NCBI GenBank assembly: GCA_038897115.1
Contig: JAWAXC010000004.1
Coordinates: 1-54,722, forward strand
Direction of reading: 5' to 3'
DNA: 54,722 nt
Origin: Sulfolobales archaeon
Lineage (GTDB): Archaea > Thermoproteota > Thermoprotei_A > Sulfolobales > AG1
This document shows, one piece after another, positions 1 through 54,722 of this stretch. Position 1 is the first letter of the stretch. Every line of letters begins with the position of its first letter. The notes under the pieces were generated by a model. The model ran no database searches. It was not told the origin of the DNA and saw nothing but the letters and a program-made list of their open reading frames with translations. The translations under genes and the position numbers were made by a program.

Positions 1-300
1 TATGGGATCCTCAGGCTGGATCTTCACAACAGCGATCCGACTCCTGCGAGAAGCAAGCTTAGCCACCAGGTTAAAGGGGTTATCAAACGGTAGCCACTCA
101 ATATACACACCTAAATATCTAAACCCTTTCATTTTAAACTCAACAAGAGCAGAGCTAGGGGTTATCAGCTTTAAAACCCCACCCTCCTCTAAACAAGATC
201 TTACATAGCTCCTCATCACCCTCCTACCAACCCAAGATCCAAATGAGTACCACAGACCCAAGGTGATAGCTAATATAATGAAAACCTCAACCACATCCAA
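1..300 (-). CDS. Partial membrane-anchored hypothetical protein
   Basis: An open frame of 100 codons runs from a TTG at 300 (or GTG at 294) on the minus strand off the left edge, directly after an in-frame TAG. The first ~20 residues form one hydrophobic segment (FIILAITLGLWYSF), so the protein is probably anchored in the membrane by its N-terminus with a soluble domain behind it that contains RYLGVYIEWLPFDNP. Composition and codon use look coding. I do not recognise the family and the C-terminus is missing. An overlapping plus-strand frame at 2-208 is its shadow. Confidence 0.6.
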   Translation of the reverse strand, partial: MDVVEVFIILAITLGLWYSFGSWVGRRVMRSYVRSCLEEGGVLKLITPSSALVEFKMKGFRYLGVYIEWLPFDNPFNLVAKLASRRSRIAVVKIQPEDPI

Positions 301-408
301 CTAGAGTCCCGCCCATCCCTAGAAAATATTATGGCTGGGCACCAATATTACTTAGCCATAGACCCGAGGTTTAGAATAAACACCATATAGATCTACAAAA
401 GTGTCTAG

Positions 409-1800
409 CTAAGCTGGTAATTCCTTTCCCTTTGTCTCTTGCAGGAATATTATAGCTATTATTGATATTATAGAATATGCGGCCATGATAGCTGATAGCC
501 AGAACCAGTTCTCATAATACCTCCCCCCTATAAGGAGTGTGAGTATTATTGGTGATAGCCCACCAGCAAATATTGTTGTCATCTGGAATGCCGTGCCTAT
601 AGCTGTGGCTCTAACCCTCGTTGGGAATAGCTCTGAATAATACGCCGTCTGGGGTGCGAAGGATATGGCGTGTATGATTCCATAGATTCCAAGTGCTATA
701 GAGGCTATTAATATGTCGTGGGGGCTTCTAAGGATTATTATTGGGAAGAGTAGCGAGTATATTAGTATAGCTATATTGCCTAGTAATAAAGTCGTTCTCC
801 TCCCAATAATATCTGCTATGAGACCTCCCAGAGGCTCTGTAACCGCTTCGAATAAAGCTGCTATAGTCACTGCTATAGCTGCCTCCGCCTTCGAATACCC
901 TATACCTGTGAGATATATGAGGCTATATGTTGCGTAGACGTAGAAGAGGGCATTCTGGGCTGCTTTCGCAGCCATTAAATGCAATATCTTCCTCCAATAT
1001 CTCCTCACAGCCTCGGATATAGGGTTTCTCGAGATATCCCCCCTTCTCAGTATCTGTTGGAATAGCGGGGATTCAAGGACATAGTATCTGATCACACCAC
1101 CTATAACGGCTACAGCAGCACCTATATAGAAAAGGATCTTCCAGCTCTGCTGAATAAATAATGCCTCACCATATAGATTGATCAGAAATGCGCTCAAGGC
1201 CGTTCCCATGAGAAGCCCTATGGGAACCCCGATCTGTATAAAGCTCCCCCAGAAAGCCCTATACCTAGAATCATGATATAACTCCGATATAAAGGCGCTC
1301 GCAGCACCCCACTCGCCTCCCAGAGCTATGCCCTGGAAGAATCTTAGAATAGATACAATGGCTATGCCAAGATATCCAATAGAATCATAGCCAGGGACCA
1401 ATGCTATCCCAAGAGTAGCTACACCCATAATAATCAGATCTATTACTAGAGAAACCTTCCTCCCGAGCTTATCGCTTATATAGCCAATAACCATCGCCCC
1501 AGTAGCACGGGCTACAAAACCCAGCCAATATGTTATCAGAGATATAAGTGCTGCTAACTCCCTAGGAACGTCTCTTGGGAAAAAATAATATGGGAAGACC
1601 AAAGCTGCAACAGTTCCATATACAAAAAAGTCGTACCACTCAAGCGTAATACCTATATTAGCTATAACAAGAGCTCTGGATCTGCTTCTCTTTATCTCCA
1701 GCATAACTTGATCTATAGAAACATCTCTAACAGGGTTCCTCTTCCCACCATATTTGTTATTTCCAGATCTTCCAAATAAATTTCCGAACATATTTATCAC
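409..1800 (-). CDS. MFS transporter, metabolite:H+ symporter (MHS) type
   Basis: A 463-residue polytopic membrane protein of the major facilitator superfamily. The first membrane segment carries the metabolite:H+ symporter signature LEWYDFFVYGTVAALVFP (about residues 52-70). The loop between segments 2 and 3 has the MFS motif GYISDKLGRK, and its counterpart GLIADIIGRR lies in the second half, giving the usual 12-segment, two-bundle layout. MHS members take up proline, betaine, citrate, dicarboxylates or shikimate with protons; the substrate here cannot be read from sequence. The first ~35 residues are basic and probably cytoplasmic. It stands alone, divergent from the OsmC gene across a 147-bp AT-rich spacer. 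Confidence 0.9.
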   Translation of the reverse strand: MINMFGNLFGRSGNNKYGGKRNPVRDVSIDQVMLEIKRSRSRALVIANIGITLEWYDFFVYGTVAALVFPYYFFPRDVPRELAALISLITYWLGFVARATGAMVIGYISDKLGRKVSLVIDLIIMGVATLGIALVPGYDSIGYLGIAIVSILRFFQGIALGGEWGAASAFISELYHDSRYRAFWGSFIQIGVPIGLLMGTALSAFLINLYGEALFIQQSWKILFYIGAAVAVIGGVIRYYVLESPLFQQILRRGDISRNPISEAVRRYWRKILHLMAAKAAQNALFYVYATYSLIYLTGIGYSKAEAAIAVTIAALFEAVTEPLGGLIADIIGRRTTLLLGNIAILIYSLLFPIIILRSPHDILIASIALGIYGIIHAISFAPQTAYYSELFPTRVRATAIGTAFQMTTIFAGGLSPIILTLLIGGRYYENWFWLSAIMAAYSIISIIAIIFLQETKGKELPA

Positions 1801-1947
1801 TCATCTATATATAAGGTTACTAATATTTAAGTATTTCTACATAGAATCTTTAGCTTAAGCTACGAATACTAGAAAATATATCTATAGATCTACGTTAAAT
1901 AATCCAAAAAGATAATAAGTTTTTACTTAACAATATTTAAGCATTCT

Positions 1948-2505
1948 ATGTATATGTCATTTGGTGAGTATATGGGTCAGATAGTCAATGGGATCGATGT
2001 TGATAGGCTTAGGCAATTGCTTAAAGAGGCTGAGAAGAATAAGGATCTTATCGCAAGTATCTCTAAATATAGTGCTAGGGTTAGGTGGCTGGGATCTGGG
2101 TTCAATTTCAAGGCATATATAAGGGATCATTCCTTCGCTGTGTCAGAGCCTCAGGATGTTGGTGGGGTTGATGCTGGTCCAAGGGCTATAGAATATGTTC
2201 TAGGAGCTCTAGGTGCTTGTTATGCTACTGGTTTTGTTCTTAATGCTACTAAGAGGGGTGTTAGGATTAGAAACCTAGAGATAGCCCTAGAGGGTGAGAT
2301 AGACAACATACTAGTATTCCTAGGACTATCAAACCAAGGACACCCAGGATATAGAAGAATAGTGGCAAAAGCCTATATAGACGCAGAAGCAGACGAAAAA
2401 ACAATAAAAGAAATATGGGAAGAAACAGTAAAAACATCACCAGTAGGAAACACACTAACAAGACAAGTAGAAATAATACCTGAGGCGAAGGTGGTTAAGG
2501 GCTGA
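1948..2505 (+). CDS. OsmC/Ohr-family protein lacking the second cysteine
   Basis: The 185-residue protein has the OsmC core, including GPRAIEYVLGALGACYATGF around the first conserved cysteine (C91). OsmC and Ohr proteins reduce organic hydroperoxides with two cysteines. Here the place of the second cysteine, before P-V-x-N-T-L near residue 164, holds a serine (TSPVGNTL), so a normal two-cysteine mechanism is unlikely. Many OsmC-like proteins share this loss. Codon usage changes abruptly near position 2280: the first half favours G/T-ending codons, the rest almost exclusively A/C-ending ones. Monocistronic, divergent from the MFS gene. Confidence 0.85.
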   Translation: MYMSFGEYMGQIVNGIDVDRLRQLLKEAEKNKDLIASISKYSARVRWLGSGFNFKAYIRDHSFAVSEPQDVGGVDAGPRAIEYVLGALGACYATGFVLNATKRGVRIRNLEIALEGEIDNILVFLGLSNQGHPGYRRIVAKAYIDAEADEKTIKEIWEETVKTSPVGNTLTRQVEIIPEAKVVKG

Positions 2506-2664
2506 ACAAGGCTAGAATCGATTTTTTATAAGATCCCCATATCATCTTCGCCTTGATAACAGGTATTTGAAATCAACAAATATTTTATATTTATATTTAT
2601 ATTTGTGTCTAAGGATCCCTGAAAAATAATAGTGTATATAGTAAGTATCTTCATAGGTGGCTCT

Positions 2665-3657
2665 ATGAGACTTTCAGATGTGGGGGAGAAGGGGTTTATA
2701 TCTAGATCTATGGGGATCCTTGCCGATATATGGATCTCTGGAGGGCTTGCTCCAGGTGATGATGCATCCTCATACTATCTAGCTGGTTTATGGCTTCTAC
2801 TCAAGATCGATGGGTTTTCTGCCCACAGCTCTAAATATCCATGGAATCGATGGGGGGATCTTGGGTGGAAGGCTGCTACATCATGTGCAAGCGATATAGT
2901 TGCTAAAGGGGGTACCCCATATGCATATCTAATCTCGCTTGGGGCGCCAGCGAGCTTTTCCCTAGAAGATATGCTCGAGCTTGTAAACGGCTTTAAAGAG
3001 GCTTTAAAACTATATGGAGGGGTCTTCGCCGGGGGGGATACTAACTCCTCTAAGGAGGATATATGGGTTGATGTTGCATGTATAGGCTCTACAAATACAG
3101 ATCCGATACCCAGGGGCGGGCAACCTGGAGACTGGATTCTGATTACAGGTAGATTTGGCTATTCAGGCCTAGCTAGGATCTATTATGAGAGGTTTTTGAA
3201 AGGGGAGATAGGGGTTGGGGATATCCCGGAGGAGGTTATAAGGGCTACATCAAGGCCTGTGGCGAGGGTTGGGGCTGAGCGTGTTTTGAGGAGATATAGG
3301 AGGTGTATAAGAGGGGCTGTAGATGTTTCTGATAGCCTTGCAGAGTCTCTATATCTGATCTCAGAGTTCTCTGGCTATGAAATCGAGCTCCACGAAATAC
3401 CAGTAGATCCGAGGGCTACGGAGATTGCTAGGGATATAAGAGCAGATCTAATAGATATAGTTTTCAATGGTGGGGAGGAGTATGAGCTCGTATTATCTGT
3501 TGAGGAATCCTGTGTAGAACCTATTATCCAGGATATGAGGAGGGTGGGAATAGAGATCTCCTACTACGGGGTTATCACAGGGAATAGAGGGTTGGGGGTT
3601 CTATATAAGGGGCTCAAGATCTCTAGGGAGGGTTATCAGCATTTCATATCAATATAG
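2665..3657 (+). CDS. thiL: Thiamine-monophosphate kinase
   Basis: ThiL phosphorylates thiamine monophosphate to thiamine diphosphate with ATP. The protein starts MRLSDVGEKGFI, a typical ThiL N-terminus, and has PGDDAS (nucleotide/Mg site), DLGWKAATSCASDIVAKGG and VFAGGDTNSS, the signature blocks of the ThiL/PurM fold. A longer frame begins with GTG at 2632, but ATG 2665 is preceded by GGTGG at 2656-2660, four bases upstream, so I choose it (330 residues). An AT-rich stretch near 2580-2604 could be the TATA region. It converges on the SIS gene with no spacing between the stop codons. A related AIR-synthase-like kinase is the main alternative. Confidence 0.8.
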   Translation: MRLSDVGEKGFISRSMGILADIWISGGLAPGDDASSYYLAGLWLLLKIDGFSAHSSKYPWNRWGDLGWKAATSCASDIVAKGGTPYAYLISLGAPASFSLEDMLELVNGFKEALKLYGGVFAGGDTNSSKEDIWVDVACIGSTNTDPIPRGGQPGDWILITGRFGYSGLARIYYERFLKGEIGVGDIPEEVIRATSRPVARVGAERVLRRYRRCIRGAVDVSDSLAESLYLISEFSGYEIELHEIPVDPRATEIARDIRADLIDIVFNGGEEYELVLSVEESCVEPIIQDMRRVGIEISYYGVITGNRGLGVLYKGLKISREGYQHFISI

Positions 3658-4749
3658 CTATATAACTACCTTTGACAGCATTCTAGGCATATCAGGATCT
3701 AATAGCCTTGATATAGATATATAATATGAGAGGAGCTGGTAGAATGCTGCAGCGATAATAGATATGGATGCCGACCTTAACGGTGGGGTGGAAACTATCT
3801 CAAAGGATCTTCCCCTCACATCATCCCCAACATCTATCGATGCTACTATATATATAGGGGCTCCCGAGCCCTCTAGATCTTTTTGCAGCTTCGCAGCATG
3901 ATCTAGATCCTCTTCAGAGAATACATTACAATATATAGGGGTCTTTTTACCCATAATAGCCTTAGGCCCATGTCTAGCCTCGCTAATCTGGATAGCCTCT
4001 GCATGAACACCAGCAGCCTCCTTCAGCTTCAGAGCAGCCTCCCTAGCAATTGCATATCCCACACCCCCTCCAAGGGCGAAGGCGCTTCCATATCTATAGA
4101 CATCAGCAGCAATTCTTCTCGATATGGGTTCAAGCATTGATATAGATGATAGCAGGGTTCTCGGTACCACCCCAAGATCCTCTATCCCCTCTCCACCCCC
4201 CAGCTTTGAAACCTCAGAGGCGATCATAAGTAGAGCATATATCTGGGCGGTGAAAGTCTTGGTAGCTGTTATAGCCTCCTCCCTCCCCGCCATTATATAT
4301 ATAACATAATCTGAGATCCTTGCTAAAGGACTCTCAGGATTATTGGTGACACCCACTATAGATGCCCCAGCCTCCCTAGCTCTTCTAGCCGCTTCAAGGG
4401 TATCACTTGTATATCCACTCTGGCTAATAGCTATGACCACATCTCCTTTAGATACAGCTTTACTATAATATGGATATTCCCCAGAGCTAACGGGGATCGA
4501 GACCCTCTTAGCGTGATTAGCCAATGCATAGTGAAACACGAGGCCAGCATTATATGAGGATCCGCTTCCAACGATATAGATCTTATCAGAGGAGTAGATC
4601 CTCTGGGCTGTTTGGATAACCCTTTCCCCTAGATTCTCCCAGAGCCTCTTCAGAATAGATGGCTCCTCATGGATCTCTTTAATCATATAGTGGGGAGACC
4701 CTCCCACATCGATTAAGGGACCCCTTAAAAGCTCTAAGGGAATCACCAT
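3658..4749 (-). CDS. Two-SIS-domain glucosamine-6-phosphate deaminase/isomerase-like protein
   Basis: The 363-residue protein resembles the isomerase half of glucosamine-6-phosphate synthase (GlmS) without its glutaminase domain. SIS domain 1 has VGSGSSYNAG (about 61-70) and SQSGYTSDT (about 109-117). SIS domain 2 has ALGGGVGYAIAREAALKLKE, and ISEARHGPKAI follows, holding the catalytic Glu and His region of the family. Archaeal stand-alone proteins of this kind include the Thermococcus glucosamine-6-phosphate deaminase of chitin breakdown. With no amidotransferase domain here, deamination of glucosamine-6-phosphate to fructose-6-phosphate is the likely job. It could finish the amino-sugar route begun by the 34-46 kb locus, although it lies 30 kb away. 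Confidence 0.85.
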   Translation of the reverse strand: MVIPLELLRGPLIDVGGSPHYMIKEIHEEPSILKRLWENLGERVIQTAQRIYSSDKIYIVGSGSSYNAGLVFHYALANHAKRVSIPVSSGEYPYYSKAVSKGDVVIAISQSGYTSDTLEAARRAREAGASIVGVTNNPESPLARISDYVIYIMAGREEAITATKTFTAQIYALLMIASEVSKLGGGEGIEDLGVVPRTLLSSISMLEPISRRIAADVYRYGSAFALGGGVGYAIAREAALKLKEAAGVHAEAIQISEARHGPKAIMGKKTPIYCNVFSEEDLDHAAKLQKDLEGSGAPIYIVASIDVGDDVRGRSFEIVSTPPLRSASISIIAAAFYQLLSYYISISRLLDPDMPRMLSKVVI

Positions 4750-4835
4750 AGCTTATTCCCTTCCACCCTAATTTACAATTAAAAGACCCTTAAACTCCGA
4801 GACAGCGAGGAGATCAGCTATATAATGGTTGCCGA

Positions 4836-4871
4836 CCTCCTCTCCACCCTAGAGGGCGAAGGCTTCCGGTT
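4836..4871 (-). repeat. IS605-type solitary hairpin, copy 1 (degenerate)
   Basis: Read on the minus strand this is GGAAGCC, an ~8-bp hairpin with G-U pairs (CTTCGCCC opposite GGGTGGAG), then GGAGAGGAGGTCGGC. It matches the pattern of the hairpins at 21650, 26341 and 50638 (GAAGCC, GC-rich hairpin, GGAGGAGG). Such hairpins commonly lie at the right end of IS200/IS605-family elements in archaea, and in that setting form the 3' part of the omega RNA. No tnpB is adjacent. It lies in the 133-bp spacer between the SIS and Nudix genes. Confidence 0.55.
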
Positions 4872-4882
4872 CTAATGATTTT

Positions 4883-5389
4883 CTATTTTAAATGAGATCT
4901 AATGGTATTGATGCTATGGGAATACTCTGTGATCCAGACCTTAGATGGCTCTATAGAGCATATGCCCTTAGAAAGGAGTTTCTCAAAGAATCTTCTAGTG
5001 GATGGTGTTAGATCCATTTCGAGCACCCTATCTAGAGGGACTAAGGCTGCTTCTAAAGCATCACTACTTGGGCTGAGCCTCTCCATGGAAATGGGTTCCA
5101 CAAGCACATCTATTATTACATATCTCGTTGCGAGCTCACCGTTTTCATTCATAACAAATAGATCTGTTAGATCTATTATACCAAGGGGCTTTCCTATAAC
5201 CCCTGTCTCCTCCTCAAGCTCCCTAACAGCCGCTTCTAAAATACCTTCCCCAGGCTCTACATGCCCTCCTGGGAGGCTCCACTTATTAGCTGATGGAGGG
5301 TTTCTACGCTTAACAAGCAGAACCTTTCCATCCTTTATAACAACCGCCCCAACCCCAACCCTTATCGATGCTACCAAACAACACACCAA
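4883..5389 (-). CDS. Nudix hydrolase (ADP-ribose pyrophosphatase/MutT type)
   Basis: A 168-residue Nudix hydrolase. The Nudix box G-x5-E-x7-R-E-x2-E-E-x-G is complete: [20 protein letters not shown] followed by ETGV, about residues 41-64, giving the Mg-binding helix. The preceding [20 protein letters not shown] is typical of ADP-ribose pyrophosphatase and MutT-like enzymes, which hydrolyse nucleoside diphosphates linked to another moiety. The exact substrate is unknown. The TTG at 5389 is the first possible start; a second TTG four codons later would give a protein starting just before [12 protein letters not shown] and is equally plausible. It stands alone downstream of tatA on the same strand. 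Confidence 0.9.
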
Positions 5390-5445
5390 AAGAATGTATG
5401 CAATAATCAGGATATATTACGTTGCCTTGCTATAAATCCACATAG

Positions 5446-5823
5446 CTATATATGGCCTGTAGAAGCAGCCCTCTTCTCCCTCAGCTTCTTAGCCAGCTCC
5501 TCAGCTATTTGATCAATAGTCTTACCCCTAACATCAATACCCTCCTTAATCGCTGCCGCAACAATAGCGTTGCTTGTGTCAACCTCTACAGCCGTTTGAG
5601 CCTGTATAGAGGGTTGCTGAACAGCCTGGGCTCTCGAGTGCTCCCCCTGGATCTCCTTCTTAATATTTTCCTTTATATTCTCCTCAGATATAGCAGAAGA
5701 AGCCTTTCTAAACTCCCTAACAGCCTCTCCAATAGCCCTAGCAAATTGAGGGAGCTTGGAGGGACCCAATACTAGGATAAGCACGATCAGCCCTAGCAGA
5801 AGCATTGTATCTATCGTTGGCAT
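5446..5823 (-). CDS. tatA: Twin-arginine translocase subunit TatA/Hcf106
   Basis: The 125-residue protein has one N-terminal membrane helix (about 6-20, LLLGLIVLILVLGPSKLP), the conserved G-P-x-x-L-P hinge, then an amphipathic helix RAIGEAVREFRKASS and a charged, Gln-rich cytoplasmic tail. This is the standard TatA layout. TatA forms the pore that exports folded proteins in the twin-arginine pathway with TatC. No tatC lies in the window. GGGGGT about 5-11 bases before the ATG is the likely ribosome-binding site, and a TATA-like run (TATATATA) lies near 5863-5875. Confidence 0.9.
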   Translation of the reverse strand: MPTIDTMLLLGLIVLILVLGPSKLPQFARAIGEAVREFRKASSAISEENIKENIKKEIQGEHSRAQAVQQPSIQAQTAVEVDTSNAIVAAAIKEGIDVRGKTIDQIAEELAKKLREKRAASTGHI

Positions 5824-6145
5824 ATCTCTACCCCCTATCCCAAGGAATTTTAGGCTAAAGAGGTATATATATGGATACTCAGCTCATCTCTAATCTAAAA
5901 TAGCTATATATCTAACCATGAAGATCATAGTTAACTATGCTAAAAATCTCTATCAATTGGCTAAACAATATATTTATTTCCTCGAAAAACAAGCTAGGAT
6001 CTCATAATATTTTATATTAGTTGGCTTATTATTGGGGACAGAAATATCTTTGATGGTCTTTGGGAGTTTTTATATGGGTTCGCTGTTAATATCCTTCAGG
6101 GCTATTAGGTAGGCTGATATATAGGCTCCGAAGACTGTAGGTTTA

Positions 6146-6253
6146 TTGATGGGCTCGGGGTGCGCGAGGGTGGCTGAACCGCCGTAGCCCGCCCCGAGCT
6201 GTGCCGTGATGAGCCCGAGGGTGGTCATAAAAGACCGCTCTCGGATGGACGGC
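6146..6253 (+). ncRNA. GC-rich structured RNA candidate A
   Basis: A ~105-base GC-rich segment (over 60% GC in a genome near 45%) that shares end-to-end similarity with 13816-13922, with sharp boundaries on both sides. Lower stem CTCGGGG (6154-6160) pairs with CCCCGAG (6192-6198). Inner stem GGTGG (6169-6173) pairs with CCGCC (6179-6183). A second hairpin of 12 bp spans about 6215-6244. TATATAG at 6118-6124 lies ~28 bases before the presumed start. The 3' half overlaps, antisense, the end of the gene ending at 6225. Function unknown; a coding relic on the minus strand is the alternative. Confidence 0.5.
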
Positions 6254-7022
6254 ATCCATATCTCATATATATCGAAATCTTGATCCTATTAAATATATTG
6301 CTAATAGTTGTCATGAGAAATTCATCAGCGCCTCTATAGTCCTGCTGTGAGGCTATTCTCCCCACTACAGCCCTATCAACGCTATATCCATGCTCGCTTT
6401 CAATGAGATCCAGTATTTTGGATGCTGTAGCACTATCCCCCTCATAGATCTTTAGCTGGAGAGATGCTATTAGATATACAGCAGATAATATTTTCCCAGA
6501 TATATCCTCTGAAACCCCGGAGATGATGTTTCTAAGTTTCTCGCTAAAACCACTATAAGTAGATCTCCATCCTTTCAAGAGATCCTCTGATATACATTCA
6601 AGAGGATCTTTTTGACAATTCTTTAGAGCATCTATGAAGGATAGCAACGTAGACCTAGGAGATCTCCTGAGCCTTGAGAGGATCTCTAGAACCTTTGATC
6701 TCTCACCCAAATAATTTGCCAAAGCCTTCTCCGCTTCCCCTATCACCCTCTCATAGGTTATTGAGAGGAGTTCTCCAACAAATCTACATGCATCATCATC
6801 AGAGTTAAATATAACTACTAGATCACCTAGAAGAACCTCTCTACCATCCCTCGACCTCAGATCCCATGGACTCTTCTCGATCATTGTTTGAGCTCCCCTA
6901 CCGAATCTCCTTCTCTCCCTACATGAAATCTTAACCCTGCTGCCATCAGCTATCTCAACAACACAGCTAGTATACAGCCTTCCAGCTGATTTAACCGAGA
7001 CCTCTCTATACATGCTAGACAC
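6225..7022 (-). CDS. Unknown protein, third gene of a three-gene operon
   Basis: A 265-residue soluble protein I do not recognise. Residues 1-80 look beta-rich (LYTSCVVEIADGSRVKISC, then GREVLLGDLVVIFNS), resembling a small barrel or PH-like fold. The remainder is helical, with a Cys pair in NCQKDPLEC. There are no membrane segments. Its start overlaps the end of the upstream zinc-ribbon gene by 8 bases, so the three genes 10363 to 6225 are translationally coupled and probably act together. Its last ~10 codons lie inside structured element A, so its true C-terminus may have been changed by that element. Confidence 0.65.
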   Translation of the reverse strand: MSSMYREVSVKSAGRLYTSCVVEIADGSRVKISCRERRRFGRGAQTMIEKSPWDLRSRDGREVLLGDLVVIFNSDDDACRFVGELLSITYERVIGEAEKALANYLGERSKVLEILSRLRRSPRSTLLSFIDALKNCQKDPLECISEDLLKGWRSTYSGFSEKLRNIISGVSEDISGKILSAVYLIASLQLKIYEGDSATASKILDLIESEHGYSVDRAVVGRIASQQDYRGADEFLMTTISNIFNRIKISIYMRYGCRPSESGLL

Positions 7023-8088
7023 CTAAGATCTTATCTATATCTATCTCAGGATTTCTACCCTTCAGAGTATCATATGCCTTTCTGAGCCACTCAAACTCAG
7101 GCTTATCCATGAAGCCCACTAGAGCTATTAGATCATATGTTCCTAGCCTCCCCTCTTTTTCAACTAGGCTTAGAGTGTGATTTAGAAGACCCCCGAAACC
7201 CCTTATAAACTCTTTATATGAGGATGATATATGGTCTAGCATCTCCTTTGGAGCAGCTGCGATAACATGTACAGATTGTATATTCCTTGTCACAAGGTCT
7301 ATTGAAAGCCTGTATAGAAGAGATCTCATAGCTGATAAGGGGTTCTTAAACACTGTTGGGTGAGCCCCTATTATAGATGTGAGACCATAGTATCTAATCC
7401 CTAGATCTCTATCCTCAGACACAGCTCTGAAAACCTCTTTCGCCGAGGCTAGAAAGTATCTAGATATGTATGCGAGCGCATCCCTCTCCTCTATATAGCC
7501 GAGCTCTTCTGAGTATCCTGTGAGCTCTTTAACAAAGCCCTCTGTAACGATGACCGTTGGTATGCCCTTTCTATTAGCAGCTTTTATGGCTGAATAGCTG
7601 TTAACAGCCTCTGGTGCGGGAGCTTCCTCACCTGGAACTAATGAGATCAATAGAGAGTTCGATGGATCTATCTCACTTGTAAGTGTTATAAGCAGTGCTA
7701 GTGGGCTTGATAGATTAGCTATCACAAGTCTGTTGGAGGACCACCCAACACCGTGGATCTTTAAGAGAAGGCTTAGCCTATCCCTATACTCTCTAAAGTA
7801 CTCTGGCCAAAGTCTGCTTCTAAGCCTTCTAAGCATAATCATTCCATCGGAAATTAACTCGCTATCTCCTAGGGTGATGTTTAGAACATAGATCCCTCTT
7901 GGAGAGATCTGCTGAAGCGGGAAGTCTACACTAAGATCAACCAATAGTATCGAGGCATCCTCTCTAGGCCTTTCAATAGCTGGGAGCTCTACAAGCTCCT
8001 CCATAGAGAGGGAATAGCTTATCCTAGAACCACATATATTACATCTAGCCTCAAAACCCATTGGATGTCCTTTCTCACATTTCGGCAA
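7015..8088 (-). CDS. Unknown zinc-ribbon protein, second gene of the operon
   Basis: A 357-residue protein beginning with a zinc ribbon, C-x2-G-H-x7-C-x2-C-G (residues 4-19), followed by an alpha/beta domain: strands such as ASILLVDLSVDF, NRLVIANLSS and GIPTVIVTEGF, then several amphipathic helices. I cannot place the alpha/beta domain. It lacks the glycine loop of tubulin/FtsZ and the Walker A motif of P-loop ATPases, and no MIDAS DxSxS motif is evident. It overlaps the membrane protein upstream by 14 bases and the next gene by 8, which argues for one complex. Confidence 0.65.
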   Translation of the reverse strand: MPKCEKGHPMGFEARCNICGSRISYSLSMEELVELPAIERPREDASILLVDLSVDFPLQQISPRGIYVLNITLGDSELISDGMIMLRRLRSRLWPEYFREYRDRLSLLLKIHGVGWSSNRLVIANLSSPLALLITLTSEIDPSNSLLISLVPGEEAPAPEAVNSYSAIKAANRKGIPTVIVTEGFVKELTGYSEELGYIEERDALAYISRYFLASAKEVFRAVSEDRDLGIRYYGLTSIIGAHPTVFKNPLSAMRSLLYRLSIDLVTRNIQSVHVIAAAPKEMLDHISSSYKEFIRGFGGLLNHTLSLVEKEGRLGTYDLIALVGFMDKPEFEWLRKAYDTLKGRNPEIDIDKILGV

Positions 8089-10363
8089 CCCTTATCATCT
8101 CCTCCTCCTCATTATAAACAACATTTCTAGCGCTCCTACTATATATCCTAGCATATATCTCTGAAGCGCTCGGTGTGAACGGAAGATCCTCTATACTAAC
8201 CCCTCCCCTCCCCCTAATCATATTATCTATAATAGCCCTTGCCAGCCTGTACTGGGATAAAACTAGGATCTTAGCCTCATCCTCCCTCACAGATACCATA
8301 TAATTCCATAGAATATCTCTTGCCATAATAGATATTGAAACTATATTCGATATAGAGTTTCTCGAAACCTCAACCTCCCTCTTGATCCTCTGTAGCTCGC
8401 TAGCCAGCTTAGGCGATCTAAGCTCTATACCCTTAACAGCTGCTGTTTCGAGTCTCTCGAGAAGGCTCTCCACCTTCTTAACCCTCTCAAGATCCTTTAT
8501 CGCCCACTCTAGTGCTGAGAGTAGAAGTTTTCTTAGCTCCTCAATGTTTTTCTCAAGCTCCACAGCCCCTCCAACGCCTCTGCAGGAATCGCTCAGCATG
8601 TTAGAGATCTCTTTGAGCCTAGCTAGATCCCCGCCTCTTAAGACCCCCTCAAGCCTAGATATAGCCTCTAGAAGATTTGGACAGGCAGATCCTAGCCTTG
8701 AACCTACATTCTCCTGCAGAGATCTCCAGAGACCCCCTAGAAGCTCTATAGCATCTATATAGCTACCGCTATTCATAAGAGACACTGGATTCATATGCTG
8801 TGGAGGTGGAGAAGCGATCTCCTCTCCTAAGAGTCTATTTATACTCCCAACACTTTTAACATATAGCTCATAGAGAGAAGTGATAGAGGATCTAAGCCTA
8901 GCTATATATTCGGAGTAGTAGTTTAGAAGATACTCAAGACCATCAGATCTCGGAAGCTCTGATACCTCAGGTAGAAGAGGCTCCCTAACACCAGCCCCTC
9001 TCAATATATAGTTGCATTTCTTGCAAGCAGAGTCTAGCTTTAGGATCTCCTCAGCTACCTTCCCCACAATCCTAGCCGGCATATCCCTGATCCTCGGTAG
9101 ATATGTGGTTCTAATCCTCGATAGAGTCTCGTCTATCACAGGCTTCTTGGATATAGATAGCTTAGCACTAGCATCTCTAAGCACCACTCTGATCTCCTCC
9201 AGCTCTCTCGCCTCACCGCTAAAATCTATATTAGGGGCTCTGGAGGAAACCAGCTTTAGCATTGATGATAGATAGGAGTATCCCTTCTCACCCTCCGATA
9301 TAGCCTCTCTAAGAGATTCTCTAGACATTTCAAAAGACTCAAGCCTTATAAGGACAGCCTCCTTAGCCGAGAAAAGGGCCCCCAGGACAACCGCCCCTAG
9401 GAATAGATATTCCAGGCTCTTGGGATCCTCCTGAAAGCCCGTTCTATACCCCCCTATATTGGTTGGTGAGAGAGATAGTAGGAGGATCGAGAACACACCT
9501 ACAGAGGTTATAGATGCTATTAGAGGTCTCATAACCCTTCTAACAAACTCTCTACCCTCGATCTGTGGGAGGCGCTCATAGATCCTTAGAACCGCTCTAG
9601 TAGCTATTGCTGAGAACACAAACGATATTGATAGAGATAGAAGCGGGACTATGAGGGTTAGAACACCTCCCCCGCTGAGATATGTATAGACATCATACCA
9701 TCTATTGCTAATAATATCTGGTGGGATACCTGATACAAAGATGTTGAGGCTGGGTATAGGCTTCCTAATATTCTCAGCAAGATATGCTAGTTTAGAGAAT
9801 AGGATAGGAAGATCCCTGCTACCTCTGAGAGCATTCTCGAGAATCACTAGCGGGAGGGATGTGGCTATGAACGAATAGGCCGTGGGGATCATACCACTAG
9901 CACCCCTTATCAAGAACGGCATTACAAGGAGCACCGGGGCTAGGTAGAAATAGTCTGTCAGGAGCATCGCTGACGCCAAGGCTGCGGAGGAGACGGCAAG
10001 CGGCTCGAAGATCCCGCTTAACATGTTCAGAGCAAGGATAGCTAGTATTGTTGCCATAGAGAGCCATATAGCCTGCCAATTAATATTAGAGGCAGAGGGG
10101 CTTGGAGGAAGCACGAATCCTAGGAATTGCCATGCTATTGAGAAGAAGACTATGAGGGCTAAAAATGTATCTGAATAACCCGGCACCCTAAACGATATGA
10201 TCCCAAGAATCAGCGATACTATAAGGGGGATAACAGGCGCGCCCGGTAGAAATGGGATAGTATTCATAAATATATAGGAAGCTATTATTATCAGGATCGA
10301 TGATATAATAGAATCTGTTAGCCTCCTAACCCTCGGCACCCTCTCCCTAGAAATCCCCCACAC
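8075..10363 (-). CDS. Large polytopic membrane protein with cytoplasmic coiled coil, first gene of the operon
   Basis: A 762-residue protein. Residues ~15-340 hold about eight to ten membrane segments (for example SIISSILIIIASYIFM, LTLIVPLLSLSISFVFSAI, YLFLGAVVLGALF). The rest is a long soluble, Leu/Glu/Lys/Arg-rich helical region, probably coiled coil, interrupted near residue 450 by a C-K-K-C zinc-knuckle-like pair. I do not know the family. The coupling with a zinc-ribbon protein and a third small protein suggests a membrane-tethered complex of unknown role. An AT-rich spacer at 10364-10466 separates it from the rqcH gene. Confidence 0.7.
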   Translation of the reverse strand: MWGISRERVPRVRRLTDSIISSILIIIASYIFMNTIPFLPGAPVIPLIVSLILGIISFRVPGYSDTFLALIVFFSIAWQFLGFVLPPSPSASNINWQAIWLSMATILAILALNMLSGIFEPLAVSSAALASAMLLTDYFYLAPVLLVMPFLIRGASGMIPTAYSFIATSLPLVILENALRGSRDLPILFSKLAYLAENIRKPIPSLNIFVSGIPPDIISNRWYDVYTYLSGGGVLTLIVPLLSLSISFVFSAIATRAVLRIYERLPQIEGREFVRRVMRPLIASITSVGVFSILLLSLSPTNIGGYRTGFQEDPKSLEYLFLGAVVLGALFSAKEAVLIRLESFEMSRESLREAISEGEKGYSYLSSMLKLVSSRAPNIDFSGEARELEEIRVVLRDASAKLSISKKPVIDETLSRIRTTYLPRIRDMPARIVGKVAEEILKLDSACKKCNYILRGAGVREPLLPEVSELPRSDGLEYLLNYYSEYIARLRSSITSLYELYVKSVGSINRLLGEEIASPPPQHMNPVSLMNSGSYIDAIELLGGLWRSLQENVGSRLGSACPNLLEAISRLEGVLRGGDLARLKEISNMLSDSCRGVGGAVELEKNIEELRKLLLSALEWAIKDLERVKKVESLLERLETAAVKGIELRSPKLASELQRIKREVEVSRNSISNIVSISIMARDILWNYMVSVREDEAKILVLSQYRLARAIIDNMIRGRGGVSIEDLPFTPSASEIYARIYSRSARNVVYNEEEEMIRVAEM

Positions 10364-10466
10364 CCAGAGATATTATGTAGGGGATAAGATATTCAAATAA
10401 TATCCCATAACTAATCATAATATAGATCTTTGATCAACATACGCTGAACTATTTAATAATACATAG

Positions 10467-12395
10467 TTACACCCTAGAAGAAGCTATCCTCACCCTACCC
10501 GGCAACCTCCTAGCTATCTCATCAACATCTATAGCCTCGACAACCTCCCGCCTAACCCTGCCACTTTCAACCCATCTTCTATGAATATATTCAGCCGCCT
10601 CTCTCCTCCCAACATCGCCCGGTATCAATATGCTCCAGATAACAGCTCTTGAGGAGACAAGCTCGGGAGGCCCCACTATTATCCTGGGTATCGTCTCTTC
10701 GATAGGCTGGATTCCTATTGCAAGTTCTAGAGGCACCCCACGGATCCAGCCCCTCTCACCATAGATCATAAAGGATCCCTTCTCAAGATACTGCCCTGGG
10801 GGAGGCGATTTACTGACCTGCGAGCCCTTTACATAGAAAACATCTATAGATCCATAACCGGCTTGCCAGGCTCTGCTATAGCATGCAGCTATCCTAGCAG
10901 CCTCCTCTATAGATCTATTTGTATATTCCTTATCTGTGAAGAGGATCACAGCAGATCCTCCCTGGATATCTGCATGTAGGAAGATATAGTCATCCCTCAG
11001 ATACTTCTTGACAATCCTCTCATTTTGATCAGCATCCATACCCCCTATAGCTAGCAGGCCCTCCGAGGTTATGATCCAGTGGTATCTCTCAAACCACTCC
11101 CTCCTCCTAAGGCTCCTAATAGCTTCAACAGCCCTTCTCCTCTCGATCTCAGCATATATCCTCCTAGCCTCCTCCTCAAGCCTAGCAACCTCCTCAGACC
11201 CCCTCGAGATCCTCTTCTCAAGCTCCGCAACTTTCTTCCTAATCTGTATATAGTTCTCCATAAAGGATAGCCTGGGATCAAATCTATATTTCAAACCCCC
11301 AACCTCGATCTCAAGTGTATCCCCTCTAACACGGATCACATCGTCTGGGGCTTCTGCACAGCTACCTAACCTCTTCCTAACACATTCGAATAGCTCTTCT
11401 AATTGCTGGTAGTTCTGATTCACATACTCTAGGATCTTCTCCATAGTCTTAAGCCTCTCGCTAGCCTCCGCTATCTGGGATCTCAGCTTCTCAATACCCT
11501 TCTCAATTCTCAAGAGCTCCGGGGGCTTTTCCTTCTTCATTAGAGCTTTGGCATGGGCGTAGAATAGATCTATAGCCTCGTTGAAGCTTGAGAGCCTCTT
11601 GAATGTATATCCAGCTGAGATCAGGTGCCTCGGCTCGAATGGATAGAAGCCGTATGGAGATCCACTATGATCTAAGATAATACCTGGGTTAGGCGATTTC
11701 TTAACATCCTCTATGAAGCCGATAACACCCTCTATAATCTCTCTAACAGAGGTAACACCAAGATCAGCTGGTCTAGCGTCCTTCCTAATCCCCAGCCTAT
11801 AGATGATCTCTTCAGCCACATCCGGAGGTATGTTGGCACCAGTTATAATTCCTCTCACAATATCATAACCCCTCATCACCCCTTCAACCAACTTCGAAGG
11901 ATCTTGCGTACATATGCTTGGCAGGCTGGGAGGATATTGATATCTACCCCCGATCCTCACCTCTCTATCCCTAGCAACAAGCCTTCTATTCAGAGCCTTA
12001 ACTATTCCATCGCTATCAACCAGGGCGATCAACCCCCTAGGGATCAACTCGACAATCAGCCTATACTCCTCCCCACCCCTAGCAACAATAATCTCTACTA
12101 TCCTCTCACAAGGCTTTTGGAATACCCCTTTTACAGCCATATCCCTCAGATATTTTCTAAATAACATAGCCACATGGCCTAGCTCTTCACCCCTCTTCTC
12201 AATAGATCTACTGGTTATGTAGATAGCCTCTTCGGGGGCTATAACGAGGTTTAGCGGTTCCCCCGAGGATCTTCTGATCCTGAGGATCATCTGATCCTCA
12301 TCGCCATATACATTATCTATATACCCACGTGCAATGCCCCCAGCATTCTCTTGCATCCACACAGCTATGTCTACCCATGTCATCGACTTCTTCAT
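10467..12395 (-). CDS. rqcH: Archaeal RqcH/NEMF-family ribosome quality-control protein
   Basis: The family (NFACT: FbpA, RqcH, Tae2, NEMF) binds stalled large ribosomal subunits and recruits tRNA to extend the nascent chain. The N-terminal NFACT-N domain begins MKKSMTWVDIAVWM. A central coiled coil spans roughly residues 290-440. The NFACT-R domain follows, with RYHWIITSEGLLAIGG and DYIFLHADIQGGSAVILF. The open frame extends to 12452 with a hydrophobic leader atypical of the family; I choose ATG 12395, which gives 642 residues and a family-like N-terminus. It stands alone. Confidence 0.88.
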   Translation of the reverse strand: MKKSMTWVDIAVWMQENAGGIARGYIDNVYGDEDQMILRIRRSSGEPLNLVIAPEEAIYITSRSIEKRGEELGHVAMLFRKYLRDMAVKGVFQKPCERIVEIIVARGGEEYRLIVELIPRGLIALVDSDGIVKALNRRLVARDREVRIGGRYQYPPSLPSICTQDPSKLVEGVMRGYDIVRGIITGANIPPDVAEEIIYRLGIRKDARPADLGVTSVREIIEGVIGFIEDVKKSPNPGIILDHSGSPYGFYPFEPRHLISAGYTFKRLSSFNEAIDLFYAHAKALMKKEKPPELLRIEKGIEKLRSQIAEASERLKTMEKILEYVNQNYQQLEELFECVRKRLGSCAEAPDDVIRVRGDTLEIEVGGLKYRFDPRLSFMENYIQIRKKVAELEKRISRGSEEVARLEEEARRIYAEIERRRAVEAIRSLRRREWFERYHWIITSEGLLAIGGMDADQNERIVKKYLRDDYIFLHADIQGGSAVILFTDKEYTNRSIEEAARIAACYSRAWQAGYGSIDVFYVKGSQVSKSPPPGQYLEKGSFMIYGERGWIRGVPLELAIGIQPIEETIPRIIVGPPELVSSRAVIWSILIPGDVGRREAAEYIHRRWVESGRVRREVVEAIDVDEIARRLPGRVRIASSRV

Positions 12396-12668
12396 TCCAA
12401 CCCAACTAAATAGATCTCCAAAGAAATATAATATCCAGAGAAGAAGCTCCAATCTTAAGGCAATAGAGATCCCTTGATAAGGTGTGAAGCATATAGTAGC
12501 CAGGGTGGTCTTGAGGATAGAACCTCCTAGGGTGCTCCCTCCCTATATCTTGAATAGCCTGTTCCCAGCTATAGCTAGTTTTATAAAAACATCTACCTCG
12601 ATTATAGATAGGAGCCTGGCCCTTCAACACCTTCTAAGCAGGGAGGTGAGCTATAGGAACACCATGGG

Positions 12669-12962
12669 ATGGTGAATCTTCACATGAAGATCAAGATCTC
12701 TCTAAGGGGCTTCTACAGTCTATTTTTCCTAAGACTCCTCATAGGATTTGCAACAGGTATTTCATATTCGATATATAGGCTATACTATAGAGAGCCACAT
12801 ATGCTGAGCTTTGCAATAAGCACAGCCTTTATGCTAGTGGGGCTAGCGATCTTCCATCTCATATATATAGCATTTTCGAAGCCCCCAAGGGAGAGGGCAA
12901 CACGCTATATATTAACCCAGATCGCTGCCCACTATATAGGCTCTATGATCCTTATAGTATAA
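12669..12962 (+). CDS. Small three-helix membrane protein, unknown
   Basis: A 97-residue hydrophobic protein with three likely membrane segments (FYSLFFLRLLIGFATGI, MLSFAISTAFMLVGLAIFHL, YILTQIAAHYIGSMILIV) separated by short basic loops. GGGAT just upstream and an AUG-GUG start fit archaeal translation initiation. A second in-frame ATG lies five codons in. I do not recognise a family. It is divergent from rqcH across a ~270-bp stretch in which I see no other gene. Confidence 0.5.
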   Translation: MVNLHMKIKISLRGFYSLFFLRLLIGFATGISYSIYRLYYREPHMLSFAISTAFMLVGLAIFHLIYIAFSKPPRERATRYILTQIAAHYIGSMILIV

Positions 12963-13078
12963 TTACTAAACCCATGCAACAAGACCTTAAGAATAAGATA
13001 AGGGATAGATATTTGTGATAAGGCACTATAGCTCAAACCCTACTCCAAGGAAACCCTGGCTCTTCAGGTGAGAGGAGC

Positions 13079-13531
13079 TTATCTATATCTTCTACTCCTC
13101 TGACTCCCTAGATCTGCTTCTGCTAGGATTGTTGCTAGCTTTGTCTTTATCTCCGGTAGCTTTGATTTCAAAGCATCCATATATTCCTGCTCCAGCTGGA
13201 TCTGTGATAGAACCTCTTTACCCTGGCTAGTTACAGAGAGCTTTTTACCCTGGCTAGATTCTAGAAGACCTACATATAGCATCGAGATTATATCTTCTCT
13301 CAACTCTTTCGAAGTAGGTATACCAGCTATCTCTAGAAACCTATACCCTAGATCCACACCTGCCGAGCTCAGCTCCTTTATAACATAGGAGAGTCCCTTC
13401 TCACTAACACTTCCAAGCTCTGATATTAGGTAGAGAACCTTCATAGCCCTCTTATTATTCTTAACGCTCTCAAGCACTATCACAGGCTTCGTTACTATTT
13501 TAAGCTCCTTGCTCTTAGTCTGTTGCGACAA
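13079..13531 (-). CDS. Predicted winged-helix DNA-binding protein
   Basis: A 150-residue soluble protein. Residues ~28-100 fit a winged-helix fold: helix RAMKVLYLISEL, a second helix GLSYVIKELSSAG, a third TSKELREDIISMLYVGLLESS, then a wing with KKLSVTSQGKEVL, the classic last strand of archaeal transcription-factor winged helices. A C-terminal helix follows (EQEYMDALKSKLPEIKTKL), which could mediate dimerisation. Targets are unknown. It is a single gene with no obvious operon partner. Confidence 0.65.
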   Translation of the reverse strand: MSQQTKSKELKIVTKPVIVLESVKNNKRAMKVLYLISELGSVSEKGLSYVIKELSSAGVDLGYRFLEIAGIPTSKELREDIISMLYVGLLESSQGKKLSVTSQGKEVLSQIQLEQEYMDALKSKLPEIKTKLATILAEADLGSQRSRRYR

Positions 13532-13815
13532 AACACAACACCAAATAATAAAATATCATTAGGGGTATATGAGCTTCTAACCATCACCAGCCGAAACAGC
13601 CTAGATCATAGGCTTCGAATTCATTATAACTGAGGGTCTCATTCTATGAAGTGGAGGAAATTTAGATCGCTGATATTAAATAATGAACCATATGGTTAAA
13701 CATGGGTAAAACATACATGGGCAGAAACCTTGTTTATGGTGTTTTAGAGCTGGTTTTAGCCCTTTTAGGCTATTATGCTAATACGTCTCTATAAACCCCG
13801 GATCTAATAAGAATA
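13532..13815. other. Intergenic stretch without a recognised gene
   Basis: Between the winged-helix gene and structured element B I see no convincing reading frame or sRNA boxes. It contains two near-repeats of ATGGGYARAA (around 13702 and 13717) and ends with TATAAAC at 13790-13796, which I take as the promoter of element B. Confidence 0.5.
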
Positions 13816-13922
13816 ACTATGGGCTCGGGGTGCTCGAGGGGAGCTCTGTTCCCATAGCCCATCCGAGGGAGAGTGTGAGGAACCCGAGGATGATTTAAAC
13901 AACCACTCTCAGGTGAACGGCT
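13816..13922 (+). ncRNA. GC-rich structured RNA candidate B
   Basis: This is the paralogue of element A: 102 aligned bases, with similarity starting at GGGCTCGGGGTGC and ending at AACGGC. Lower stem CTCGG pairs with CCGAG. Inner stem GGGAG (13839-13843) pairs with TTCCC (13849-13853). All five pairs of A's inner stem are preserved although three of them changed (U-G to G-C, G-C to A-U, G-C to G-U), which is covariation. TATAAAC at 13790-13796 sits 26 bases before ACTATG, the presumed 5' end, as expected of an archaeal promoter. It lies three bases past the stop codon of the convergent MBL gene. Confidence 0.55.
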
Positions 13923-13924
13923 GG

Positions 13925-14845
13925 TCAACCTCTAAGGAGCCTTGCTTCTTGCCGTAATCTTGCAACCTCCTCTCTCAGTCCTCTTAGTGATAGCTCTAGA
14001 AGTCTATTCTCTATCTTTCTACACATCTCGCTCTCCCTGGCCTCTATGTGTCTTTTGAGCATGGGCTCGACTCTCACTATATCCTCTAGAGATTCGGCTC
14101 CTCTGGATATGAGTTCGAACCACTCTATAATCTGCCTCTTAGCCCTCTCCAATATATCATGTCCTATCCTTACCCCCTCATGTGGAAAGGCCACCATCTC
14201 TGGCTTGATGGATATCAGCTTCTCTAGTGATGAGAGGTACTGCTGATATCTAAATGGCGGGGGTGTTGTTGGATATAGCAGATCCTCAGCAACTATATAT
14301 ATCCCTGCCGCGTCCCCTACAAAGAGCACACCTAGATCCTCTGAGTATATGGATAGATGATGGGAGGCATGACCAGGCGTGTGTATTATTTTCAGCTTTA
14401 GACTTCCAATAGAAATTTCTGATAAGTCCTGAAGCTCTCTAACATCTAGACCCGATGCTTCTTCGGGCTTGCCATAGATATCCCCAACATCCCCTAGAAG
14501 CTCTCTAGATGCCTGCCAAAGCCTGCTAGGATCAATAACATGTTTATAGCCAATAGGATGAACCATAATAGAGGCTCTACCCCCTAGCATCCTAGCAAGA
14601 GATGCAGCCCCTCCCCCATGGTCTAGATGCACATGTGTGAGGAGTATAGCCTCTACATCCCCTGGGGAGAAGCCAAGCTCTATAATGCTGTTGAAAAGCC
14701 TCTCAGCAGAGCTCCTAGGCCCAGGATCTATAACGGCGACCCTCCTCTCAGGATCCACTACAATATATGTTTGGATATGCTGCTCACATCCAGAAGGCCC
14801 AGTCTCTATCGAGTATATATCTCTGGCAATCCTATGCCACGCCAA
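13925..14845 (-). CDS. Metallo-beta-lactamase-fold hydrolase
   Basis: A 306-residue MBL-fold protein of the glyoxalase II-like group. The metal motif H-x-H-x-D-H is in LLTHVHLDHGGGA (about 68-80). The third His is in IHTPGHASHHLS, the bridging Asp in VLFVGDAAGIY, and the last His in MVAFPHEGVRIG. Family members hydrolyse thioesters, lactones or nucleic acids; the C-terminal helical extension (about residues 225-306) resembles the tail of LACTB2-type hydrolases. The physiological substrate is unknown. No operon partner is apparent. Confidence 0.85.
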   Translation of the reverse strand: MAWHRIARDIYSIETGPSGCEQHIQTYIVVDPERRVAVIDPGPRSSAERLFNSIIELGFSPGDVEAILLTHVHLDHGGGAASLARMLGGRASIMVHPIGYKHVIDPSRLWQASRELLGDVGDIYGKPEEASGLDVRELQDLSEISIGSLKLKIIHTPGHASHHLSIYSEDLGVLFVGDAAGIYIVAEDLLYPTTPPPFRYQQYLSSLEKLISIKPEMVAFPHEGVRIGHDILERAKRQIIEWFELISRGAESLEDIVRVEPMLKRHIEARESEMCRKIENRLLELSLRGLREEVARLRQEARLLRG

Positions 14846-15284
14846 GAAAAACTCCTAGAATAAAATCGCTGAGCAGAATAATAAAAACAAGAACAACCAG
14901 CCTAGCCCTTCTAATAGCATCTATATAGCACTTCCATAATCATCGAGGGCAGCTATTGTGCTCATCTCTAAATTCACTATAGAAGATCCATGTCTCCTCT
15001 ATCTCTATGAGTGTCTACTCACCAGACATGCTAAACCAGCCTCAACAACGATCCTCCTTAGCATCCCCAGCATGTGATCCAATGCTCTCAACAACCAGAA
15101 GTGATCATGAATATTTAAATTCATCATTAATTCGGAGCTCTTCGATTATAAGCTAGAAATATAGCTTGCTATGTATAGCACACATCTATTAGAAGAATGC
15201 GTTTCTATAGCTAATGGGGGATCGTCTGCGGAACATCTTTTAACGTTATAAGGCTCTCTGAAAATCCCTCTTGGGAAAATCCTG
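14846..15284. other. Intergenic stretch, no intact gene
   Basis: About 440 bases without a supported gene. On the minus strand there are short coding-like pieces interrupted by stops, for example LRALDHMLGMLRRIVVEAG near 15050-15110 and MSTIAALDDYGSAI near 14920-14960. They may be a decayed gene, but the evidence is thin. An AT-rich run near 15110-15130 (ATATTTAAATTC) could be a promoter. I see no tRNA, C/D boxes or repeats. Confidence 0.35.
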
Positions 15285-15947
15285 TTGAGGGTTGTGGAGG
15301 CATTGATCTTAGTGCTGGCGTTGTTATATATTGTAGCCTCGATATACTATATATCTAATGATTATATAAGGAGGCTAGGTTCTGCTACAAGCGATAATAT
15401 TCCAAATCTAAGTAATCTACCTAGAAATATAAGTGGCCAGGATCTATACCTCGTATATAGGGTAAAGGGGTATGTAAACATGAATGGCAGTATTATCAAC
15501 GTAAATAATACACAGATGAGCCTCAACGCAAGATATATAGAGGCTCCTATACCAATCAACGCCACGGGTAACCAAACAGCTGTTAATTCCACAGCTGAGG
15601 AGAAATACTACTCAGTAACAGCTAACTCAGATCCTCTGATAATATGGGCTCTGAGGAACCTCATAATGCTCACATACAATATAACAGATACCAACTTCTC
15701 CATAGCCCAGGGCTGGAGGGCGAATAGCCCCAGCGATATCTTTGGAAACCTATCGCTCTTCAGAAAAACAGGTAGTGGGGAGCTGAGGGGAGGCTCCAAC
15801 ATATCTATTAAATATACCGAATATACATTTAATAGCGATAAGGGTATGGTTATAATATGGATCGACAGTGAGAGGGGTATCCCGCTACTATGTAGAATCA
15901 ACACATCATGGGCAAATCTTGAGATAAGGCTTTCATACGCATCATAG
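15285..15947 (+). CDS. Secreted or membrane-anchored Asn-rich protein, unknown
   Basis: A 220-residue protein starting at TTG 15285. Residues 1-23 form a hydrophobic N-terminal segment (ALILVLALLYIVASIYYI), a signal anchor or signal peptide. The remainder is an extracytoplasmic domain rich in Asn and N-x-S/T sequons (for example NLSN, NISG, NNTQ, NATGNQT, NSTAEE), consistent with a heavily N-glycosylated archaeal surface protein. The strand pattern (YLVYRVKGYVNMNG, GMVIIWIDSERGIPLLCRI) resembles LolA/LppX-like beta folds, but I do not recognise a family. Monocistronic. Confidence 0.7.
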   Translation: MRVVEALILVLALLYIVASIYYISNDYIRRLGSATSDNIPNLSNLPRNISGQDLYLVYRVKGYVNMNGSIINVNNTQMSLNARYIEAPIPINATGNQTAVNSTAEEKYYSVTANSDPLIIWALRNLIMLTYNITDTNFSIAQGWRANSPSDIFGNLSLFRKTGSGELRGGSNISIKYTEYTFNSDKGMVIIWIDSERGIPLLCRINTSWANLEIRLSYAS

Positions 15948-16003
15948 ATGAAACCGTTTCATTGAAATGTAATTTAGATTATTATTATATGGCTCCATAT
16001 GGT

Positions 16004-18721
16004 TCATACTATATCGTAGATATAGTCGTGAATCTCTAGAGCTATCTCGGGGAGCTCTCCCCTTCTAATAGCCTCTATAATCTTCTCCCTCGATGGGTTG
16101 CCATTCTCATCCCTATATATAGGCTCTCCCTTTTCATCTACATAGTATATAGCACCTAGTATATCCCTAGCCGTTTTTGGATCTTTATCCGCTACTGAGA
16201 AGAGCACCCTAGCTGGATGCTGTATATATAGTGGGCAGAGTATATGTCTCCTCAGTATATCCATGATAAGGGGTGCTTTTGATCTATCGAATCTAGGGGC
16301 ATATGCCTTGATCTTTCTGAGTATAGCGTTTCTATCATCTATACCAAGGATCTTTGAGATCCTCTCTGCAGCCTCTTCATAGCTAATCCTACTAATATAG
16401 TCTGGATACCTCCCATATGTATCGGATAGAACCTTCTTCACCTCTACAGCCCTTTTCAAAAGCTGCTCCACTTCCTTGGGATCGGCTCCCCTGATTATCT
16501 CGACAACCACATTAGCATCTAGCCTCGGAGGATATGCAAGCGCCTGGGCAACCCTATCCACAGCTTGCTCCCTCTCATCAGGGGGCAGATATCTATCTGC
16601 TAGAATCGATGCTATGAGCCTTATAGCTGCTATCCTATCGAAATCCTCGAAGAACTCTCTAGTCCATTCATTATGGGCCTCCCACACCTTCTCAAAAATC
16701 TCCCTAGAGAGCCTAGTGCCAGCCTTAACCTCGAACCAATCCCTAGCTGGGAGAACACCGTCTCTGGTTAGAGCTGGCATCTTTATCCACCCATCCTTGG
16801 TCACCCTAGCCCCTCTATTGAATAGTGTCCAGATCCATGTGATGAATATCCTATATGTAGCAACATCATTCATAAACCTCACACATCTCCCGGGGAATAG
16901 CTTATAGTCATCTATGGCAGCTGCTAGGTTCCCATTGAGTACTTGGAAGCCGTAGTTGGCTGCCATATAGAATGCATGCTGAACATTCTCAATAGTTATC
17001 TCGCCCTCCGGTATATCGTATAGAGCCTCCCAGAGATCTCTACCTAGCACCTTATAGAGCTTTTCAGGAGCATCTAGATCCTCCTTAGCTATTACCATAG
17101 GTGTTATCTCGCCATTCTCATCCATAAGCCCGAGCCTTGCGAAGAGTAGCTTCTCGTCCCTTGTAAGACCGCTAGTCACGGTAGGAGCTACGGGCTTTCC
17201 ATCTATATATACCCACTCCTCCTTAGCGTTAACCGCATCTTGAAGCTTCTCAACAGGGATCTTGAGGGGCCATGTACCAGCCTCCACATACCTTTTATCG
17301 GGGCTGGCAACCCAGCTCTGTCTATAGAGGTCATAGAGTCTCCCCTCAAACCTACCCTCAAGGATCTCCCTCAGGGTTGGTCTCTTCATAGGCTTCTTAT
17401 CCGTAACAAATATCAATCCTATGAGCCTCTCTCTAAGCTTATCAAGAACCATTGCCCTTAGAGTCACTGGGTTATGCCTAGCCCTTCCATATGGGTCTGA
17501 GTCTTGGTATAGCATGACAGCAGCCATACCACCTATAGCCCCGCTATTTGTGAGCTCACCCCTCTCGTTAAGCCCTGAGAGGAGCATCATAATAGCGTTA
17601 TATCTCTGATAGGCCATCATATGAGGCGATACCATGCCCATTAAAGCGTTATTCTGAGGATCTGGTAGAACCCTCTCATCCTTCCACATCTCTATCAGAG
17701 ATGCTGTATAGTCCCACCTACCCACGTTAAGCCCTATCAACCAGTATCTCCACATCCACAGCACTATAGGGAGATATCTCCCCAGCGAGGCTTCCTCATA
17801 TAATGCCTTAAACTTAATTATAGCACCAGGTCTCTCGGCCCCCAAAGCCTGCTCGAGCCTCCAAAACAGCTTAGCAATTATAAAGGCCTCGAGGGGTGAT
17901 TGTATCTTTGGCACGTAGAAATAGATCCTCCTACCCATTTTTCTAAGGGATTCATAGTTATTAACAACATGGATCACAGCATCTACGATGAAGGAATATG
18001 CCGGTGCTCCATTAACTCTAACATGCTGTGTAACCAGGTGGATCCCTGGGATTCTGTGGAAGCTCACAGGCCACCTCTCAATAGGCTTTTCAATCCTATA
18101 TCTCCTCTCCACACCCCTTTTAATAGCGATTGCCTCGAAGATCTCACCAGATAGTATCCTCCTCTCATTATCCCTCGAAGCCCACAATCCTATTGGCTCG
18201 CTAGGGGGAACCCCGTAGGGTCTATAGTCAGGGGGTGCTGCATCCTCATTATCAGGGCCCATTATTGAGGGGACATCAGCATTGATCTGCTTTATAGCCA
18301 TGTCCAGAGGATGCCACGGACCCGTTAGCTCTAGCCCAGGATTTCTAAGGGGGTGCACCTCGGGGGGTATCGGCTCGGGCTCGTTGAGCCTCCACGCCGG
18401 CTTCCTACCTAGGAAATTGTTTATAAGCCCCTCCACGATCTCTCTATAGGTTAGGATCCTCCCATCAACAGGATCCTCGAATTTATCCTCCCACCTAGGA
18501 AAGCTATATTTCTCCCTAACACTAGCCCTCGAATCCAGGATCCTCCTACGCTGTCTAAGAGCCTCCCTTACAAGGGGCCCGAGCTCCATATGCAGAGATC
18601 CTATGAGGGTCTTTACATCCACAAGCCTGCCATTTATAACCCTTGGCTCCAATAGATGCTGAAATCTCAGAGCCTCCTCACTAAATGTCACAAATACCTC
18701 GAATCCTATACTGCCACCCAA
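16004..18721 (-). CDS. aceB: Malate synthase, large archaeal form
   Basis: A 905-residue protein like the long malate synthases of Sulfolobales. The enzyme condenses glyoxylate with acetyl-CoA to make malate in the glyoxylate cycle. Recognisable blocks include PLDMAIKQINADVPSIMGPDNEDAAPPD, quoted here in parts as IKQINADVPSIMGPDNED, then FYVPKIQSPLEAFIIAKLF, LGRYLPIVLWMWRYWLIGLN and VQHAFYMAANYGFQVLNGN. No isocitrate lyase lies in the window. It is divergent from the deoxyhypusine synthase gene, with an 85-132 bp shared promoter region. The start at 18721 gives GFEVFVTFSEEALRFQHLLE near the N-terminus, which fits the family. Confidence 0.85.
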   Translation of the reverse strand: MGGSIGFEVFVTFSEEALRFQHLLEPRVINGRLVDVKTLIGSLHMELGPLVREALRQRRRILDSRASVREKYSFPRWEDKFEDPVDGRILTYREIVEGLINNFLGRKPAWRLNEPEPIPPEVHPLRNPGLELTGPWHPLDMAIKQINADVPSIMGPDNEDAAPPDYRPYGVPPSEPIGLWASRDNERRILSGEIFEAIAIKRGVERRYRIEKPIERWPVSFHRIPGIHLVTQHVRVNGAPAYSFIVDAVIHVVNNYESLRKMGRRIYFYVPKIQSPLEAFIIAKLFWRLEQALGAERPGAIIKFKALYEEASLGRYLPIVLWMWRYWLIGLNVGRWDYTASLIEMWKDERVLPDPQNNALMGMVSPHMMAYQRYNAIMMLLSGLNERGELTNSGAIGGMAAVMLYQDSDPYGRARHNPVTLRAMVLDKLRERLIGLIFVTDKKPMKRPTLREILEGRFEGRLYDLYRQSWVASPDKRYVEAGTWPLKIPVEKLQDAVNAKEEWVYIDGKPVAPTVTSGLTRDEKLLFARLGLMDENGEITPMVIAKEDLDAPEKLYKVLGRDLWEALYDIPEGEITIENVQHAFYMAANYGFQVLNGNLAAAIDDYKLFPGRCVRFMNDVATYRIFITWIWTLFNRGARVTKDGWIKMPALTRDGVLPARDWFEVKAGTRLSREIFEKVWEAHNEWTREFFEDFDRIAAIRLIASILADRYLPPDEREQAVDRVAQALAYPPRLDANVVVEIIRGADPKEVEQLLKRAVEVKKVLSDTYGRYPDYISRISYEEAAERISKILGIDDRNAILRKIKAYAPRFDRSKAPLIMDILRRHILCPLYIQHPARVLFSVADKDPKTARDILGAIYYVDEKGEPIYRDENGNPSREKIIEAIRRGELPEIALEIHDYIYDIV

Positions 18722-18853
18722 AGCGGATTAAGCATTAAGGCAATATATTCTTAAAATATACAGAGGATGTATAGAGGCTTATTAATAGCGTTTCCCCTCT
18801 AGAGTGTGAGAGTCATATTTAACGCTATTAAACCCATAGGATTTGGTGATTGC

Positions 18854-19921
18854 ATGAGCGGCGAGCAGAGCATAGATAGATCTGTGTTTTTCAAGGATAG
18901 AGTGAGGGTTTTAGATCCAGAGGAGGTAGGGGGCTTCAGATCCCTCTTACATGTTATGAGCGAGACAGCATATCAGGGTAGGAAGCTGGGGGAGGTCTTC
19001 ATGATTATAGAGAGGATGCTGAGGGATCCTGAGGTCACGATCTATATGGGCCTCGCCGGATCTATGGCTACTGCTGGGATGTGGGGTATAGTTAGGTGGA
19101 TGATCGAGAGGAGATATATAGATGTACTTGTATCCACAGGGGCTAATGTCTCAGAAGACATCTATGCTGGTATGGGCTTCCCCTATGGCAGAGGTTCTCC
19201 CTGTGTTGATGATAGCCTTCTACTCAAATATAGGATCGATAGGTTCTACGATGTATATGCAGATGAGTATCTATATAGGGAGATGGAGAAGCTGATTAAG
19301 GAGTTTATAAGGGATCTGCCTAAGGACTATATATACTCATCAGCAGAATTCCTATATCTACTAGGTGCTAGGCTATCAAAGCTCGGAATAGCATCTATAG
19401 CAACATCAGCATATAAGAGCTCGGTGCCGATATTCGTTCCAGCTATAGTGGATTCAGGCTATGGAATAGCATCTCTACTAGCCCTCAGACAATATGGGAA
19501 GAGGATCATCATAGACCAGTTTAAGGACTTCGAACAGATGGTCGAGATAGCCCTTAGATCCAGGGCTACAGGGGTTATATATATAGGAGGGGGGGTTCCA
19601 ACAGATATTACACAGCTAGTAGCAGTTGCAAAAGCCTTGATAGAGGAGATGGAGAGAGGAACTGAGGTTTCGAGACCTCATAAATATGCTGTCAAGATAA
19701 CCACAGATCTTCCACAGTGGGGTGGGCTCAGCGGTGCAACACTTGAGGAGGCTGTGAGCTGGGGAAAGGTTGAGGCTAGGAACTCATCGATGGTGAATGT
19801 AGATGCTACAATAGCTCTTCCTCTAATAGCAGCTGGGATCAAAGAAGCTGGGATCTCTAGGAAGGGTGTGGATCTTAGATGGGTTTTCGAGGGAGTAGCT
19901 AGGTATGAGGATAAGATCTAG
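18854..19921 (+). CDS. dys: Deoxyhypusine synthase
   Basis: Transfers the aminobutyl group of spermidine to a lysine of aIF5A, the first step of hypusine formation, using NAD. Signature blocks: YMGLAGSMATAGMWGIVRWM, LVSTGANVSEDIY, and EAVSWGKVE with the catalytic lysine at about K305. The frame opens at GTG 18806, but ATG 18854 is preceded by GGTGA at 18845-18849 and yields MSGEQSIDRSVFF, a better start (355 residues). A TATA-like run TTAAAATA lies near 18751-18758. The last 17 bases overlap the next gene, so the methyltransferase is probably co-translated. Confidence 0.93.
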   Translation: MSGEQSIDRSVFFKDRVRVLDPEEVGGFRSLLHVMSETAYQGRKLGEVFMIIERMLRDPEVTIYMGLAGSMATAGMWGIVRWMIERRYIDVLVSTGANVSEDIYAGMGFPYGRGSPCVDDSLLLKYRIDRFYDVYADEYLYREMEKLIKEFIRDLPKDYIYSSAEFLYLLGARLSKLGIASIATSAYKSSVPIFVPAIVDSGYGIASLLALRQYGKRIIIDQFKDFEQMVEIALRSRATGVIYIGGGVPTDITQLVAVAKALIEEMERGTEVSRPHKYAVKITTDLPQWGGLSGATLEEAVSWGKVEARNSSMVNVDATIALPLIAAGIKEAGISRKGVDLRWVFEGVARYEDKI

Positions 19922-20819
19922 TGGGGAGCTTGAGACCTTCCTATCAAGCCATAATATATATAGATATAGATATATCGATGGACCCATGATTGCTAGGTAT
20001 CATGTAGAGCAAATATTAGATGCTATGAAAAGGGGGGCTCGATATATAGAGACAACCCTGGATCTTGGGTTGAGCAGAGCGCAGATAGAGATCAGGGATG
20101 GGAAAATCGCCATAGGGGATCTAGAGGTCGATATAAGGGAGTTAGATGAGATAGTTGAAGAGGGTTTTCTCTACAAGCTAATAGGGGGATCTATTGTTAG
20201 GATGGATATGTTTAGAGATGGTAATTACTATAAGCTAAAGCCTGTTGCAATCGATAAGGCGCCGACGATTGAGATAAATGGTGTGCAGATGCATAGAACA
20301 ATAGGAGCAGATCCTTGGAGCGATGCTAGAGAGAAAGTGAGAACCCTTGGAAGAGTTAGAGGGCTAAGGGTTCTCGAGATAGGCACTGGCCTCGGCTACA
20401 CAGCATCTCGTCTAATCCTCTCAGGCGCCCTAGAGGTTATCTCGATAGAGAAGGATCTAAACGTTCTCCAGCTAGCATCGGCAAATCCCTGGTCAAAGAT
20501 GCTGGAGATCCCTAGGATCAGAATAGTTGTTGGGGACGCATATACCCTTATAAAGGATCTCTGTAGCGAGTGCTTCGAAAGAATATTACATGATCCGCCG
20601 AGGATAAGCATAGCTGAGGAGCTATATAGCTCTGAATTCTATAGAGAACTCTATAGGGTTTTAAGAAGCGGTGGAAAACTATTCCACTACACAGGCGAAC
20701 CTGGGAAACACTCTAATATAAGCTATTTAAAGGGTATCAAAAGAAGGTTAGAAGAAGCAGGCTTCTACAAGGTATTATGGGTTGATAATGCGAAGGGTTT
20801 CTTAGCATTGAAGCCTTAG
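19905..20819 (+). CDS. SAM-dependent methyltransferase (COG2521-like)
   Basis: A 304-residue protein with a class I methyltransferase domain in its C-terminal half: motif I VLEIGTGLGYTASRLIL (about 150-166), the acidic ribose-binding end of strand 2 in VISIEKD, and motif IV FERILHDPPRI. The N-terminal ~125 residues form a separate domain found in an archaeal family annotated only as predicted methyltransferase (COG2521), with spermidine-synthase-like features. The overlap with deoxyhypusine synthase, a spermidine-using enzyme, makes a polyamine or aIF5A-related role worth considering, but that is inference. Confidence 0.8.
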   Translation: MRIRSSGELETFLSSHNIYRYRYIDGPMIARYHVEQILDAMKRGARYIETTLDLGLSRAQIEIRDGKIAIGDLEVDIRELDEIVEEGFLYKLIGGSIVRMDMFRDGNYYKLKPVAIDKAPTIEINGVQMHRTIGADPWSDAREKVRTLGRVRGLRVLEIGTGLGYTASRLILSGALEVISIEKDLNVLQLASANPWSKMLEIPRIRIVVGDAYTLIKDLCSECFERILHDPPRISIAEELYSSEFYRELYRVLRSGGKLFHYTGEPGKHSNISYLKGIKRRLEEAGFYKVLWVDNAKGFLALKP

Positions 20820-20877
20820 CATTGCTTACTAAACAGCCAACACCCCCTCTATAGCCTCGATCCAGGCAATATTTATA

Positions 20878-20977
20878 TGGCGCCGGGGGCGGGATTCGAA
20901 CCCGCGCGGGGTTTCCCCCACCGGCTTTCTGGTGGGGGTCTCCAGGCCGGCCCCTTAGGCCGCTCGGGCACCCCGGC
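20878..20977 (-). tRNA. tRNA-Ser (anticodon GGA) with a 13-nt intron, CCA encoded
   Basis: Minus-strand class II tRNA. Acceptor GCCGGGG/CCCCGGC, D stem CCC/GGG, anticodon stem CCGGC/GCCGG, long variable arm GGGG-GAAA-CCCC, T arm GCGGG-TTCGAAT-CCCGC, discriminator G73, and a genomic CCA. G73 plus a long arm and anticodon GGA (20941-20943) mark it as serine. It is 100 bases long, too long unless an intron is removed. ACCCCCACCAGAA at 20927-20939 sits between nucleotides 37 and 38. CTGG in the anticodon loop pairs with CCAG in the intron, followed by an AAA bulge, a relaxed bulge-helix-bulge site for the archaeal splicing endonuclease. Confidence 0.93.
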
Positions 20978-21004
20978 TCCTCTATAGATATTGCGATGGG
21001 ATTT

Positions 21005-21541
21005 TTATCCTTGTTCCCTCTTCCTGATCTGGATTATATCTCCAAGCGTTAGATCTGTAGATACCTGCCTCTGAGTCTTACCCTCCTCTAGCTCCTGATC
21101 TACTGATGGAACCACTAGCTGTATCTTTAACACATTCTCAATCCTCCTGGCCAGATCTATTGGTGGGACTAGCCTCCCACTCTCTATTCTCTTAACAATA
21201 TTCTCGCTCTCCCTTATCATATTAGCTAGATCCTTTGTCGACAGACCCATAGCCTCCCTAGCACTCCTTATCCTCTCGCTATAGTCCTTAACAATCTCAT
21301 ACCTCTCAATCCTCTCCCTCTTCTGCCTCAGCTGATGCGAAGAACCAGCACTTAGCTGTGGCTTCTGCACAGACATCTGTATTCTAGCCCTATCATCCTG
21401 CCTAGCCCTTGAAGCCCTGCCCATTGTATATCTAGCATAGCAGCTTGGACATAGCCTCATAATAGCACCCTCTATCTTAACCTCAACAGATGCCCTCAAA
21501 GGGATCTCCTTACCACACATCTCACATGTTACATTTCTCAC
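21005..21541 (-). CDS. Archaeal multiprotein bridging factor 1 (aMBF1)
   Basis: A 178-residue protein with an N-terminal zinc ribbon (C-E-M-C-G at 6-10, C-P-S-C at 32-35), a basic linker, and a Cro/C1-type helix-turn-helix (about 93-150) reading IRSAREAMGLSTKDLANMI and ENIVKRIESGRLVPPIDLAR. This is the layout of archaeal MBF1, which associates with the small ribosomal subunit and is linked to transcription and translation. A 28-base spacer separates it from the tRNA-Ser gene on the same strand. Confidence 0.88.
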   Translation of the reverse strand: MRNVTCEMCGKEIPLRASVEVKIEGAIMRLCPSCYARYTMGRASRARQDDRARIQMSVQKPQLSAGSSHQLRQKRERIERYEIVKDYSERIRSAREAMGLSTKDLANMIRESENIVKRIESGRLVPPIDLARRIENVLKIQLVVPSVDQELEEGKTQRQVSTDLTLGDIIQIRKREQG

Positions 21542-21649
21542 ACTCGTTCACAACCACCGAATAATATATTAGTTCATAGACATAAATTACCATGCTGATC
21601 CCCCTTGGATCTGATTATATAGCAGAAGAATAGGGATGCATAAGCTTAC

Positions 21650-21686
21650 AAAAGCCTTACCCCTCTATGATGGGGAGGAGGTCAGA
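21650..21686 (+). repeat. IS605-type solitary hairpin, copy 2
   Basis: AAAAGCC, a hairpin with CCCC/GGGG flanked by CCT/AGG, then GGGGAGGAGGTCAG. It follows the same pattern as copies at 4836 (minus), 26341 and 50638, including the 3' GGAGGAGG tag. It stands in the spacer between aMBF1 and the uS19 gene with no transposase nearby, so it is a solo right-end-like repeat. Confidence 0.55.
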
Positions 21687-21714
21687 GTATCCCTAGTAAT
21701 AGAGCTTAACAATA

Positions 21715-21724
21715 TTCTTATAAG
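21715..21724 (+). promoter_or_regulatory. Probable TATA box of the uS19 gene
   Basis: TTCTTATAAG lies 36-45 bases before ATG 21760. Transcription starting ~25 bases downstream would give a leader of roughly ten bases, usual for crenarchaeal single genes. Confidence 0.4.
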
Positions 21725-21759
21725 TTCCACTGCATTAATTAAGATAGAAGCTGATTGCC

Positions 21760-22185
21760 ATGACAATAGAGATCCCTGTTGAGTGGAGGAAGTTCAGATA
21801 TAGAGGTAAGACCCTCGAGGAACTCCTAGAGATGCCCATGGATGAGCTTATAAACCTACTCCCTGCAAGGGCTAGGAGAAGCCTTAGAAGAGGCTTTACC
21901 GAGCCTCAGAAGAAGCTTATAGAGAAGATTATGAAGGCTAGGAAGCTGGCTGAGTCTGGTAAGAAGGTTGTAATCAAAACCCATGTAAGAGATCTAATAA
22001 TACTCCCATATATGGTGGGCCTCACATTCGCTGTATACAATGGGAAGGAGTATGTAACATTCACAGTTACACCAGAGATGATAGGTCACTACCTAGGAGA
22101 ATATTCGATAACAACTAAGAAGGTTGAACATGGAGAACCAGGGCTGAAGGCTACTAGGAGCAGCCTCTTCGTAGCAATGAAGTAA
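21760..22185 (+). CDS. rps19: Small ribosomal subunit protein uS19
   Basis: 141 residues, the usual length of archaeal S19 with its N-terminal extension. Family blocks are present: [17 protein letters not shown], the [23 protein letters not shown] core (cited in part), and the C-terminal [20 protein letters not shown] that binds 16S rRNA in the head of the small subunit near the A site. The gene stands alone here rather than in the S10/L22 operon, as in several Thermoprotei. Confidence 0.95.
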
Positions 22186-22270
22186 ACATAGATTGTAAAA
22201 TTTACATATCCAGAAATCTAGAGCCTTTTACCTCTCCAGCCCTACGATTGCATAGGCTGGTGTATATTCG

Positions 22271-23038
22271 TTGAGGAAGCCCAATGTTGCTAGGCCATGC
22301 AGGGCTGTAGCTATAGTTAGCGGTGGCCCCGATAGCTTCTGCTATCTAGTTAGATGGCTCTCCATGGGGTGCGATGCCCATGTGCTCTCATTTAACTATG
22401 GCCAGAAAGGCTCTAAGGAGCTCAACGTGGCTAGAAGGCTTGTCGAAAACCTCATACCTATAGCTCGTGAGAAGGGGTGGGGTAAGGTTGTAGAGCATAG
22501 GGTAGTTGATATTACTTTTATGAGGGATCTGTGGAAGGGTAGCCAGCTAACCGATGAAGCTGTTGAGGTTGAAGAGAGCTATGCCCCAAGTGTTGTTGTA
22601 CCTATAAGGAATGTGGTGATGCTCTCAATAGCAGTTGCATATGCATATACCGTGAAATCCCTATCTAATGAGAATGTATATGTGATATATGGAGCCCAGT
22701 ACAACGATATAAGGCCTAGGGAAGACACATGGGAACCCCTATACCCAGACTGCTCACCCGAGTGTATAGAGGTTCTCCAAACAGCTTTTGGAATATGTCA
22801 TTTCAGAGGTGAGAGGGGGGTCGAGATATGGAGCCCAAGTAGGGAGGGGCTTAGGAAACACGAGAATCTAAAGAGCTGTTACAACCTAGTAGGGGATCTC
22901 ATATACGAAACCTGGAGCTGCTACCTAAGTGGGGAATATCACTGCGGTAAATGCGAGAGCTGTTTAAATAGGGCTAGAGCCTTTAAAGAGGCCGGGATCC
23001 CTGATAAAACGATCTATAGGGTTAAACCTGAGATATAA
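22271..23038 (+). CDS. queC: 7-cyano-7-deazaguanine synthase QueC
   Basis: QueC turns 7-carboxy-7-deazaguanine into preQ0 using ammonia and ATP; in archaea preQ0 feeds archaeosine in tRNA. The 255-residue protein has the PP-loop [13 protein letters not shown] (about 14-26), the [10 protein letters not shown] block, [16 protein letters not shown], and the C-terminal zinc site [15 protein letters not shown] with its partner Cys near CYLSGEYHC. It is followed after 18 bases by the GIY-YIG gene, probably in one transcript, with GGAAGGAG in the spacer as ribosome-binding site. Confidence 0.93.
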
Positions 23039-23056
23039 TATAATAGGAAGGAGTAT

Positions 23057-23596
23057 ATGGCTGAAACAACAAATAGCTATAGGATCGACATCTATAGGCT
23101 GGATAGAAGCCTTCTCGAAAATATTCCAAGAGATCCTGGGCTATATATTATCATATTATCCCTTGAGAGAGATATATGCATAGAGATAGGAGCTCTAGGA
23201 ATGGTATCTATAGAGCCAGGGATCTATGGGTACATAGGATCTGCCAGAGGCAGGGGAGGCCTTAGATCTAGAATAGCTCGCCACATAGCTAAAGATAAGA
23301 AGATACGATGGCATATAGACCATTTAACATCTCGAAGAGATGTTAGGATACTTTCCATAATATATATTAGATCTAAGGAGGATCTAGAGGATGCCATAGC
23401 CGATATTGTTAGATCTGCTATTTGTTGGATCCCGAGTATACAGGGCTTTGGATCTACTGATAAACGTAGCTACACACATCTCTTCAGATGCACCTGCTTC
23501 ATTAACGAATGCATGTGGAGTCTTTTAAAAGCTCTAGCTGAGAATAAGTTGAAACCCAGCTTAATAGTAGTTGGTAATATCTCGCTTACAAGGTAG
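23057..23596 (+). CDS. GIY-YIG-like protein (DUF123 family)
   Basis: A 179-residue protein with a divergent GIY-YIG core: GLYIIILSL, then GIYGYIGSARGRGGLRSRI (about 55-73), and RHIAKDKKIRWHIDHLT. This DUF123 family is found alone or fused to endonuclease III in archaea; the typical G-I-Y and Y-I-G strands and the following arginine are present, so nuclease activity is possible but unproven. The C-terminal part carries cysteines (FRCTCFINEC). It follows queC in a likely operon. Confidence 0.8.
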   Translation: MAETTNSYRIDIYRLDRSLLENIPRDPGLYIIILSLERDICIEIGALGMVSIEPGIYGYIGSARGRGGLRSRIARHIAKDKKIRWHIDHLTSRRDVRILSIIYIRSKEDLEDAIADIVRSAICWIPSIQGFGSTDKRSYTHLFRCTCFINECMWSLLKALAENKLKPSLIVVGNISLTR

Positions 23597-23701
23597 CATG
23601 ATTCTTTATATTACCATGCTGCTCCATCTAATAAAGAGATCGGTGCTAGCCTAAGACGTGTGGTATCTCTTATAGCCTTAGATCATCTATCTTTCTATGC
23701 T

Positions 23702-24499
23702 TTAGATACCCTTTTTAATCAGCATCCTCCTAACTATTATCAAAGATAGCATTCCAATTGTATAGAGGATCGCTATACCAGTTATTGATATCATAAATGC
23801 CTCGCCAATCTCTACATCGATATATACACTACCTGTAGCACCTCTCCTAAGGATCTCAACTGGGTAGGAGAGTGGGTTTAGAGCTATCACCCCCCTTACC
23901 TCTGGCGGTGCATATCTCTGAGGTATTATACCTGAGATCAGTGGTAGTGTGAATTGGAAGAAGGAGGTTAATATCCATGGTCTCCTCAGCTTTATCACAG
24001 CCGGTGCGTATAGCAATGCTATTCCAGCAGCCACTATATCCGAGAGTATATAGCCTATAGCTGTGAGAGCTGGATCAAGAGGTGCTGGGTTTGCCCCTAG
24101 TATTGGGAAAACCGTTATAAGTATGATTCCAAGTGATGCTAGGGACCACAGCATAGAGACTATTATCGGTGAGAGCGTGTGGATAGCTAGGGGTATGTTG
24201 CTCATCAATATATTCTCTAGAACACCATTCCTCTTCTCCCTATCCAGCATATGCCCAACTATCCATAGCTTATCAGATATCATGGAGAATACCACTATAC
24301 TCCAACATATATCTTTAACCATGATAGGGTCTCTAAGTATTGATGGGTTTTGAGAGGCTATCGCTAGCACTAACCCCAAAACCCATATTGGGCTTGATAC
24401 CATCTCAACCCAAGGATCTACTCCTCTGAAGTTTATGAGAACCCCTCTCCAGAGATCTGCTGAGAAGCCCCTCAGAACTGTGCTACGCAGTGATACCAC
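23702..24499 (-). CDS. ABC-2 type exporter permease
   Basis: A 265-residue integral membrane protein with about six helices (WVLGLVLAIASQNP, LGIILITVFPILGANP, AIGYILSDIVAAGIALLYAPAV cited in part, ITGIAILYTIGMLSLIIV). The block RGVIALNPLSYPVEILRR is the characteristic ABC-2 permease motif before the last helices. It overlaps the upstream permease gene by 17 bases. Together with the paralogous permease and the ATPase it should form a heterodimeric exporter; the cargo is unknown. Confidence 0.85.
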   Translation of the reverse strand: MVSLRSTVLRGFSADLWRGVLINFRGVDPWVEMVSSPIWVLGLVLAIASQNPSILRDPIMVKDICWSIVVFSMISDKLWIVGHMLDREKRNGVLENILMSNIPLAIHTLSPIIVSMLWSLASLGIILITVFPILGANPAPLDPALTAIGYILSDIVAAGIALLYAPAVIKLRRPWILTSFFQFTLPLISGIIPQRYAPPEVRGVIALNPLSYPVEILRRGATGSVYIDVEIGEAFMISITGIAILYTIGMLSLIIVRRMLIKKGI

Positions 24500-25256
24500 C
24501 TCTAACCCCCCTCGAGAATCTTCTATATAGAATAGATCCTATGGATCCATATGCAAGGGTTATTATAAGAAGCCCAGGCACCCCGCCCAAAGCTTGTGAC
24601 TGGGATTCGCTTGATATCAATCCTCTGAGGGCCTCGGCTATGTGGTATGTTGGAAGCGATAGTGGTAGTAGCCTTAGCAACTCGGGGAGGACTATAAGTG
24701 GGTAGAGGGCTCCTGAGAATGTGAATATAAATGCCTGTGAGAGGTTCAGTATCACGGGCGATCCTAGCCTAGCAACTGCTATTGATAAGAGGAATCCGAG
24801 AATAAATAGCGGGATCATTCCAATAGATATAATAGCTATGCTCTCTATAGCAGCGATCACCCCATATCTAGAGAGAGCTATATATATTGCCGGGGCTGCT
24901 GTGGCCATAAAGATAGAGAGTCCGAAGATCATCATTGGAATAGCCGTTGCTACGAGGACAGAGGATAGGCTTATAGGTGCTGCTAGGAGGGCTTCGAGCC
25001 TCCCGCTGAGCATCGATGAATATGTATACTGCCCCATCGCTGACAAGATCATCATTGAGAGCACAACGATAGAGGATCCCACGGCTCTATAGGCAAGGAG
25101 ATCTATATTGGATGTGGCTGGGAGAGATCCAGGCGATCCTCCAAATGCGGAGCCCACTATATATAGAAAGCCTGTGAAAACGTAGGTGAGGATGATTATA
25201 GCAGTTATAGACCATAGATCCCTTATTATGAACTCCTTAACCTCGGCCTCCAGCAC
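24483..25256 (-). CDS. ABC-2 type exporter permease
   Basis: A 257-residue membrane protein, paralogous in layout to the following permease. Helices include DLWSITAIIILTYVFTGFLY, IYIALSRYGVIAAIESIAII, MIPLFILGFLLSIAVARLG and FIFTFSGALYPLIVLPELLR, and the ABC-2 motif is LPLSLPTYHIAEALRGLI. It starts 19 bases after the end of the ATPase gene, so the three genes are one operon. Confidence 0.85.
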   Translation of the reverse strand: MLEAEVKEFIIRDLWSITAIIILTYVFTGFLYIVGSAFGGSPGSLPATSNIDLLAYRAVGSSIVVLSMMILSAMGQYTYSSMLSGRLEALLAAPISLSSVLVATAIPMMIFGLSIFMATAAPAIYIALSRYGVIAAIESIAIISIGMIPLFILGFLLSIAVARLGSPVILNLSQAFIFTFSGALYPLIVLPELLRLLPLSLPTYHIAEALRGLISSESQSQALGGVPGLLIITLAYGSIGSILYRRFSRGVRGGITA

Positions 25257-25275
25257 TGCTAGAACAGGGCTTAAT

Positions 25276-26280
25276 CTAGATCTTTGTGGAATTGCCTACC
25301 ACCTCTACAAAGACGTCCTCAAGACTCGGCTCCCTAACCCTTATAGATGCTATTCTAAGGCCCAGAGATCTTGCTTCTGAGAGTGCTTTCTCGATTGAGG
25401 AGGCTATATCCTCTGAGGATCTTGTTCTAAGCACTGCTATCTCTCCATCGTTCCTCATAACCTCGAAACCCTCTATCCTAAGACTATCAGGTGGATCTAA
25501 AATCTCTATCTCGATATATCTCTGTCCACCATATCTCCTCCTAAGATCCTCTGGAGATCCTGAGGCTACTATCTTCCCACCCATTATCACAGCTATATCG
25601 TTGCATAGGATCTCGGCTTCCCACATATTATGGGTTGTGATCATTATGCTTCTACCCTCCCTAGCAAGTCTCCTAAGGATCTCCCTAATCCTCCTAGAAG
25701 ACACTGGGTCAAGACCTATAGTAGGTTCATCAAGAATAACCACGCTGGGATCGTGGATCAGGGCTTTTGCTAGTGCGAGCCTAGCCCTCATACCAAGGCT
25801 ATACTCCTCATAAAGCCTATGCCTCGAATCCCCCAGATCTACTAGGTCTAGAAGCTCCTCAGCCCTTCTCTTTGCATCAAACCTGCTGAGGCCATAGAGC
25901 ATCCCATAGTATATTAGATTCTCCAACCCCGTGAGCCTAGCATAGAAGCCCCGATCAGCAGATAACACAACCCCGAGAACCTCCCTAACCCTTTTAGACT
26001 CTCTAGTAACGGAGAAACCCTCAACATAGGCATCACCACCATCTGGGAGCAAGATAGTTGCGAGGATCTTTACAGTAGTTGTCTTACCAGCACCATTAGG
26101 CCCGAGAAGACCAAAGATAGACCCTTTTGCAACAGAAAAGCTAACACCCCTAAGAGCATCTACAAAGATCTTCTCACCTCTAAAGACACCCCTCCTCCTC
26201 TTAGTAACATATCTCTTCACAAGACCCCTAGCATCAACCGCTAACATCTCTAAACAATACCTTCTAATCCTATTGCCCAA
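25276..26280 (-). CDS. ABC exporter ATP-binding protein
   Basis: A 334-residue ATPase for the two ABC-2 permeases. Walker A GPNGAGKTTT, Q-loop region GVVLSADRGFYARLTGLENL, signature YSLGMRARLALAKAL, Walker B VVILDEPTIGLD and the switch histidine in TTHNMWEAE are all intact. A C-terminal domain of ~90 residues follows, as in drug or lipid exporters of the CcmA/DRA group. ATG 26280 is the longest start; the internal ATG at 26247 gives MLAVDARGLVKRY, a more family-like N-terminus. The gene is not the missing ATPase of the Dpp-type importers, since it belongs to the exporter class. Confidence 0.92.
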   Translation of the reverse strand: MGNRIRRYCLEMLAVDARGLVKRYVTKRRRGVFRGEKIFVDALRGVSFSVAKGSIFGLLGPNGAGKTTTVKILATILLPDGGDAYVEGFSVTRESKRVREVLGVVLSADRGFYARLTGLENLIYYGMLYGLSRFDAKRRAEELLDLVDLGDSRHRLYEEYSLGMRARLALAKALIHDPSVVILDEPTIGLDPVSSRRIREILRRLAREGRSIMITTHNMWEAEILCNDIAVIMGGKIVASGSPEDLRRRYGGQRYIEIEILDPPDSLRIEGFEVMRNDGEIAVLRTRSSEDIASSIEKALSEARSLGLRIASIRVREPSLEDVFVEVVGNSTKI

Positions 26281-26340
26281 GCCCCTTATTAAAGGCTATA
26301 TTTAAGGCATCTAGATCTCTCAGAACTACTAGTTACAACT

Positions 26341-26372
26341 GAAAGCCCCGCCCCCTTAGGACGGGGATAGCG
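26341..26372 (+). repeat. IS605-type solitary hairpin, copy 3
   Basis: GAAAGCCCCGCC, loop CCTTA, then GGACGGGGATAGCG: CCCCG (26346-26350) pairs with CGGGG (26362-26366), with a C-A mismatch and two more pairs inside. It shares the AAGCCCCGCC start of the clean copy at 50638 but lacks the full GGAGG tail. It stands directly upstream of structured element D. Confidence 0.6.
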
Positions 26373-26397
26373 ATATGCTTTAAGCTTTGATGCTAGC

Positions 26398-26557
26398 ACT
26401 ATGGCTAGATGATGAGGTAATGATGTTCATGACAGCAAGGCCCCCAGATGATCATGGATGGGGGCTGGCATCAATAGCTCCGAGTCCCCGAGAGGGGATA
26501 GGGGTAATTGGCTGGAGACCTGGCCCAGAGCTAAACCAGGCGAGAGATCAGTGATCT
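26398..26557 (+). ncRNA. GC-rich structured RNA candidate D
   Basis: About 160 bases, GC-rich and free of reading frames, in an otherwise AT-rich island. It opens ACTATGGCTAGATGATGAGG. Hairpins: GCCCCC (26440-26445)/GGGGGC (26460-26465), with AGATGA and GGAT in the loop resembling a kink-loop that L7Ae binds; TCCCC/GGGGA with a GAGA tetraloop (26485-26498); CCTGG/CCAGG (26519-26540); and palindrome AGATCA-G-TGATCT at the end. An AT-rich TATA-like stretch (ATATGCTTTAAG) lies 19-25 bases upstream. It may be related to elements A-C through the shared ACTATG start only. Function unknown; a guide RNA is one possibility. Confidence 0.45.
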
Positions 26558-26798
26558 ACTATAGAATTGAAAGGCTACAACACATAATGCTAAGAGTCCA
26601 TAAGGAACCGATAAATGGGTAAAAAGGTGAAGAGAATTTTAATTGCAAATATATGCAATCTACATAGCTATTGTTATATTTCCTGTCTTGCCTGTGGGTT
26701 TTCTGCTTATTTTTAGGTCATATAAATTCCTCACGTATATAACTTGGGCTCGTTCTCAGCTAGCTACAACCTACCCCACTTCCTGTAAGAACTTAATT

Positions 26799-27257
26799 TT
26801 AAGATTTTCTTAATTTCTGATAATACTCCATGATTATAGAGGAGATTTCAGCTACTTTTAATGAACCGTATATTTTCGTTGATAAATTTAATAGTTTTTT
26901 AGCTATTTCTAAAACTTCTTCAACATCCCTGTCTTTTATTGTGATATTTAACTCGTAATCGGCTTTTTTCCTCATCACAAATAATTTGCCATACATGTTT
27001 CCTAGATGTATATCTACTCTACTAATAACGCTTTTAATAAGTGAATGAGTGAGACCTGATGTGGAGACGCGTTCGAATTGATTTAGTAATGGTGTATTCA
27101 CTAGCTTACTTCTGACTAGCTCCCTCATGGTTAAAAACGTGGCATAATATGTTCTACTTATTGCTGTTCTTAATACTGCTTCTTTAATGTGATAGTATCT
27201 CTGATCTGCATAGAGTTGCTCCGAAAGTTTTAAGAAGTCCTTAGGGTCGAGAGGCAA
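26799..27257 (-). CDS. HEPN-domain protein
   Basis: A 152-residue all-helical protein resembling the HEPN/UPF0332 fold: helix 2 has RTAISRTYYATFLTMREL (about 30-47) and helix 4 VMRKKADYEL (about 95-103). The canonical RNase motif R-x4-6-H is replaced here by R-K-K-A-D-Y, the variant typical of UPF0332-type HEPN proteins. HEPN proteins act as RNases or binding modules in toxin-antitoxin and defence systems. It is the last gene of an operon with two unknown proteins (adjacent, no spacer). No nucleotidyltransferase antitoxin with a G-S-x-D-x-D motif is seen. Confidence 0.7.
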   Translation of the reverse strand: MPLDPKDFLKLSEQLYADQRYYHIKEAVLRTAISRTYYATFLTMRELVRSKLVNTPLLNQFERVSTSGLTHSLIKSVISRVDIHLGNMYGKLFVMRKKADYELNITIKDRDVEEVLEIAKKLLNLSTKIYGSLKVAEISSIIMEYYQKLRKS

Positions 27258-27785
27258 TCATATTGCCCTCGTAAAGAATATATCCACGTATTTTAGAACG
27301 TCTTCCCCCAATGTGGATCTAAGGTGGTTCACCGTGCCCTCCCAGATCTTCAGCATCTCATCAATATCTTTAACGTTTATATATACTTCTATAAATGGTC
27401 TCGGCTCATAGTATCCCTCCTCGCCTAAATCGTAGACATCAAATAGGTATCTGGCTACAGCAACACCTATGATCCTCAAATAGAGGTCTATATATGCTGT
27501 GATACGGATACATAGAGGTATAAGATTCTCGGCAAGAGACTTGAAAGCGTTGGTTATGTGTATCATATTATTGCTTGTTAACGACATTAAAGAGGCTCTC
27601 AGTATATAAATTTGAAGAAGTTCTATACCTAGTTCCGGTTTATCCAATAGCAACCCCTGTTCTAGAAACACATATTTCGAGGTATTATCTGGGAGGTATT
27701 GAATACCTGTTATATATGGTAGGGAGGTGTAGTTGAAAGCTCTGTACGTCTCCATGCAATTCCCCCGCCAGCTCAATTCAAGCAA
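27258..27785 (-). CDS. Unknown protein, second gene of the HEPN operon
   Basis: A 175-residue protein I do not recognise. It may start at the internal ATG 27755 (METYRAFNY) rather than at 27785. The central part is helical and moderately hydrophobic (NLIPLCIRITAYIDLYLRIIGV); the C-terminal part has a strand-helix unit FIEVYINVKDIDEMLKIWEG. Its start overlaps the end of the first gene by 8 bases and it ends directly against the HEPN gene, so the three proteins are probably made in fixed ratio. Base composition is lower in GC than in neighbouring genes. Confidence 0.6.
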   Translation of the reverse strand: MLELSWRGNCMETYRAFNYTSLPYITGIQYLPDNTSKYVFLEQGLLLDKPELGIELLQIYILRASLMSLTSNNMIHITNAFKSLAENLIPLCIRITAYIDLYLRIIGVAVARYLFDVYDLGEEGYYEPRPFIEVYINVKDIDEMLKIWEGTVNHLRSTLGEDVLKYVDIFFTRAI

Positions 27786-28428
27786 AGTACTTTCTTATGG
27801 ACTCTAAGATCTTATCTATATCTTCTATAAACTTTAGTACTAAGTGAAAGTCTACCTCACGTTTAATTACTTGAACATATATTCTCTTCTGAGGAGCATT
27901 AACATCAGGATTTATAATTATGTGAAACCACCTATAGAAACTCTCTTTCGATATAGGCTCCTCTTCATTACTAAAAGAAATAGAGAAGGGTTTTAACACC
28001 TCATCACCTATTCTCAACCCTATACCAAGTTTTTCACGAAGCTTGGTAACGAAGTTGTCTATGTCTAGCGGCTGTGGTTCAAAGCTTACTTCATAATAAT
28101 GACATATCTTATCTAGTGGATAGCCATGTCTACTAAACGATTGCCCTACAGCCTTCAGCGCCTCTACCACATCACCAACAACTCCCTCAAAGGCTAATAG
28201 AAACTTTACATCATCCCAGCTAATTCTAACGGATTTATATGAAGCAAGAGGTCTTCTTGGAGGCCCTAAAGCTATCTCAACTCCTGGGGCTATAGACACT
28301 TTTGGAGGGGGTGCCATTGCTTCAGCAAACCCTGCATCACGTAAAATCTTCCTCAATGTAGCTTCTGGGATATTAAGCCAGAAGAACATTGCTACAGAAG
28401 CATGATACTCAGTGGTTAGTGCTGACAT
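27778..28428 (-). CDS. Unknown protein, first gene of the HEPN operon
   Basis: A 216-residue soluble protein without a family I know. It has a Pro-rich middle (APPPKVSIAPGVEIALGPPRRP) and a C-terminal alpha/beta part (FHIIINPDVN, KRIYVQVIKREVDFHLVLKF, IEDIDKILESIRKYF). The start codon is preceded by GGAGG, and a TATA-like run (TTTTTATAAG) lies about 40-50 bases upstream, so this is the operon's first gene. It could be a partner that senses a signal or neutralises the HEPN protein; this is inference. Confidence 0.6.
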   Translation of the reverse strand: MSALTTEYHASVAMFFWLNIPEATLRKILRDAGFAEAMAPPPKVSIAPGVEIALGPPRRPLASYKSVRISWDDVKFLLAFEGVVGDVVEALKAVGQSFSRHGYPLDKICHYYEVSFEPQPLDIDNFVTKLREKLGIGLRIGDEVLKPFSISFSNEEEPISKESFYRWFHIIINPDVNAPQKRIYVQVIKREVDFHLVLKFIEDIDKILESIRKYFA

Positions 28429-29035
28429 TAAGCCCGCCTCCTCTATATAATCAAGTTGAACTAATTTAAAAGCTCTTATAAAAACTCATCACATTTCTAT
28501 TCTTTGCAATCCCCATAAGACGGAAGAAAGATAACGCTGTATTTTTCATTTTCAACTTCTTTGTTATTTTATGTAAGAATTTTTGAGGTAGTTTCATGCA
28601 GCTTACGATATTGCTATTGTAACACTATAAGCAAGATCTTATCTATAGCGTGGCTTAGAAGTGATCAGATATTCTGGTTTCATCGGGTTTTAAGCCCTTC
28701 ACCTCATCACCCCCTATCTAGCTTCCATACCCGTTCTTCGGGAGCTTATCTCACTTGGGCTAATATGAAGCCTTATCGAGTGCGTCTCTCTCACAACAGC
28801 TCATCGAGATCATAGTAGCACCCTCAATAATTATTCAATTCATAACAGATGAACCTATAGGTATTAGGTTATAATGTAGATGAATTAATAAATATATGGT
28901 ATCCGCGTATCTAACAATCCTAGGAGGGCTAAGCAAAAATTGATATCAATAAGCCACAAATATACATAAGTATTAAAGTAGTAGTTGAGGGTAGCGATAA
29001 TTCTATTGTTGCTTCGCTTAACTGTGATCTCGGAT
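28429..29035. other. Intergenic stretch holding a C/D box sRNA
   Basis: About 600 bases between the HEPN operon and the cbiE-like gene. The only supported feature is the minus-strand C/D box sRNA at 28661-28714. The plus-strand frame at 28561-28815 covers it and has a Cys/Ser/Tyr-rich, non-protein-like composition. The remainder is AT-rich, without frames or repeats I can support. Confidence 0.5.
28661..28714 (-). ncRNA. C/D box 2'-O-methylation guide sRNA
   Basis: On the minus strand: box C GTGATGA (28710-28704), a 9-base spacer GGTGAAGGG, box D' CTTA (28694-28691), box C' CGATGA (28685-28680), an 11-base guide AACCAGAATAT, and box D CTGA (28668-28665). Order and spacing fit archaeal dual-guide C/D sRNAs, which direct fibrillarin/Nop5/L7Ae to methylate the target base paired five positions upstream of D or D'. 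Box D' is degenerate. I could not assign a target with confidence. Confidence 0.72.
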
Positions 29036-29704
29036 CTATTTTGGATCAATTTGTAGCTTTAGGATCATCACACATAGATCACTGAATTCTCTCTCCTCCT
29101 TAGCTAGATCTTCGAGCTTATATTCGTATACATGTTCATCTTTATATGTGAGGTTCTCATAGATCTTCACAGTCCCCTTGAGTCCCTTGGAAACTAGATA
29201 TCTAGCTACTCTCTGAGGACCGTCTCGATATGGTTCTGGGAAAACCACTATCTCTCTACCAATAGATGTTGCCTTGATGATCTCCTCGTAATACCTCTCA
29301 GCACCTTCTGCATGGAGGGAGATGAAGATGATCTCTGCCATGTCGAGCCCTTCCCTTGATAGCGCTGTGTTAAGTGAAGAGACTCCTGGTATGATCTCAC
29401 ATTCTATTCCATAGGATCTGCATAGCTTTCTCAGCTTTTCCATGAGTTGCCAATCAGATACAGAAGGATCTCCATGGATCAGAAATGCTACACATCTACT
29501 CCTAGCTAGATCCGCTATATATTCTAGATCTCTTGCTTCTGTTAGATAGCTGATCTCGACGATCTCTTTACCAGCTATTAACTTTGAAAACCTCCTAATC
29601 ACACTACTCCAGCCGGCTATGATATCGCAGTTACCTAGAATCCTATGCCCTTTCAAAGTCAATAGCTCAGGATCTCCTGGGCCAACCCCGATGATATATA
29701 GCAA
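29036..29704 (-). CDS. cbiE: CbiE-like cobalt-precorrin C5-methyltransferase
   Basis: A 222-residue tetrapyrrole methylase. The N-terminus LYIIGVGPGDPELLTLKG and the SAM-binding FLIHGDPSVSDWQLMEKL and IPGVSSLNTALSREGLDM blocks are typical of CbiE/CobL-N, which methylates C5 of cobalt-precorrin-7 in anaerobic cobalamin synthesis. The absence of other cobalamin genes nearby leaves the assignment within the methylase superfamily less sure. It stands alone, convergent with nothing, upstream of a spacer. Confidence 0.75.
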   Translation of the reverse strand: MLYIIGVGPGDPELLTLKGHRILGNCDIIAGWSSVIRRFSKLIAGKEIVEISYLTEARDLEYIADLARSRCVAFLIHGDPSVSDWQLMEKLRKLCRSYGIECEIIPGVSSLNTALSREGLDMAEIIFISLHAEGAERYYEEIIKATSIGREIVVFPEPYRDGPQRVARYLVSKGLKGTVKIYENLTYKDEHVYEYKLEDLAKEEREFSDLCVMILKLQIDPK

Positions 29705-29831
29705 TACAAAACCCTAAACAATATCTCTCTTGGATGTTAAAGCCTATATTGTTCGAGGCCTTTTTAATAGATGCTCTAAGCTAAGGACATAGATCCCAGA
29801 GCTATATATTCGAGGAATTCTCTAACTAGGA

Positions 29832-30575
29832 TCACACAACTATTCTTCCTCTCTCAACCCTATATTCTATTGGTTCTATGCAGTGTGCTGTGAACCTCAT
29901 CTTCTTTATATATAGGTATCTCGATATCTTTTTCTTCATAACATCAGCCTCTATATTAGCCACCACTACGCCGTCTAACACGTTTTCAACAGTTTTTAGC
30001 CACTCGGCTATCTCCTCCGAGTCTGTGTGAACCACGACTAGAGTTGTTATCCCATATCCTTTGGAAACAACAGCCCTCACCCTTTTCAAAAGCTCTGTAG
30101 CACTGCTTATCTCTCCAGAGGATAGGATCTCGTTATATGAGTCTATAATCATAACCCCTCTACCCCCCTTTTCAGATACATATGAAGCCTCGATCCTCGA
30201 TGCCGATAATATTTCCTCTGGTGATAGTGATTGGAGAGATCTCGAGATAATATCTTGGGAAGGTTTGAGGGGAGACATTCTATAGGAGAAGCCATCTATT
30301 ATCCTCAGCCTACCACTAGCTATCGCCGATCTAACAGCCTCCTCCCCAACCAGGTTTGAGAGCGAGCTAACAATATGTGGGGGATCGTCATCCAATGCCA
30401 TATATATAATATACTCTCCTTTCGAGAGATGATATGAAGCTATATTCCTTACAAGAAGACTCTTACCACCTCCTGAGGGGCCTACAATAGCGATCATAGA
30501 TCTGGGATCCACATACTCCACACACCAGTCAAGAGCCTTGACACCGAATATGAAACCCTGCTGGCCAGCCTCCAA
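29832..30575 (-). CDS. KaiC/RecA-superfamily ATPase
   Basis: A 247-residue single-domain RecA-fold ATPase. Walker A is GPSGGGKSLLV (about 32-42), Walker B is GVMIIDSYNEIL, and the family strand YIIYMALDDDPPHIV carries an acidic cluster. Archaeal KaiC-like proteins are common and diverse; roles include regulation of motility and stress, but this subfamily is not assigned. The last ~25 residues (PIEYRVERGRIVV) match the usual KaiC-like tail. It is 105 bases downstream of the dppC gene on the same strand, too far to be sure of co-transcription. Confidence 0.8.
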   Translation of the reverse strand: MEAGQQGFIFGVKALDWCVEYVDPRSMIAIVGPSGGGKSLLVRNIASYHLSKGEYIIYMALDDDPPHIVSSLSNLVGEEAVRSAIASGRLRIIDGFSYRMSPLKPSQDIISRSLQSLSPEEILSASRIEASYVSEKGGRGVMIIDSYNEILSSGEISSATELLKRVRAVVSKGYGITTLVVVHTDSEEIAEWLKTVENVLDGVVVANIEADVMKKKISRYLYIKKMRFTAHCIEPIEYRVERGRIVV

Positions 30576-30680
30576 GATATCCCCATATCTATTGTTTTAG
30601 AAGTCATATATCTAGACCCAAACGCCTGGCTTGTTTAGAGAGATGCTTGAGCTAAGCTGTCTAAAAAAGGATCACCAAGG

Positions 30681-31553
30681 CTATCCTTCCTTAATCCTCT
30701 TGTTTATAGCTTCGTTGATCATTATGAGGGCAAGGCTGTATATCACTATGAAGATCGATGGATAAGCTATTGCCCACCACTTATCTCTATAGATAGCGCC
30801 GGTTGTGAATGCCCAGTATAGGGTCTCACCCCATGTTGGCTGCTTTATATCGCCGAGTCCTAGGAATATAAGCGTTGTTATAGCGTGAACCGAGTATATG
30901 AGGTCCTGTATGAAGGAGACCACGATCAGGGGGATCATATTTGGTATTATATGCCTCACAATGATTCTCAGAGGCCCGGCTCCAATTGCTATTGCAGCCT
31001 CAACATATGGAGAGCCCTTGATAACAACAACCTGTGACCTTATTATTCTAGCCGTTGATGGCCAGGAGAGGATCCCGAGAACCAGGGCTGCTAGGTAGTT
31101 GTTAGGAGGAACATAGGCTGAGAGTATGAGGAATACGAAGAACGATGGGATCAATAGAAAAATATCCGTCAGCCTCATAAAAACCTCGTCAACCCAGCCA
31201 CCGATATAGCCGCTTATAGCACCCATTACAAGCCCTATAGATACTATCAGGGTGGAAGCTAGCGCAGAGATTACCATGGTATATACAGTTCCCCAGATAA
31301 GCCTTGAAAAGAGATCCCTCCCAAAATAATCTGCGCCCATTATCAGGGAGGGGCTTGGAGGATGATAGGATTCGGCAACAAGAGCGTTGGGATCGTTCCT
31401 CGCTATTTGGGGAGCAGCGATGGAGAGTGCTATAAATAGAGCTATTATTGAGAGCCCCACAACCCCTCTTAGATCGTATAGCACATATTTCCAGAGGATC
31501 TGTGGAATCCTCCTCATAGGCGATATAACGGGCCTCACCATATAGGGAGACAC
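30681..31553 (-). CDS. Dpp/Opp-family ABC importer permease (DppC type), system 1
   Basis: A 290-residue permease. It has the N-terminal OppC/DppC segment (LRGVVGLSIIALFIALSIAA), the H-P-PxxSxxxGxDxFGRD block, seen here as HPPSPSLIMGADYFGRDLFS, and the EAA loop EAAIAIGAGPLRIIVRHIIP that docks on the ATPase. The partner permease ends one base before it starts. Family members import oligopeptides, and in archaea also oligosaccharides. No gene for an ATPase follows. Confidence 0.92.
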   Translation of the reverse strand: MSPYMVRPVISPMRRIPQILWKYVLYDLRGVVGLSIIALFIALSIAAPQIARNDPNALVAESYHPPSPSLIMGADYFGRDLFSRLIWGTVYTMVISALASTLIVSIGLVMGAISGYIGGWVDEVFMRLTDIFLLIPSFFVFLILSAYVPPNNYLAALVLGILSWPSTARIIRSQVVVIKGSPYVEAAIAIGAGPLRIIVRHIIPNMIPLIVVSFIQDLIYSVHAITTLIFLGLGDIKQPTWGETLYWAFTTGAIYRDKWWAIAYPSIFIVIYSLALIMINEAINKRIKEG

Positions 31554-32531
31554 CTACTTAACCCTCACCCTAGGATCTAGAGCCATGTAGAGTAGATCTG
31601 CTGTGAGATTAGCTAGGGATACTGTTATAGATAAGAGGAGGAAGACACCCTGTATCAAGGGATAATCCTTATTCAGTATCGCATTTATAAAGACATACCC
31701 CATTCCAGGGTATGAGAATATGGCCTCGGCGATAACAGCTCCAACAACTATGTAGCCGATAGATATAGCTGTGGATGTGACAACGGGGAGTATGGCGTTC
31801 CTAGCAACATTCCACATGATCCTAGACTCCTTCAAACCCTTTGCCCTCATAACCAGTACAAAGTCCTCCTTCAGAATAGCGATCATGTTATTCTTCATAA
31901 CATAATATGTATGGGGCAGCCCGATTAACACAAGTGTTATTATAGGCAGCGCTGAGTGGGTGAGAACATCCATTACAAGCCCTATAGAAAACCCTTTTGA
32001 GATATATTCATATGAATATGCATGGGATATAGGGAACACACCTAGCTTGACACCGAATATGTAGAGGAAAACCAATGCCAGAAGAAAATAGGGCATAGAT
32101 AGTATGAAGGACATGATGCTAGATAGAACCGTGTCGAGCTTCCCACCCTGCCTAGCAGCGGATATCATACCCAGTGTAATCCCTATGATAACCCTCAAAG
32201 AGATCACTATGCTAAGCAGAAGAACACTCCATGGCAGGGCAGACGCTATTACATCTACAACAGGCCTCATGTTATATGTGAAGGAATATCCGAGATCGAG
32301 CCTCGCCAGGCTTGCTATATAGGCTATAAACTGATCCCATAGGCTCCCCCTCAACCCGAGCCTCGCCCTTATAGCCTCCGCCTCCTCATTAGACAATCCA
32401 TATGTCTGTTGAAGCAGATCCACAGGGTCTCCTGGAGCCAACCTAGGGATTATGAAGGAGATTAGAGTTGCAGCGGCTATAACCAAAAAAGTATTTACAA
32501 TTCTCCTCACGATATATTTTGTTGAAACCAT
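31554..32531 (-). CDS. Dpp/Opp-family ABC importer permease (DppB type), system 1
   Basis: A 325-residue permease with six membrane helices. It has the DppB N-terminus (YIVRRIVNTFLVIAAATLIS then PRLAPGDPVDLL), the periplasmic loop LRGSLWDQFIAYIASLARLDLGYSF (cited in part) and the EAA loop MRAKGLKESRIMWNVARNAILP. Its start ATG overlaps the stop of the binding-protein gene by one base, so binding protein, DppB and DppC are one operon. Confidence 0.92.
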   Translation of the reverse strand: MVSTKYIVRRIVNTFLVIAAATLISFIIPRLAPGDPVDLLQQTYGLSNEEAEAIRARLGLRGSLWDQFIAYIASLARLDLGYSFTYNMRPVVDVIASALPWSVLLLSIVISLRVIIGITLGMISAARQGGKLDTVLSSIMSFILSMPYFLLALVFLYIFGVKLGVFPISHAYSYEYISKGFSIGLVMDVLTHSALPIITLVLIGLPHTYYVMKNNMIAILKEDFVLVMRAKGLKESRIMWNVARNAILPVVTSTAISIGYIVVGAVIAEAIFSYPGMGYVFINAILNKDYPLIQGVFLLLSITVSLANLTADLLYMALDPRVRVK

Positions 32532-34426
32532 TACCTCCCGATCCTCCTCCTATATATTAGGACACCCCCTAGGATAGCTATGATAAGAGCCAAGGCGAGA
32601 GGCACTACAAGCCAGTCTAGAGAACCCCTCTGCACCCCCTGTGTCTGAGGGGAGACGCCGGTGGTTTGGGTCTCCACTGGGGTTGTTCTAGCCATGGTTG
32701 GTGAAGGGGTAACTGTGATTACTGATGTGAGTATTTGGGTGAGCTGTTGGATCGATTGGGTTGCAGCAGCTTGCCTCTTTTTAATGCTTAGCAATGTATC
32801 CAGCGTTTGGAGACCCGTCTGTATGCCTTCAACCCTATCTGATCTATATACCTTGATATCATATATGCTATATAGAGGTATGATGGGCATATATCTGTGG
32901 AGGATCTCCTGGATCTTCATTATCTGATCCCTATATGCCGTTGGATTGTCTGTGCTTAGCGCAGAGTCTATAGCGGAGTCTAGCTCTGGTATCCTCACCC
33001 TAGCCCAGTTTGTGCCAGGCGTGTTCTGCCCTATCTCCGCTGTTGCGTTGCTGTGAAACACTGGTTGGAAGAGATATGCTGCAGGATCATAGAGCATGAG
33101 AAGACTATATATCCTGGATCCAAAGAATATTGTGAAGGCCCCCCTATTCCTTATATCCACATATGTAGGTAGAGCCACTAATCTTATATTTACCTCGATA
33201 CCAACCTTCTGGAGATCAGATGCTATAAGCTGGGCAGCGGTTAGCCAGTCGCTTATAGATGGGACATCAAGCTCGAAGCTAAGTCTCTTCCCATCAGGCG
33301 ATATCCTCACCCCATCGGCCCCCTTCTTAAAGCCTAGTCTATCGAGGATCTGGCTAGCCCTATCAGGATCATATGCCATGTTTGTCCCATTCACCTCTCT
33401 GTTTAGCCACTGATCCTCAGCTACTGGTGGTATGAAGTTATACCTAGGTATCCCATAGCCTGCCCCGGCTCTCTCAGCAAGGATCTTCCTGTTTATCGCC
33501 AGGGAAAGGGCAATTCTAAAATCAGTTATATTTGTTGGGTAAACCTGGTTGTTTGTCCATAGATAGAATATATTATTTGACCAGGGCATAGGCTCGACAG
33601 ATATCCCCGGAGATCCTAGGACGGTGGGGACATCTGTGGGGGAGAAATAGCATGAATCGATCTCACCTCTCAGGATAGCCGGTATTAGGGATTGCGTCGA
33701 TTGATACAGCTTAATCCTGAACCTCTCTACATGTGGAGACCCCATGAAGAAACCCTTAGAGGCCTTCATAACTATCTCGCTCTGAGGATCATAGTATTCA
33801 AGGGTAAACGGGCCTAGAGTAACACTGAGCCCCGGATCCCCTGGCTTGATCACAAGTCTCGAGAAATCGGCCTCTGAAATGTTTGAAACAATATTTCTCC
33901 ACACGTGTTGTGGAACAGCTATCCTACTGGCCACCGAAACGAACACAAGCGTTGTATTCCTGCTAACAGTGAACCTGAGAATCTTTTCCCCGGTTTTATC
34001 TACATTCACCACATACTTCAATATACCCTGTGGATCTAGGGTTTTGTTGAATGGGAGGTAGATGTATTTCCATGTGAAGATATAGTCATCAGCTGTTAGG
34101 GGTTTCCCATCGCTCCAATAAACGTTATCCCTTATATAGAAATAGACCTCCGTTAAATTGCCGGATCTCCTGAACTCCCATGAGGAGGCCGCCCATGGAA
34201 CGAAGGATCCATTGGGAGAGATATAGATCAAACCAGTAGAGAATAGGATCCCAGATACAACGCTGTCAACACCGATAGCTGTGAAGGGGTTGAGGTTGCC
34301 CCTCGCAGTCCCCGGATATCCCCATATATAGTCGCCTCCCTGGGCCTCAACAGCTACATATGTATTGAGAAGAGGGGCAATAACTATCATAGCCAGAATT
34401 ATTGTAACAAACATACGCCTTTCCAT
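32531..34426 (-). CDS. Extracellular solute-binding protein, family 5, system 1
   Basis: A ~631-residue SBP_bac_5 protein for system 1. It begins with a signal segment (FVTIILAMIVIAPLLNTYVAVEA), has the family block VYWSDGKPLTADDYIFTWKY, and ends with a Ser/Thr-rich stalk (TQTTGVSPQTQGVQ) and a C-terminal membrane anchor WLVVPLALALIIAILGGVLI plus a basic tail, the crenarchaeal way to tether such proteins. The frame opens at TTG 34438; ATG 34426 fits the TATATTATAG-like box at ~34440-34449 better. The palindrome TTACGTAA lies 48 bases upstream. Confidence 0.92.
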   Translation of the reverse strand: MERRMFVTIILAMIVIAPLLNTYVAVEAQGGDYIWGYPGTARGNLNPFTAIGVDSVVSGILFSTGLIYISPNGSFVPWAASSWEFRRSGNLTEVYFYIRDNVYWSDGKPLTADDYIFTWKYIYLPFNKTLDPQGILKYVVNVDKTGEKILRFTVSRNTTLVFVSVASRIAVPQHVWRNIVSNISEADFSRLVIKPGDPGLSVTLGPFTLEYYDPQSEIVMKASKGFFMGSPHVERFRIKLYQSTQSLIPAILRGEIDSCYFSPTDVPTVLGSPGISVEPMPWSNNIFYLWTNNQVYPTNITDFRIALSLAINRKILAERAGAGYGIPRYNFIPPVAEDQWLNREVNGTNMAYDPDRASQILDRLGFKKGADGVRISPDGKRLSFELDVPSISDWLTAAQLIASDLQKVGIEVNIRLVALPTYVDIRNRGAFTIFFGSRIYSLLMLYDPAAYLFQPVFHSNATAEIGQNTPGTNWARVRIPELDSAIDSALSTDNPTAYRDQIMKIQEILHRYMPIIPLYSIYDIKVYRSDRVEGIQTGLQTLDTLLSIKKRQAAATQSIQQLTQILTSVITVTPSPTMARTTPVETQTTGVSPQTQGVQRGSLDWLVVPLALALIIAILGGVLIYRRRIGR

Positions 34427-34473
34427 ATGGATACCCAACTATAATATGCAGCAGGATCGTAATAAGGTACTTG

Positions 34474-34481
34474 TTACGTAA
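34474..34481. promoter_or_regulatory. TTACGTAA palindrome, candidate operator 1
   Basis: A perfect 8-base palindrome in the divergent spacer between the binding-protein gene (minus) and the GH84 gene (plus). The same word, in the larger context GTTACGTAA, occurs at 39271-39280 (on the minus strand) upstream of the second binding-protein gene. The placement, beyond the TATA box, suits an activator or operator site for the locus. Confidence 0.4.
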
Positions 34482-34561
34482 TCTTTAGAGTGGGGACCTT
34501 GTTTATAAACCCTGTGATCGCTCATCCTTTAGAGGTTCTAAATATATCAAGGGTAGCTCCC

Positions 34562-35758
34562 ATGATGGTCGGGATCGTTGAGGGTTTCTACGGACAGCCT
34601 TGGGATCTTCTTGACAGGATATCCATGGTATCCTATATGGGGAGGGTCAGGCTTAACCTATATATCTATGCCCCCAAGGATGATCCCTATCACAGGGTTT
34701 CGTGGAGAAGCCCTTATCCGCAACACCAGATGGAGGGCTTCTCAATGCTCATAGATGCCTGTGCTAGAAATGGTGTTGCGTTTGGCTATGCAATATCCCC
34801 TGGTCTTGACATTGATTATTCCTCTAAGAGCGATATAGATATCCTTATAAGGAAGCTCAGCATGTTCATGGATCTTGGTACGAGGGTGCTTGGAATCTTT
34901 CTAGATGATATACCCCCTGAGCTGAGGGGAAGAGGTTTTAAGAGCCTGGCAGAGGCACAGGCATCTATCGCGAATAGGGTATATAGAGAGCTATCCCCAG
35001 ACAGGCTGTTCCTCGTGCCAACCTATTACTGGGGCTATGAGGAGGGCTATTTGAGAGAGCTCGGCTCTCTTCTAGATAGTGGCGTTGAGATCGTCTGGAC
35101 CGGCAGGTATGTTGTCTCGCCAACAATAGATCTCGATGATATTGAGAGGTTTAGAGAGATAGCAGGTAGATATCCTGCTATCTGGGATAACTACCCCGTC
35201 AATGACTTCTTCATGGTGAGGGGTGTTATAAGGCTGCATATGGGTCCTATAAAGGGGAGAGATCCAAGGATATTCGCTGTATCACCTGCATATATGTCTA
35301 ACCCTATGAACCAGGCCGAGGCCTCTAAAATACCGATCTACAGTATCTCGAGAATAGCACGTGGATATGAGCTCGGAGATATGGTTCTAGAAAAAGCTGT
35401 GGAGCTAATAGCCGGTGAAGAGGTGTGGGACGCTCTAAAACTCTTCGTAAGGCTTAACAGCTCAAGCCCGCTAGACCCTGAAGCAGATTTCGAGCCAAGT
35501 GGTGGGGAAGCTAAATCGCTAATAGATATGGTAGATACTCTCAGAAGAAGCCTGGGCAATAAAAAGCTCCTCCGGGAGATAAGCCCCATATTATCATTCA
35601 TAGAAAGCCTTGCAAAAACCCTTGCAAGGGGTGAGAAAATGCCTAGTAAAGCCTATAGAATCCAGACAGCCGGGCTATATGATCCGCCCATTAGCGATGA
35701 GACCATGGTAAGGGTCTTCGGAAGGGTTACTAGGAGGAGGCCTATGTGGATCTCGTGA
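34562..35758 (+). CDS. GH84-type beta-N-acetylglucosaminidase
   Basis: A 398-residue glycoside hydrolase of family 84, which removes terminal beta-N-acetylglucosamine by substrate-assisted catalysis. N-terminal VGIVEGFYGQPW, NLYIYAPKDDPYHR and FGYAISPGLD are canonical, and the catalytic Asp pair is in FLDDIPPE (D115-D116). The frame opens at GTG 34490, but the TATA-like TTTATAAAC at 34502-34510 would place transcription after that codon, so I choose ATG 34562. There is no signal peptide, so it acts in the cytoplasm. It overlaps the NamZ gene by 13 bases, and probably plays the role that GH3 NagZ plays in bacteria. Confidence 0.9.
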   Translation: MMVGIVEGFYGQPWDLLDRISMVSYMGRVRLNLYIYAPKDDPYHRVSWRSPYPQHQMEGFSMLIDACARNGVAFGYAISPGLDIDYSSKSDIDILIRKLSMFMDLGTRVLGIFLDDIPPELRGRGFKSLAEAQASIANRVYRELSPDRLFLVPTYYWGYEEGYLRELGSLLDSGVEIVWTGRYVVSPTIDLDDIERFREIAGRYPAIWDNYPVNDFFMVRGVIRLHMGPIKGRDPRIFAVSPAYMSNPMNQAEASKIPIYSISRIARGYELGDMVLEKAVELIAGEEVWDALKLFVRLNSSSPLDPEADFEPSGGEAKSLIDMVDTLRRSLGNKKLLREISPILSFIESLAKTLARGEKMPSKAYRIQTAGLYDPPISDETMVRVFGRVTRRRPMWIS

Positions 35759-36930
35759 GGAGGCTGTTCTATTTGACCTCTCTAGGAGTTGATGTTTTCC
35801 TAGGCGAGGGTATTTGGAGAGCATATAATGGGAAGAGAATCTCGATCATGTGTAACTCTGCTAGCATAACATCTAACTACACATATACACTAGATGAGAT
35901 ATCTTCTAGAGGATTAAGGATCCAAGGTATCCTCGTCCCAGAGCACGGCTACTGGGGATTTCTCCAGGCTGGAGAGGAGGTTCAACATTACTATGATAGA
36001 TATCTAGGATCCTGGGTATATAGCCTCTATAAGGCTTCTAGGGAAGAGGTGAGGAGGATTCTCGAGGAAAGCGATGTTCTATTAATAGATATCCAGGATC
36101 TCGGCCTCAGATTCTACACATATCTATCCGCAGTCCTCGACCTATTATCTCTGGCTTCAAGGCTGGGGGAAAAGGAGGTTCTGATCCTCGACAGGCCTAA
36201 TCCCCTCGGAGGGGTATTGGTGGAGGGGCCTATCGCAAGGGAAAATATGATCTCAATTCTCTCCCCATATAAGATACCGATAAGATATGGAGCAACCATA
36301 GGCGAGATTGCAAGGCTCTATGAGAATGAAGAGAGCCTCGGTATAGATCTCCGTGTAATACCTATGAAAGGATGGTCAAGAAAGCAAGATATATTGGATA
36401 TAGCCATGCCATGGGCCCCAACATCTCCAGCAATACCTACACCCGACACTGTATATCCATATGCCCTAACAGTATATCTCGAGGCGACAAATATAAGTGA
36501 GGGTAGAGGGACATATACCCCTTTTAAGGTGATTGGAGCACCCTTCATAGATCCTATAAAGCTTTCGCAAGCCCTTGGAGACGCAATTAGCAGAGATACA
36601 GCTGTTTTCAGACCTACCATGTTTAGACCCCTATTCTCCAAATATAGTGGTGAGATGTGTGGTGGCGTATATATACATATTATAGATAGAAAGAGAGTTA
36701 GGGTCTTCGAAACAAGTCTCAAGATCCTTAGCACCCTATATACATTATATGGAGATCACATTGAACTGATAAAACGAGGCGATAGGTTCTTAATTGACAT
36801 ACTATATGGAGATCCAAGGGTTAGATCTGTTATCACAGGCCAGCTCGATCTATATAGCTATATCTCATCTATAGATGAGGAGATTCTAGGCTACAGAGAG
36901 AGGCTGGAGCCAGTTAAGATATATAGTTAA
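35746..36930 (+). CDS. namZ: NamZ-family exo-beta-N-acetylmuramidase (DUF1343, GH171)
   Basis: 394 residues. NamZ (YbbC of Bacillus) releases MurNAc from the non-reducing end of peptidoglycan fragments. The match is extensive: PEHGYWGFLQAGEEV (E66-H67), LIDIQDLGLRFYTYLSAV, LDRPNPLGGVLVEGP, IPIRYGATIGEIARLY, PWAPTSPAIPTPDTVYPYA and EATNISEGRGTYTPFKVIG (E252). GTG 35746 has GGAGGAGG at 35733-35740 five bases upstream. There is no signal peptide. The substrate MurNAc is absent from archaeal cell walls, so the function points to bacterial debris. It is the second gene of an operon with the GH84 enzyme and its end overlaps the convergent kinase gene by 4 bases. Confidence 0.93.
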   Translation: MDLVRRLFYLTSLGVDVFLGEGIWRAYNGKRISIMCNSASITSNYTYTLDEISSRGLRIQGILVPEHGYWGFLQAGEEVQHYYDRYLGSWVYSLYKASREEVRRILEESDVLLIDIQDLGLRFYTYLSAVLDLLSLASRLGEKEVLILDRPNPLGGVLVEGPIARENMISILSPYKIPIRYGATIGEIARLYENEESLGIDLRVIPMKGWSRKQDILDIAMPWAPTSPAIPTPDTVYPYALTVYLEATNISEGRGTYTPFKVIGAPFIDPIKLSQALGDAISRDTAVFRPTMFRPLFSKYSGEMCGGVYIHIIDRKRVRVFETSLKILSTLYTLYGDHIELIKRGDRFLIDILYGDPRVRSVITGQLDLYSYISSIDEEILGYRERLEPVKIYS

Positions 36931-37940
36931 TCCTCCGAGGATCTCTGTTTAAATAAACACTCAGGAGGAAGATCCTTTCTATCTCCTGACAACAATCCTC
37001 TCCTCGAGAGAGCCAGGAGCAGGGATGAGCATTCCTGGCTAAGAACGGGATCGCGGATCTCCACCTCGCGGCCAACATAGCTGACGATGGCCCTCCTGAT
37101 CATGGGACCCCAGATATCTTTGTTCGCGTGGTACGTAGAACCCACAATGGCCAGTGGTAGAACCCCTATTTTATCTGCAATAGCTCTATAGGCTATCGCT
37201 ATCTCTTCAGCCTCCTCCTTAAGGATCCTGATCGCCACTCTATCGCCCTCCCTAGCAGCTTGAAAAATGTCTATCGCGAAAGATGCTATGAGGCTCTTGA
37301 TGTTTCCACCAGAATATATGATCTTCAGGAGATCCTGAGGATCGCGCGCGCCAAATCTTCTTAAAGCCCTCTCAACCAAGGAGGTTGGTTCTAGCCTACC
37401 ATCTAAGGATCTATAGACTGCTCTGAGACCAATAATACCTATTCTCCACGAGCCCCCTTCATCGCCTATGAGATGACCCCAGCCCCCCACTCTTATCCGC
37501 CTCCCTCTAGAAATGCCTAAAAAGCTGCTCCCAGTACCCAGGATAGCTATTATACCATCACCTCCTAGAAAGGCTGAGTAGTGTGCAGCCTCGAGATCCT
37601 CTATAATTTCTATGGAACCCCTATCGATACCAAGCATACTAGATATACAGTCTGAAAGATTGCTGTCCCATGCACCTCCAAGCCAACCTGCTAGCCCTGC
37701 GCCAATGAAAACAGGTTTAAGCTCTCTCTCATATTTGATAGCCGATGATATAGCTCTGTAGATGTTCCTGCAGGAATCTATAACTCCTATTGACGCCGGG
37801 TTTCCCGGGCCTGAGAAACCGTGACCCACATATAGCCACTCGGTGGTTATAGCTATAGCAACAGTCTTTGTCGCTCCAGCGTCAACACCGATGAAAACGT
37901 CCTTATCCCCCATGATAAAAGCCTCCGAGGCTTTTTGCAT
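36927..37940 (-). CDS. N-acetylglucosamine/N-acetylmuramate kinase, BadF/BadG family
   Basis: A 337-residue ASKHA-fold kinase. Phosphate-1 motif GVDAGATKTVAIAI (about 17-30), GAGLAGWLGG, and the phosphate-2/adenosine block ILGTGSSFLGIS followed by GGWGHLIGDEGGSWRIG are those of GlcNAc kinases of the BadF/BadG/BcrA group. MurK of Clostridium, in the same group, phosphorylates both MurNAc and GlcNAc. Here it would phosphorylate sugars freed by GH84 and NamZ. It lies 7 bases downstream of the SIS gene in one operon. Confidence 0.88.
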   Translation of the reverse strand: MQKASEAFIMGDKDVFIGVDAGATKTVAIAITTEWLYVGHGFSGPGNPASIGVIDSCRNIYRAISSAIKYERELKPVFIGAGLAGWLGGAWDSNLSDCISSMLGIDRGSIEIIEDLEAAHYSAFLGGDGIIAILGTGSSFLGISRGRRIRVGGWGHLIGDEGGSWRIGIIGLRAVYRSLDGRLEPTSLVERALRRFGARDPQDLLKIIYSGGNIKSLIASFAIDIFQAAREGDRVAIRILKEEAEEIAIAYRAIADKIGVLPLAIVGSTYHANKDIWGPMIRRAIVSYVGREVEIRDPVLSQECSSLLLALSRRGLLSGDRKDLPPECLFKQRSSED

Positions 37941-37947
37941 TTATAGC

Positions 37948-38703
37948 TTAGAGATGCTTTACATACTTTTTGTACTTTTCAAGCAACATTCTATTTAGAT
38001 CCTTGCTATGCGGGATATTTACACTAACCCATATCTCAGGCTCATACCCCCTTTTAATCAGCTTCTCGATGGCTAGTATCTCGAGTGTGTGGGCTATGAA
38101 GGAGTTCACTATAGTCGATACAGGGGCGATTCTCCTGCCACCCAGTTCCTTGATCTCTACAGCGGCATCTCCTTCAGGCACCTTATTGTCTACAACGATA
38201 TCTGCAACCTCATATAGCTTCTTACCATATCTATTCTCGGGCTCGAGCTTCTTAGAATATTCAACAGATGTTATAGCTATAACCCTTACACCCCTCTCCC
38301 TAGCAAGTACAGAGGCTTCTACAGGCACTGCATTTTTTCCAGAGTTCGAGATCACTATAAGCACATCTCCCTCGCTAGGCGAGTAATACTCTATAAGGGC
38401 ATCTGCATATCCGCTGAGCCTCTCGATCATAGAGCTTTTAGCAGCCCCCGAGAACGGGCTTAGAGCTGTATCAAGCATCGGATATATCCTTGCAAGGCCC
38501 CCAGCCCTGTGGAACATCTCCACAGCTACTAACATCGAGTGGCCGGTTCCAAGCACATATATCAACCTATCATTCATAATCCCCATAGCCATCTCCTCAG
38601 ACGCTCTCTCCATGTTAGCCATCTCCTCAGATAAGATCCTCTCAAATATGCTGTGTATCACATCCCTATACATATATACATAACCCAACCCCATACCCAT
38701 CAC
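37948..38703 (-). CDS. SIS-domain phosphosugar protein (UPF0309/COG4821 family)
   Basis: A 251-residue protein with one SIS domain: IYVLGTGHSMLVAVEMFHRAG, VLIVISNSGKNAVPVEA and VKDxx-like NKVPEGDAAVEIKELGGR. This pattern belongs to the UPF0309 family, not to MurQ, whose GAGTSGRLG motif is missing. Next to a MurNAc/GlcNAc kinase and NamZ it could process MurNAc-6-phosphate or GlcNAc-6-phosphate, for example as an analogue of the MurQ lactyl-ether lyase. That role is inferred from context. Start candidates include MMGMGLG at 38703 and the ATG of MYRDVIHS, ten codons in. Confidence 0.85.
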   Translation of the reverse strand: MMGMGLGYVYMYRDVIHSIFERILSEEMANMERASEEMAMGIMNDRLIYVLGTGHSMLVAVEMFHRAGGLARIYPMLDTALSPFSGAAKSSMIERLSGYADALIEYYSPSEGDVLIVISNSGKNAVPVEASVLARERGVRVIAITSVEYSKKLEPENRYGKKLYEVADIVVDNKVPEGDAAVEIKELGGRRIAPVSTIVNSFIAHTLEILAIEKLIKRGYEPEIWVSVNIPHSKDLNRMLLEKYKKYVKHL

Positions 38704-38724
38704 CCCAGATCAAGCTTGCAAGGC

Positions 38725-39216
38725 CTAGCCACCTCTCCTCTTACGCATTATAAACTCAGACTCATCCTCTATAATTGCATCTCTTATCTCCCCTACAATC
38801 TCATAGCCAAGGGATCTATAGAACTTCACAGCTCTATAGTTAAAACCCGAGACAAGTAAAAAGCTGTTCCCCCTATACCTAAATATATCTCTCTCAGCAG
38901 CATCCATGAGCAGCCTGCCTATCCCCCTACCCCTATATCTCTCATCAACCGCTATAGCCCTTATATATCCCCCCAGAGGGAATCCATCAAATACTCTGAA
39001 AAGCACGAAACCTACTACAGATCCCTCTAACTCGGCCACATATGCCCATCCCTCCTCAATAGAGGAGATAGATATGTCTATGCACATATCCCTACTATAT
39101 CCGAGTGTTATATACGGGTCTGTTGAAACCATGATCCTGCAGATCTCATCTACATCTAGGATCGACGGCCTTCTTACCTGCACCAAGAGATCAGACCCTC
39201 GCCAGTCTAGACCCAT
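38725..39216 (-). CDS. GNAT-family N-acetyltransferase (RimI-like)
   Basis: A 163-residue acetyltransferase with motif A IRAIAVDERYRGRGIGRLLMD holding R-G-x-G-I-G for acetyl-CoA, and motif B NYRAVKFYRSLGYEIVG. The layout is RimI/Ard1-like, so it may acetylate protein N-termini or a small molecule. It lies 21 bases upstream of the SIS gene on the same strand and may belong to that operon. An amino-sugar acetyltransferase role, given the location, is possible but unsupported by residues I can see. Confidence 0.82.
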   Translation of the reverse strand: MGLDWRGSDLLVQVRRPSILDVDEICRIMVSTDPYITLGYSRDMCIDISISSIEEGWAYVAELEGSVVGFVLFRVFDGFPLGGYIRAIAVDERYRGRGIGRLLMDAAERDIFRYRGNSFLLVSGFNYRAVKFYRSLGYEIVGEIRDAIIEDESEFIMRKRRGG

Positions 39217-39271
39217 ACCACATTTTATCTAGAATCCTGGAAAACATATAAAACAATTGATCAAGCTCTTT

Positions 39272-39279
39272 TTACGTAA
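39272..39279. promoter_or_regulatory. TTACGTAA palindrome, candidate operator 2
   Basis: The second copy of the palindrome found at 34474. It lies ~12 bases upstream of the TATA box of the second binding-protein gene, and also upstream of the divergent GNAT-SIS-kinase genes, so one site could control both directions. Confidence 0.4.
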
Positions 39280-39290
39280 CACCTTCCTTA

Positions 39291-39300
39291 AGAATATATA
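39291..39300 (+). promoter_or_regulatory. Probable TATA box of the second importer operon
   Basis: AGAATATATA lies 31-40 bases before ATG 39331, which predicts a transcript with a very short leader, typical of crenarchaeal operon-first genes. Confidence 0.45.
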
Positions 39301-39330
39301 CCGCTAATATTATTAGTAGAGGCTAGCAGT

Positions 39331-41214
39331 ATGTCGAGTTCTAGTAGGGGTATAGAAGTACTATCGATAATGATAGTGGTGATGATCCTAGGATCTATAT
39401 TTCTAAGCATATGGCCCCCAATATATATGATCAATGTATATGCACAGGAAAGCACGGCAATATTGAAGCTCTGCATACCATCACCTGGAAAGGTTCTGGA
39501 TCTGAATCCCTATTTCTACATCGCATCACCACCCCTGACACACTGTATGATACTTAAGCTAGTGTATGAAACACTTGCTGAGGAGAAGAGCGATGGATCC
39601 CTAGAACCCCTGCTAGCTACTCAATGGAGCACTTCGCAAGATGGAAAGACAATCACTATAAAGCTAAGATCGAATGTCTATTGGCACGATGGCACGCCAT
39701 TCACCTCAAGAGATGTGGCATTTGTTCTAACAACAATCAAGAGATATCCAGGTGGCGATGTGTATTCGATAGGAAGATACATCGAGTCTTTAGAGACACC
39801 TGATAATCTAACCATCATCATCAAGCTCACGCAGCCTTTCAGCAGGTTCCTATATTATCTACTCACAGGCTACAGGATCTTCCCTCAACATATTTTCTCG
39901 GATAAAAATATGGCTGAGTTTCCAGCAAGGGATCCGCGATATGCTATAGGAACTGGCCCATATAGATTGGTTGAGGCGAACTTCGATACCCAGATATTTA
40001 GGTTCGCTGCCTTCGAAAGATACTGGGGAGGATCTCCCAAGGTTAGTGAGATAGTTGTTCAGGTGGTTGATGAATCAGCACCTATCCCGGTTATGATGAA
40101 GACAGGGCAGTGCTCTATAGCATCGATAACTAATCCAGCTCTTGTTCCGCCTATAGTCTCTGATCCCTCCTTGGGGGTTGCCGTCTCTAGGGGATGGCCT
40201 TATCAGGGTTCATACTACACACCGGCAGGTCTTCTAGTTATAAACACGGCTGTGTATCCACTCAATATAACGGAGTTCAGACGCGCATTAGCATATGCAA
40301 TAAATAAAGATAGGATAGTCCAGCTAGCGCTCCAGGGATATGGCGAGGTTGCATCGTCAGGTCAGCTACCTATGTCTTCGAAGTGGAGGCCCCCCGATCT
40401 AGAGGAGATAAGCTATAATGCCTCAAAAGCGAGAGAGATCTTAAGATCTATAGGCTTTGTCGAAGGGCCAGATCATATGTTCCGATACCCCAACGGAACA
40501 CCTGTAAGCATAAAGATCATACATACGGGAGGTATAGCAAGCAACGTGGTGGCATTAATAATCCAGGACTGGAGAAATGCTGGCATTGAGGCATCCGAGG
40601 AGGTTCTCACAAGACTCACTTACGTCAATAACCTCGCATATGGCTACTACCAGGTTGCAATGCTGCTGACAAATAGACCGACGGATGTTGACTTTGTTCT
40701 AACTGTCTTCATGGACAGGAATACAACGCCAACTCCTATAGGGCAGCCAACTCAGTATTGGGGTTGGACTAGGTATGTTAATCCGCAATTCAATGCATAT
40801 ATCGAGAGGGCTAGATCCTCTCTAACAGATGGGGAGGCCTTTAAATACTATGCAGAGGCTCAGAGAATAGCTGCAAGGGATCAGTGGGTAATACCCCTCT
40901 ACTATTCAAAAGCTATATGGGCCTTCAACAAGAGGGACTTCGTTAGTTGGGAAAAGCTTCAAGAAGGGGAGGGATATCCTACCCATGTGACCATGCTCAG
41001 CATAGCACCATATGCTCCTCAGACGCAACCTGCTGCAACAACTATTATATATCGAGAGCAGCAGACATATACAACTGTGAGGGAGTATGTGACATACACG
41101 CAGCAATACACACAAGCGGCGGAAGCATCGTCACCTATAGGTGTGGTGGCGATAGCTATCTTGATAGCAGCCGTTGCTGCCATATCTGTATACATTGTTC
41201 TGAGGAGGAGATGA
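39331..41214 (+). CDS. Extracellular solute-binding protein, family 5, system 2
   Basis: A 627-residue binding protein similar in build to system 1. Signal segment ~10-37 (IMIVVMILGSIFLSIWPPI, ending VYAQ). Family block VYWHDGTPFTSRDVAFVLT, plus KLTQPFSRFLYYLLTGYRIF. The C-terminus has a Thr/Gln/Tyr-rich stalk and a membrane anchor IGVVAIAILIAAVAAISVYI followed by R-R-R. Substrate unknown: peptides, oligosaccharides or muropeptides fit the family. First gene of an operon with two permeases. Confidence 0.92.
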   Translation: MSSSSRGIEVLSIMIVVMILGSIFLSIWPPIYMINVYAQESTAILKLCIPSPGKVLDLNPYFYIASPPLTHCMILKLVYETLAEEKSDGSLEPLLATQWSTSQDGKTITIKLRSNVYWHDGTPFTSRDVAFVLTTIKRYPGGDVYSIGRYIESLETPDNLTIIIKLTQPFSRFLYYLLTGYRIFPQHIFSDKNMAEFPARDPRYAIGTGPYRLVEANFDTQIFRFAAFERYWGGSPKVSEIVVQVVDESAPIPVMMKTGQCSIASITNPALVPPIVSDPSLGVAVSRGWPYQGSYYTPAGLLVINTAVYPLNITEFRRALAYAINKDRIVQLALQGYGEVASSGQLPMSSKWRPPDLEEISYNASKAREILRSIGFVEGPDHMFRYPNGTPVSIKIIHTGGIASNVVALIIQDWRNAGIEASEEVLTRLTYVNNLAYGYYQVAMLLTNRPTDVDFVLTVFMDRNTTPTPIGQPTQYWGWTRYVNPQFNAYIERARSSLTDGEAFKYYAEAQRIAARDQWVIPLYYSKAIWAFNKRDFVSWEKLQEGEGYPTHVTMLSIAPYAPQTQPAATTIIYREQQTYTTVREYVTYTQQYTQAAEASSPIGVVAIAILIAAVAAISVYIVLRRR

Positions 41215-41236
41215 CATATCCATAGGTGGATCTTTT

Positions 41237-42229
41237 TTGGGCTATACGAATATAGCTATGAACATATCTAAGAGGATTTCCCAGGCACTCATCACTTATA
41301 TAGTTGTGAATCTATTTATATTCTTTATACCAAGGATGATGCCTGGAAGCTATGTAGATTATCTGGCATCCTCCAGATTCCTACCTAGAGAGGCTGTTGA
41401 AGAGCTATATATAAAGCTGGGCCTAGATAAACCAGTATATATACAGCTTATCAATTACGTGAGGAATGTTATGTTTTCGCCGACGCCTGACTTTGGCTAT
41501 TCATACTCTTTTTACCCGCTAAAAGCCTGGGACGTCATATCTATATATCTCCCCTGGACGCTCATACTCCTAACCATAGCCACACTAACAACATTCATCT
41601 ATGGTGTTATGCTCGGCTTTGCAGCTGCTGTTTGGAAAGATAGATTTTTGGGCAGGCTGATCACAAGCTTCTCGATCTTCACTATGTCAAATCCATACTT
41701 TGTTCTTGCACTCATATTCCTTATGATCTTCTCTCAATATCTAAGGCTGTTTCCACCAGGAGGGGCTTATTCAACCACGCTACATCCCTCCTCCCCTAAT
41801 TTCTTAGCTGATGTTATTTGGCATATGGCGCTGCCTCTTATAGCACTGACTATAGGGACATCGGGGCAGTATATCATATTGACAAGGACGATAATCACCA
41901 GCAATATGGGAGAGGACTTCTTCAGAGCAGCTGTTGCTATGGGGCTTAAGAGGTATAAAGTGATCATTGAATATGCGTTGAGACCAGGTATCCTTCCCCT
42001 TATAACTGTTTTTGGAATTAGATTTGGAACCATGCTTAGTGGAGCCCTTCTAACTGAGATCATATTTAGCTATCCTGGTCTAGGCTATATACTCTACCAA
42101 GCCATATTATCTAAGGACTTCCCCCTGATCCAGGCTTTATTCTATATGATGAGCCTAATGGTGATAGTTGCAAGCCTAGCTCTTGATATTCTATATGCTA
42201 TACTTGATCCTAGGATTAGAAAGGGGTGA
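41237..42229 (+). CDS. Dpp/Opp-family ABC importer permease (DppB type), system 2
   Basis: A 330-residue permease with the DppB start (RISQALITYIVVNLFIFFIP, then PRMMPGSYVDYL) and EAA loop AVAMGLKRYKVIIEYALRPGILP. The frame opens at TTG 41237; the ATG at 41258 (MNISKRI) is the more likely start. The region ends just before GGTGAATC, the ribosome-binding site of the next permease. It follows the binding protein by about 20-45 bases. Confidence 0.92.
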   Translation: MGYTNIAMNISKRISQALITYIVVNLFIFFIPRMMPGSYVDYLASSRFLPREAVEELYIKLGLDKPVYIQLINYVRNVMFSPTPDFGYSYSFYPLKAWDVISIYLPWTLILLTIATLTTFIYGVMLGFAAAVWKDRFLGRLITSFSIFTMSNPYFVLALIFLMIFSQYLRLFPPGGAYSTTLHPSSPNFLADVIWHMALPLIALTIGTSGQYIILTRTIITSNMGEDFFRAAVAMGLKRYKVIIEYALRPGILPLITVFGIRFGTMLSGALLTEIIFSYPGLGYILYQAILSKDFPLIQALFYMMSLMVIVASLALDILYAILDPRIRKG

Positions 42230-42232
42230 ATC

Positions 42233-43009
42233 ATGGGTATGCGCGTCATCATAATAGTGATTTCCCTGCTAGGCCTTCTAGCCCTTTTAGGACCTCTCAT
42301 CGCCCCATACGACCCCTTTCAACCTTCTAGCACACCATATCAGGGTATTTCCTGGCACCATCCTTTGGGAACCGATGGGCTTGGTAGGGACATTCTTTCA
42401 CAGCTATTAATAGGATCTAGAATAACCCTTGCAATATCCCTAGCATCATCTGCTTTATCCCTCGTAATAGGGCTTATAGTCGGACTCGCCTCTTCCTTCA
42501 GATCCATAGTCTCGCAAGCTATTTCAGCTGTAATAGATTCATTCATAGTTATACCTCCCCTCCTCATAATGATCTTTATAGCCTCTATATCAGGCCCCTC
42601 CATATATTCTGAGATCCTTGCGATCTCACTCTCATACTGGCCACAAACTGCTAAAACATATAGAGCTGAAGCCTTATCGATCTTTGAGAGGCCTTATGTC
42701 CAGGCTTCGATTGCCGTTGGAGGGAACATGCTTTGGATTATTAGAAGACATGTTATACCAAACATGAGCCATATAACCATAGCGAGTCTAACATATCTGC
42801 TGGGTATTTCTATTGTTAGCGAGTCTATAATGAGTTTTCTGGGCCTTGGCGATCAAAGATTCTTTAGCTGGGGTATGATCTTCTACTATGCTTTTATCCA
42901 GGGTGCTATCTACTACGGCTTATGGCAATGGATATTGGCACCAGCCCTTATAATAACCCTCGTGGTATATGTGTTGTTCAAAAGCACAGAGGATCTGTTG
43001 GCTAGATAG
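42233..43009 (+). CDS. Dpp/Opp-family ABC importer permease (DppC type), system 2
   Basis: A 258-residue DppC-type permease, shorter than system 1. It has GISWHHPLGTDGLGRDILSQ, then LIVGLASSF, and the EAA loop QASIAVGGNMLWIIRRHVIP. It starts 3 bases after the DppB stop, so it is co-translated. As in system 1 no ATPase gene follows; the next gene is the AbrB-PhoU regulator. Confidence 0.92.
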   Translation: MGMRVIIIVISLLGLLALLGPLIAPYDPFQPSSTPYQGISWHHPLGTDGLGRDILSQLLIGSRITLAISLASSALSLVIGLIVGLASSFRSIVSQAISAVIDSFIVIPPLLIMIFIASISGPSIYSEILAISLSYWPQTAKTYRAEALSIFERPYVQASIAVGGNMLWIIRRHVIPNMSHITIASLTYLLGISIVSESIMSFLGLGDQRFFSWGMIFYYAFIQGAIYYGLWQWILAPALIITLVVYVLFKSTEDLLAR

Positions 43010-43066
43010 CTATGTAGAACTACTAGAATATTAAGGCTGCGAGCCAATACCTCTGGGGCGCTATTT

Positions 43067-44029
43067 ATGAGGGTAGTTATAAGGCATGTCATAACCGTTG
43101 GAAGGAGATCCCTGGCCATTGTTATTCCAAAAAGATGGGCAGTAGCCCTAGGGCTCAGGAAGGGTGATAAGGTTGCTGTTAAGTTGAATAGAAATAGATC
43201 TATAGTTATCCGCCCTGTAGCCAATGCTGAGGATAGAGAAGAGGTCGATGTTAAATGCCCTGACATAGAGGGAGCCTCTATCGATGAAAAAATAACTGTG
43301 AAGGAGATGCTATCTGCATATATTCTAGGGCTATCATCTAAATGCATTGGAGCGGGGCTAGGCCTTAAAATCCAAGGGCTTATATCTAGCCCCTCAAAAA
43401 AGGACGAGGTAGATATAGATAGCTTCATTGAAAAGGCCCTGGATCATGCCGAGGATGCTGTAGAAACTCTTAATAGATTTGTAAGGGATTTCGACGAGAA
43501 ATACGCAGAGAAGATCCACGAGATCGAGGATAAAATGGATCTCCTGTTCTATTCATTCATAAGGATCTCCGCACAGAACGTAATTGAGAGCCTCAGCAGG
43601 GGTATCGGGGCGAGAGATATTGCGTGGCATATGCTCAACGCAATCCTGATAAAAACCCTCGAGGATCTCATAGATTCCATAGATAGGCTTATATGGAGAA
43701 TCCATGATTCTAGAGCCTCCTCCAGAGAGCTAGTCGAAATCATATCCAACATAGAGCGTCTAACAAGAGATATAGTAAGCTGTATAAGATATCCATGCGA
43801 TAGCAATGAGGTGAAGGATTATTATGATAAGATGCTGATAATTAAGAGGATATTGAGAGAAAAAATGATCTTCTCCCCCCAACCTATACAGCCCGCCTTA
43901 GCCGAGGTTGTATCTATAGTTAATTCAATAGAAGATCTGATAGAGATCACTCTCGCAGCATCTATTAAAAAGATCGTGGATATCAGCGCTGAGAACCGGT
44001 TGAATCACGGGAAATATGGGGAGGGATAG
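43067..44029 (+). CDS. AbrB-PhoU domain regulator
   Basis: A 320-residue protein. Residues 1-50 form a SpoVT/AbrB DNA-binding domain (ITVGRRSLAIVIPKRWAVAL, LRKGDKVAVKLNRNRSIVI). The remainder is an all-helical PhoU-like domain with paired repeats (FIEKALDHAEDAVETLNRFV and SDRRLI-like IDSIDRLIWRIHDS). Such AbrB-PhoU fusions are common in archaea near phosphate or other transporters and probably regulate transcription. No pst genes are present; here it trails the second importer operon by 57 bases, making it a candidate regulator of this locus. Confidence 0.82.
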   Translation: MRVVIRHVITVGRRSLAIVIPKRWAVALGLRKGDKVAVKLNRNRSIVIRPVANAEDREEVDVKCPDIEGASIDEKITVKEMLSAYILGLSSKCIGAGLGLKIQGLISSPSKKDEVDIDSFIEKALDHAEDAVETLNRFVRDFDEKYAEKIHEIEDKMDLLFYSFIRISAQNVIESLSRGIGARDIAWHMLNAILIKTLEDLIDSIDRLIWRIHDSRASSRELVEIISNIERLTRDIVSCIRYPCDSNEVKDYYDKMLIIKRILREKMIFSPQPIQPALAEVVSIVNSIEDLIEITLAASIKKIVDISAENRLNHGKYGEG

Positions 44030-44125
44030 GATGTCACACAATAGCCATAGATCCTGCCCAGGGAATGATGCATACCTCAGGCGACTAAAGTTATTAGAAT
44101 ACCGTAGATCTTTTTGAACAGCGTA

Positions 44126-45334
44126 TCAAAGGGCTATCTCCCCCATGACAACCCTTTTCATAGCACCCGTTGCGCGGGGCACGTTATTTGGGATCCCGCT
44201 GAGGGTCTCATGTGCTAGTACCGCCATTCCAAGCGCTTCCTTGTACTTAGAGTCTATCCCAAGATCCTCGTGCCCCAGCATTTTCAGGTTAAGCATTCTA
44301 AACTCTCTCTCAAGCCACTTCATCATGGTCTTGTTCCTCGTCCCGCCTCCTCCAACTATTACCTCCTCTATATTGATGTAGGGTAGGATATAGCGTTTAT
44401 AATTATATACTATGCTCTTCACCGTAAACATTGTAAGTGTCGCAACTATGTCCTCTCTAGAGAGACCCTTGGAAATGCCCTTCTCAATTATCTTCATAGT
44501 CATTTCCCTGCCGAAAACCTCCCTACCAGTTGTCTTCGGAGGAGGGGCCGAGATATATGGGTGGCCCATAAGCTCTTCCAAGAGCTCATCGTCTGGAGTC
44601 CCCCTTGAAGCTATCTCCCCGTTAGGATCGTAGCTAAGGTCTCTATACAACATTGACACAGCATAGTCTATCAAGGTATTTCCAGGCCCTGTGTCAAAGG
44701 CGTATACATCCTCTAGCGAAGCATTTGGAGGCAGGACAGTAACATTGGCTATCCCTCCTATATTCTGGATAGCCCTACCTATTGATGGGTGTGTAAAGAG
44801 GACATAGTCAACATAGGCTATTATAGGCGCACCATGACCTCCAACCGCTATATCTCTAGCCCTGAAATTACCCACAGTTATAACACCTGTGTGCTCAGCA
44901 ATAACCTGTAAGGAACCCACTTGGAGGGAGCATCTAGTCTCGAAACCACCGCATCTCACCAGCTCTGGATAGTGGTATATAGTCTGCCCGTGAGAGCCTA
45001 TGAGATCCACATCATCACGGCTAAGATTGGAGGTGCTTATCACATCCTTAAAAGCCTTAGAGAAGAACCTTGCCACTAGGAAGTTAAGGACACATATATC
45101 CCTAACACTCCCAGATGTGATAGAGCTTAGCACAAACCCCCTGAGATCTTCTGGATACGGAACAACACCTGAGACTAACATTCTATGCTTAATATTCCTT
45201 CCATGCCCCTCCAGCTCCACTATAGCTACATCAACACCATCAGCACTGGTGCCTGAAATAAGCCCTGCAACAATTCTCCTCTCAAGCCCGATCTTCCTAA
45301 CCAACCTATCAACAAGGTTCATAGTAGCCCTCAA
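44126..45334 (-). CDS. anmK: Anhydro-N-acetylmuramic acid kinase
   Basis: A 402-residue AnmK. In bacteria it opens and phosphorylates 1,6-anhydro-MurNAc to MurNAc-6-phosphate in cell-wall recycling. Motifs: GLISGTSADGVDVA (about 24-37), LIGSHGQTIYHYP, TVGNFRARDIAVGGHGAPI, IQNIGGIANVTVLP, FDTGPGNTLID and PPPKTTGREVFG. These cover the ATP and sugar sites of the family without evident loss. Start at 45334 or ATG 45322. It is divergent from the beta-lactamase-fold gene. Anhydro-MurNAc is produced by bacterial lytic transglycosylases and phage enzymes, so the source must be external. Confidence 0.95.
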   Translation of the reverse strand: MRATMNLVDRLVRKIGLERRIVAGLISGTSADGVDVAIVELEGHGRNIKHRMLVSGVVPYPEDLRGFVLSSITSGSVRDICVLNFLVARFFSKAFKDVISTSNLSRDDVDLIGSHGQTIYHYPELVRCGGFETRCSLQVGSLQVIAEHTGVITVGNFRARDIAVGGHGAPIIAYVDYVLFTHPSIGRAIQNIGGIANVTVLPPNASLEDVYAFDTGPGNTLIDYAVSMLYRDLSYDPNGEIASRGTPDDELLEELMGHPYISAPPPKTTGREVFGREMTMKIIEKGISKGLSREDIVATLTMFTVKSIVYNYKRYILPYINIEEVIVGGGGTRNKTMMKWLEREFRMLNLKMLGHEDLGIDSKYKEALGMAVLAHETLSGIPNNVPRATGAMKRVVMGEIAL

Positions 45335-45437
45335 TATGTAAGGCGCAGGGACATAAGTAGAATTAGATATATGATCTTAGATATTTTAAAGATTAAGATA
45401 TATCTTCCTCGAGAATCTGCGGTGGAGGCGCTGATAG

Positions 45438-46595
45438 ATGCCTCATCTCGAAGAAGCAGATCCCGAGGAGCTGGGTTTCTCTGGAGATAGGCTTAGAAGG
45501 GCTATTGAGTATATATGTGGATATGCACATAGAAGGCTTATCCCAGGAATAGAGGTTCTTGTAGTAAGAAGGGGTAAGGTAGCTATTCACGAGGCATGTG
45601 GATATGCCCAGATAGAGCCTATTGAAAGGCCTCTAAGACGTGGAATGCTATTTGACCTAGCATCTCTTACAAAACCGATAGCAGGTTCACTAGTAGCTGG
45701 GCAGCTCGTTGCAGAGGGTATTATACATCTTAAACAGAGAGTCTCGGAGATCCTTCCAGAATTCTCTAAAACCCCTGCTGGCTATAATGAGATTAAGGAT
45801 AGAGTGAGGATATGGATGCTCCTAGCACACTCGTCAGGTCTCCCACCATGGCTTCCCCTATATAGATCTACAAGCGATAGGGAGGAGATCCTAATGGAGG
45901 CTGTAAGGAGTTTCCCAATCTATGAGCCCGGGACAAAGGCGATCTACAGCGATATAGGATATATGGTTTTCACAAAACTTGTTGAGGAGCTCACCAGCGA
46001 GAAATTTGATCATCTATTCTACAGCTTAGTTGCGAAGAGACTAGGTCTAAAGCTAACGCTCTATAACCCCTTAGAAGCAGACATAGATCAAAATAACATA
46101 GTATCAACCGAGGCAACCGAACATGGAGGCGTCCTCACAGGGATTGTACATGATGAAAATGCCAGAGCTATGGGGGGTGTATCTGCCCATGCCGGGCTGT
46201 TCTCGACTGCTGAGGAGGTGGGGCTTCTGGGATATGAGATCCTTAGGGCATATCGCGGTGAATCAGATCTCCTCCTCCCCCCAGCATATGCTAGATCCAT
46301 GCTTAGAAAATGGATCTGTGGGGATCGGTGTTACGGGCTTGGATGGTGGATCTACGATAGAAGATCTATTGAAGCCGGAGGAGATCTTCTGGTTAAGGGA
46401 TTCGGGCATACGGGATTCACAGGAACATCCCTATGGATCGATCCTATACTCGATATCGTGATCGTGATCCTAACTAACAGGGTTCACCCAAAGAGAGATA
46501 ACCATTATATCAACCTGCTACGGCCTATCGCACATAATATGATAATCTCATCCGTCAAAGCCAATAGATCCTCCAACATAGCTGAAAAACCATAG
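45438..46595 (+). CDS. Class C beta-lactamase-fold serine hydrolase (AmiE-like candidate)
   Basis: A 385-residue PF00144-type protein. Catalytic S-x-x-K is SLTK (S76-K79), the second motif is Y-S-D (Y170-D172), and the third is H-T-G (H324-G326), as in AmpC, EstB and peptidase relatives. In Bacillus the ybbE product AmiE is a protein of this family that cleaves the MurNAc-L-Ala amide, in a cluster with nagZ and namZ. Here it would strip peptides from muropeptides. There is no signal peptide. An esterase or D-aminopeptidase function is the alternative. Confidence 0.85.
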   Translation: MPHLEEADPEELGFSGDRLRRAIEYICGYAHRRLIPGIEVLVVRRGKVAIHEACGYAQIEPIERPLRRGMLFDLASLTKPIAGSLVAGQLVAEGIIHLKQRVSEILPEFSKTPAGYNEIKDRVRIWMLLAHSSGLPPWLPLYRSTSDREEILMEAVRSFPIYEPGTKAIYSDIGYMVFTKLVEELTSEKFDHLFYSLVAKRLGLKLTLYNPLEADIDQNNIVSTEATEHGGVLTGIVHDENARAMGGVSAHAGLFSTAEEVGLLGYEILRAYRGESDLLLPPAYARSMLRKWICGDRCYGLGWWIYDRRSIEAGGDLLVKGFGHTGFTGTSLWIDPILDIVIVILTNRVHPKRDNHYINLLRPIAHNMIISSVKANRSSNIAEKP

Positions 46596-46646
46596 CAGGG
46601 AAATAGCCTGGTAGAACAAAGTTTCACAGGATACTGGCTATAGAGC

Positions 46647-46703
46647 TCATGGTGATGCCCTTGAAATATCAACAAAAATGATAAGCCCCTATCCAGAGCT
46701 GAG
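46647..46703 (+). ncRNA. Possible C/D box sRNA
   Basis: Box C-like GTGATGC (46652-46658), box C'-like ATGATAA (46678-46684), a 14-base spacer, and box D CTGA (46699-46702). Box D' is not clear and box C deviates at its last base, so this is a weak candidate in the spacer between the beta-lactamase-fold gene and map. Confidence 0.3.
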
Positions 46704-46719
46704 AGGGTTAAAGCCATAT

Positions 46720-47625
46720 CTAGAACCTTCTGGTAACGACATAAGGTGCCCTGCTATATATCACAATTGTTTCCTCGAACTGGGCTACCTGACCCCCTGC
46801 TATCTCTGTTAGCACTGGGTATGGGTGTAATGCGCCCTTTGCCCTTAACCTATCCAGGATCTTTTCTATATCCCTTCCTAGATCTGAGAGCCATCTTCCA
46901 CAGAAGGGTAGTCCTTTAAACCTTGTTGATGCTTCTCTAAGAACTCTCTCCTCGCTCTCCGATGCTTTGATCTTTGTCTTTTTAACTGAGTATATCGTGA
47001 CTAGATTCTCCTCAGCAACCATACCGGCTCCATTTGTTATGAATGGCTCCAGAGCATATACTCCTCCATCTCTGAATTTCCATGGCATGAAGCTTTCTGG
47101 ATAGTTTGGTATGGATTCCCCTGCATGTATTCTATATCTATCGATTCTATGCCCGCTGAGATTTCTAATGGGTTTTAAGGAGTATCTCCTCGCCGTTTCC
47201 TCAACAACCCTTCCAACCTCTCTGAAAGATGTTCCAGGGGCTATCTTTTGGAGAGCTTTCTCGAGGGCTTCTCTCGCAGCATTTAGTATCACAGCATAGT
47301 CACCCCCAAGGTCTATTGTAATAGCTGTATCAACTATATATCCGTCGACATGGACGCCGAAATCCACCTTAACAAGCCCCTTCTCAGGGAAAACACTTGG
47401 ATCCCCTACAATTGGGGTGTAATGGGCTGCAACAGATCCTATGGATATATTCACAGGAAATGCTGGCTCCCCACCATAATATCTTATCAAACCCTCTATC
47501 CTCTCAGCAACCTCCACCAGCCTAGCCCCCGGAGCAACGATCCTTGGGATCTCCTCTTTCACCTTAACAGCTATCCTACCAGCCTCTAGGTATTTCTTGA
47601 ACTCCTCCTCAGTCAGCCCAACCAC
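46720..47625 (-). CDS. map: Methionine aminopeptidase type II
   Basis: A 301-residue pita-bread aminopeptidase that removes the initiator methionine. Metal ligands are visible: Asp pair in KVDFGVHVDGYIVDTA, His in NLSGHRIDRYRIHAG, Glu in YALEPFITNG and the last Glu in GGQVAQFEETIVIY. A ~60-residue helical insertion (about 210-265) marks type II. It stands alone, at the edge of the muropeptide locus. Confidence 0.95.
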   Translation of the reverse strand: MVGLTEEEFKKYLEAGRIAVKVKEEIPRIVAPGARLVEVAERIEGLIRYYGGEPAFPVNISIGSVAAHYTPIVGDPSVFPEKGLVKVDFGVHVDGYIVDTAITIDLGGDYAVILNAAREALEKALQKIAPGTSFREVGRVVEETARRYSLKPIRNLSGHRIDRYRIHAGESIPNYPESFMPWKFRDGGVYALEPFITNGAGMVAEENLVTIYSVKKTKIKASESEERVLREASTRFKGLPFCGRWLSDLGRDIEKILDRLRAKGALHPYPVLTEIAGGQVAQFEETIVIYSRAPYVVTRRF

Positions 47626-47839
47626 CTGGCCTAACTATATTATTTTTTCAACTCTATATAGCTATAATAGATCAGATTTTTGATCTGTCACCTTAATAAC
47701 CTCAGATCGCCACTCTTAGAACTCTTCAAACTAATCCGGATAAGTCATATAAGCACTTGGCCTTTGGCTGCTGTTTTGGTTTTATGTTGGTTTATGTTTG
47801 TTGATAGCGTTCTTGGGTGGTGCTTATGATCTTTTCTGC

Positions 47840-47847
47840 TATAAATA
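47840..47847 (+). promoter_or_regulatory. TATA box of structured RNA C
   Basis: TATAAATA lies 23 bases before ACTATG at 47863, the presumed 5' end of element C. The spacing agrees with archaeal initiation, and with element B, where the distance is 26. Confidence 0.5.
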
Positions 47848-47862
47848 GGTATTGAGGCTGAC

Positions 47863-48030
47863 ACTATGAACTCGATGAGCAATGCGAGAGGGAGGAGGGC
47901 ACCCAATGAAGCCCCATGACCCCGAGGGGAGGCTAGCTCCTGTAGGCGGCATAGGGAGCAGACAGAGGGTAAGGGGGGCGAGCGGCGATACCAAACAACA
48001 TGAACCGCAATGAAGACATGACCCCTAGCT
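47863..48030 (+). ncRNA. GC-rich structured RNA candidate C
   Basis: A GC-rich, frame-free stretch in the 545-bp spacer between map and the DUF1512 gene. It starts ACTATGAACTCGATGAGC, close to the ACTATGGGCTCGGGGTGC of element B. Possible stems are CCCCGAGGGG (short), GCTCC/GGAGC (about 47935-47960) and GGAG/CTCC. It has its own TATA box (47840). The 3' end is not defined; GC-rich sequence stops near 47990. I compared it with RNase P and SRP RNA consensus by eye and found no convincing match. The remaining spacer (47626-47839 and 48031-48170) holds only AT-rich sequence. Confidence 0.45.
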
Positions 48031-48170
48031 AGATTAGAGACATTGATAGGGCGATATCTAGTTAAACCAAAAGTATAGCGATGAGGAAGAGGTCAGGTTG
48101 TATATAATAGCTGTTACGAGCTTATCACGTGTTTAAGTTTCCCTTAACGACTCCCCTATTGGTGTAGATA

Positions 48171-49292
48171 GTGTATAATATGCAAGTAACAGGCACCCCA
48201 ACAGGGGATTCTACGGTTTTCCTTATATTCTGGATCATAATAAATATACTTTGGTTCATGCTTCTATTCACAGATCTCCCTGATAGGATTAGGATCTATA
48301 GGTGGGATAGGATCATAAGGTTTAGGCTATCACAGATCGAGGGGATGGCTCTGGAGACTCGAAAAGCTTCCGAGGAATATTTGAGAGAGATAGGTGTGAA
48401 AGATCCCAGTGGGTTGATAGATGGCTTCATAAACAATAACTTCCTCATAGAACCGGTTTCTATAGAGCCGACGGATATTATAAAGAGGCTGGGGCATCTG
48501 ATAAGAGTGAGGGATGATAAGATAAAGAGCTATACATCCTCGATCTCGCAGGGCTTGGACAAGGCTAAAAGAGATAATATAGCAGTTATCCTCGAGATAA
48601 ACTGGGTCTTCAACCTAGTCTACAGGGTTATTAGACATTACTATCTACTGGGTAAGAAGACGCAGAACTGGATCTTGCTAACACAGCTTGTAATCCTCCT
48701 CCCAGGGCTCATCAAGGAGCTAGAGGCATATAAGAAAGCTGTAGAACCCTTCAAGCTAGGGATACCTGTGGGGGATTCTGCAGGCCCTATGGTGGTATCT
48801 CTTCTAGCCCCCAACGCCGAGAGGATCGCAATAGCTGAGGAGACGGTATATAGCGTGACAGATATAGAAGGTAGAAAAGTATATCTCGTGAAAGCAGAGG
48901 GGCCGGGAGGCACTGTTGGTAGGCCTGGCGAGGCTGTTGCAAAGCTAGTTGATCAGCTTGGATGCAACATCTCTCGAATAATAACTGTGGACGCAGCCCT
49001 CAAGCTAGAGGGTGAGAAGAGCGGGGAGGTTGCAGAGGGTACTGGAGCTGCGATAGGCGATCCAGGTCCTGAGAAGATAGCTATTGAGAGGGCCGCGATC
49101 AAATGCAACATACCCCTAGACGCTGTTATTGTGAAGATGAGCTCCGAAGAAGCTATAACGCATATGACAAAGGAGATCTACGAGGGGGTGGTTAAAGCTG
49201 CAGAGGTTGTTAAAAAGATTATTAGGGAGAAGACAAAAGAAGGAGATATAGTTTTGGTAGCTGGCATAGGGAATACGGTTGGGGTTCTATAG
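48171..49292 (+). CDS. DUF1512 archaeal membrane-anchored protein
   Basis: A 373-residue protein typical of archaeal DUF1512. It has one N-terminal membrane helix (VFLIFWIIINILWFMLLFT) and a soluble domain with EINWVFNLVYRVIRHYY, then GDSAGPMVVSLL, AEGPGGTVGRPGEAV and VAGIGNTVGVL, Gly-rich turns that suggest nucleotide or phosphate binding. Biochemical function is unknown. The start may be the GTG at 48171 or the ATG at 48180. Monocistronic. Confidence 0.8.
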   Translation: MYNMQVTGTPTGDSTVFLIFWIIINILWFMLLFTDLPDRIRIYRWDRIIRFRLSQIEGMALETRKASEEYLREIGVKDPSGLIDGFINNNFLIEPVSIEPTDIIKRLGHLIRVRDDKIKSYTSSISQGLDKAKRDNIAVILEINWVFNLVYRVIRHYYLLGKKTQNWILLTQLVILLPGLIKELEAYKKAVEPFKLGIPVGDSAGPMVVSLLAPNAERIAIAEETVYSVTDIEGRKVYLVKAEGPGGTVGRPGEAVAKLVDQLGCNISRIITVDAALKLEGEKSGEVAEGTGAAIGDPGPEKIAIERAAIKCNIPLDAVIVKMSSEEAITHMTKEIYEGVVKAAEVVKKIIREKTKEGDIVLVAGIGNTVGVL

Positions 49293-49361
49293 CTTTCGAA
49301 AACATTTCCATATACAATATACAATCCGAAACCCAAATTCGTGTGAGGAGGGTTGCCCCCA

Positions 49362-49544
49362 TTATCTTCTAATAAATTCTGTATAGTGGCATTTACCACA
49401 GTACCACCTCTCACCGCCGGGTTTGTAATAGCCCATCATAGATCCGCATCTTGGGCATTGCTTGTTTTTAGGCTTGATAGTCCCCTTCGACGGATCTATT
49501 GTGTAGAGAGAGGATCTAAATCTCTTACCCTTCTCCTTACTCAT
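49362..49544 (-). CDS. rps27ae: Small ribosomal subunit protein eS31
   Basis: 60 residues. The C4 zinc finger is C-P-R-C-G (30-34) with C-G-K-C near residues 49-52, typical of archaeal S27Ae (the ribosomal part of eukaryotic ubiquitin-S27a). Its start overlaps the stop of the eS24 gene by one base, the usual eS24-eS31 gene pair of archaea. Confidence 0.95.
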   Translation of the reverse strand: MSKEKGKRFRSSLYTIDPSKGTIKPKNKQCPRCGSMMGYYKPGGERWYCGKCHYTEFIRR

Positions 49545-49888
49545 TAACCCCCACCCTTCTCCTCCTTCTTCTCAGATCTCTGCAGGAGATATTTCGGTTC
49601 AAATCTTTCGAGAGTAGCTCGATCTCTATATATATGTACCCATGCCTTTGATGAGTCCTTCCCATATTCTGTCTCTATCCTTCTAACAACAACAAGGCTT
49701 TTATCAACACCGAGGAGCTTCGAAACAGCCTCAATCACATCGAGTCTCGATGGGGTTCCCTTATTCCTATGCTCTATCCTTAGCACAGCCTCCTTCCTCT
49801 GGATAACCTTGTTCTCCTTCTGCGAAACCAACACATAGATCCCGCTGTCGAGTTTCGCCACAGGGCCCTGCTGACTCTCCACAGCCAT
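49544..49888 (-). CDS. rps24e: Small ribosomal subunit protein eS24
   Basis: 114 residues, the usual length. Core blocks: ENKVIQRKEAVLRIEHRNKG and TPSRLDVIEAVSKLLGV, then SKAWVHIYRDRATLERFEP. A lysine/glutamate-rich tail follows. It is first in the pair with eS31 and divergent from the peroxiredoxin gene across 83 bases. Confidence 0.95.
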   Translation of the reverse strand: MAVESQQGPVAKLDSGIYVLVSQKENKVIQRKEAVLRIEHRNKGTPSRLDVIEAVSKLLGVDKSLVVVRRIETEYGKDSSKAWVHIYRDRATLERFEPKYLLQRSEKKEEKGGG

Positions 49889-49971
49889 TTCAACCGCCTA
49901 TGGATAGTATAACTGCTGGCTTATTAGCAATAAAGATATAAGCACTCATAAGGATACCAATTGGTGAGAAT

Positions 49972-50466
49972 ATGGTTAACGTGGGGGAAAAGGCTCCTGA
50001 CTTCGAGCTACTAGACACAGATCTTAAGAAGAGAAGACTCTCAGAGTTCCTTGCAAAGGGTAGATATGTGGTTCTAGCATTCTTCCCCGGAGCATTTACA
50101 TCAGTATGCACAAAGGAGATGTGCACATTCAGAGATAGAATGGCCAGGCTAAATAACCTAGATGCCGAGGTAATAGGTATAAGCGTTGACAGCCCATTCG
50201 CACAGAAAGCCTTTAAAGAGGCTAACATGCTTAACTTCACATTGCTAAGTGACTTCAACAGAGAGGTTATAGAGAAATACAATGTAGTCCTACCAGACCT
50301 CCTAGGCCTCGGCCTAAAGAAGCTAGCAAAAAGAGCAGTATTTATAATAGACCCCAAAGGCATAGTTGTATATAAATGGGTCTCAGAAGACCCAAGAGTA
50401 GAGCCAGACTATGATGAAATAGAAAGAGTTCTGGAGAGACTAAAGAAAGGAGGATCAGTTAAATAA
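49972..50466 (+). CDS. bcp: Peroxiredoxin, Bcp/PrxQ type
   Basis: A 164-residue peroxiredoxin. The active site PGAFTSVCTKEMC holds the peroxidatic C46 and a resolving cysteine C51 five residues on, the alpha2 arrangement of Bcp/PrxQ. It reduces peroxides with thioredoxin-like electron donors. Further family blocks are VGEKAPDFELLD and GISVDSPFAQKAFKE. As in the OsmC gene, the 3' third uses mostly A/C-ending codons while the 5' part is mixed. Monocistronic. Confidence 0.93.
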   Translation: MVNVGEKAPDFELLDTDLKKRRLSEFLAKGRYVVLAFFPGAFTSVCTKEMCTFRDRMARLNNLDAEVIGISVDSPFAQKAFKEANMLNFTLLSDFNREVIEKYNVVLPDLLGLGLKKLAKRAVFIIDPKGIVVYKWVSEDPRVEPDYDEIERVLERLKKGGSVK

Positions 50467-50637
50467 AATGAATTCGATATATAGTTTTTTATCTTCTAGA
50501 CGTCAACAAAATTCTCTACTAGAGCATTCGATCTCTATTAGCTCTATTATAGCCGAGATCCCAGAGAGACACACAGCTAAATATAACACAATTATATGAT
50601 CTCTTATCCTCACTCTAGATACTGGGTTTACACCTAG

Positions 50638-50672
50638 GGAAGCCCCGCCTCCCAGGGCGGGGAGGAGGCCGG
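50638..50672 (+). repeat. IS605-type solitary hairpin, copy 4 (best copy)
   Basis: GGAAGCCCCGCC, loop, GGGCGGGGAGGAGG: CCCCGCC (50643-50649) pairs perfectly with GGCGGGG (50656-50662). This is the least degenerate copy of the hairpin family. The only tnpB in the window, 440 bases away, runs on the other strand, so the hairpin is not obviously its own right end. Confidence 0.65.
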
Positions 50673-50756
50673 ATCTAGTCCTTATTTTAAAAGAGGTTAG
50701 GCCTTCACATGTAATAGGTTTGGATAAAATACCTCTAGATCTACAGCTGTCTAGGA

Positions 50757-51101
50757 TTATAATAGATCTTTATAGTATATATAGGATCTCCAGATCCACC
50801 TAGCTATTGGAGAGATCCTCCTTAAAAGATCCTCAGAGTCATTTGACCATATTAATACCTCATAGAATCCCTCTTCATATCCTAGGTGAGAGATACATGA
50901 TAAAACGCTCTGGAGAGGCGTTTCAGAATCTGTGCTAAGTAGTATGGCACCTAGGGTAGATCTGCATCTATCCTCTAAAACCCATGAGCACCCTGTATAA
51001 GCTATAGCTAATAACGTGGTATGGATTCTGCAGATATAGGCCCTATCATATATAGAGTTGATTATATATCTTGTAGGTGCCCATACGAGGCGTTTCCCCT
51101 C
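50757..51101 (-). pseudogene. Displaced C-terminal part of the GNAT gene
   Basis: A 114-codon open frame with good coding composition but no start codon, beginning right downstream of the tnpB gene. Its translation (containing VWAPTRYIINSIYDRAYICR and GYEEGFYEVLIWSNDSEDLL) ends at TAA 50759-50757. Upstream of tnpB, on the same strand, lies a GNAT gene whose last ~10 residues look foreign. I interpret the two as one gene split by insertion of the tnpB element. Homologues would be needed to prove it. Confidence 0.5.
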
Positions 51102-51112
51102 TCACGGTATTT

Positions 51113-52408
51113 CTAATTACTTTTAATCATTTTTAGTTCCGTGAGTGGGGTTAGCCCTCGGTGTGGGATCACCAGCTTCACCCGCACCTCATGGGGCTCT
51201 GTCGAGCCCAACGCCATGGGGCTCCCATCTGGGGATAGATATCTCAAACCAATATTGATAGCACCAATTACGTCTCTATCCATGGTTAGTCCATTGCTCA
51301 GCCTTGCTAGCCTCATCTGTATCTTTATAACCCTCACCCTTCTACCCCCTCTCAACGCAACGCGAATCACAGAGGGGGTATAGTTTTTGATAGGCTTCCT
51401 ACTAAATGGTTCCCTCGATGATGAGTATGCCTCAGACTCCTCAACAACATATAATAGCTTGCTATTCAACACTTCTACTAATTTTGAGACACACCACTGA
51501 TGAATCCTATGCCTCAGACTCTTTTTATTAGCATTGCCAGCCATTCTATTCTTACCCCTACGAACATTCCCAACAACTACAGCTGCATCATATCTCCTAG
51601 CGATCTCCTCGATTATCCTGGCTGTCTTGTATATGATATCCTCTTTCCTCTCCCCCTCTCTGAGCCTTCTAAGGGCTTTCCTAGCAACCCTATCCCTAGT
51701 AGATCTGTCCTTAGCTATTCTTCCACGTCTCTCAGAATATGCTATAACAATCCTACCAATGCCAGTCTCAACCCTATAGATCTCATGTAGCTTTCTATTA
51801 ATGAAGATAGCTAGGGTAACATTGTTCTCATTTATATCCACTGCAACAGCATTGCCAGGTCTATATGATATCTCGAATTCTTTTACAAGGGTTAGATATA
51901 TGAGGATCTTCCCATCAATTAGCTTTAGCTTCAACTCGCTAGATAGTTTCCAACCGCTGTAGAGATATCTATGTAGTTGCTTATTATTCCTATAGGCTAT
52001 TCTGATCCATCCCCTATGTGTTCTAACCTCTATAGCTCCATCTCCTAATCTCCAATCCTGAGAATCAGAGTAGATCAGCGTTATACTCCTTATCTCAGGC
52101 TTATCCTTTCTAGCCTGTCCCTTCTTTCTCAGCTTTTTGAATGATTTCGTCCTTCTAGAAGCGTCTCTATAGCATCCCTTGATAACCCTCGTAGGAATCC
52201 ATGGATACTTCTCCCTAAACCTATTGTAGAAGATCCTATGCAGTGTCTCTTGAGAAGCACTATGTTTTAGAGCGTAGTCTAGCATTTCCTGGAGCATGGT
52301 TCTATAAGCTTCATTAATCTCTCTAAGTGCTTCCCTACCAAACCTATTAGTCCAACCCTCAAGAACAACAGTTCTCCTAAGCGTCTTTAAGAGCTTCTCC
52401 AACACCAA
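51113..52408 (-). mobile_element. tnpB: IS200/IS605-family tnpB without tnpA (divergent TnpB)
   Basis: A 431-residue TnpB/OrfB protein from TTG 52408, 431 residues being long for the family. RuvC Asp 1 is in NAVAVDINENN (D191). The place of the usual catalytic Glu, VVVEDL in most TnpBs, reads VVVGNVRRGK (G280). The last Asp motif TMDRDVIGAINIG is present (D377/D379). The usual zinc ribbon before it, with two C-x2-C, is absent: the segment SEAYSSSREPFSRKPI has no cysteines. The C-terminal GSPMALGSTEPHEVRVK is strongly conserved in crenarchaeal relatives as I remember them. No Y1 transposase gene lies nearby. The 3' end of the gene probably encodes the omega RNA scaffold. Confidence 0.88.
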
Positions 52409-52426
52409 CCAAGTAATCAGAAGTGT

Positions 52427-52969
52427 TTAAAAGTATTTAAATTTATCGCTAAACCTGCAACAGCCCCCAGGTGTTAGTGGTAGAAGTGGGTACCCCCTTT
52501 CCAGGATATCTATTATCTTCTCTAGATCCTCTTGATGAAGAGCATCTAACCTAGGGACCTCTGTAGGGCCTGTTGAGGGTAACGGTGGTATAGATGCGGA
52601 GAAAAGCTCTAGAATCCTCTTCATACCGAGGGAGGAGCATATTCTGTGAACCGGTATATTATTTCTAGATGTGAGAAGAGCAGCACCAGCAAGACCTATC
52701 TTCCTAGCCTCCTCTAAGAGCTTTTCAGTCATATATTTCCCCACACCCTTCCCCCTAACACCTTCTCTAACTCTAGCACCCATTAGCCATGCGATTTTAT
52801 CAACTGGATATAGGATTGAGATACCCTCGATCCTACCATCTACCTCAACCCCGTAGAGGATACCACGTGAGAGAGCACTCTCTAGAACCCCTTCTCTGAG
52901 GTAATCGTTACTATCGAGCCATGAATATATATAGGGGAGATCCTTCTCCTCTACTTTTCTAAATAGCAT
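52427..52969 (-). CDS. GNAT-family acetyltransferase, probably truncated by the tnpB element
   Basis: A 180-residue GNAT protein. Motif A is ARVREGVRGKGVGKYMTEKL and motif B is NNIPVHRICSSLGMKRIL; the domain is complete by about residue 130. The protein then runs into a second region (ALHQEDLEKIIDILERGYPL) and stops at RFSDKFKYF, encoded by AT-rich sequence (AAATTTAAATAC) typical of the left end of the tnpB element. Similar archaeal GNATs have a longer C-terminal domain. The missing part may be the frame at 50757-51101 beyond tnpB. Confidence 0.78.
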   Translation of the reverse strand: MLFRKVEEKDLPYIYSWLDSNDYLREGVLESALSRGILYGVEVDGRIEGISILYPVDKIAWLMGARVREGVRGKGVGKYMTEKLLEEARKIGLAGAALLTSRNNIPVHRICSSLGMKRILELFSASIPPLPSTGPTEVPRLDALHQEDLEKIIDILERGYPLLPLTPGGCCRFSDKFKYF

Positions 52970-53080
52970 GGATATCCGAATAATATGTTACTATAGCAGG
53001 TTATTTGGTATCAGCTGGGCTCCAAAGATGTTGAGGATCTGCTAAAGAGATAACAATAGATCTCGGTTATCTGATTATCG

Positions 53081-53641
53081 CTAAGGCGTTCTTTTCTTGG
53101 CAAAGAGCTTGATAGGGTTAACCCTATGGAAAACCCTTCCCGCCCCGTGGAGCAGGATGTTCGTCTTATCAAATATTATTCCCCACTCATCCACAAGCCC
53201 CTCGAGGATCCTTGTTAAGAGTACTTCAAAGATATATAGCTTCACCTCGCCAACATCGTACTTAGCATATACCCTTCCCTCGAGAATAGCTATAGATCCT
53301 TGGAGCCCCGGAGGTTTGATCTTGATGCTCGGAACTAGCTCAACCGAGAACTTCCTAACCTTATCAACAGATCTTCCAGAAACAGATCCTAGGTCATATA
53401 CCAGTTGTAGCTGAGCATCGCTAGGCACATTTATAGTGGCCTCACCATGATACTCCAGACACTCATAGGTATATGTAGTTCTATCAACAGCCACAGCCAC
53501 AGTTGGTGGCTCCTCACTAACAGGAGTATTCCAGCTAGCAGGCATCAGATTTACCCTCCCATCCCTACAGATCACACCTAGAACCACAGTTGGCCTTGGA
53601 TGTAGCGGTCTATAAAACTTACCTCTATACTCGATATACAT
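53081..53641 (-). CDS. Flavin reductase-like domain protein
   Basis: A 186-residue protein of the flavin reductase/FMN-binding split-barrel family: YRPLHPRPTVVLGVIC, NLMPASWNTPVSEEPPTVAV and TYTYECLEYHGEATINVPS are the FMN-binding blocks. Members use NAD(P)H to reduce FMN or act as small flavoproteins in redox chains. The partner protein is not evident from the neighbours (a GNAT gene and the oxidase). Monocistronic. Confidence 0.85.
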   Translation of the reverse strand: MYIEYRGKFYRPLHPRPTVVLGVICRDGRVNLMPASWNTPVSEEPPTVAVAVDRTTYTYECLEYHGEATINVPSDAQLQLVYDLGSVSGRSVDKVRKFSVELVPSIKIKPPGLQGSIAILEGRVYAKYDVGEVKLYIFEVLLTRILEGLVDEWGIIFDKTNILLHGAGRVFHRVNPIKLFAKKRTP

Positions 53642-53806
53642 AGCATATAACCTCCATAGCTACTCTTGAAACAAGTAGCATATAAGCTGAAGGGGTGTTA
53701 CAATTAAAAGCCCCCATTTAGGATGGTAGTAAGATACCTTGTCTTCCTAGAGAAAGCTTCTTCAAAAAAACTAAACCTATAGAAATAAATATATCGACAT
53801 TGCTAG

Positions 53807-54722
53807 CTATCTGATTAGAGCCGGAGATAAAGATAGCCTTAAGAGGTTTATAATAAATATCGCTAGCGAGGCAATGAATATGATCGTTATTATAGCTAGA
53901 GAACCTTTTTTGTTCAAAGGCCTATTAACACTATCATCTAGATCCTCTAGTAGTCCTTCTTCTATATTAAATGTGCTTCTTCCTAGAATAGTTAAGAGGA
54001 TATTTACGAAATATAGTACTCCGGATGTTATAAATATTATAGCTCCTATACCCAAAGCTATGGATGGGTAGATCCACTGCTGGAGCATTATATCGGGGGG
54101 TAGATAGGTTCTTCTTGGAGCTCCTTCCCATCCTAGGATAAGCATTGAGGAGCCCTGGATTGAGATGCCTATGAAGGATAGATAGATCTGGGCTATAGCT
54201 AGTTTAACGCTATATAATCTTTTATTGAATAGAGCTGGCACGATATAGTATGATAATGCCATAAAGGCTAGAGAGGTTCCTCCAGCTACTATGAAGTGGA
54301 AATGCCCTGGAACCCACATTGTGTTATGGAGATTCACATTTGTAGGCATCGAGGTCATGTTGATCGATGATACACCACCAACAGCGAATAGGATCATTGA
54401 GAATATGGCTCCCGCAAAACCCGGGTTTCTCCATGGAATAGCTCTGATCCACCCAAATAATGTTTCAACCCTTCTTGTAGATCTAATCATAGTCTCTAGA
54501 GCACTTAGTATTGAGAACGCCGACACCATAGATCCTGTTGCTAAGAAGTGCGATCCTATATTCCCACTAGCATTTTTGAATATAATGGAGTACATGGGAT
54601 CTACGAGTATATGATGCCCTATCCCAGGTGTTACGAAGATCATAAGCAGTATAAGCCCTAGCTTAGCTAGAGGGGAGCTTACAAATTTGAGAAGGGCTAG
54701 GCCAGAGCCCAGCGCTAGGAGG
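53807..54722 (-). CDS. Heme-copper oxidase subunit I, C-terminal part
   Basis: The frame is open to the right edge, so this is the C-terminal ~304 residues of subunit I of a terminal quinol or cytochrome oxidase. The CuB histidine pair is in TPGIGHHILVDP, and VPGHFHFIVAGGTSLAFMAL holds the two histidines that bind the high-spin and low-spin hemes. Several membrane helices follow, and the end is a basic linker and a last helix (LAIITIIFIASLAIFIINLL). It is a SoxB/DoxB-type archaeal oxidase, implying aerobic respiration. The start lies outside the window. Confidence 0.92.
   Translation of the reverse strand, partial: LLALGSGLALLKFVSSPLAKLGLILLMIFVTPGIGHHILVDPMYSIIFKNASGNIGSHFLATGSMVSAFSILSALETMIRSTRRVETLFGWIRAIPWRNPGFAGAIFSMILFAVGGVSSINMTSMPTNVNLHNTMWVPGHFHFIVAGGTSLAFMALSYYIVPALFNKRLYSVKLAIAQIYLSFIGISIQGSSMLILGWEGAPRRTYLPPDIMLQQWIYPSIALGIGAIIFITSGVLYFVNILLTILGRSTFNIEEGLLEDLDDSVNRPLNKKGSLAIITIIFIASLAIFIINLLRLSLSPALIR

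Follow-up and report, generated by a model that had tools for sequence, protein, structure and literature searches.

Probable salvage of bacterial peptidoglycan fragments by a Sulfolobales archaeon and the proposed replacement of MurQ by a UPF0309 protein

Introduction

Sediments and hot springs are rich in peptidoglycan, which Thermoproteota do not produce. The locus described here raises the question of why a heat-loving Sulfolobales archaeon carries a gene set resembling the bacterial machinery for using peptidoglycan sugars, and which of its proteins might act on MurNAc-6-phosphate. The locus occupies positions 30681 to 46595 of a 54,722-nucleotide stretch of DNA (the window). We conclude that it is most likely a salvage and catabolic module for bacterial peptidoglycan fragments, and both the sequences and their genomic context support this pathway identity well. 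No description of MurNAc catabolism in archaea was found in the literature searched.

Gene content of the locus

Profile searches matched the named genes, all intact open reading frames, to their families with scores far above cut-off. Coordinates and family matches confirm the two importers, GH84 enzyme, NamZ, BadF kinase, UPF0309 protein, AnmK, and PF00144 hydrolase that a sequence-only reading had listed. Importer 1, on the minus strand, comprises Dpp/Opp-type permeases C (30681..31553, PF00528 92 bits) and B (31554..32531, PF00528 140 bits) and a family 5 substrate-binding protein (32531..34438, PF00496 190 bits), whose hydropathy peaks at both ends mark an N-terminal leader and a C-terminal membrane anchor. 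Importer 2, on the plus strand, comprises a family 5 substrate-binding protein (39331..41214, PF00496 227 bits), permease B (41237..42229, PF00528 133 bits), and permease C (42233..43009, PF00528 51 bits). These proteins are 71%, 69%, and 64% identical, respectively, to counterparts in Desulfurococcaceae archaeon AG1, where the binding protein gene adjoins UPF0309-AnmK. No OppD/F ATPase gene adjoins either importer, and ten such ATPases are encoded elsewhere in the window's genome.

Two additional proteins belong to the gene set. The GNAT acetyltransferase (38725..39216, minus strand, PF00583 66 bits) is a conserved companion with 57% identity to the GNAT encoded between UPF0309 and AnmK in AG1. 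The AbrB/MazE-type protein (43067..44029, plus strand, PF04014 43 bits) is a putative locus regulator, and among the UPF0309 loci examined its homologs occur only at L186, L193, L197, L198, L201, and L202.

The GH84 beta-N-acetylglucosaminidase (34490..35758, plus strand, PF07555 284 bits) is predicted to be cytoplasmic, scores 213 bits against PDB 5diy, and carries the adjacent catalytic aspartates of its family (D139-D140). By analogy, it could stand in for NagZ. As the sequence-only reading had stated, its gene overlaps that of NamZ, by 13 bp (35746-35758). NamZ, an exo-beta-N-acetylmuramidase of family GH171 (35746..36930, plus strand), has both domains of its family (PF07075 and PF20732, 197 and 119 bits) and an acidic/His/Arg core that is kept in comparison with 29 other NamZ proteins (E66, H67, D118, E160, E187, and E246).

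The PF00144 serine hydrolase (45438..46595, plus strand, 180 bits) presents the SxxK, Y-x-N/D, and HxG motifs as SLTK76, YSD170, and HTG324, and relatives adjoin NamZ or UPF0309 genes in other archaea. It had been described as AmiE-type; the family match and motifs agree with this, but AmiE identity cannot be assigned from sequence, and we regard the protein as a candidate AmiE-like muropeptide amidase. Hydropathy profiles reveal a hydrophobic leader in the binding proteins that the enzymes lack, which upholds the earlier suggestion that breakdown occurs in the cytoplasm after import.

The set also includes two kinases. The BadF-family amino-sugar kinase (36927..37940, minus strand, PF01869 100 bits) matches a MurNAc/GlcNAc kinase (PDB 8zo3, 2e-25) and a Sulfolobus hexokinase (2e2n, 8e-33). 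It shares the motif GGWGHxxGDEG with 8zo3 and human NAGK, but has a glutamate directly before the catalytic aspartate. According to a study of MurK, acceptance of the MurNAc lactyl group is not decidable by sequence alone, and the protein is best called a candidate MurNAc/GlcNAc kinase. AnmK, the anhydro-N-acetylmuramic acid kinase (44126..45334, minus strand, PF03702 306 bits), passes the cut-off of a curated equivalog model (NF007148, 440.6 bits versus 387) and has the DTGPGN motif at residues 214-219 along with other kinase motifs. Of these family-level assignments, that of AnmK is the firmest.

MurQ is missing from the assembly

The sequence-only reading described the locus as complete-looking. 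By the canonical scheme this does not hold, as MurQ is missing from the genome and NagA is encoded on another contig (C30, TIGR00221 278 bits versus a cut-off of 226). In the window's assembly, the best match to the MurQ model NF003915 reached 40.8 bits versus 168, and no protein matched TIGR00274; because this assembly is 96% complete and divided into 188 contigs, a MurQ gene may conceivably have been missed. Two MurQ-like matches were rejected, one being a 6-phospho-3-hexuloisomerase (C52) and the other a GlmS-like double-SIS protein (C163). The pathway would be complete only if UPF0309 performs the MurQ step. The core of the earlier interpretation, that the archaeon imports bacterial wall fragments and breaks them down in the cytoplasm, is supported, but it had overlooked that MurQ, the central enzyme of the pathway, is missing.

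A gene at 3658 had also been called GlcN6P deaminase-like. A SIS gene is indeed present there (3658..4749, minus strand), but its double-SIS product is GlmS-isomerase-like and falls below every NCBIfam cut-off, deaminases included (NF001484 238 bits, NagB-II 133, GlmD 117). It is a possible GlcN-6-phosphate deaminase.

Co-occurrence of the gene families

We examined 398 Thermoproteota genomes, leaving one 46-aa AnmK fragment out of the AnmK count. NamZ is present in 31 genomes and AnmK in 23, and both occur in 19, compared to about 1.8 expected (hypergeometric p about 4e-20 when genomes are treated as independent of relatedness). MurQ is encoded in 28 genomes, 24 of which also have NamZ, and the archaeal MurQ scores 323 with the equivalog model TIGR00274, above its cut-off of 302. 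Among the 31 genomes with NamZ, 24 carry MurQ, six carry UPF0309, one carries neither, and none carries both. The corresponding numbers for the 23 genomes with AnmK are 16, six, one, and zero. At the level of genera with NamZ, MurQ is found in 14 and UPF0309 in two (the window's included), each genus having exactly one of the two without exception and no sampled genome having both, such that the UPF0309 side of this split consists of two genera.

In 16 Thermoproteota genera, many of which have a bona fide MurQ, these families are found together both in genomes and in gene neighborhoods. In many genera, NamZ has MurQ, the BadF kinase, and PF00144 as neighbors. UPF0309 adjoins NamZ in Caldivirga and lies close to AnmK in AG1. 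Seven more crenarchaeal genomes, in which UPF0309 is located beside PF00144, GH84, or AnmK, encode AnmK (7/7), GH84 (6/7), and NamZ (5/7) but never MurQ (0/7). The refuting outcome named in the sequence-only reading, unrelated neighbors that do not co-occur in other genomes, is not borne out, because the families travel together. Rather, the joint recurrence of NamZ, AnmK, GH84, and the PF00144 hydrolase argues for a real peptidoglycan-sugar salvage module, and it lends support to the earlier proposal that the archaeon takes up and breaks down bacterial wall fragments.

UPF0309 as a candidate MurNAc-6-phosphate lyase

MurQ removes lactate from C3 of MurNAc-6-phosphate and has a pair of catalytic glutamates. 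The UPF0309/NagS-family SIS protein of the window (37948..38703, minus strand) scores 266.8 bits with PRK02947 (NF002805; cut-off 135). Its residue E94 aligns with the second glutamate of the MurQ EGAED motif (profile probability 98%), and the position of the other catalytic glutamate is occupied by arginine (R66), so the MurQ pair is not present.

The sole characterized family member is Streptomyces NagS (SCO4393), reported in 2025 to eliminate water (the C3 hydroxyl) from GlcNAc-6-phosphate and to require H53, R64, E94, and D179 (PMC12680351). The window's protein matches NagS (PDB 9eol) at 1.6e-32 with about 30% identity and keeps all four residues, as H55, R66, E94, and D179. Across UPF0309 homologs, the histidine and arginine are each conserved in 102 of 102 sequences, the glutamate in 101 of 102, and an Asp or Glu at the fourth position in 102 of 102, with Caldivirga having Glu in place of Asp179. 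A structure model of the window's protein suggests the same fold as NagS (TM 0.91); by E-value, the next family is MurQ (1nri).

We propose that the window's UPF0309 protein likely performs the MurNAc-6-phosphate lyase step in place of MurQ. The arginine at the other MurQ glutamate position, the Glu of Caldivirga at position 179, and the two-genus basis of the MurQ/UPF0309 split in the 398-genome sample speak against this proposal. The sequence-only reading had mentioned it merely as a companion of the kinase. A role as a plain sugar isomerase or GlcNAc-6-phosphate dehydratase is not preferred and is retained as a rival below. On the UPF0309 tree, members in peptidoglycan contexts are scattered, with at least five label changes forced by the starred branches, which rules out a single origin for them. 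Open reading frames of about 560-600 aa near UPF0309 genes were considered as one conserved partner, but they are unrelated to each other (PtsI, a GHL10 hydrolase, a translation factor, and unknowns).

Proposed pathway

From the family assignments, we infer the following reactions and substrate. The Dpp/Opp importers, one or both of them, would take up muropeptides or GlcNAc-(anhydro)MurNAc pieces that bacteria have released. In the cytoplasm, GH84 would remove GlcNAc, the PF00144 hydrolase would remove the peptide, and NamZ would split off MurNAc. The BadF kinase could then yield GlcNAc-6-phosphate and MurNAc-6-phosphate, and AnmK would convert anhydroMurNAc to MurNAc-6-phosphate. The step newly proposed here is that UPF0309 would eliminate D-lactate from C3 of MurNAc-6-phosphate to give a 2,3-unsaturated sugar phosphate, and addition of water would produce GlcNAc-6-phosphate; a NagS-type active site would in this way perform the MurQ reaction. 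Finally, NagA would deacetylate GlcNAc-6-phosphate, and deamination of the product to fructose-6-phosphate may fall to the double-SIS protein or a paralog.

Alternative explanations

We judge peptidoglycan-fragment salvage with UPF0309 replacing MurQ as the MurNAc-6-phosphate lyase to be the best explanation, and a reasonably probable one. The leading rival accepts the salvage module but has UPF0309 act on GlcNAc-6-phosphate or another phosphosugar, with MurNAc-6-phosphate cleaved by an unrecognized enzyme or not used. Dehydration of GlcNAc-6-phosphate is the very reaction of NagS. In Brucella, UPF0309 genes neighbor NagA and NagB-II; in Thermofilum, they neighbor NagA and GlmS-like genes. Of 28 UPF0309-bearing Thermoproteota sampled, 22 lack both NamZ and a full AnmK, and many Thermoproteota UPF0309 genes stand in NagA/GlmS-like contexts that a GlcNAc-6-phosphate role would fit too. 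Moreover, MurQ is also present in 14 of 30 bacterial UPF0309 genomes, which weakens our assignment, defeats any universal mutual exclusion, and means that in bacteria UPF0309 cannot be regarded as a plain substitute for MurQ.

Nevertheless, three distant NagS homologs from outside the streptomycetes had negligible or no dehydration activity on GlcNAc-6-phosphate (PMC12680351). A GlcNAc-6-phosphate dehydratase encoded next to NagA would squander the product, and in Streptomyces such an enzyme is toxic. The AnmK product would also have no exit in any archaeal genome with UPF0309 and AnmK. This rival also leaves the complementarity of MurQ and UPF0309 unexplained, and we consider it unlikely.

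More doubtful still is a reading in which the cluster serves to break down amino-sugar glycans of another kind (chitin oligosaccharides, glycoprotein glycans, or exopolysaccharide), with NamZ and AnmK acting on non-muramic sugars, the latter perhaps on levoglucosan. GH84, BadF, and PF00144 are broad families, a fungal levoglucosan kinase is the closest solved structure to AnmK, and the window's NamZ sits on a long branch in a tree with few bacterial sequences. However, NamZ, AnmK, and true MurQ strongly co-occur in Thermoproteota, and MurQ acts specifically on the lactyl ether. AnmK proteins from genomes that use MurQ are 63-66% identical to that of the window, which keeps DTGPGN where levoglucosan kinase has DTGPGT; with the co-occurrence, this disfavors a levoglucosan kinase.

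Chance neighbors or bacterial contamination, which might be suspected from an assembly in so many contigs and gene families of bacterial type, is highly improbable and already refuted by the co-occurrence. These genes turn up again in many Thermoproteota, and the 54.7-kb contig is archaeal on both sides of the locus (Sulfolobus sRNA, archaeal NFACT, DUF1512). GC content is uniform, at 0.454 in the locus compared with 0.439 and 0.436 in its flanks. The window's AnmK nests within the archaeal AnmK clade, again in a tree with few bacterial sequences.

Broader implications

Returning to UPF0309 as a MurNAc-6-phosphate lyase, a wider generalization seems to us evenly balanced between true and false. 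Non-streptomycete UPF0309 proteins could be a second, non-orthologous MurNAc-6-phosphate lyase family in archaea and bacteria that replaces MurQ in several Thermoproteota lineages within an otherwise conserved pathway, and Streptomyces NagS could be a derived member performing the same C3 elimination on GlcNAc-6-phosphate. If true, the UPF0309 proposal would assign a function to a widespread family that lacks one outside Streptomyces, and it would account for the failure of distant NagS homologs to accept GlcNAc-6-phosphate. An archaeal pathway for peptidoglycan amino sugars would be a concrete and testable link from bacterial necromass to archaeal growth. It would complement the archaeal peptidoglycan hydrolases that were reported in 2025 to kill bacteria (PMC12352652).

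Comparison with known systems

The MurNAc utilization set of Bacillus subtilis comprises MurQ, AmiE, NagZ, NamZ, and MurP. Like that set, the locus brings together an exo-glucosaminidase, a PF00144 hydrolase, and NamZ with amino-sugar phosphorylation. It differs in being archaeal and in the addition of AnmK. Dpp/Opp importers and kinases are present where Bacillus has the MurP PTS, GH84 where it has the GH3 enzyme NagZ, and UPF0309 where it has MurQ. MurQ-type Thermoproteota loci likewise have NamZ, BadF kinase, PF00144, and AnmK in one neighborhood, but they carry true MurQ, often a GH3 NagZ-like protein and a PIG-L deacetylase, and mostly no GH84, whereas the window has UPF0309. Its AnmK shares signature motifs and the curated equivalog match with bacterial AnmK, yet belongs to an archaeal clade and in this lineage is partnered with UPF0309 instead of MurQ.

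The window's UPF0309 protein resembles Streptomyces NagS in family, fold, the four essential residues, and the phosphate-binding serines. Unlike NagS, its gene partners encode peptidoglycan-sugar enzymes rather than dmdR1, and its substrate is probably MurNAc-6-phosphate rather than GlcNAc-6-phosphate. With MurQ it shares the SIS superfamily, the glutamate at E94, and, as proposed, an identical net reaction, but it is shorter, forms a separate clade, has arginine at the other catalytic glutamate position, and does not match the MurQ models.

Gene content of the locus and its contig

The genes that the sequence-only reading had named between positions 30681 and 46595 are all intact, as judged from open reading frames and family models. 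This 16-kb stretch carries two Dpp/Opp-type importers, each consisting of a binding protein and two permeases, GH84 and NamZ genes that overlap by 13 bp on the plus strand, a minus-strand run of GNAT, UPF0309 (37948-38703), and BadF kinase genes, an AbrB/MazE-type regulator, AnmK, and a PF00144 hydrolase gene divergent from AnmK. Catalytic motifs are preserved in GH84 (D139-D140), the PF00144 hydrolase (SLTK, YSD, and HTG), and AnmK (DTGPGN). At the family level, we would guess that GH84 removes GlcNAc and that the PF00144 hydrolase removes the peptide. The BadF kinase has the GGWGHxxGDEG motif common to MurNAc and GlcNAc kinases, and the proposed specificity residues are only partly matched. 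Hydropathy agrees with the earlier statement that the enzymes lack signal peptides: they show no hydrophobic leader, and both binding proteins have such a leader plus a C-terminal anchor.

The surroundings of the locus mark the contig as archaeal: they include a match to a Sulfolobus sRNA family, an archaeal NFACT protein, and DUF1512, and GC content is uniform along the window, locus and flanks included. The sRNA match, to Sulfolobus sRNA133 (RF02814, 46.6 bits), lies at 47896-47958, just beyond the locus. Elsewhere, a minus-strand tRNA (20881-20977) found by Rfam and missed by ARAGORN probably contains an intron because it is 97 bases long.

The AbrB/MazE-type protein (43067-44029) has a long C-terminal part, is conserved beside archaeal peptidoglycan-sugar loci, and is a candidate dedicated regulator. 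Among the UPF0309 loci compared, its homologs occur only at six, all of this archaeal group. In the window and in Desulfurococcaceae archaeon AG1 alike, UPF0309 has a GNAT acetyltransferase gene as its neighbor (38725-39216 in the window). MurQ-type loci carry a double-GNAT and a PIG-L deacetylase in its place; the loci may therefore manage how the sugars are acetylated.

Predicted MurNAc catabolism in Thermoproteota

Neighbors that do not occur together in other genomes would have refuted the sequence-only reading; it withstands this test, as the families do co-occur among 398 Thermoproteota genomes. NamZ is present in 31 genomes, MurQ in 28, and AnmK in 24, or 23 once a 46-residue fragment is excluded. 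NamZ shares 19 genomes with AnmK and 24 with MurQ; the co-occurrence p-values are inflated by relatedness of the genomes, yet NamZ is spread over 16 genera. Of 30 NamZ neighborhoods, 19 contain MurQ, 17 a BadF kinase, and 12 PF00144, and GH3 NagZ-like, PIG-L deacetylase, and AnmK genes each appear in several. The archaeal MurQ exceeds the TIGR00274 equivalog cut-off and scores about 250 bits against MurQ structures. Given this co-occurrence, the NamZ neighborhoods, and a genuine archaeal MurQ, we conclude that MurNAc catabolism is broadly encoded in the phylum. In two uncultured Sulfolobales, NamZ domains (G449, contig C9, 47152-47748; G453, contig C37, 7138-7734) lie within open frames that are 720 and 526 residues long, respectively, and possibly fusions.

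Complementary distribution of MurQ and UPF0309

A profile search of the window's genome (2.44 Mb in 188 contigs, 96% complete; the single member of its family in the genome sample) found no match to MurQ. The predicted product of AnmK and the BadF kinase is MurNAc-6-phosphate, and NagA is encoded on a different contig. The earlier interpretation is partly supported: the co-occurrence favors peptidoglycan-sugar salvage, and MurQ is missing from the set. Overall, we are quite confident that the locus is a peptidoglycan-salvage module.

Among the 31 NamZ-bearing genomes, 24 have MurQ, six have UPF0309, none has both, and one has neither (G236, a fragmented assembly whose congeners have MurQ). The 23 genomes with AnmK divide similarly (MurQ 16, UPF0309 6, both 0, neither 1, which is G039). 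By genus, 14 NamZ carriers have MurQ and two (the window's genus and Caldivirga) have UPF0309. With UPF0309 present in 15 of the 164 genera sampled, the probability that both NamZ genera without MurQ would have it by chance is about 0.008.

When 85,000 genomes were scanned for UPF0309, seven further crenarchaeal genomes emerged in which it lies near PF00144, GH84, or AnmK. AnmK is present in 7/7, GH84 in 6/7, NamZ in 5/7, and MurQ in 0/7; selection by UPF0309 context partly builds in the AnmK and GH84 counts, but not NamZ presence or MurQ absence. Gene order is SBP-permease-permease-UPF0309-GNAT-AnmK in AG1 and NagA-PF00144-UPF0309-GH84-BadF in KUA_Bin18. The window and AG1 share orthologs of importer 2 (71/69/64% identity), GNAT (57%), and AnmK (67%). 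In Caldivirga and its relatives (loci L135-L139), the Caldivirga AnmK is 36% identical to that of the window, distant from other archaeal AnmK proteins, and not near NamZ, and the UPF0309 protein has Glu at the Asp179 position.

A quick tree places AnmK of the window and AG1 as sister to that of one sampled family, f17 (63-66% identity), whose members use MurQ, except G039. Therefore, one AnmK type pairs with UPF0309 in one lineage and with MurQ in the other. In the UPF0309 tree, members from a peptidoglycan context are scattered, and well-supported branches force at least five label changes.

UPF0309 and the proposed lyase step

The closest characterized relative of the window UPF0309 is NagS (SCO4393, PDB 9eol), which is reported to form 6P-chromogen I from GlcNAc-6-phosphate by eliminating the hydroxyl at C3 and to require His53, Arg64, Glu94, and Asp179 (PMC12680351). 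Three homologs (26-36% identical), from Clostridium amylolyticum, Paenibacillus selenitireducens, and Acidothermus cellulolyticus, had negligible or no activity on GlcNAc-6-phosphate, and the main text of that report describes no MurNAc-6-phosphate assay (PMC12680351). The window protein keeps all four residues (H55, R66, E94, and D179). Across 102 UPF0309 sequences, the catalytic His and Arg are invariant, Glu is present in 101, and the fourth position is always Asp or Glu. MurQ, the MurNAc-6-phosphate etherase, eliminates lactate from the same C3 via the same 2,3-unsaturated intermediate and then adds water. A conserved elimination site, together with distant members that ignore GlcNAc-6-phosphate, would be the look expected of a MurNAc-6-phosphate lyase family.

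When the window UPF0309 is aligned by profile with archaeal MurQ (probability 98%), E94 falls on the second Glu of the MurQ motif EGAED. The structure model (pLDDT 91) matches UPF0309/NagS structures with TM scores of 0.90-0.92, and MurQ is the next family by E-value.

UPF0309 is also found outside this context. In bacteria, 14 of 30 genomes with UPF0309 also have MurQ, including Thermotoga, and 22 of the 28 sampled Thermoproteota with UPF0309 lack both NamZ and a full AnmK; in several, it is found together with NagA and GlmS-like genes. Such genomes are compatible with another substrate or with MurNAc use that does not involve NamZ and AnmK. In one Thermotoga sp. locus (L231, 1023-5061), UPF0309 stands between a NagZ-like GH3 and a GHL10 hydrolase that contains a pseudomurein-binding repeat. 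This run is a separate hint, from bacteria, of a role for UPF0309 in handling wall sugars; the genome also has MurQ. In a Thermofilum-like genome (L154, 7035-9901), UPF0309 directly adjoins the gene for a PTS enzyme I, and NagA and a GlmS-like double-SIS gene are close by; this arrangement suggests PTS-coupled amino-sugar uptake in an archaeon. For the window's organism, we lean toward UPF0309 performing the lyase step.

Comparison with known salvage systems

Most likely, a NagS-family protein replaces MurQ in an archaeal module for peptidoglycan-sugar salvage. The window locus also differs from known peptidoglycan-sugar salvage in having GH84 where NagZ stands.
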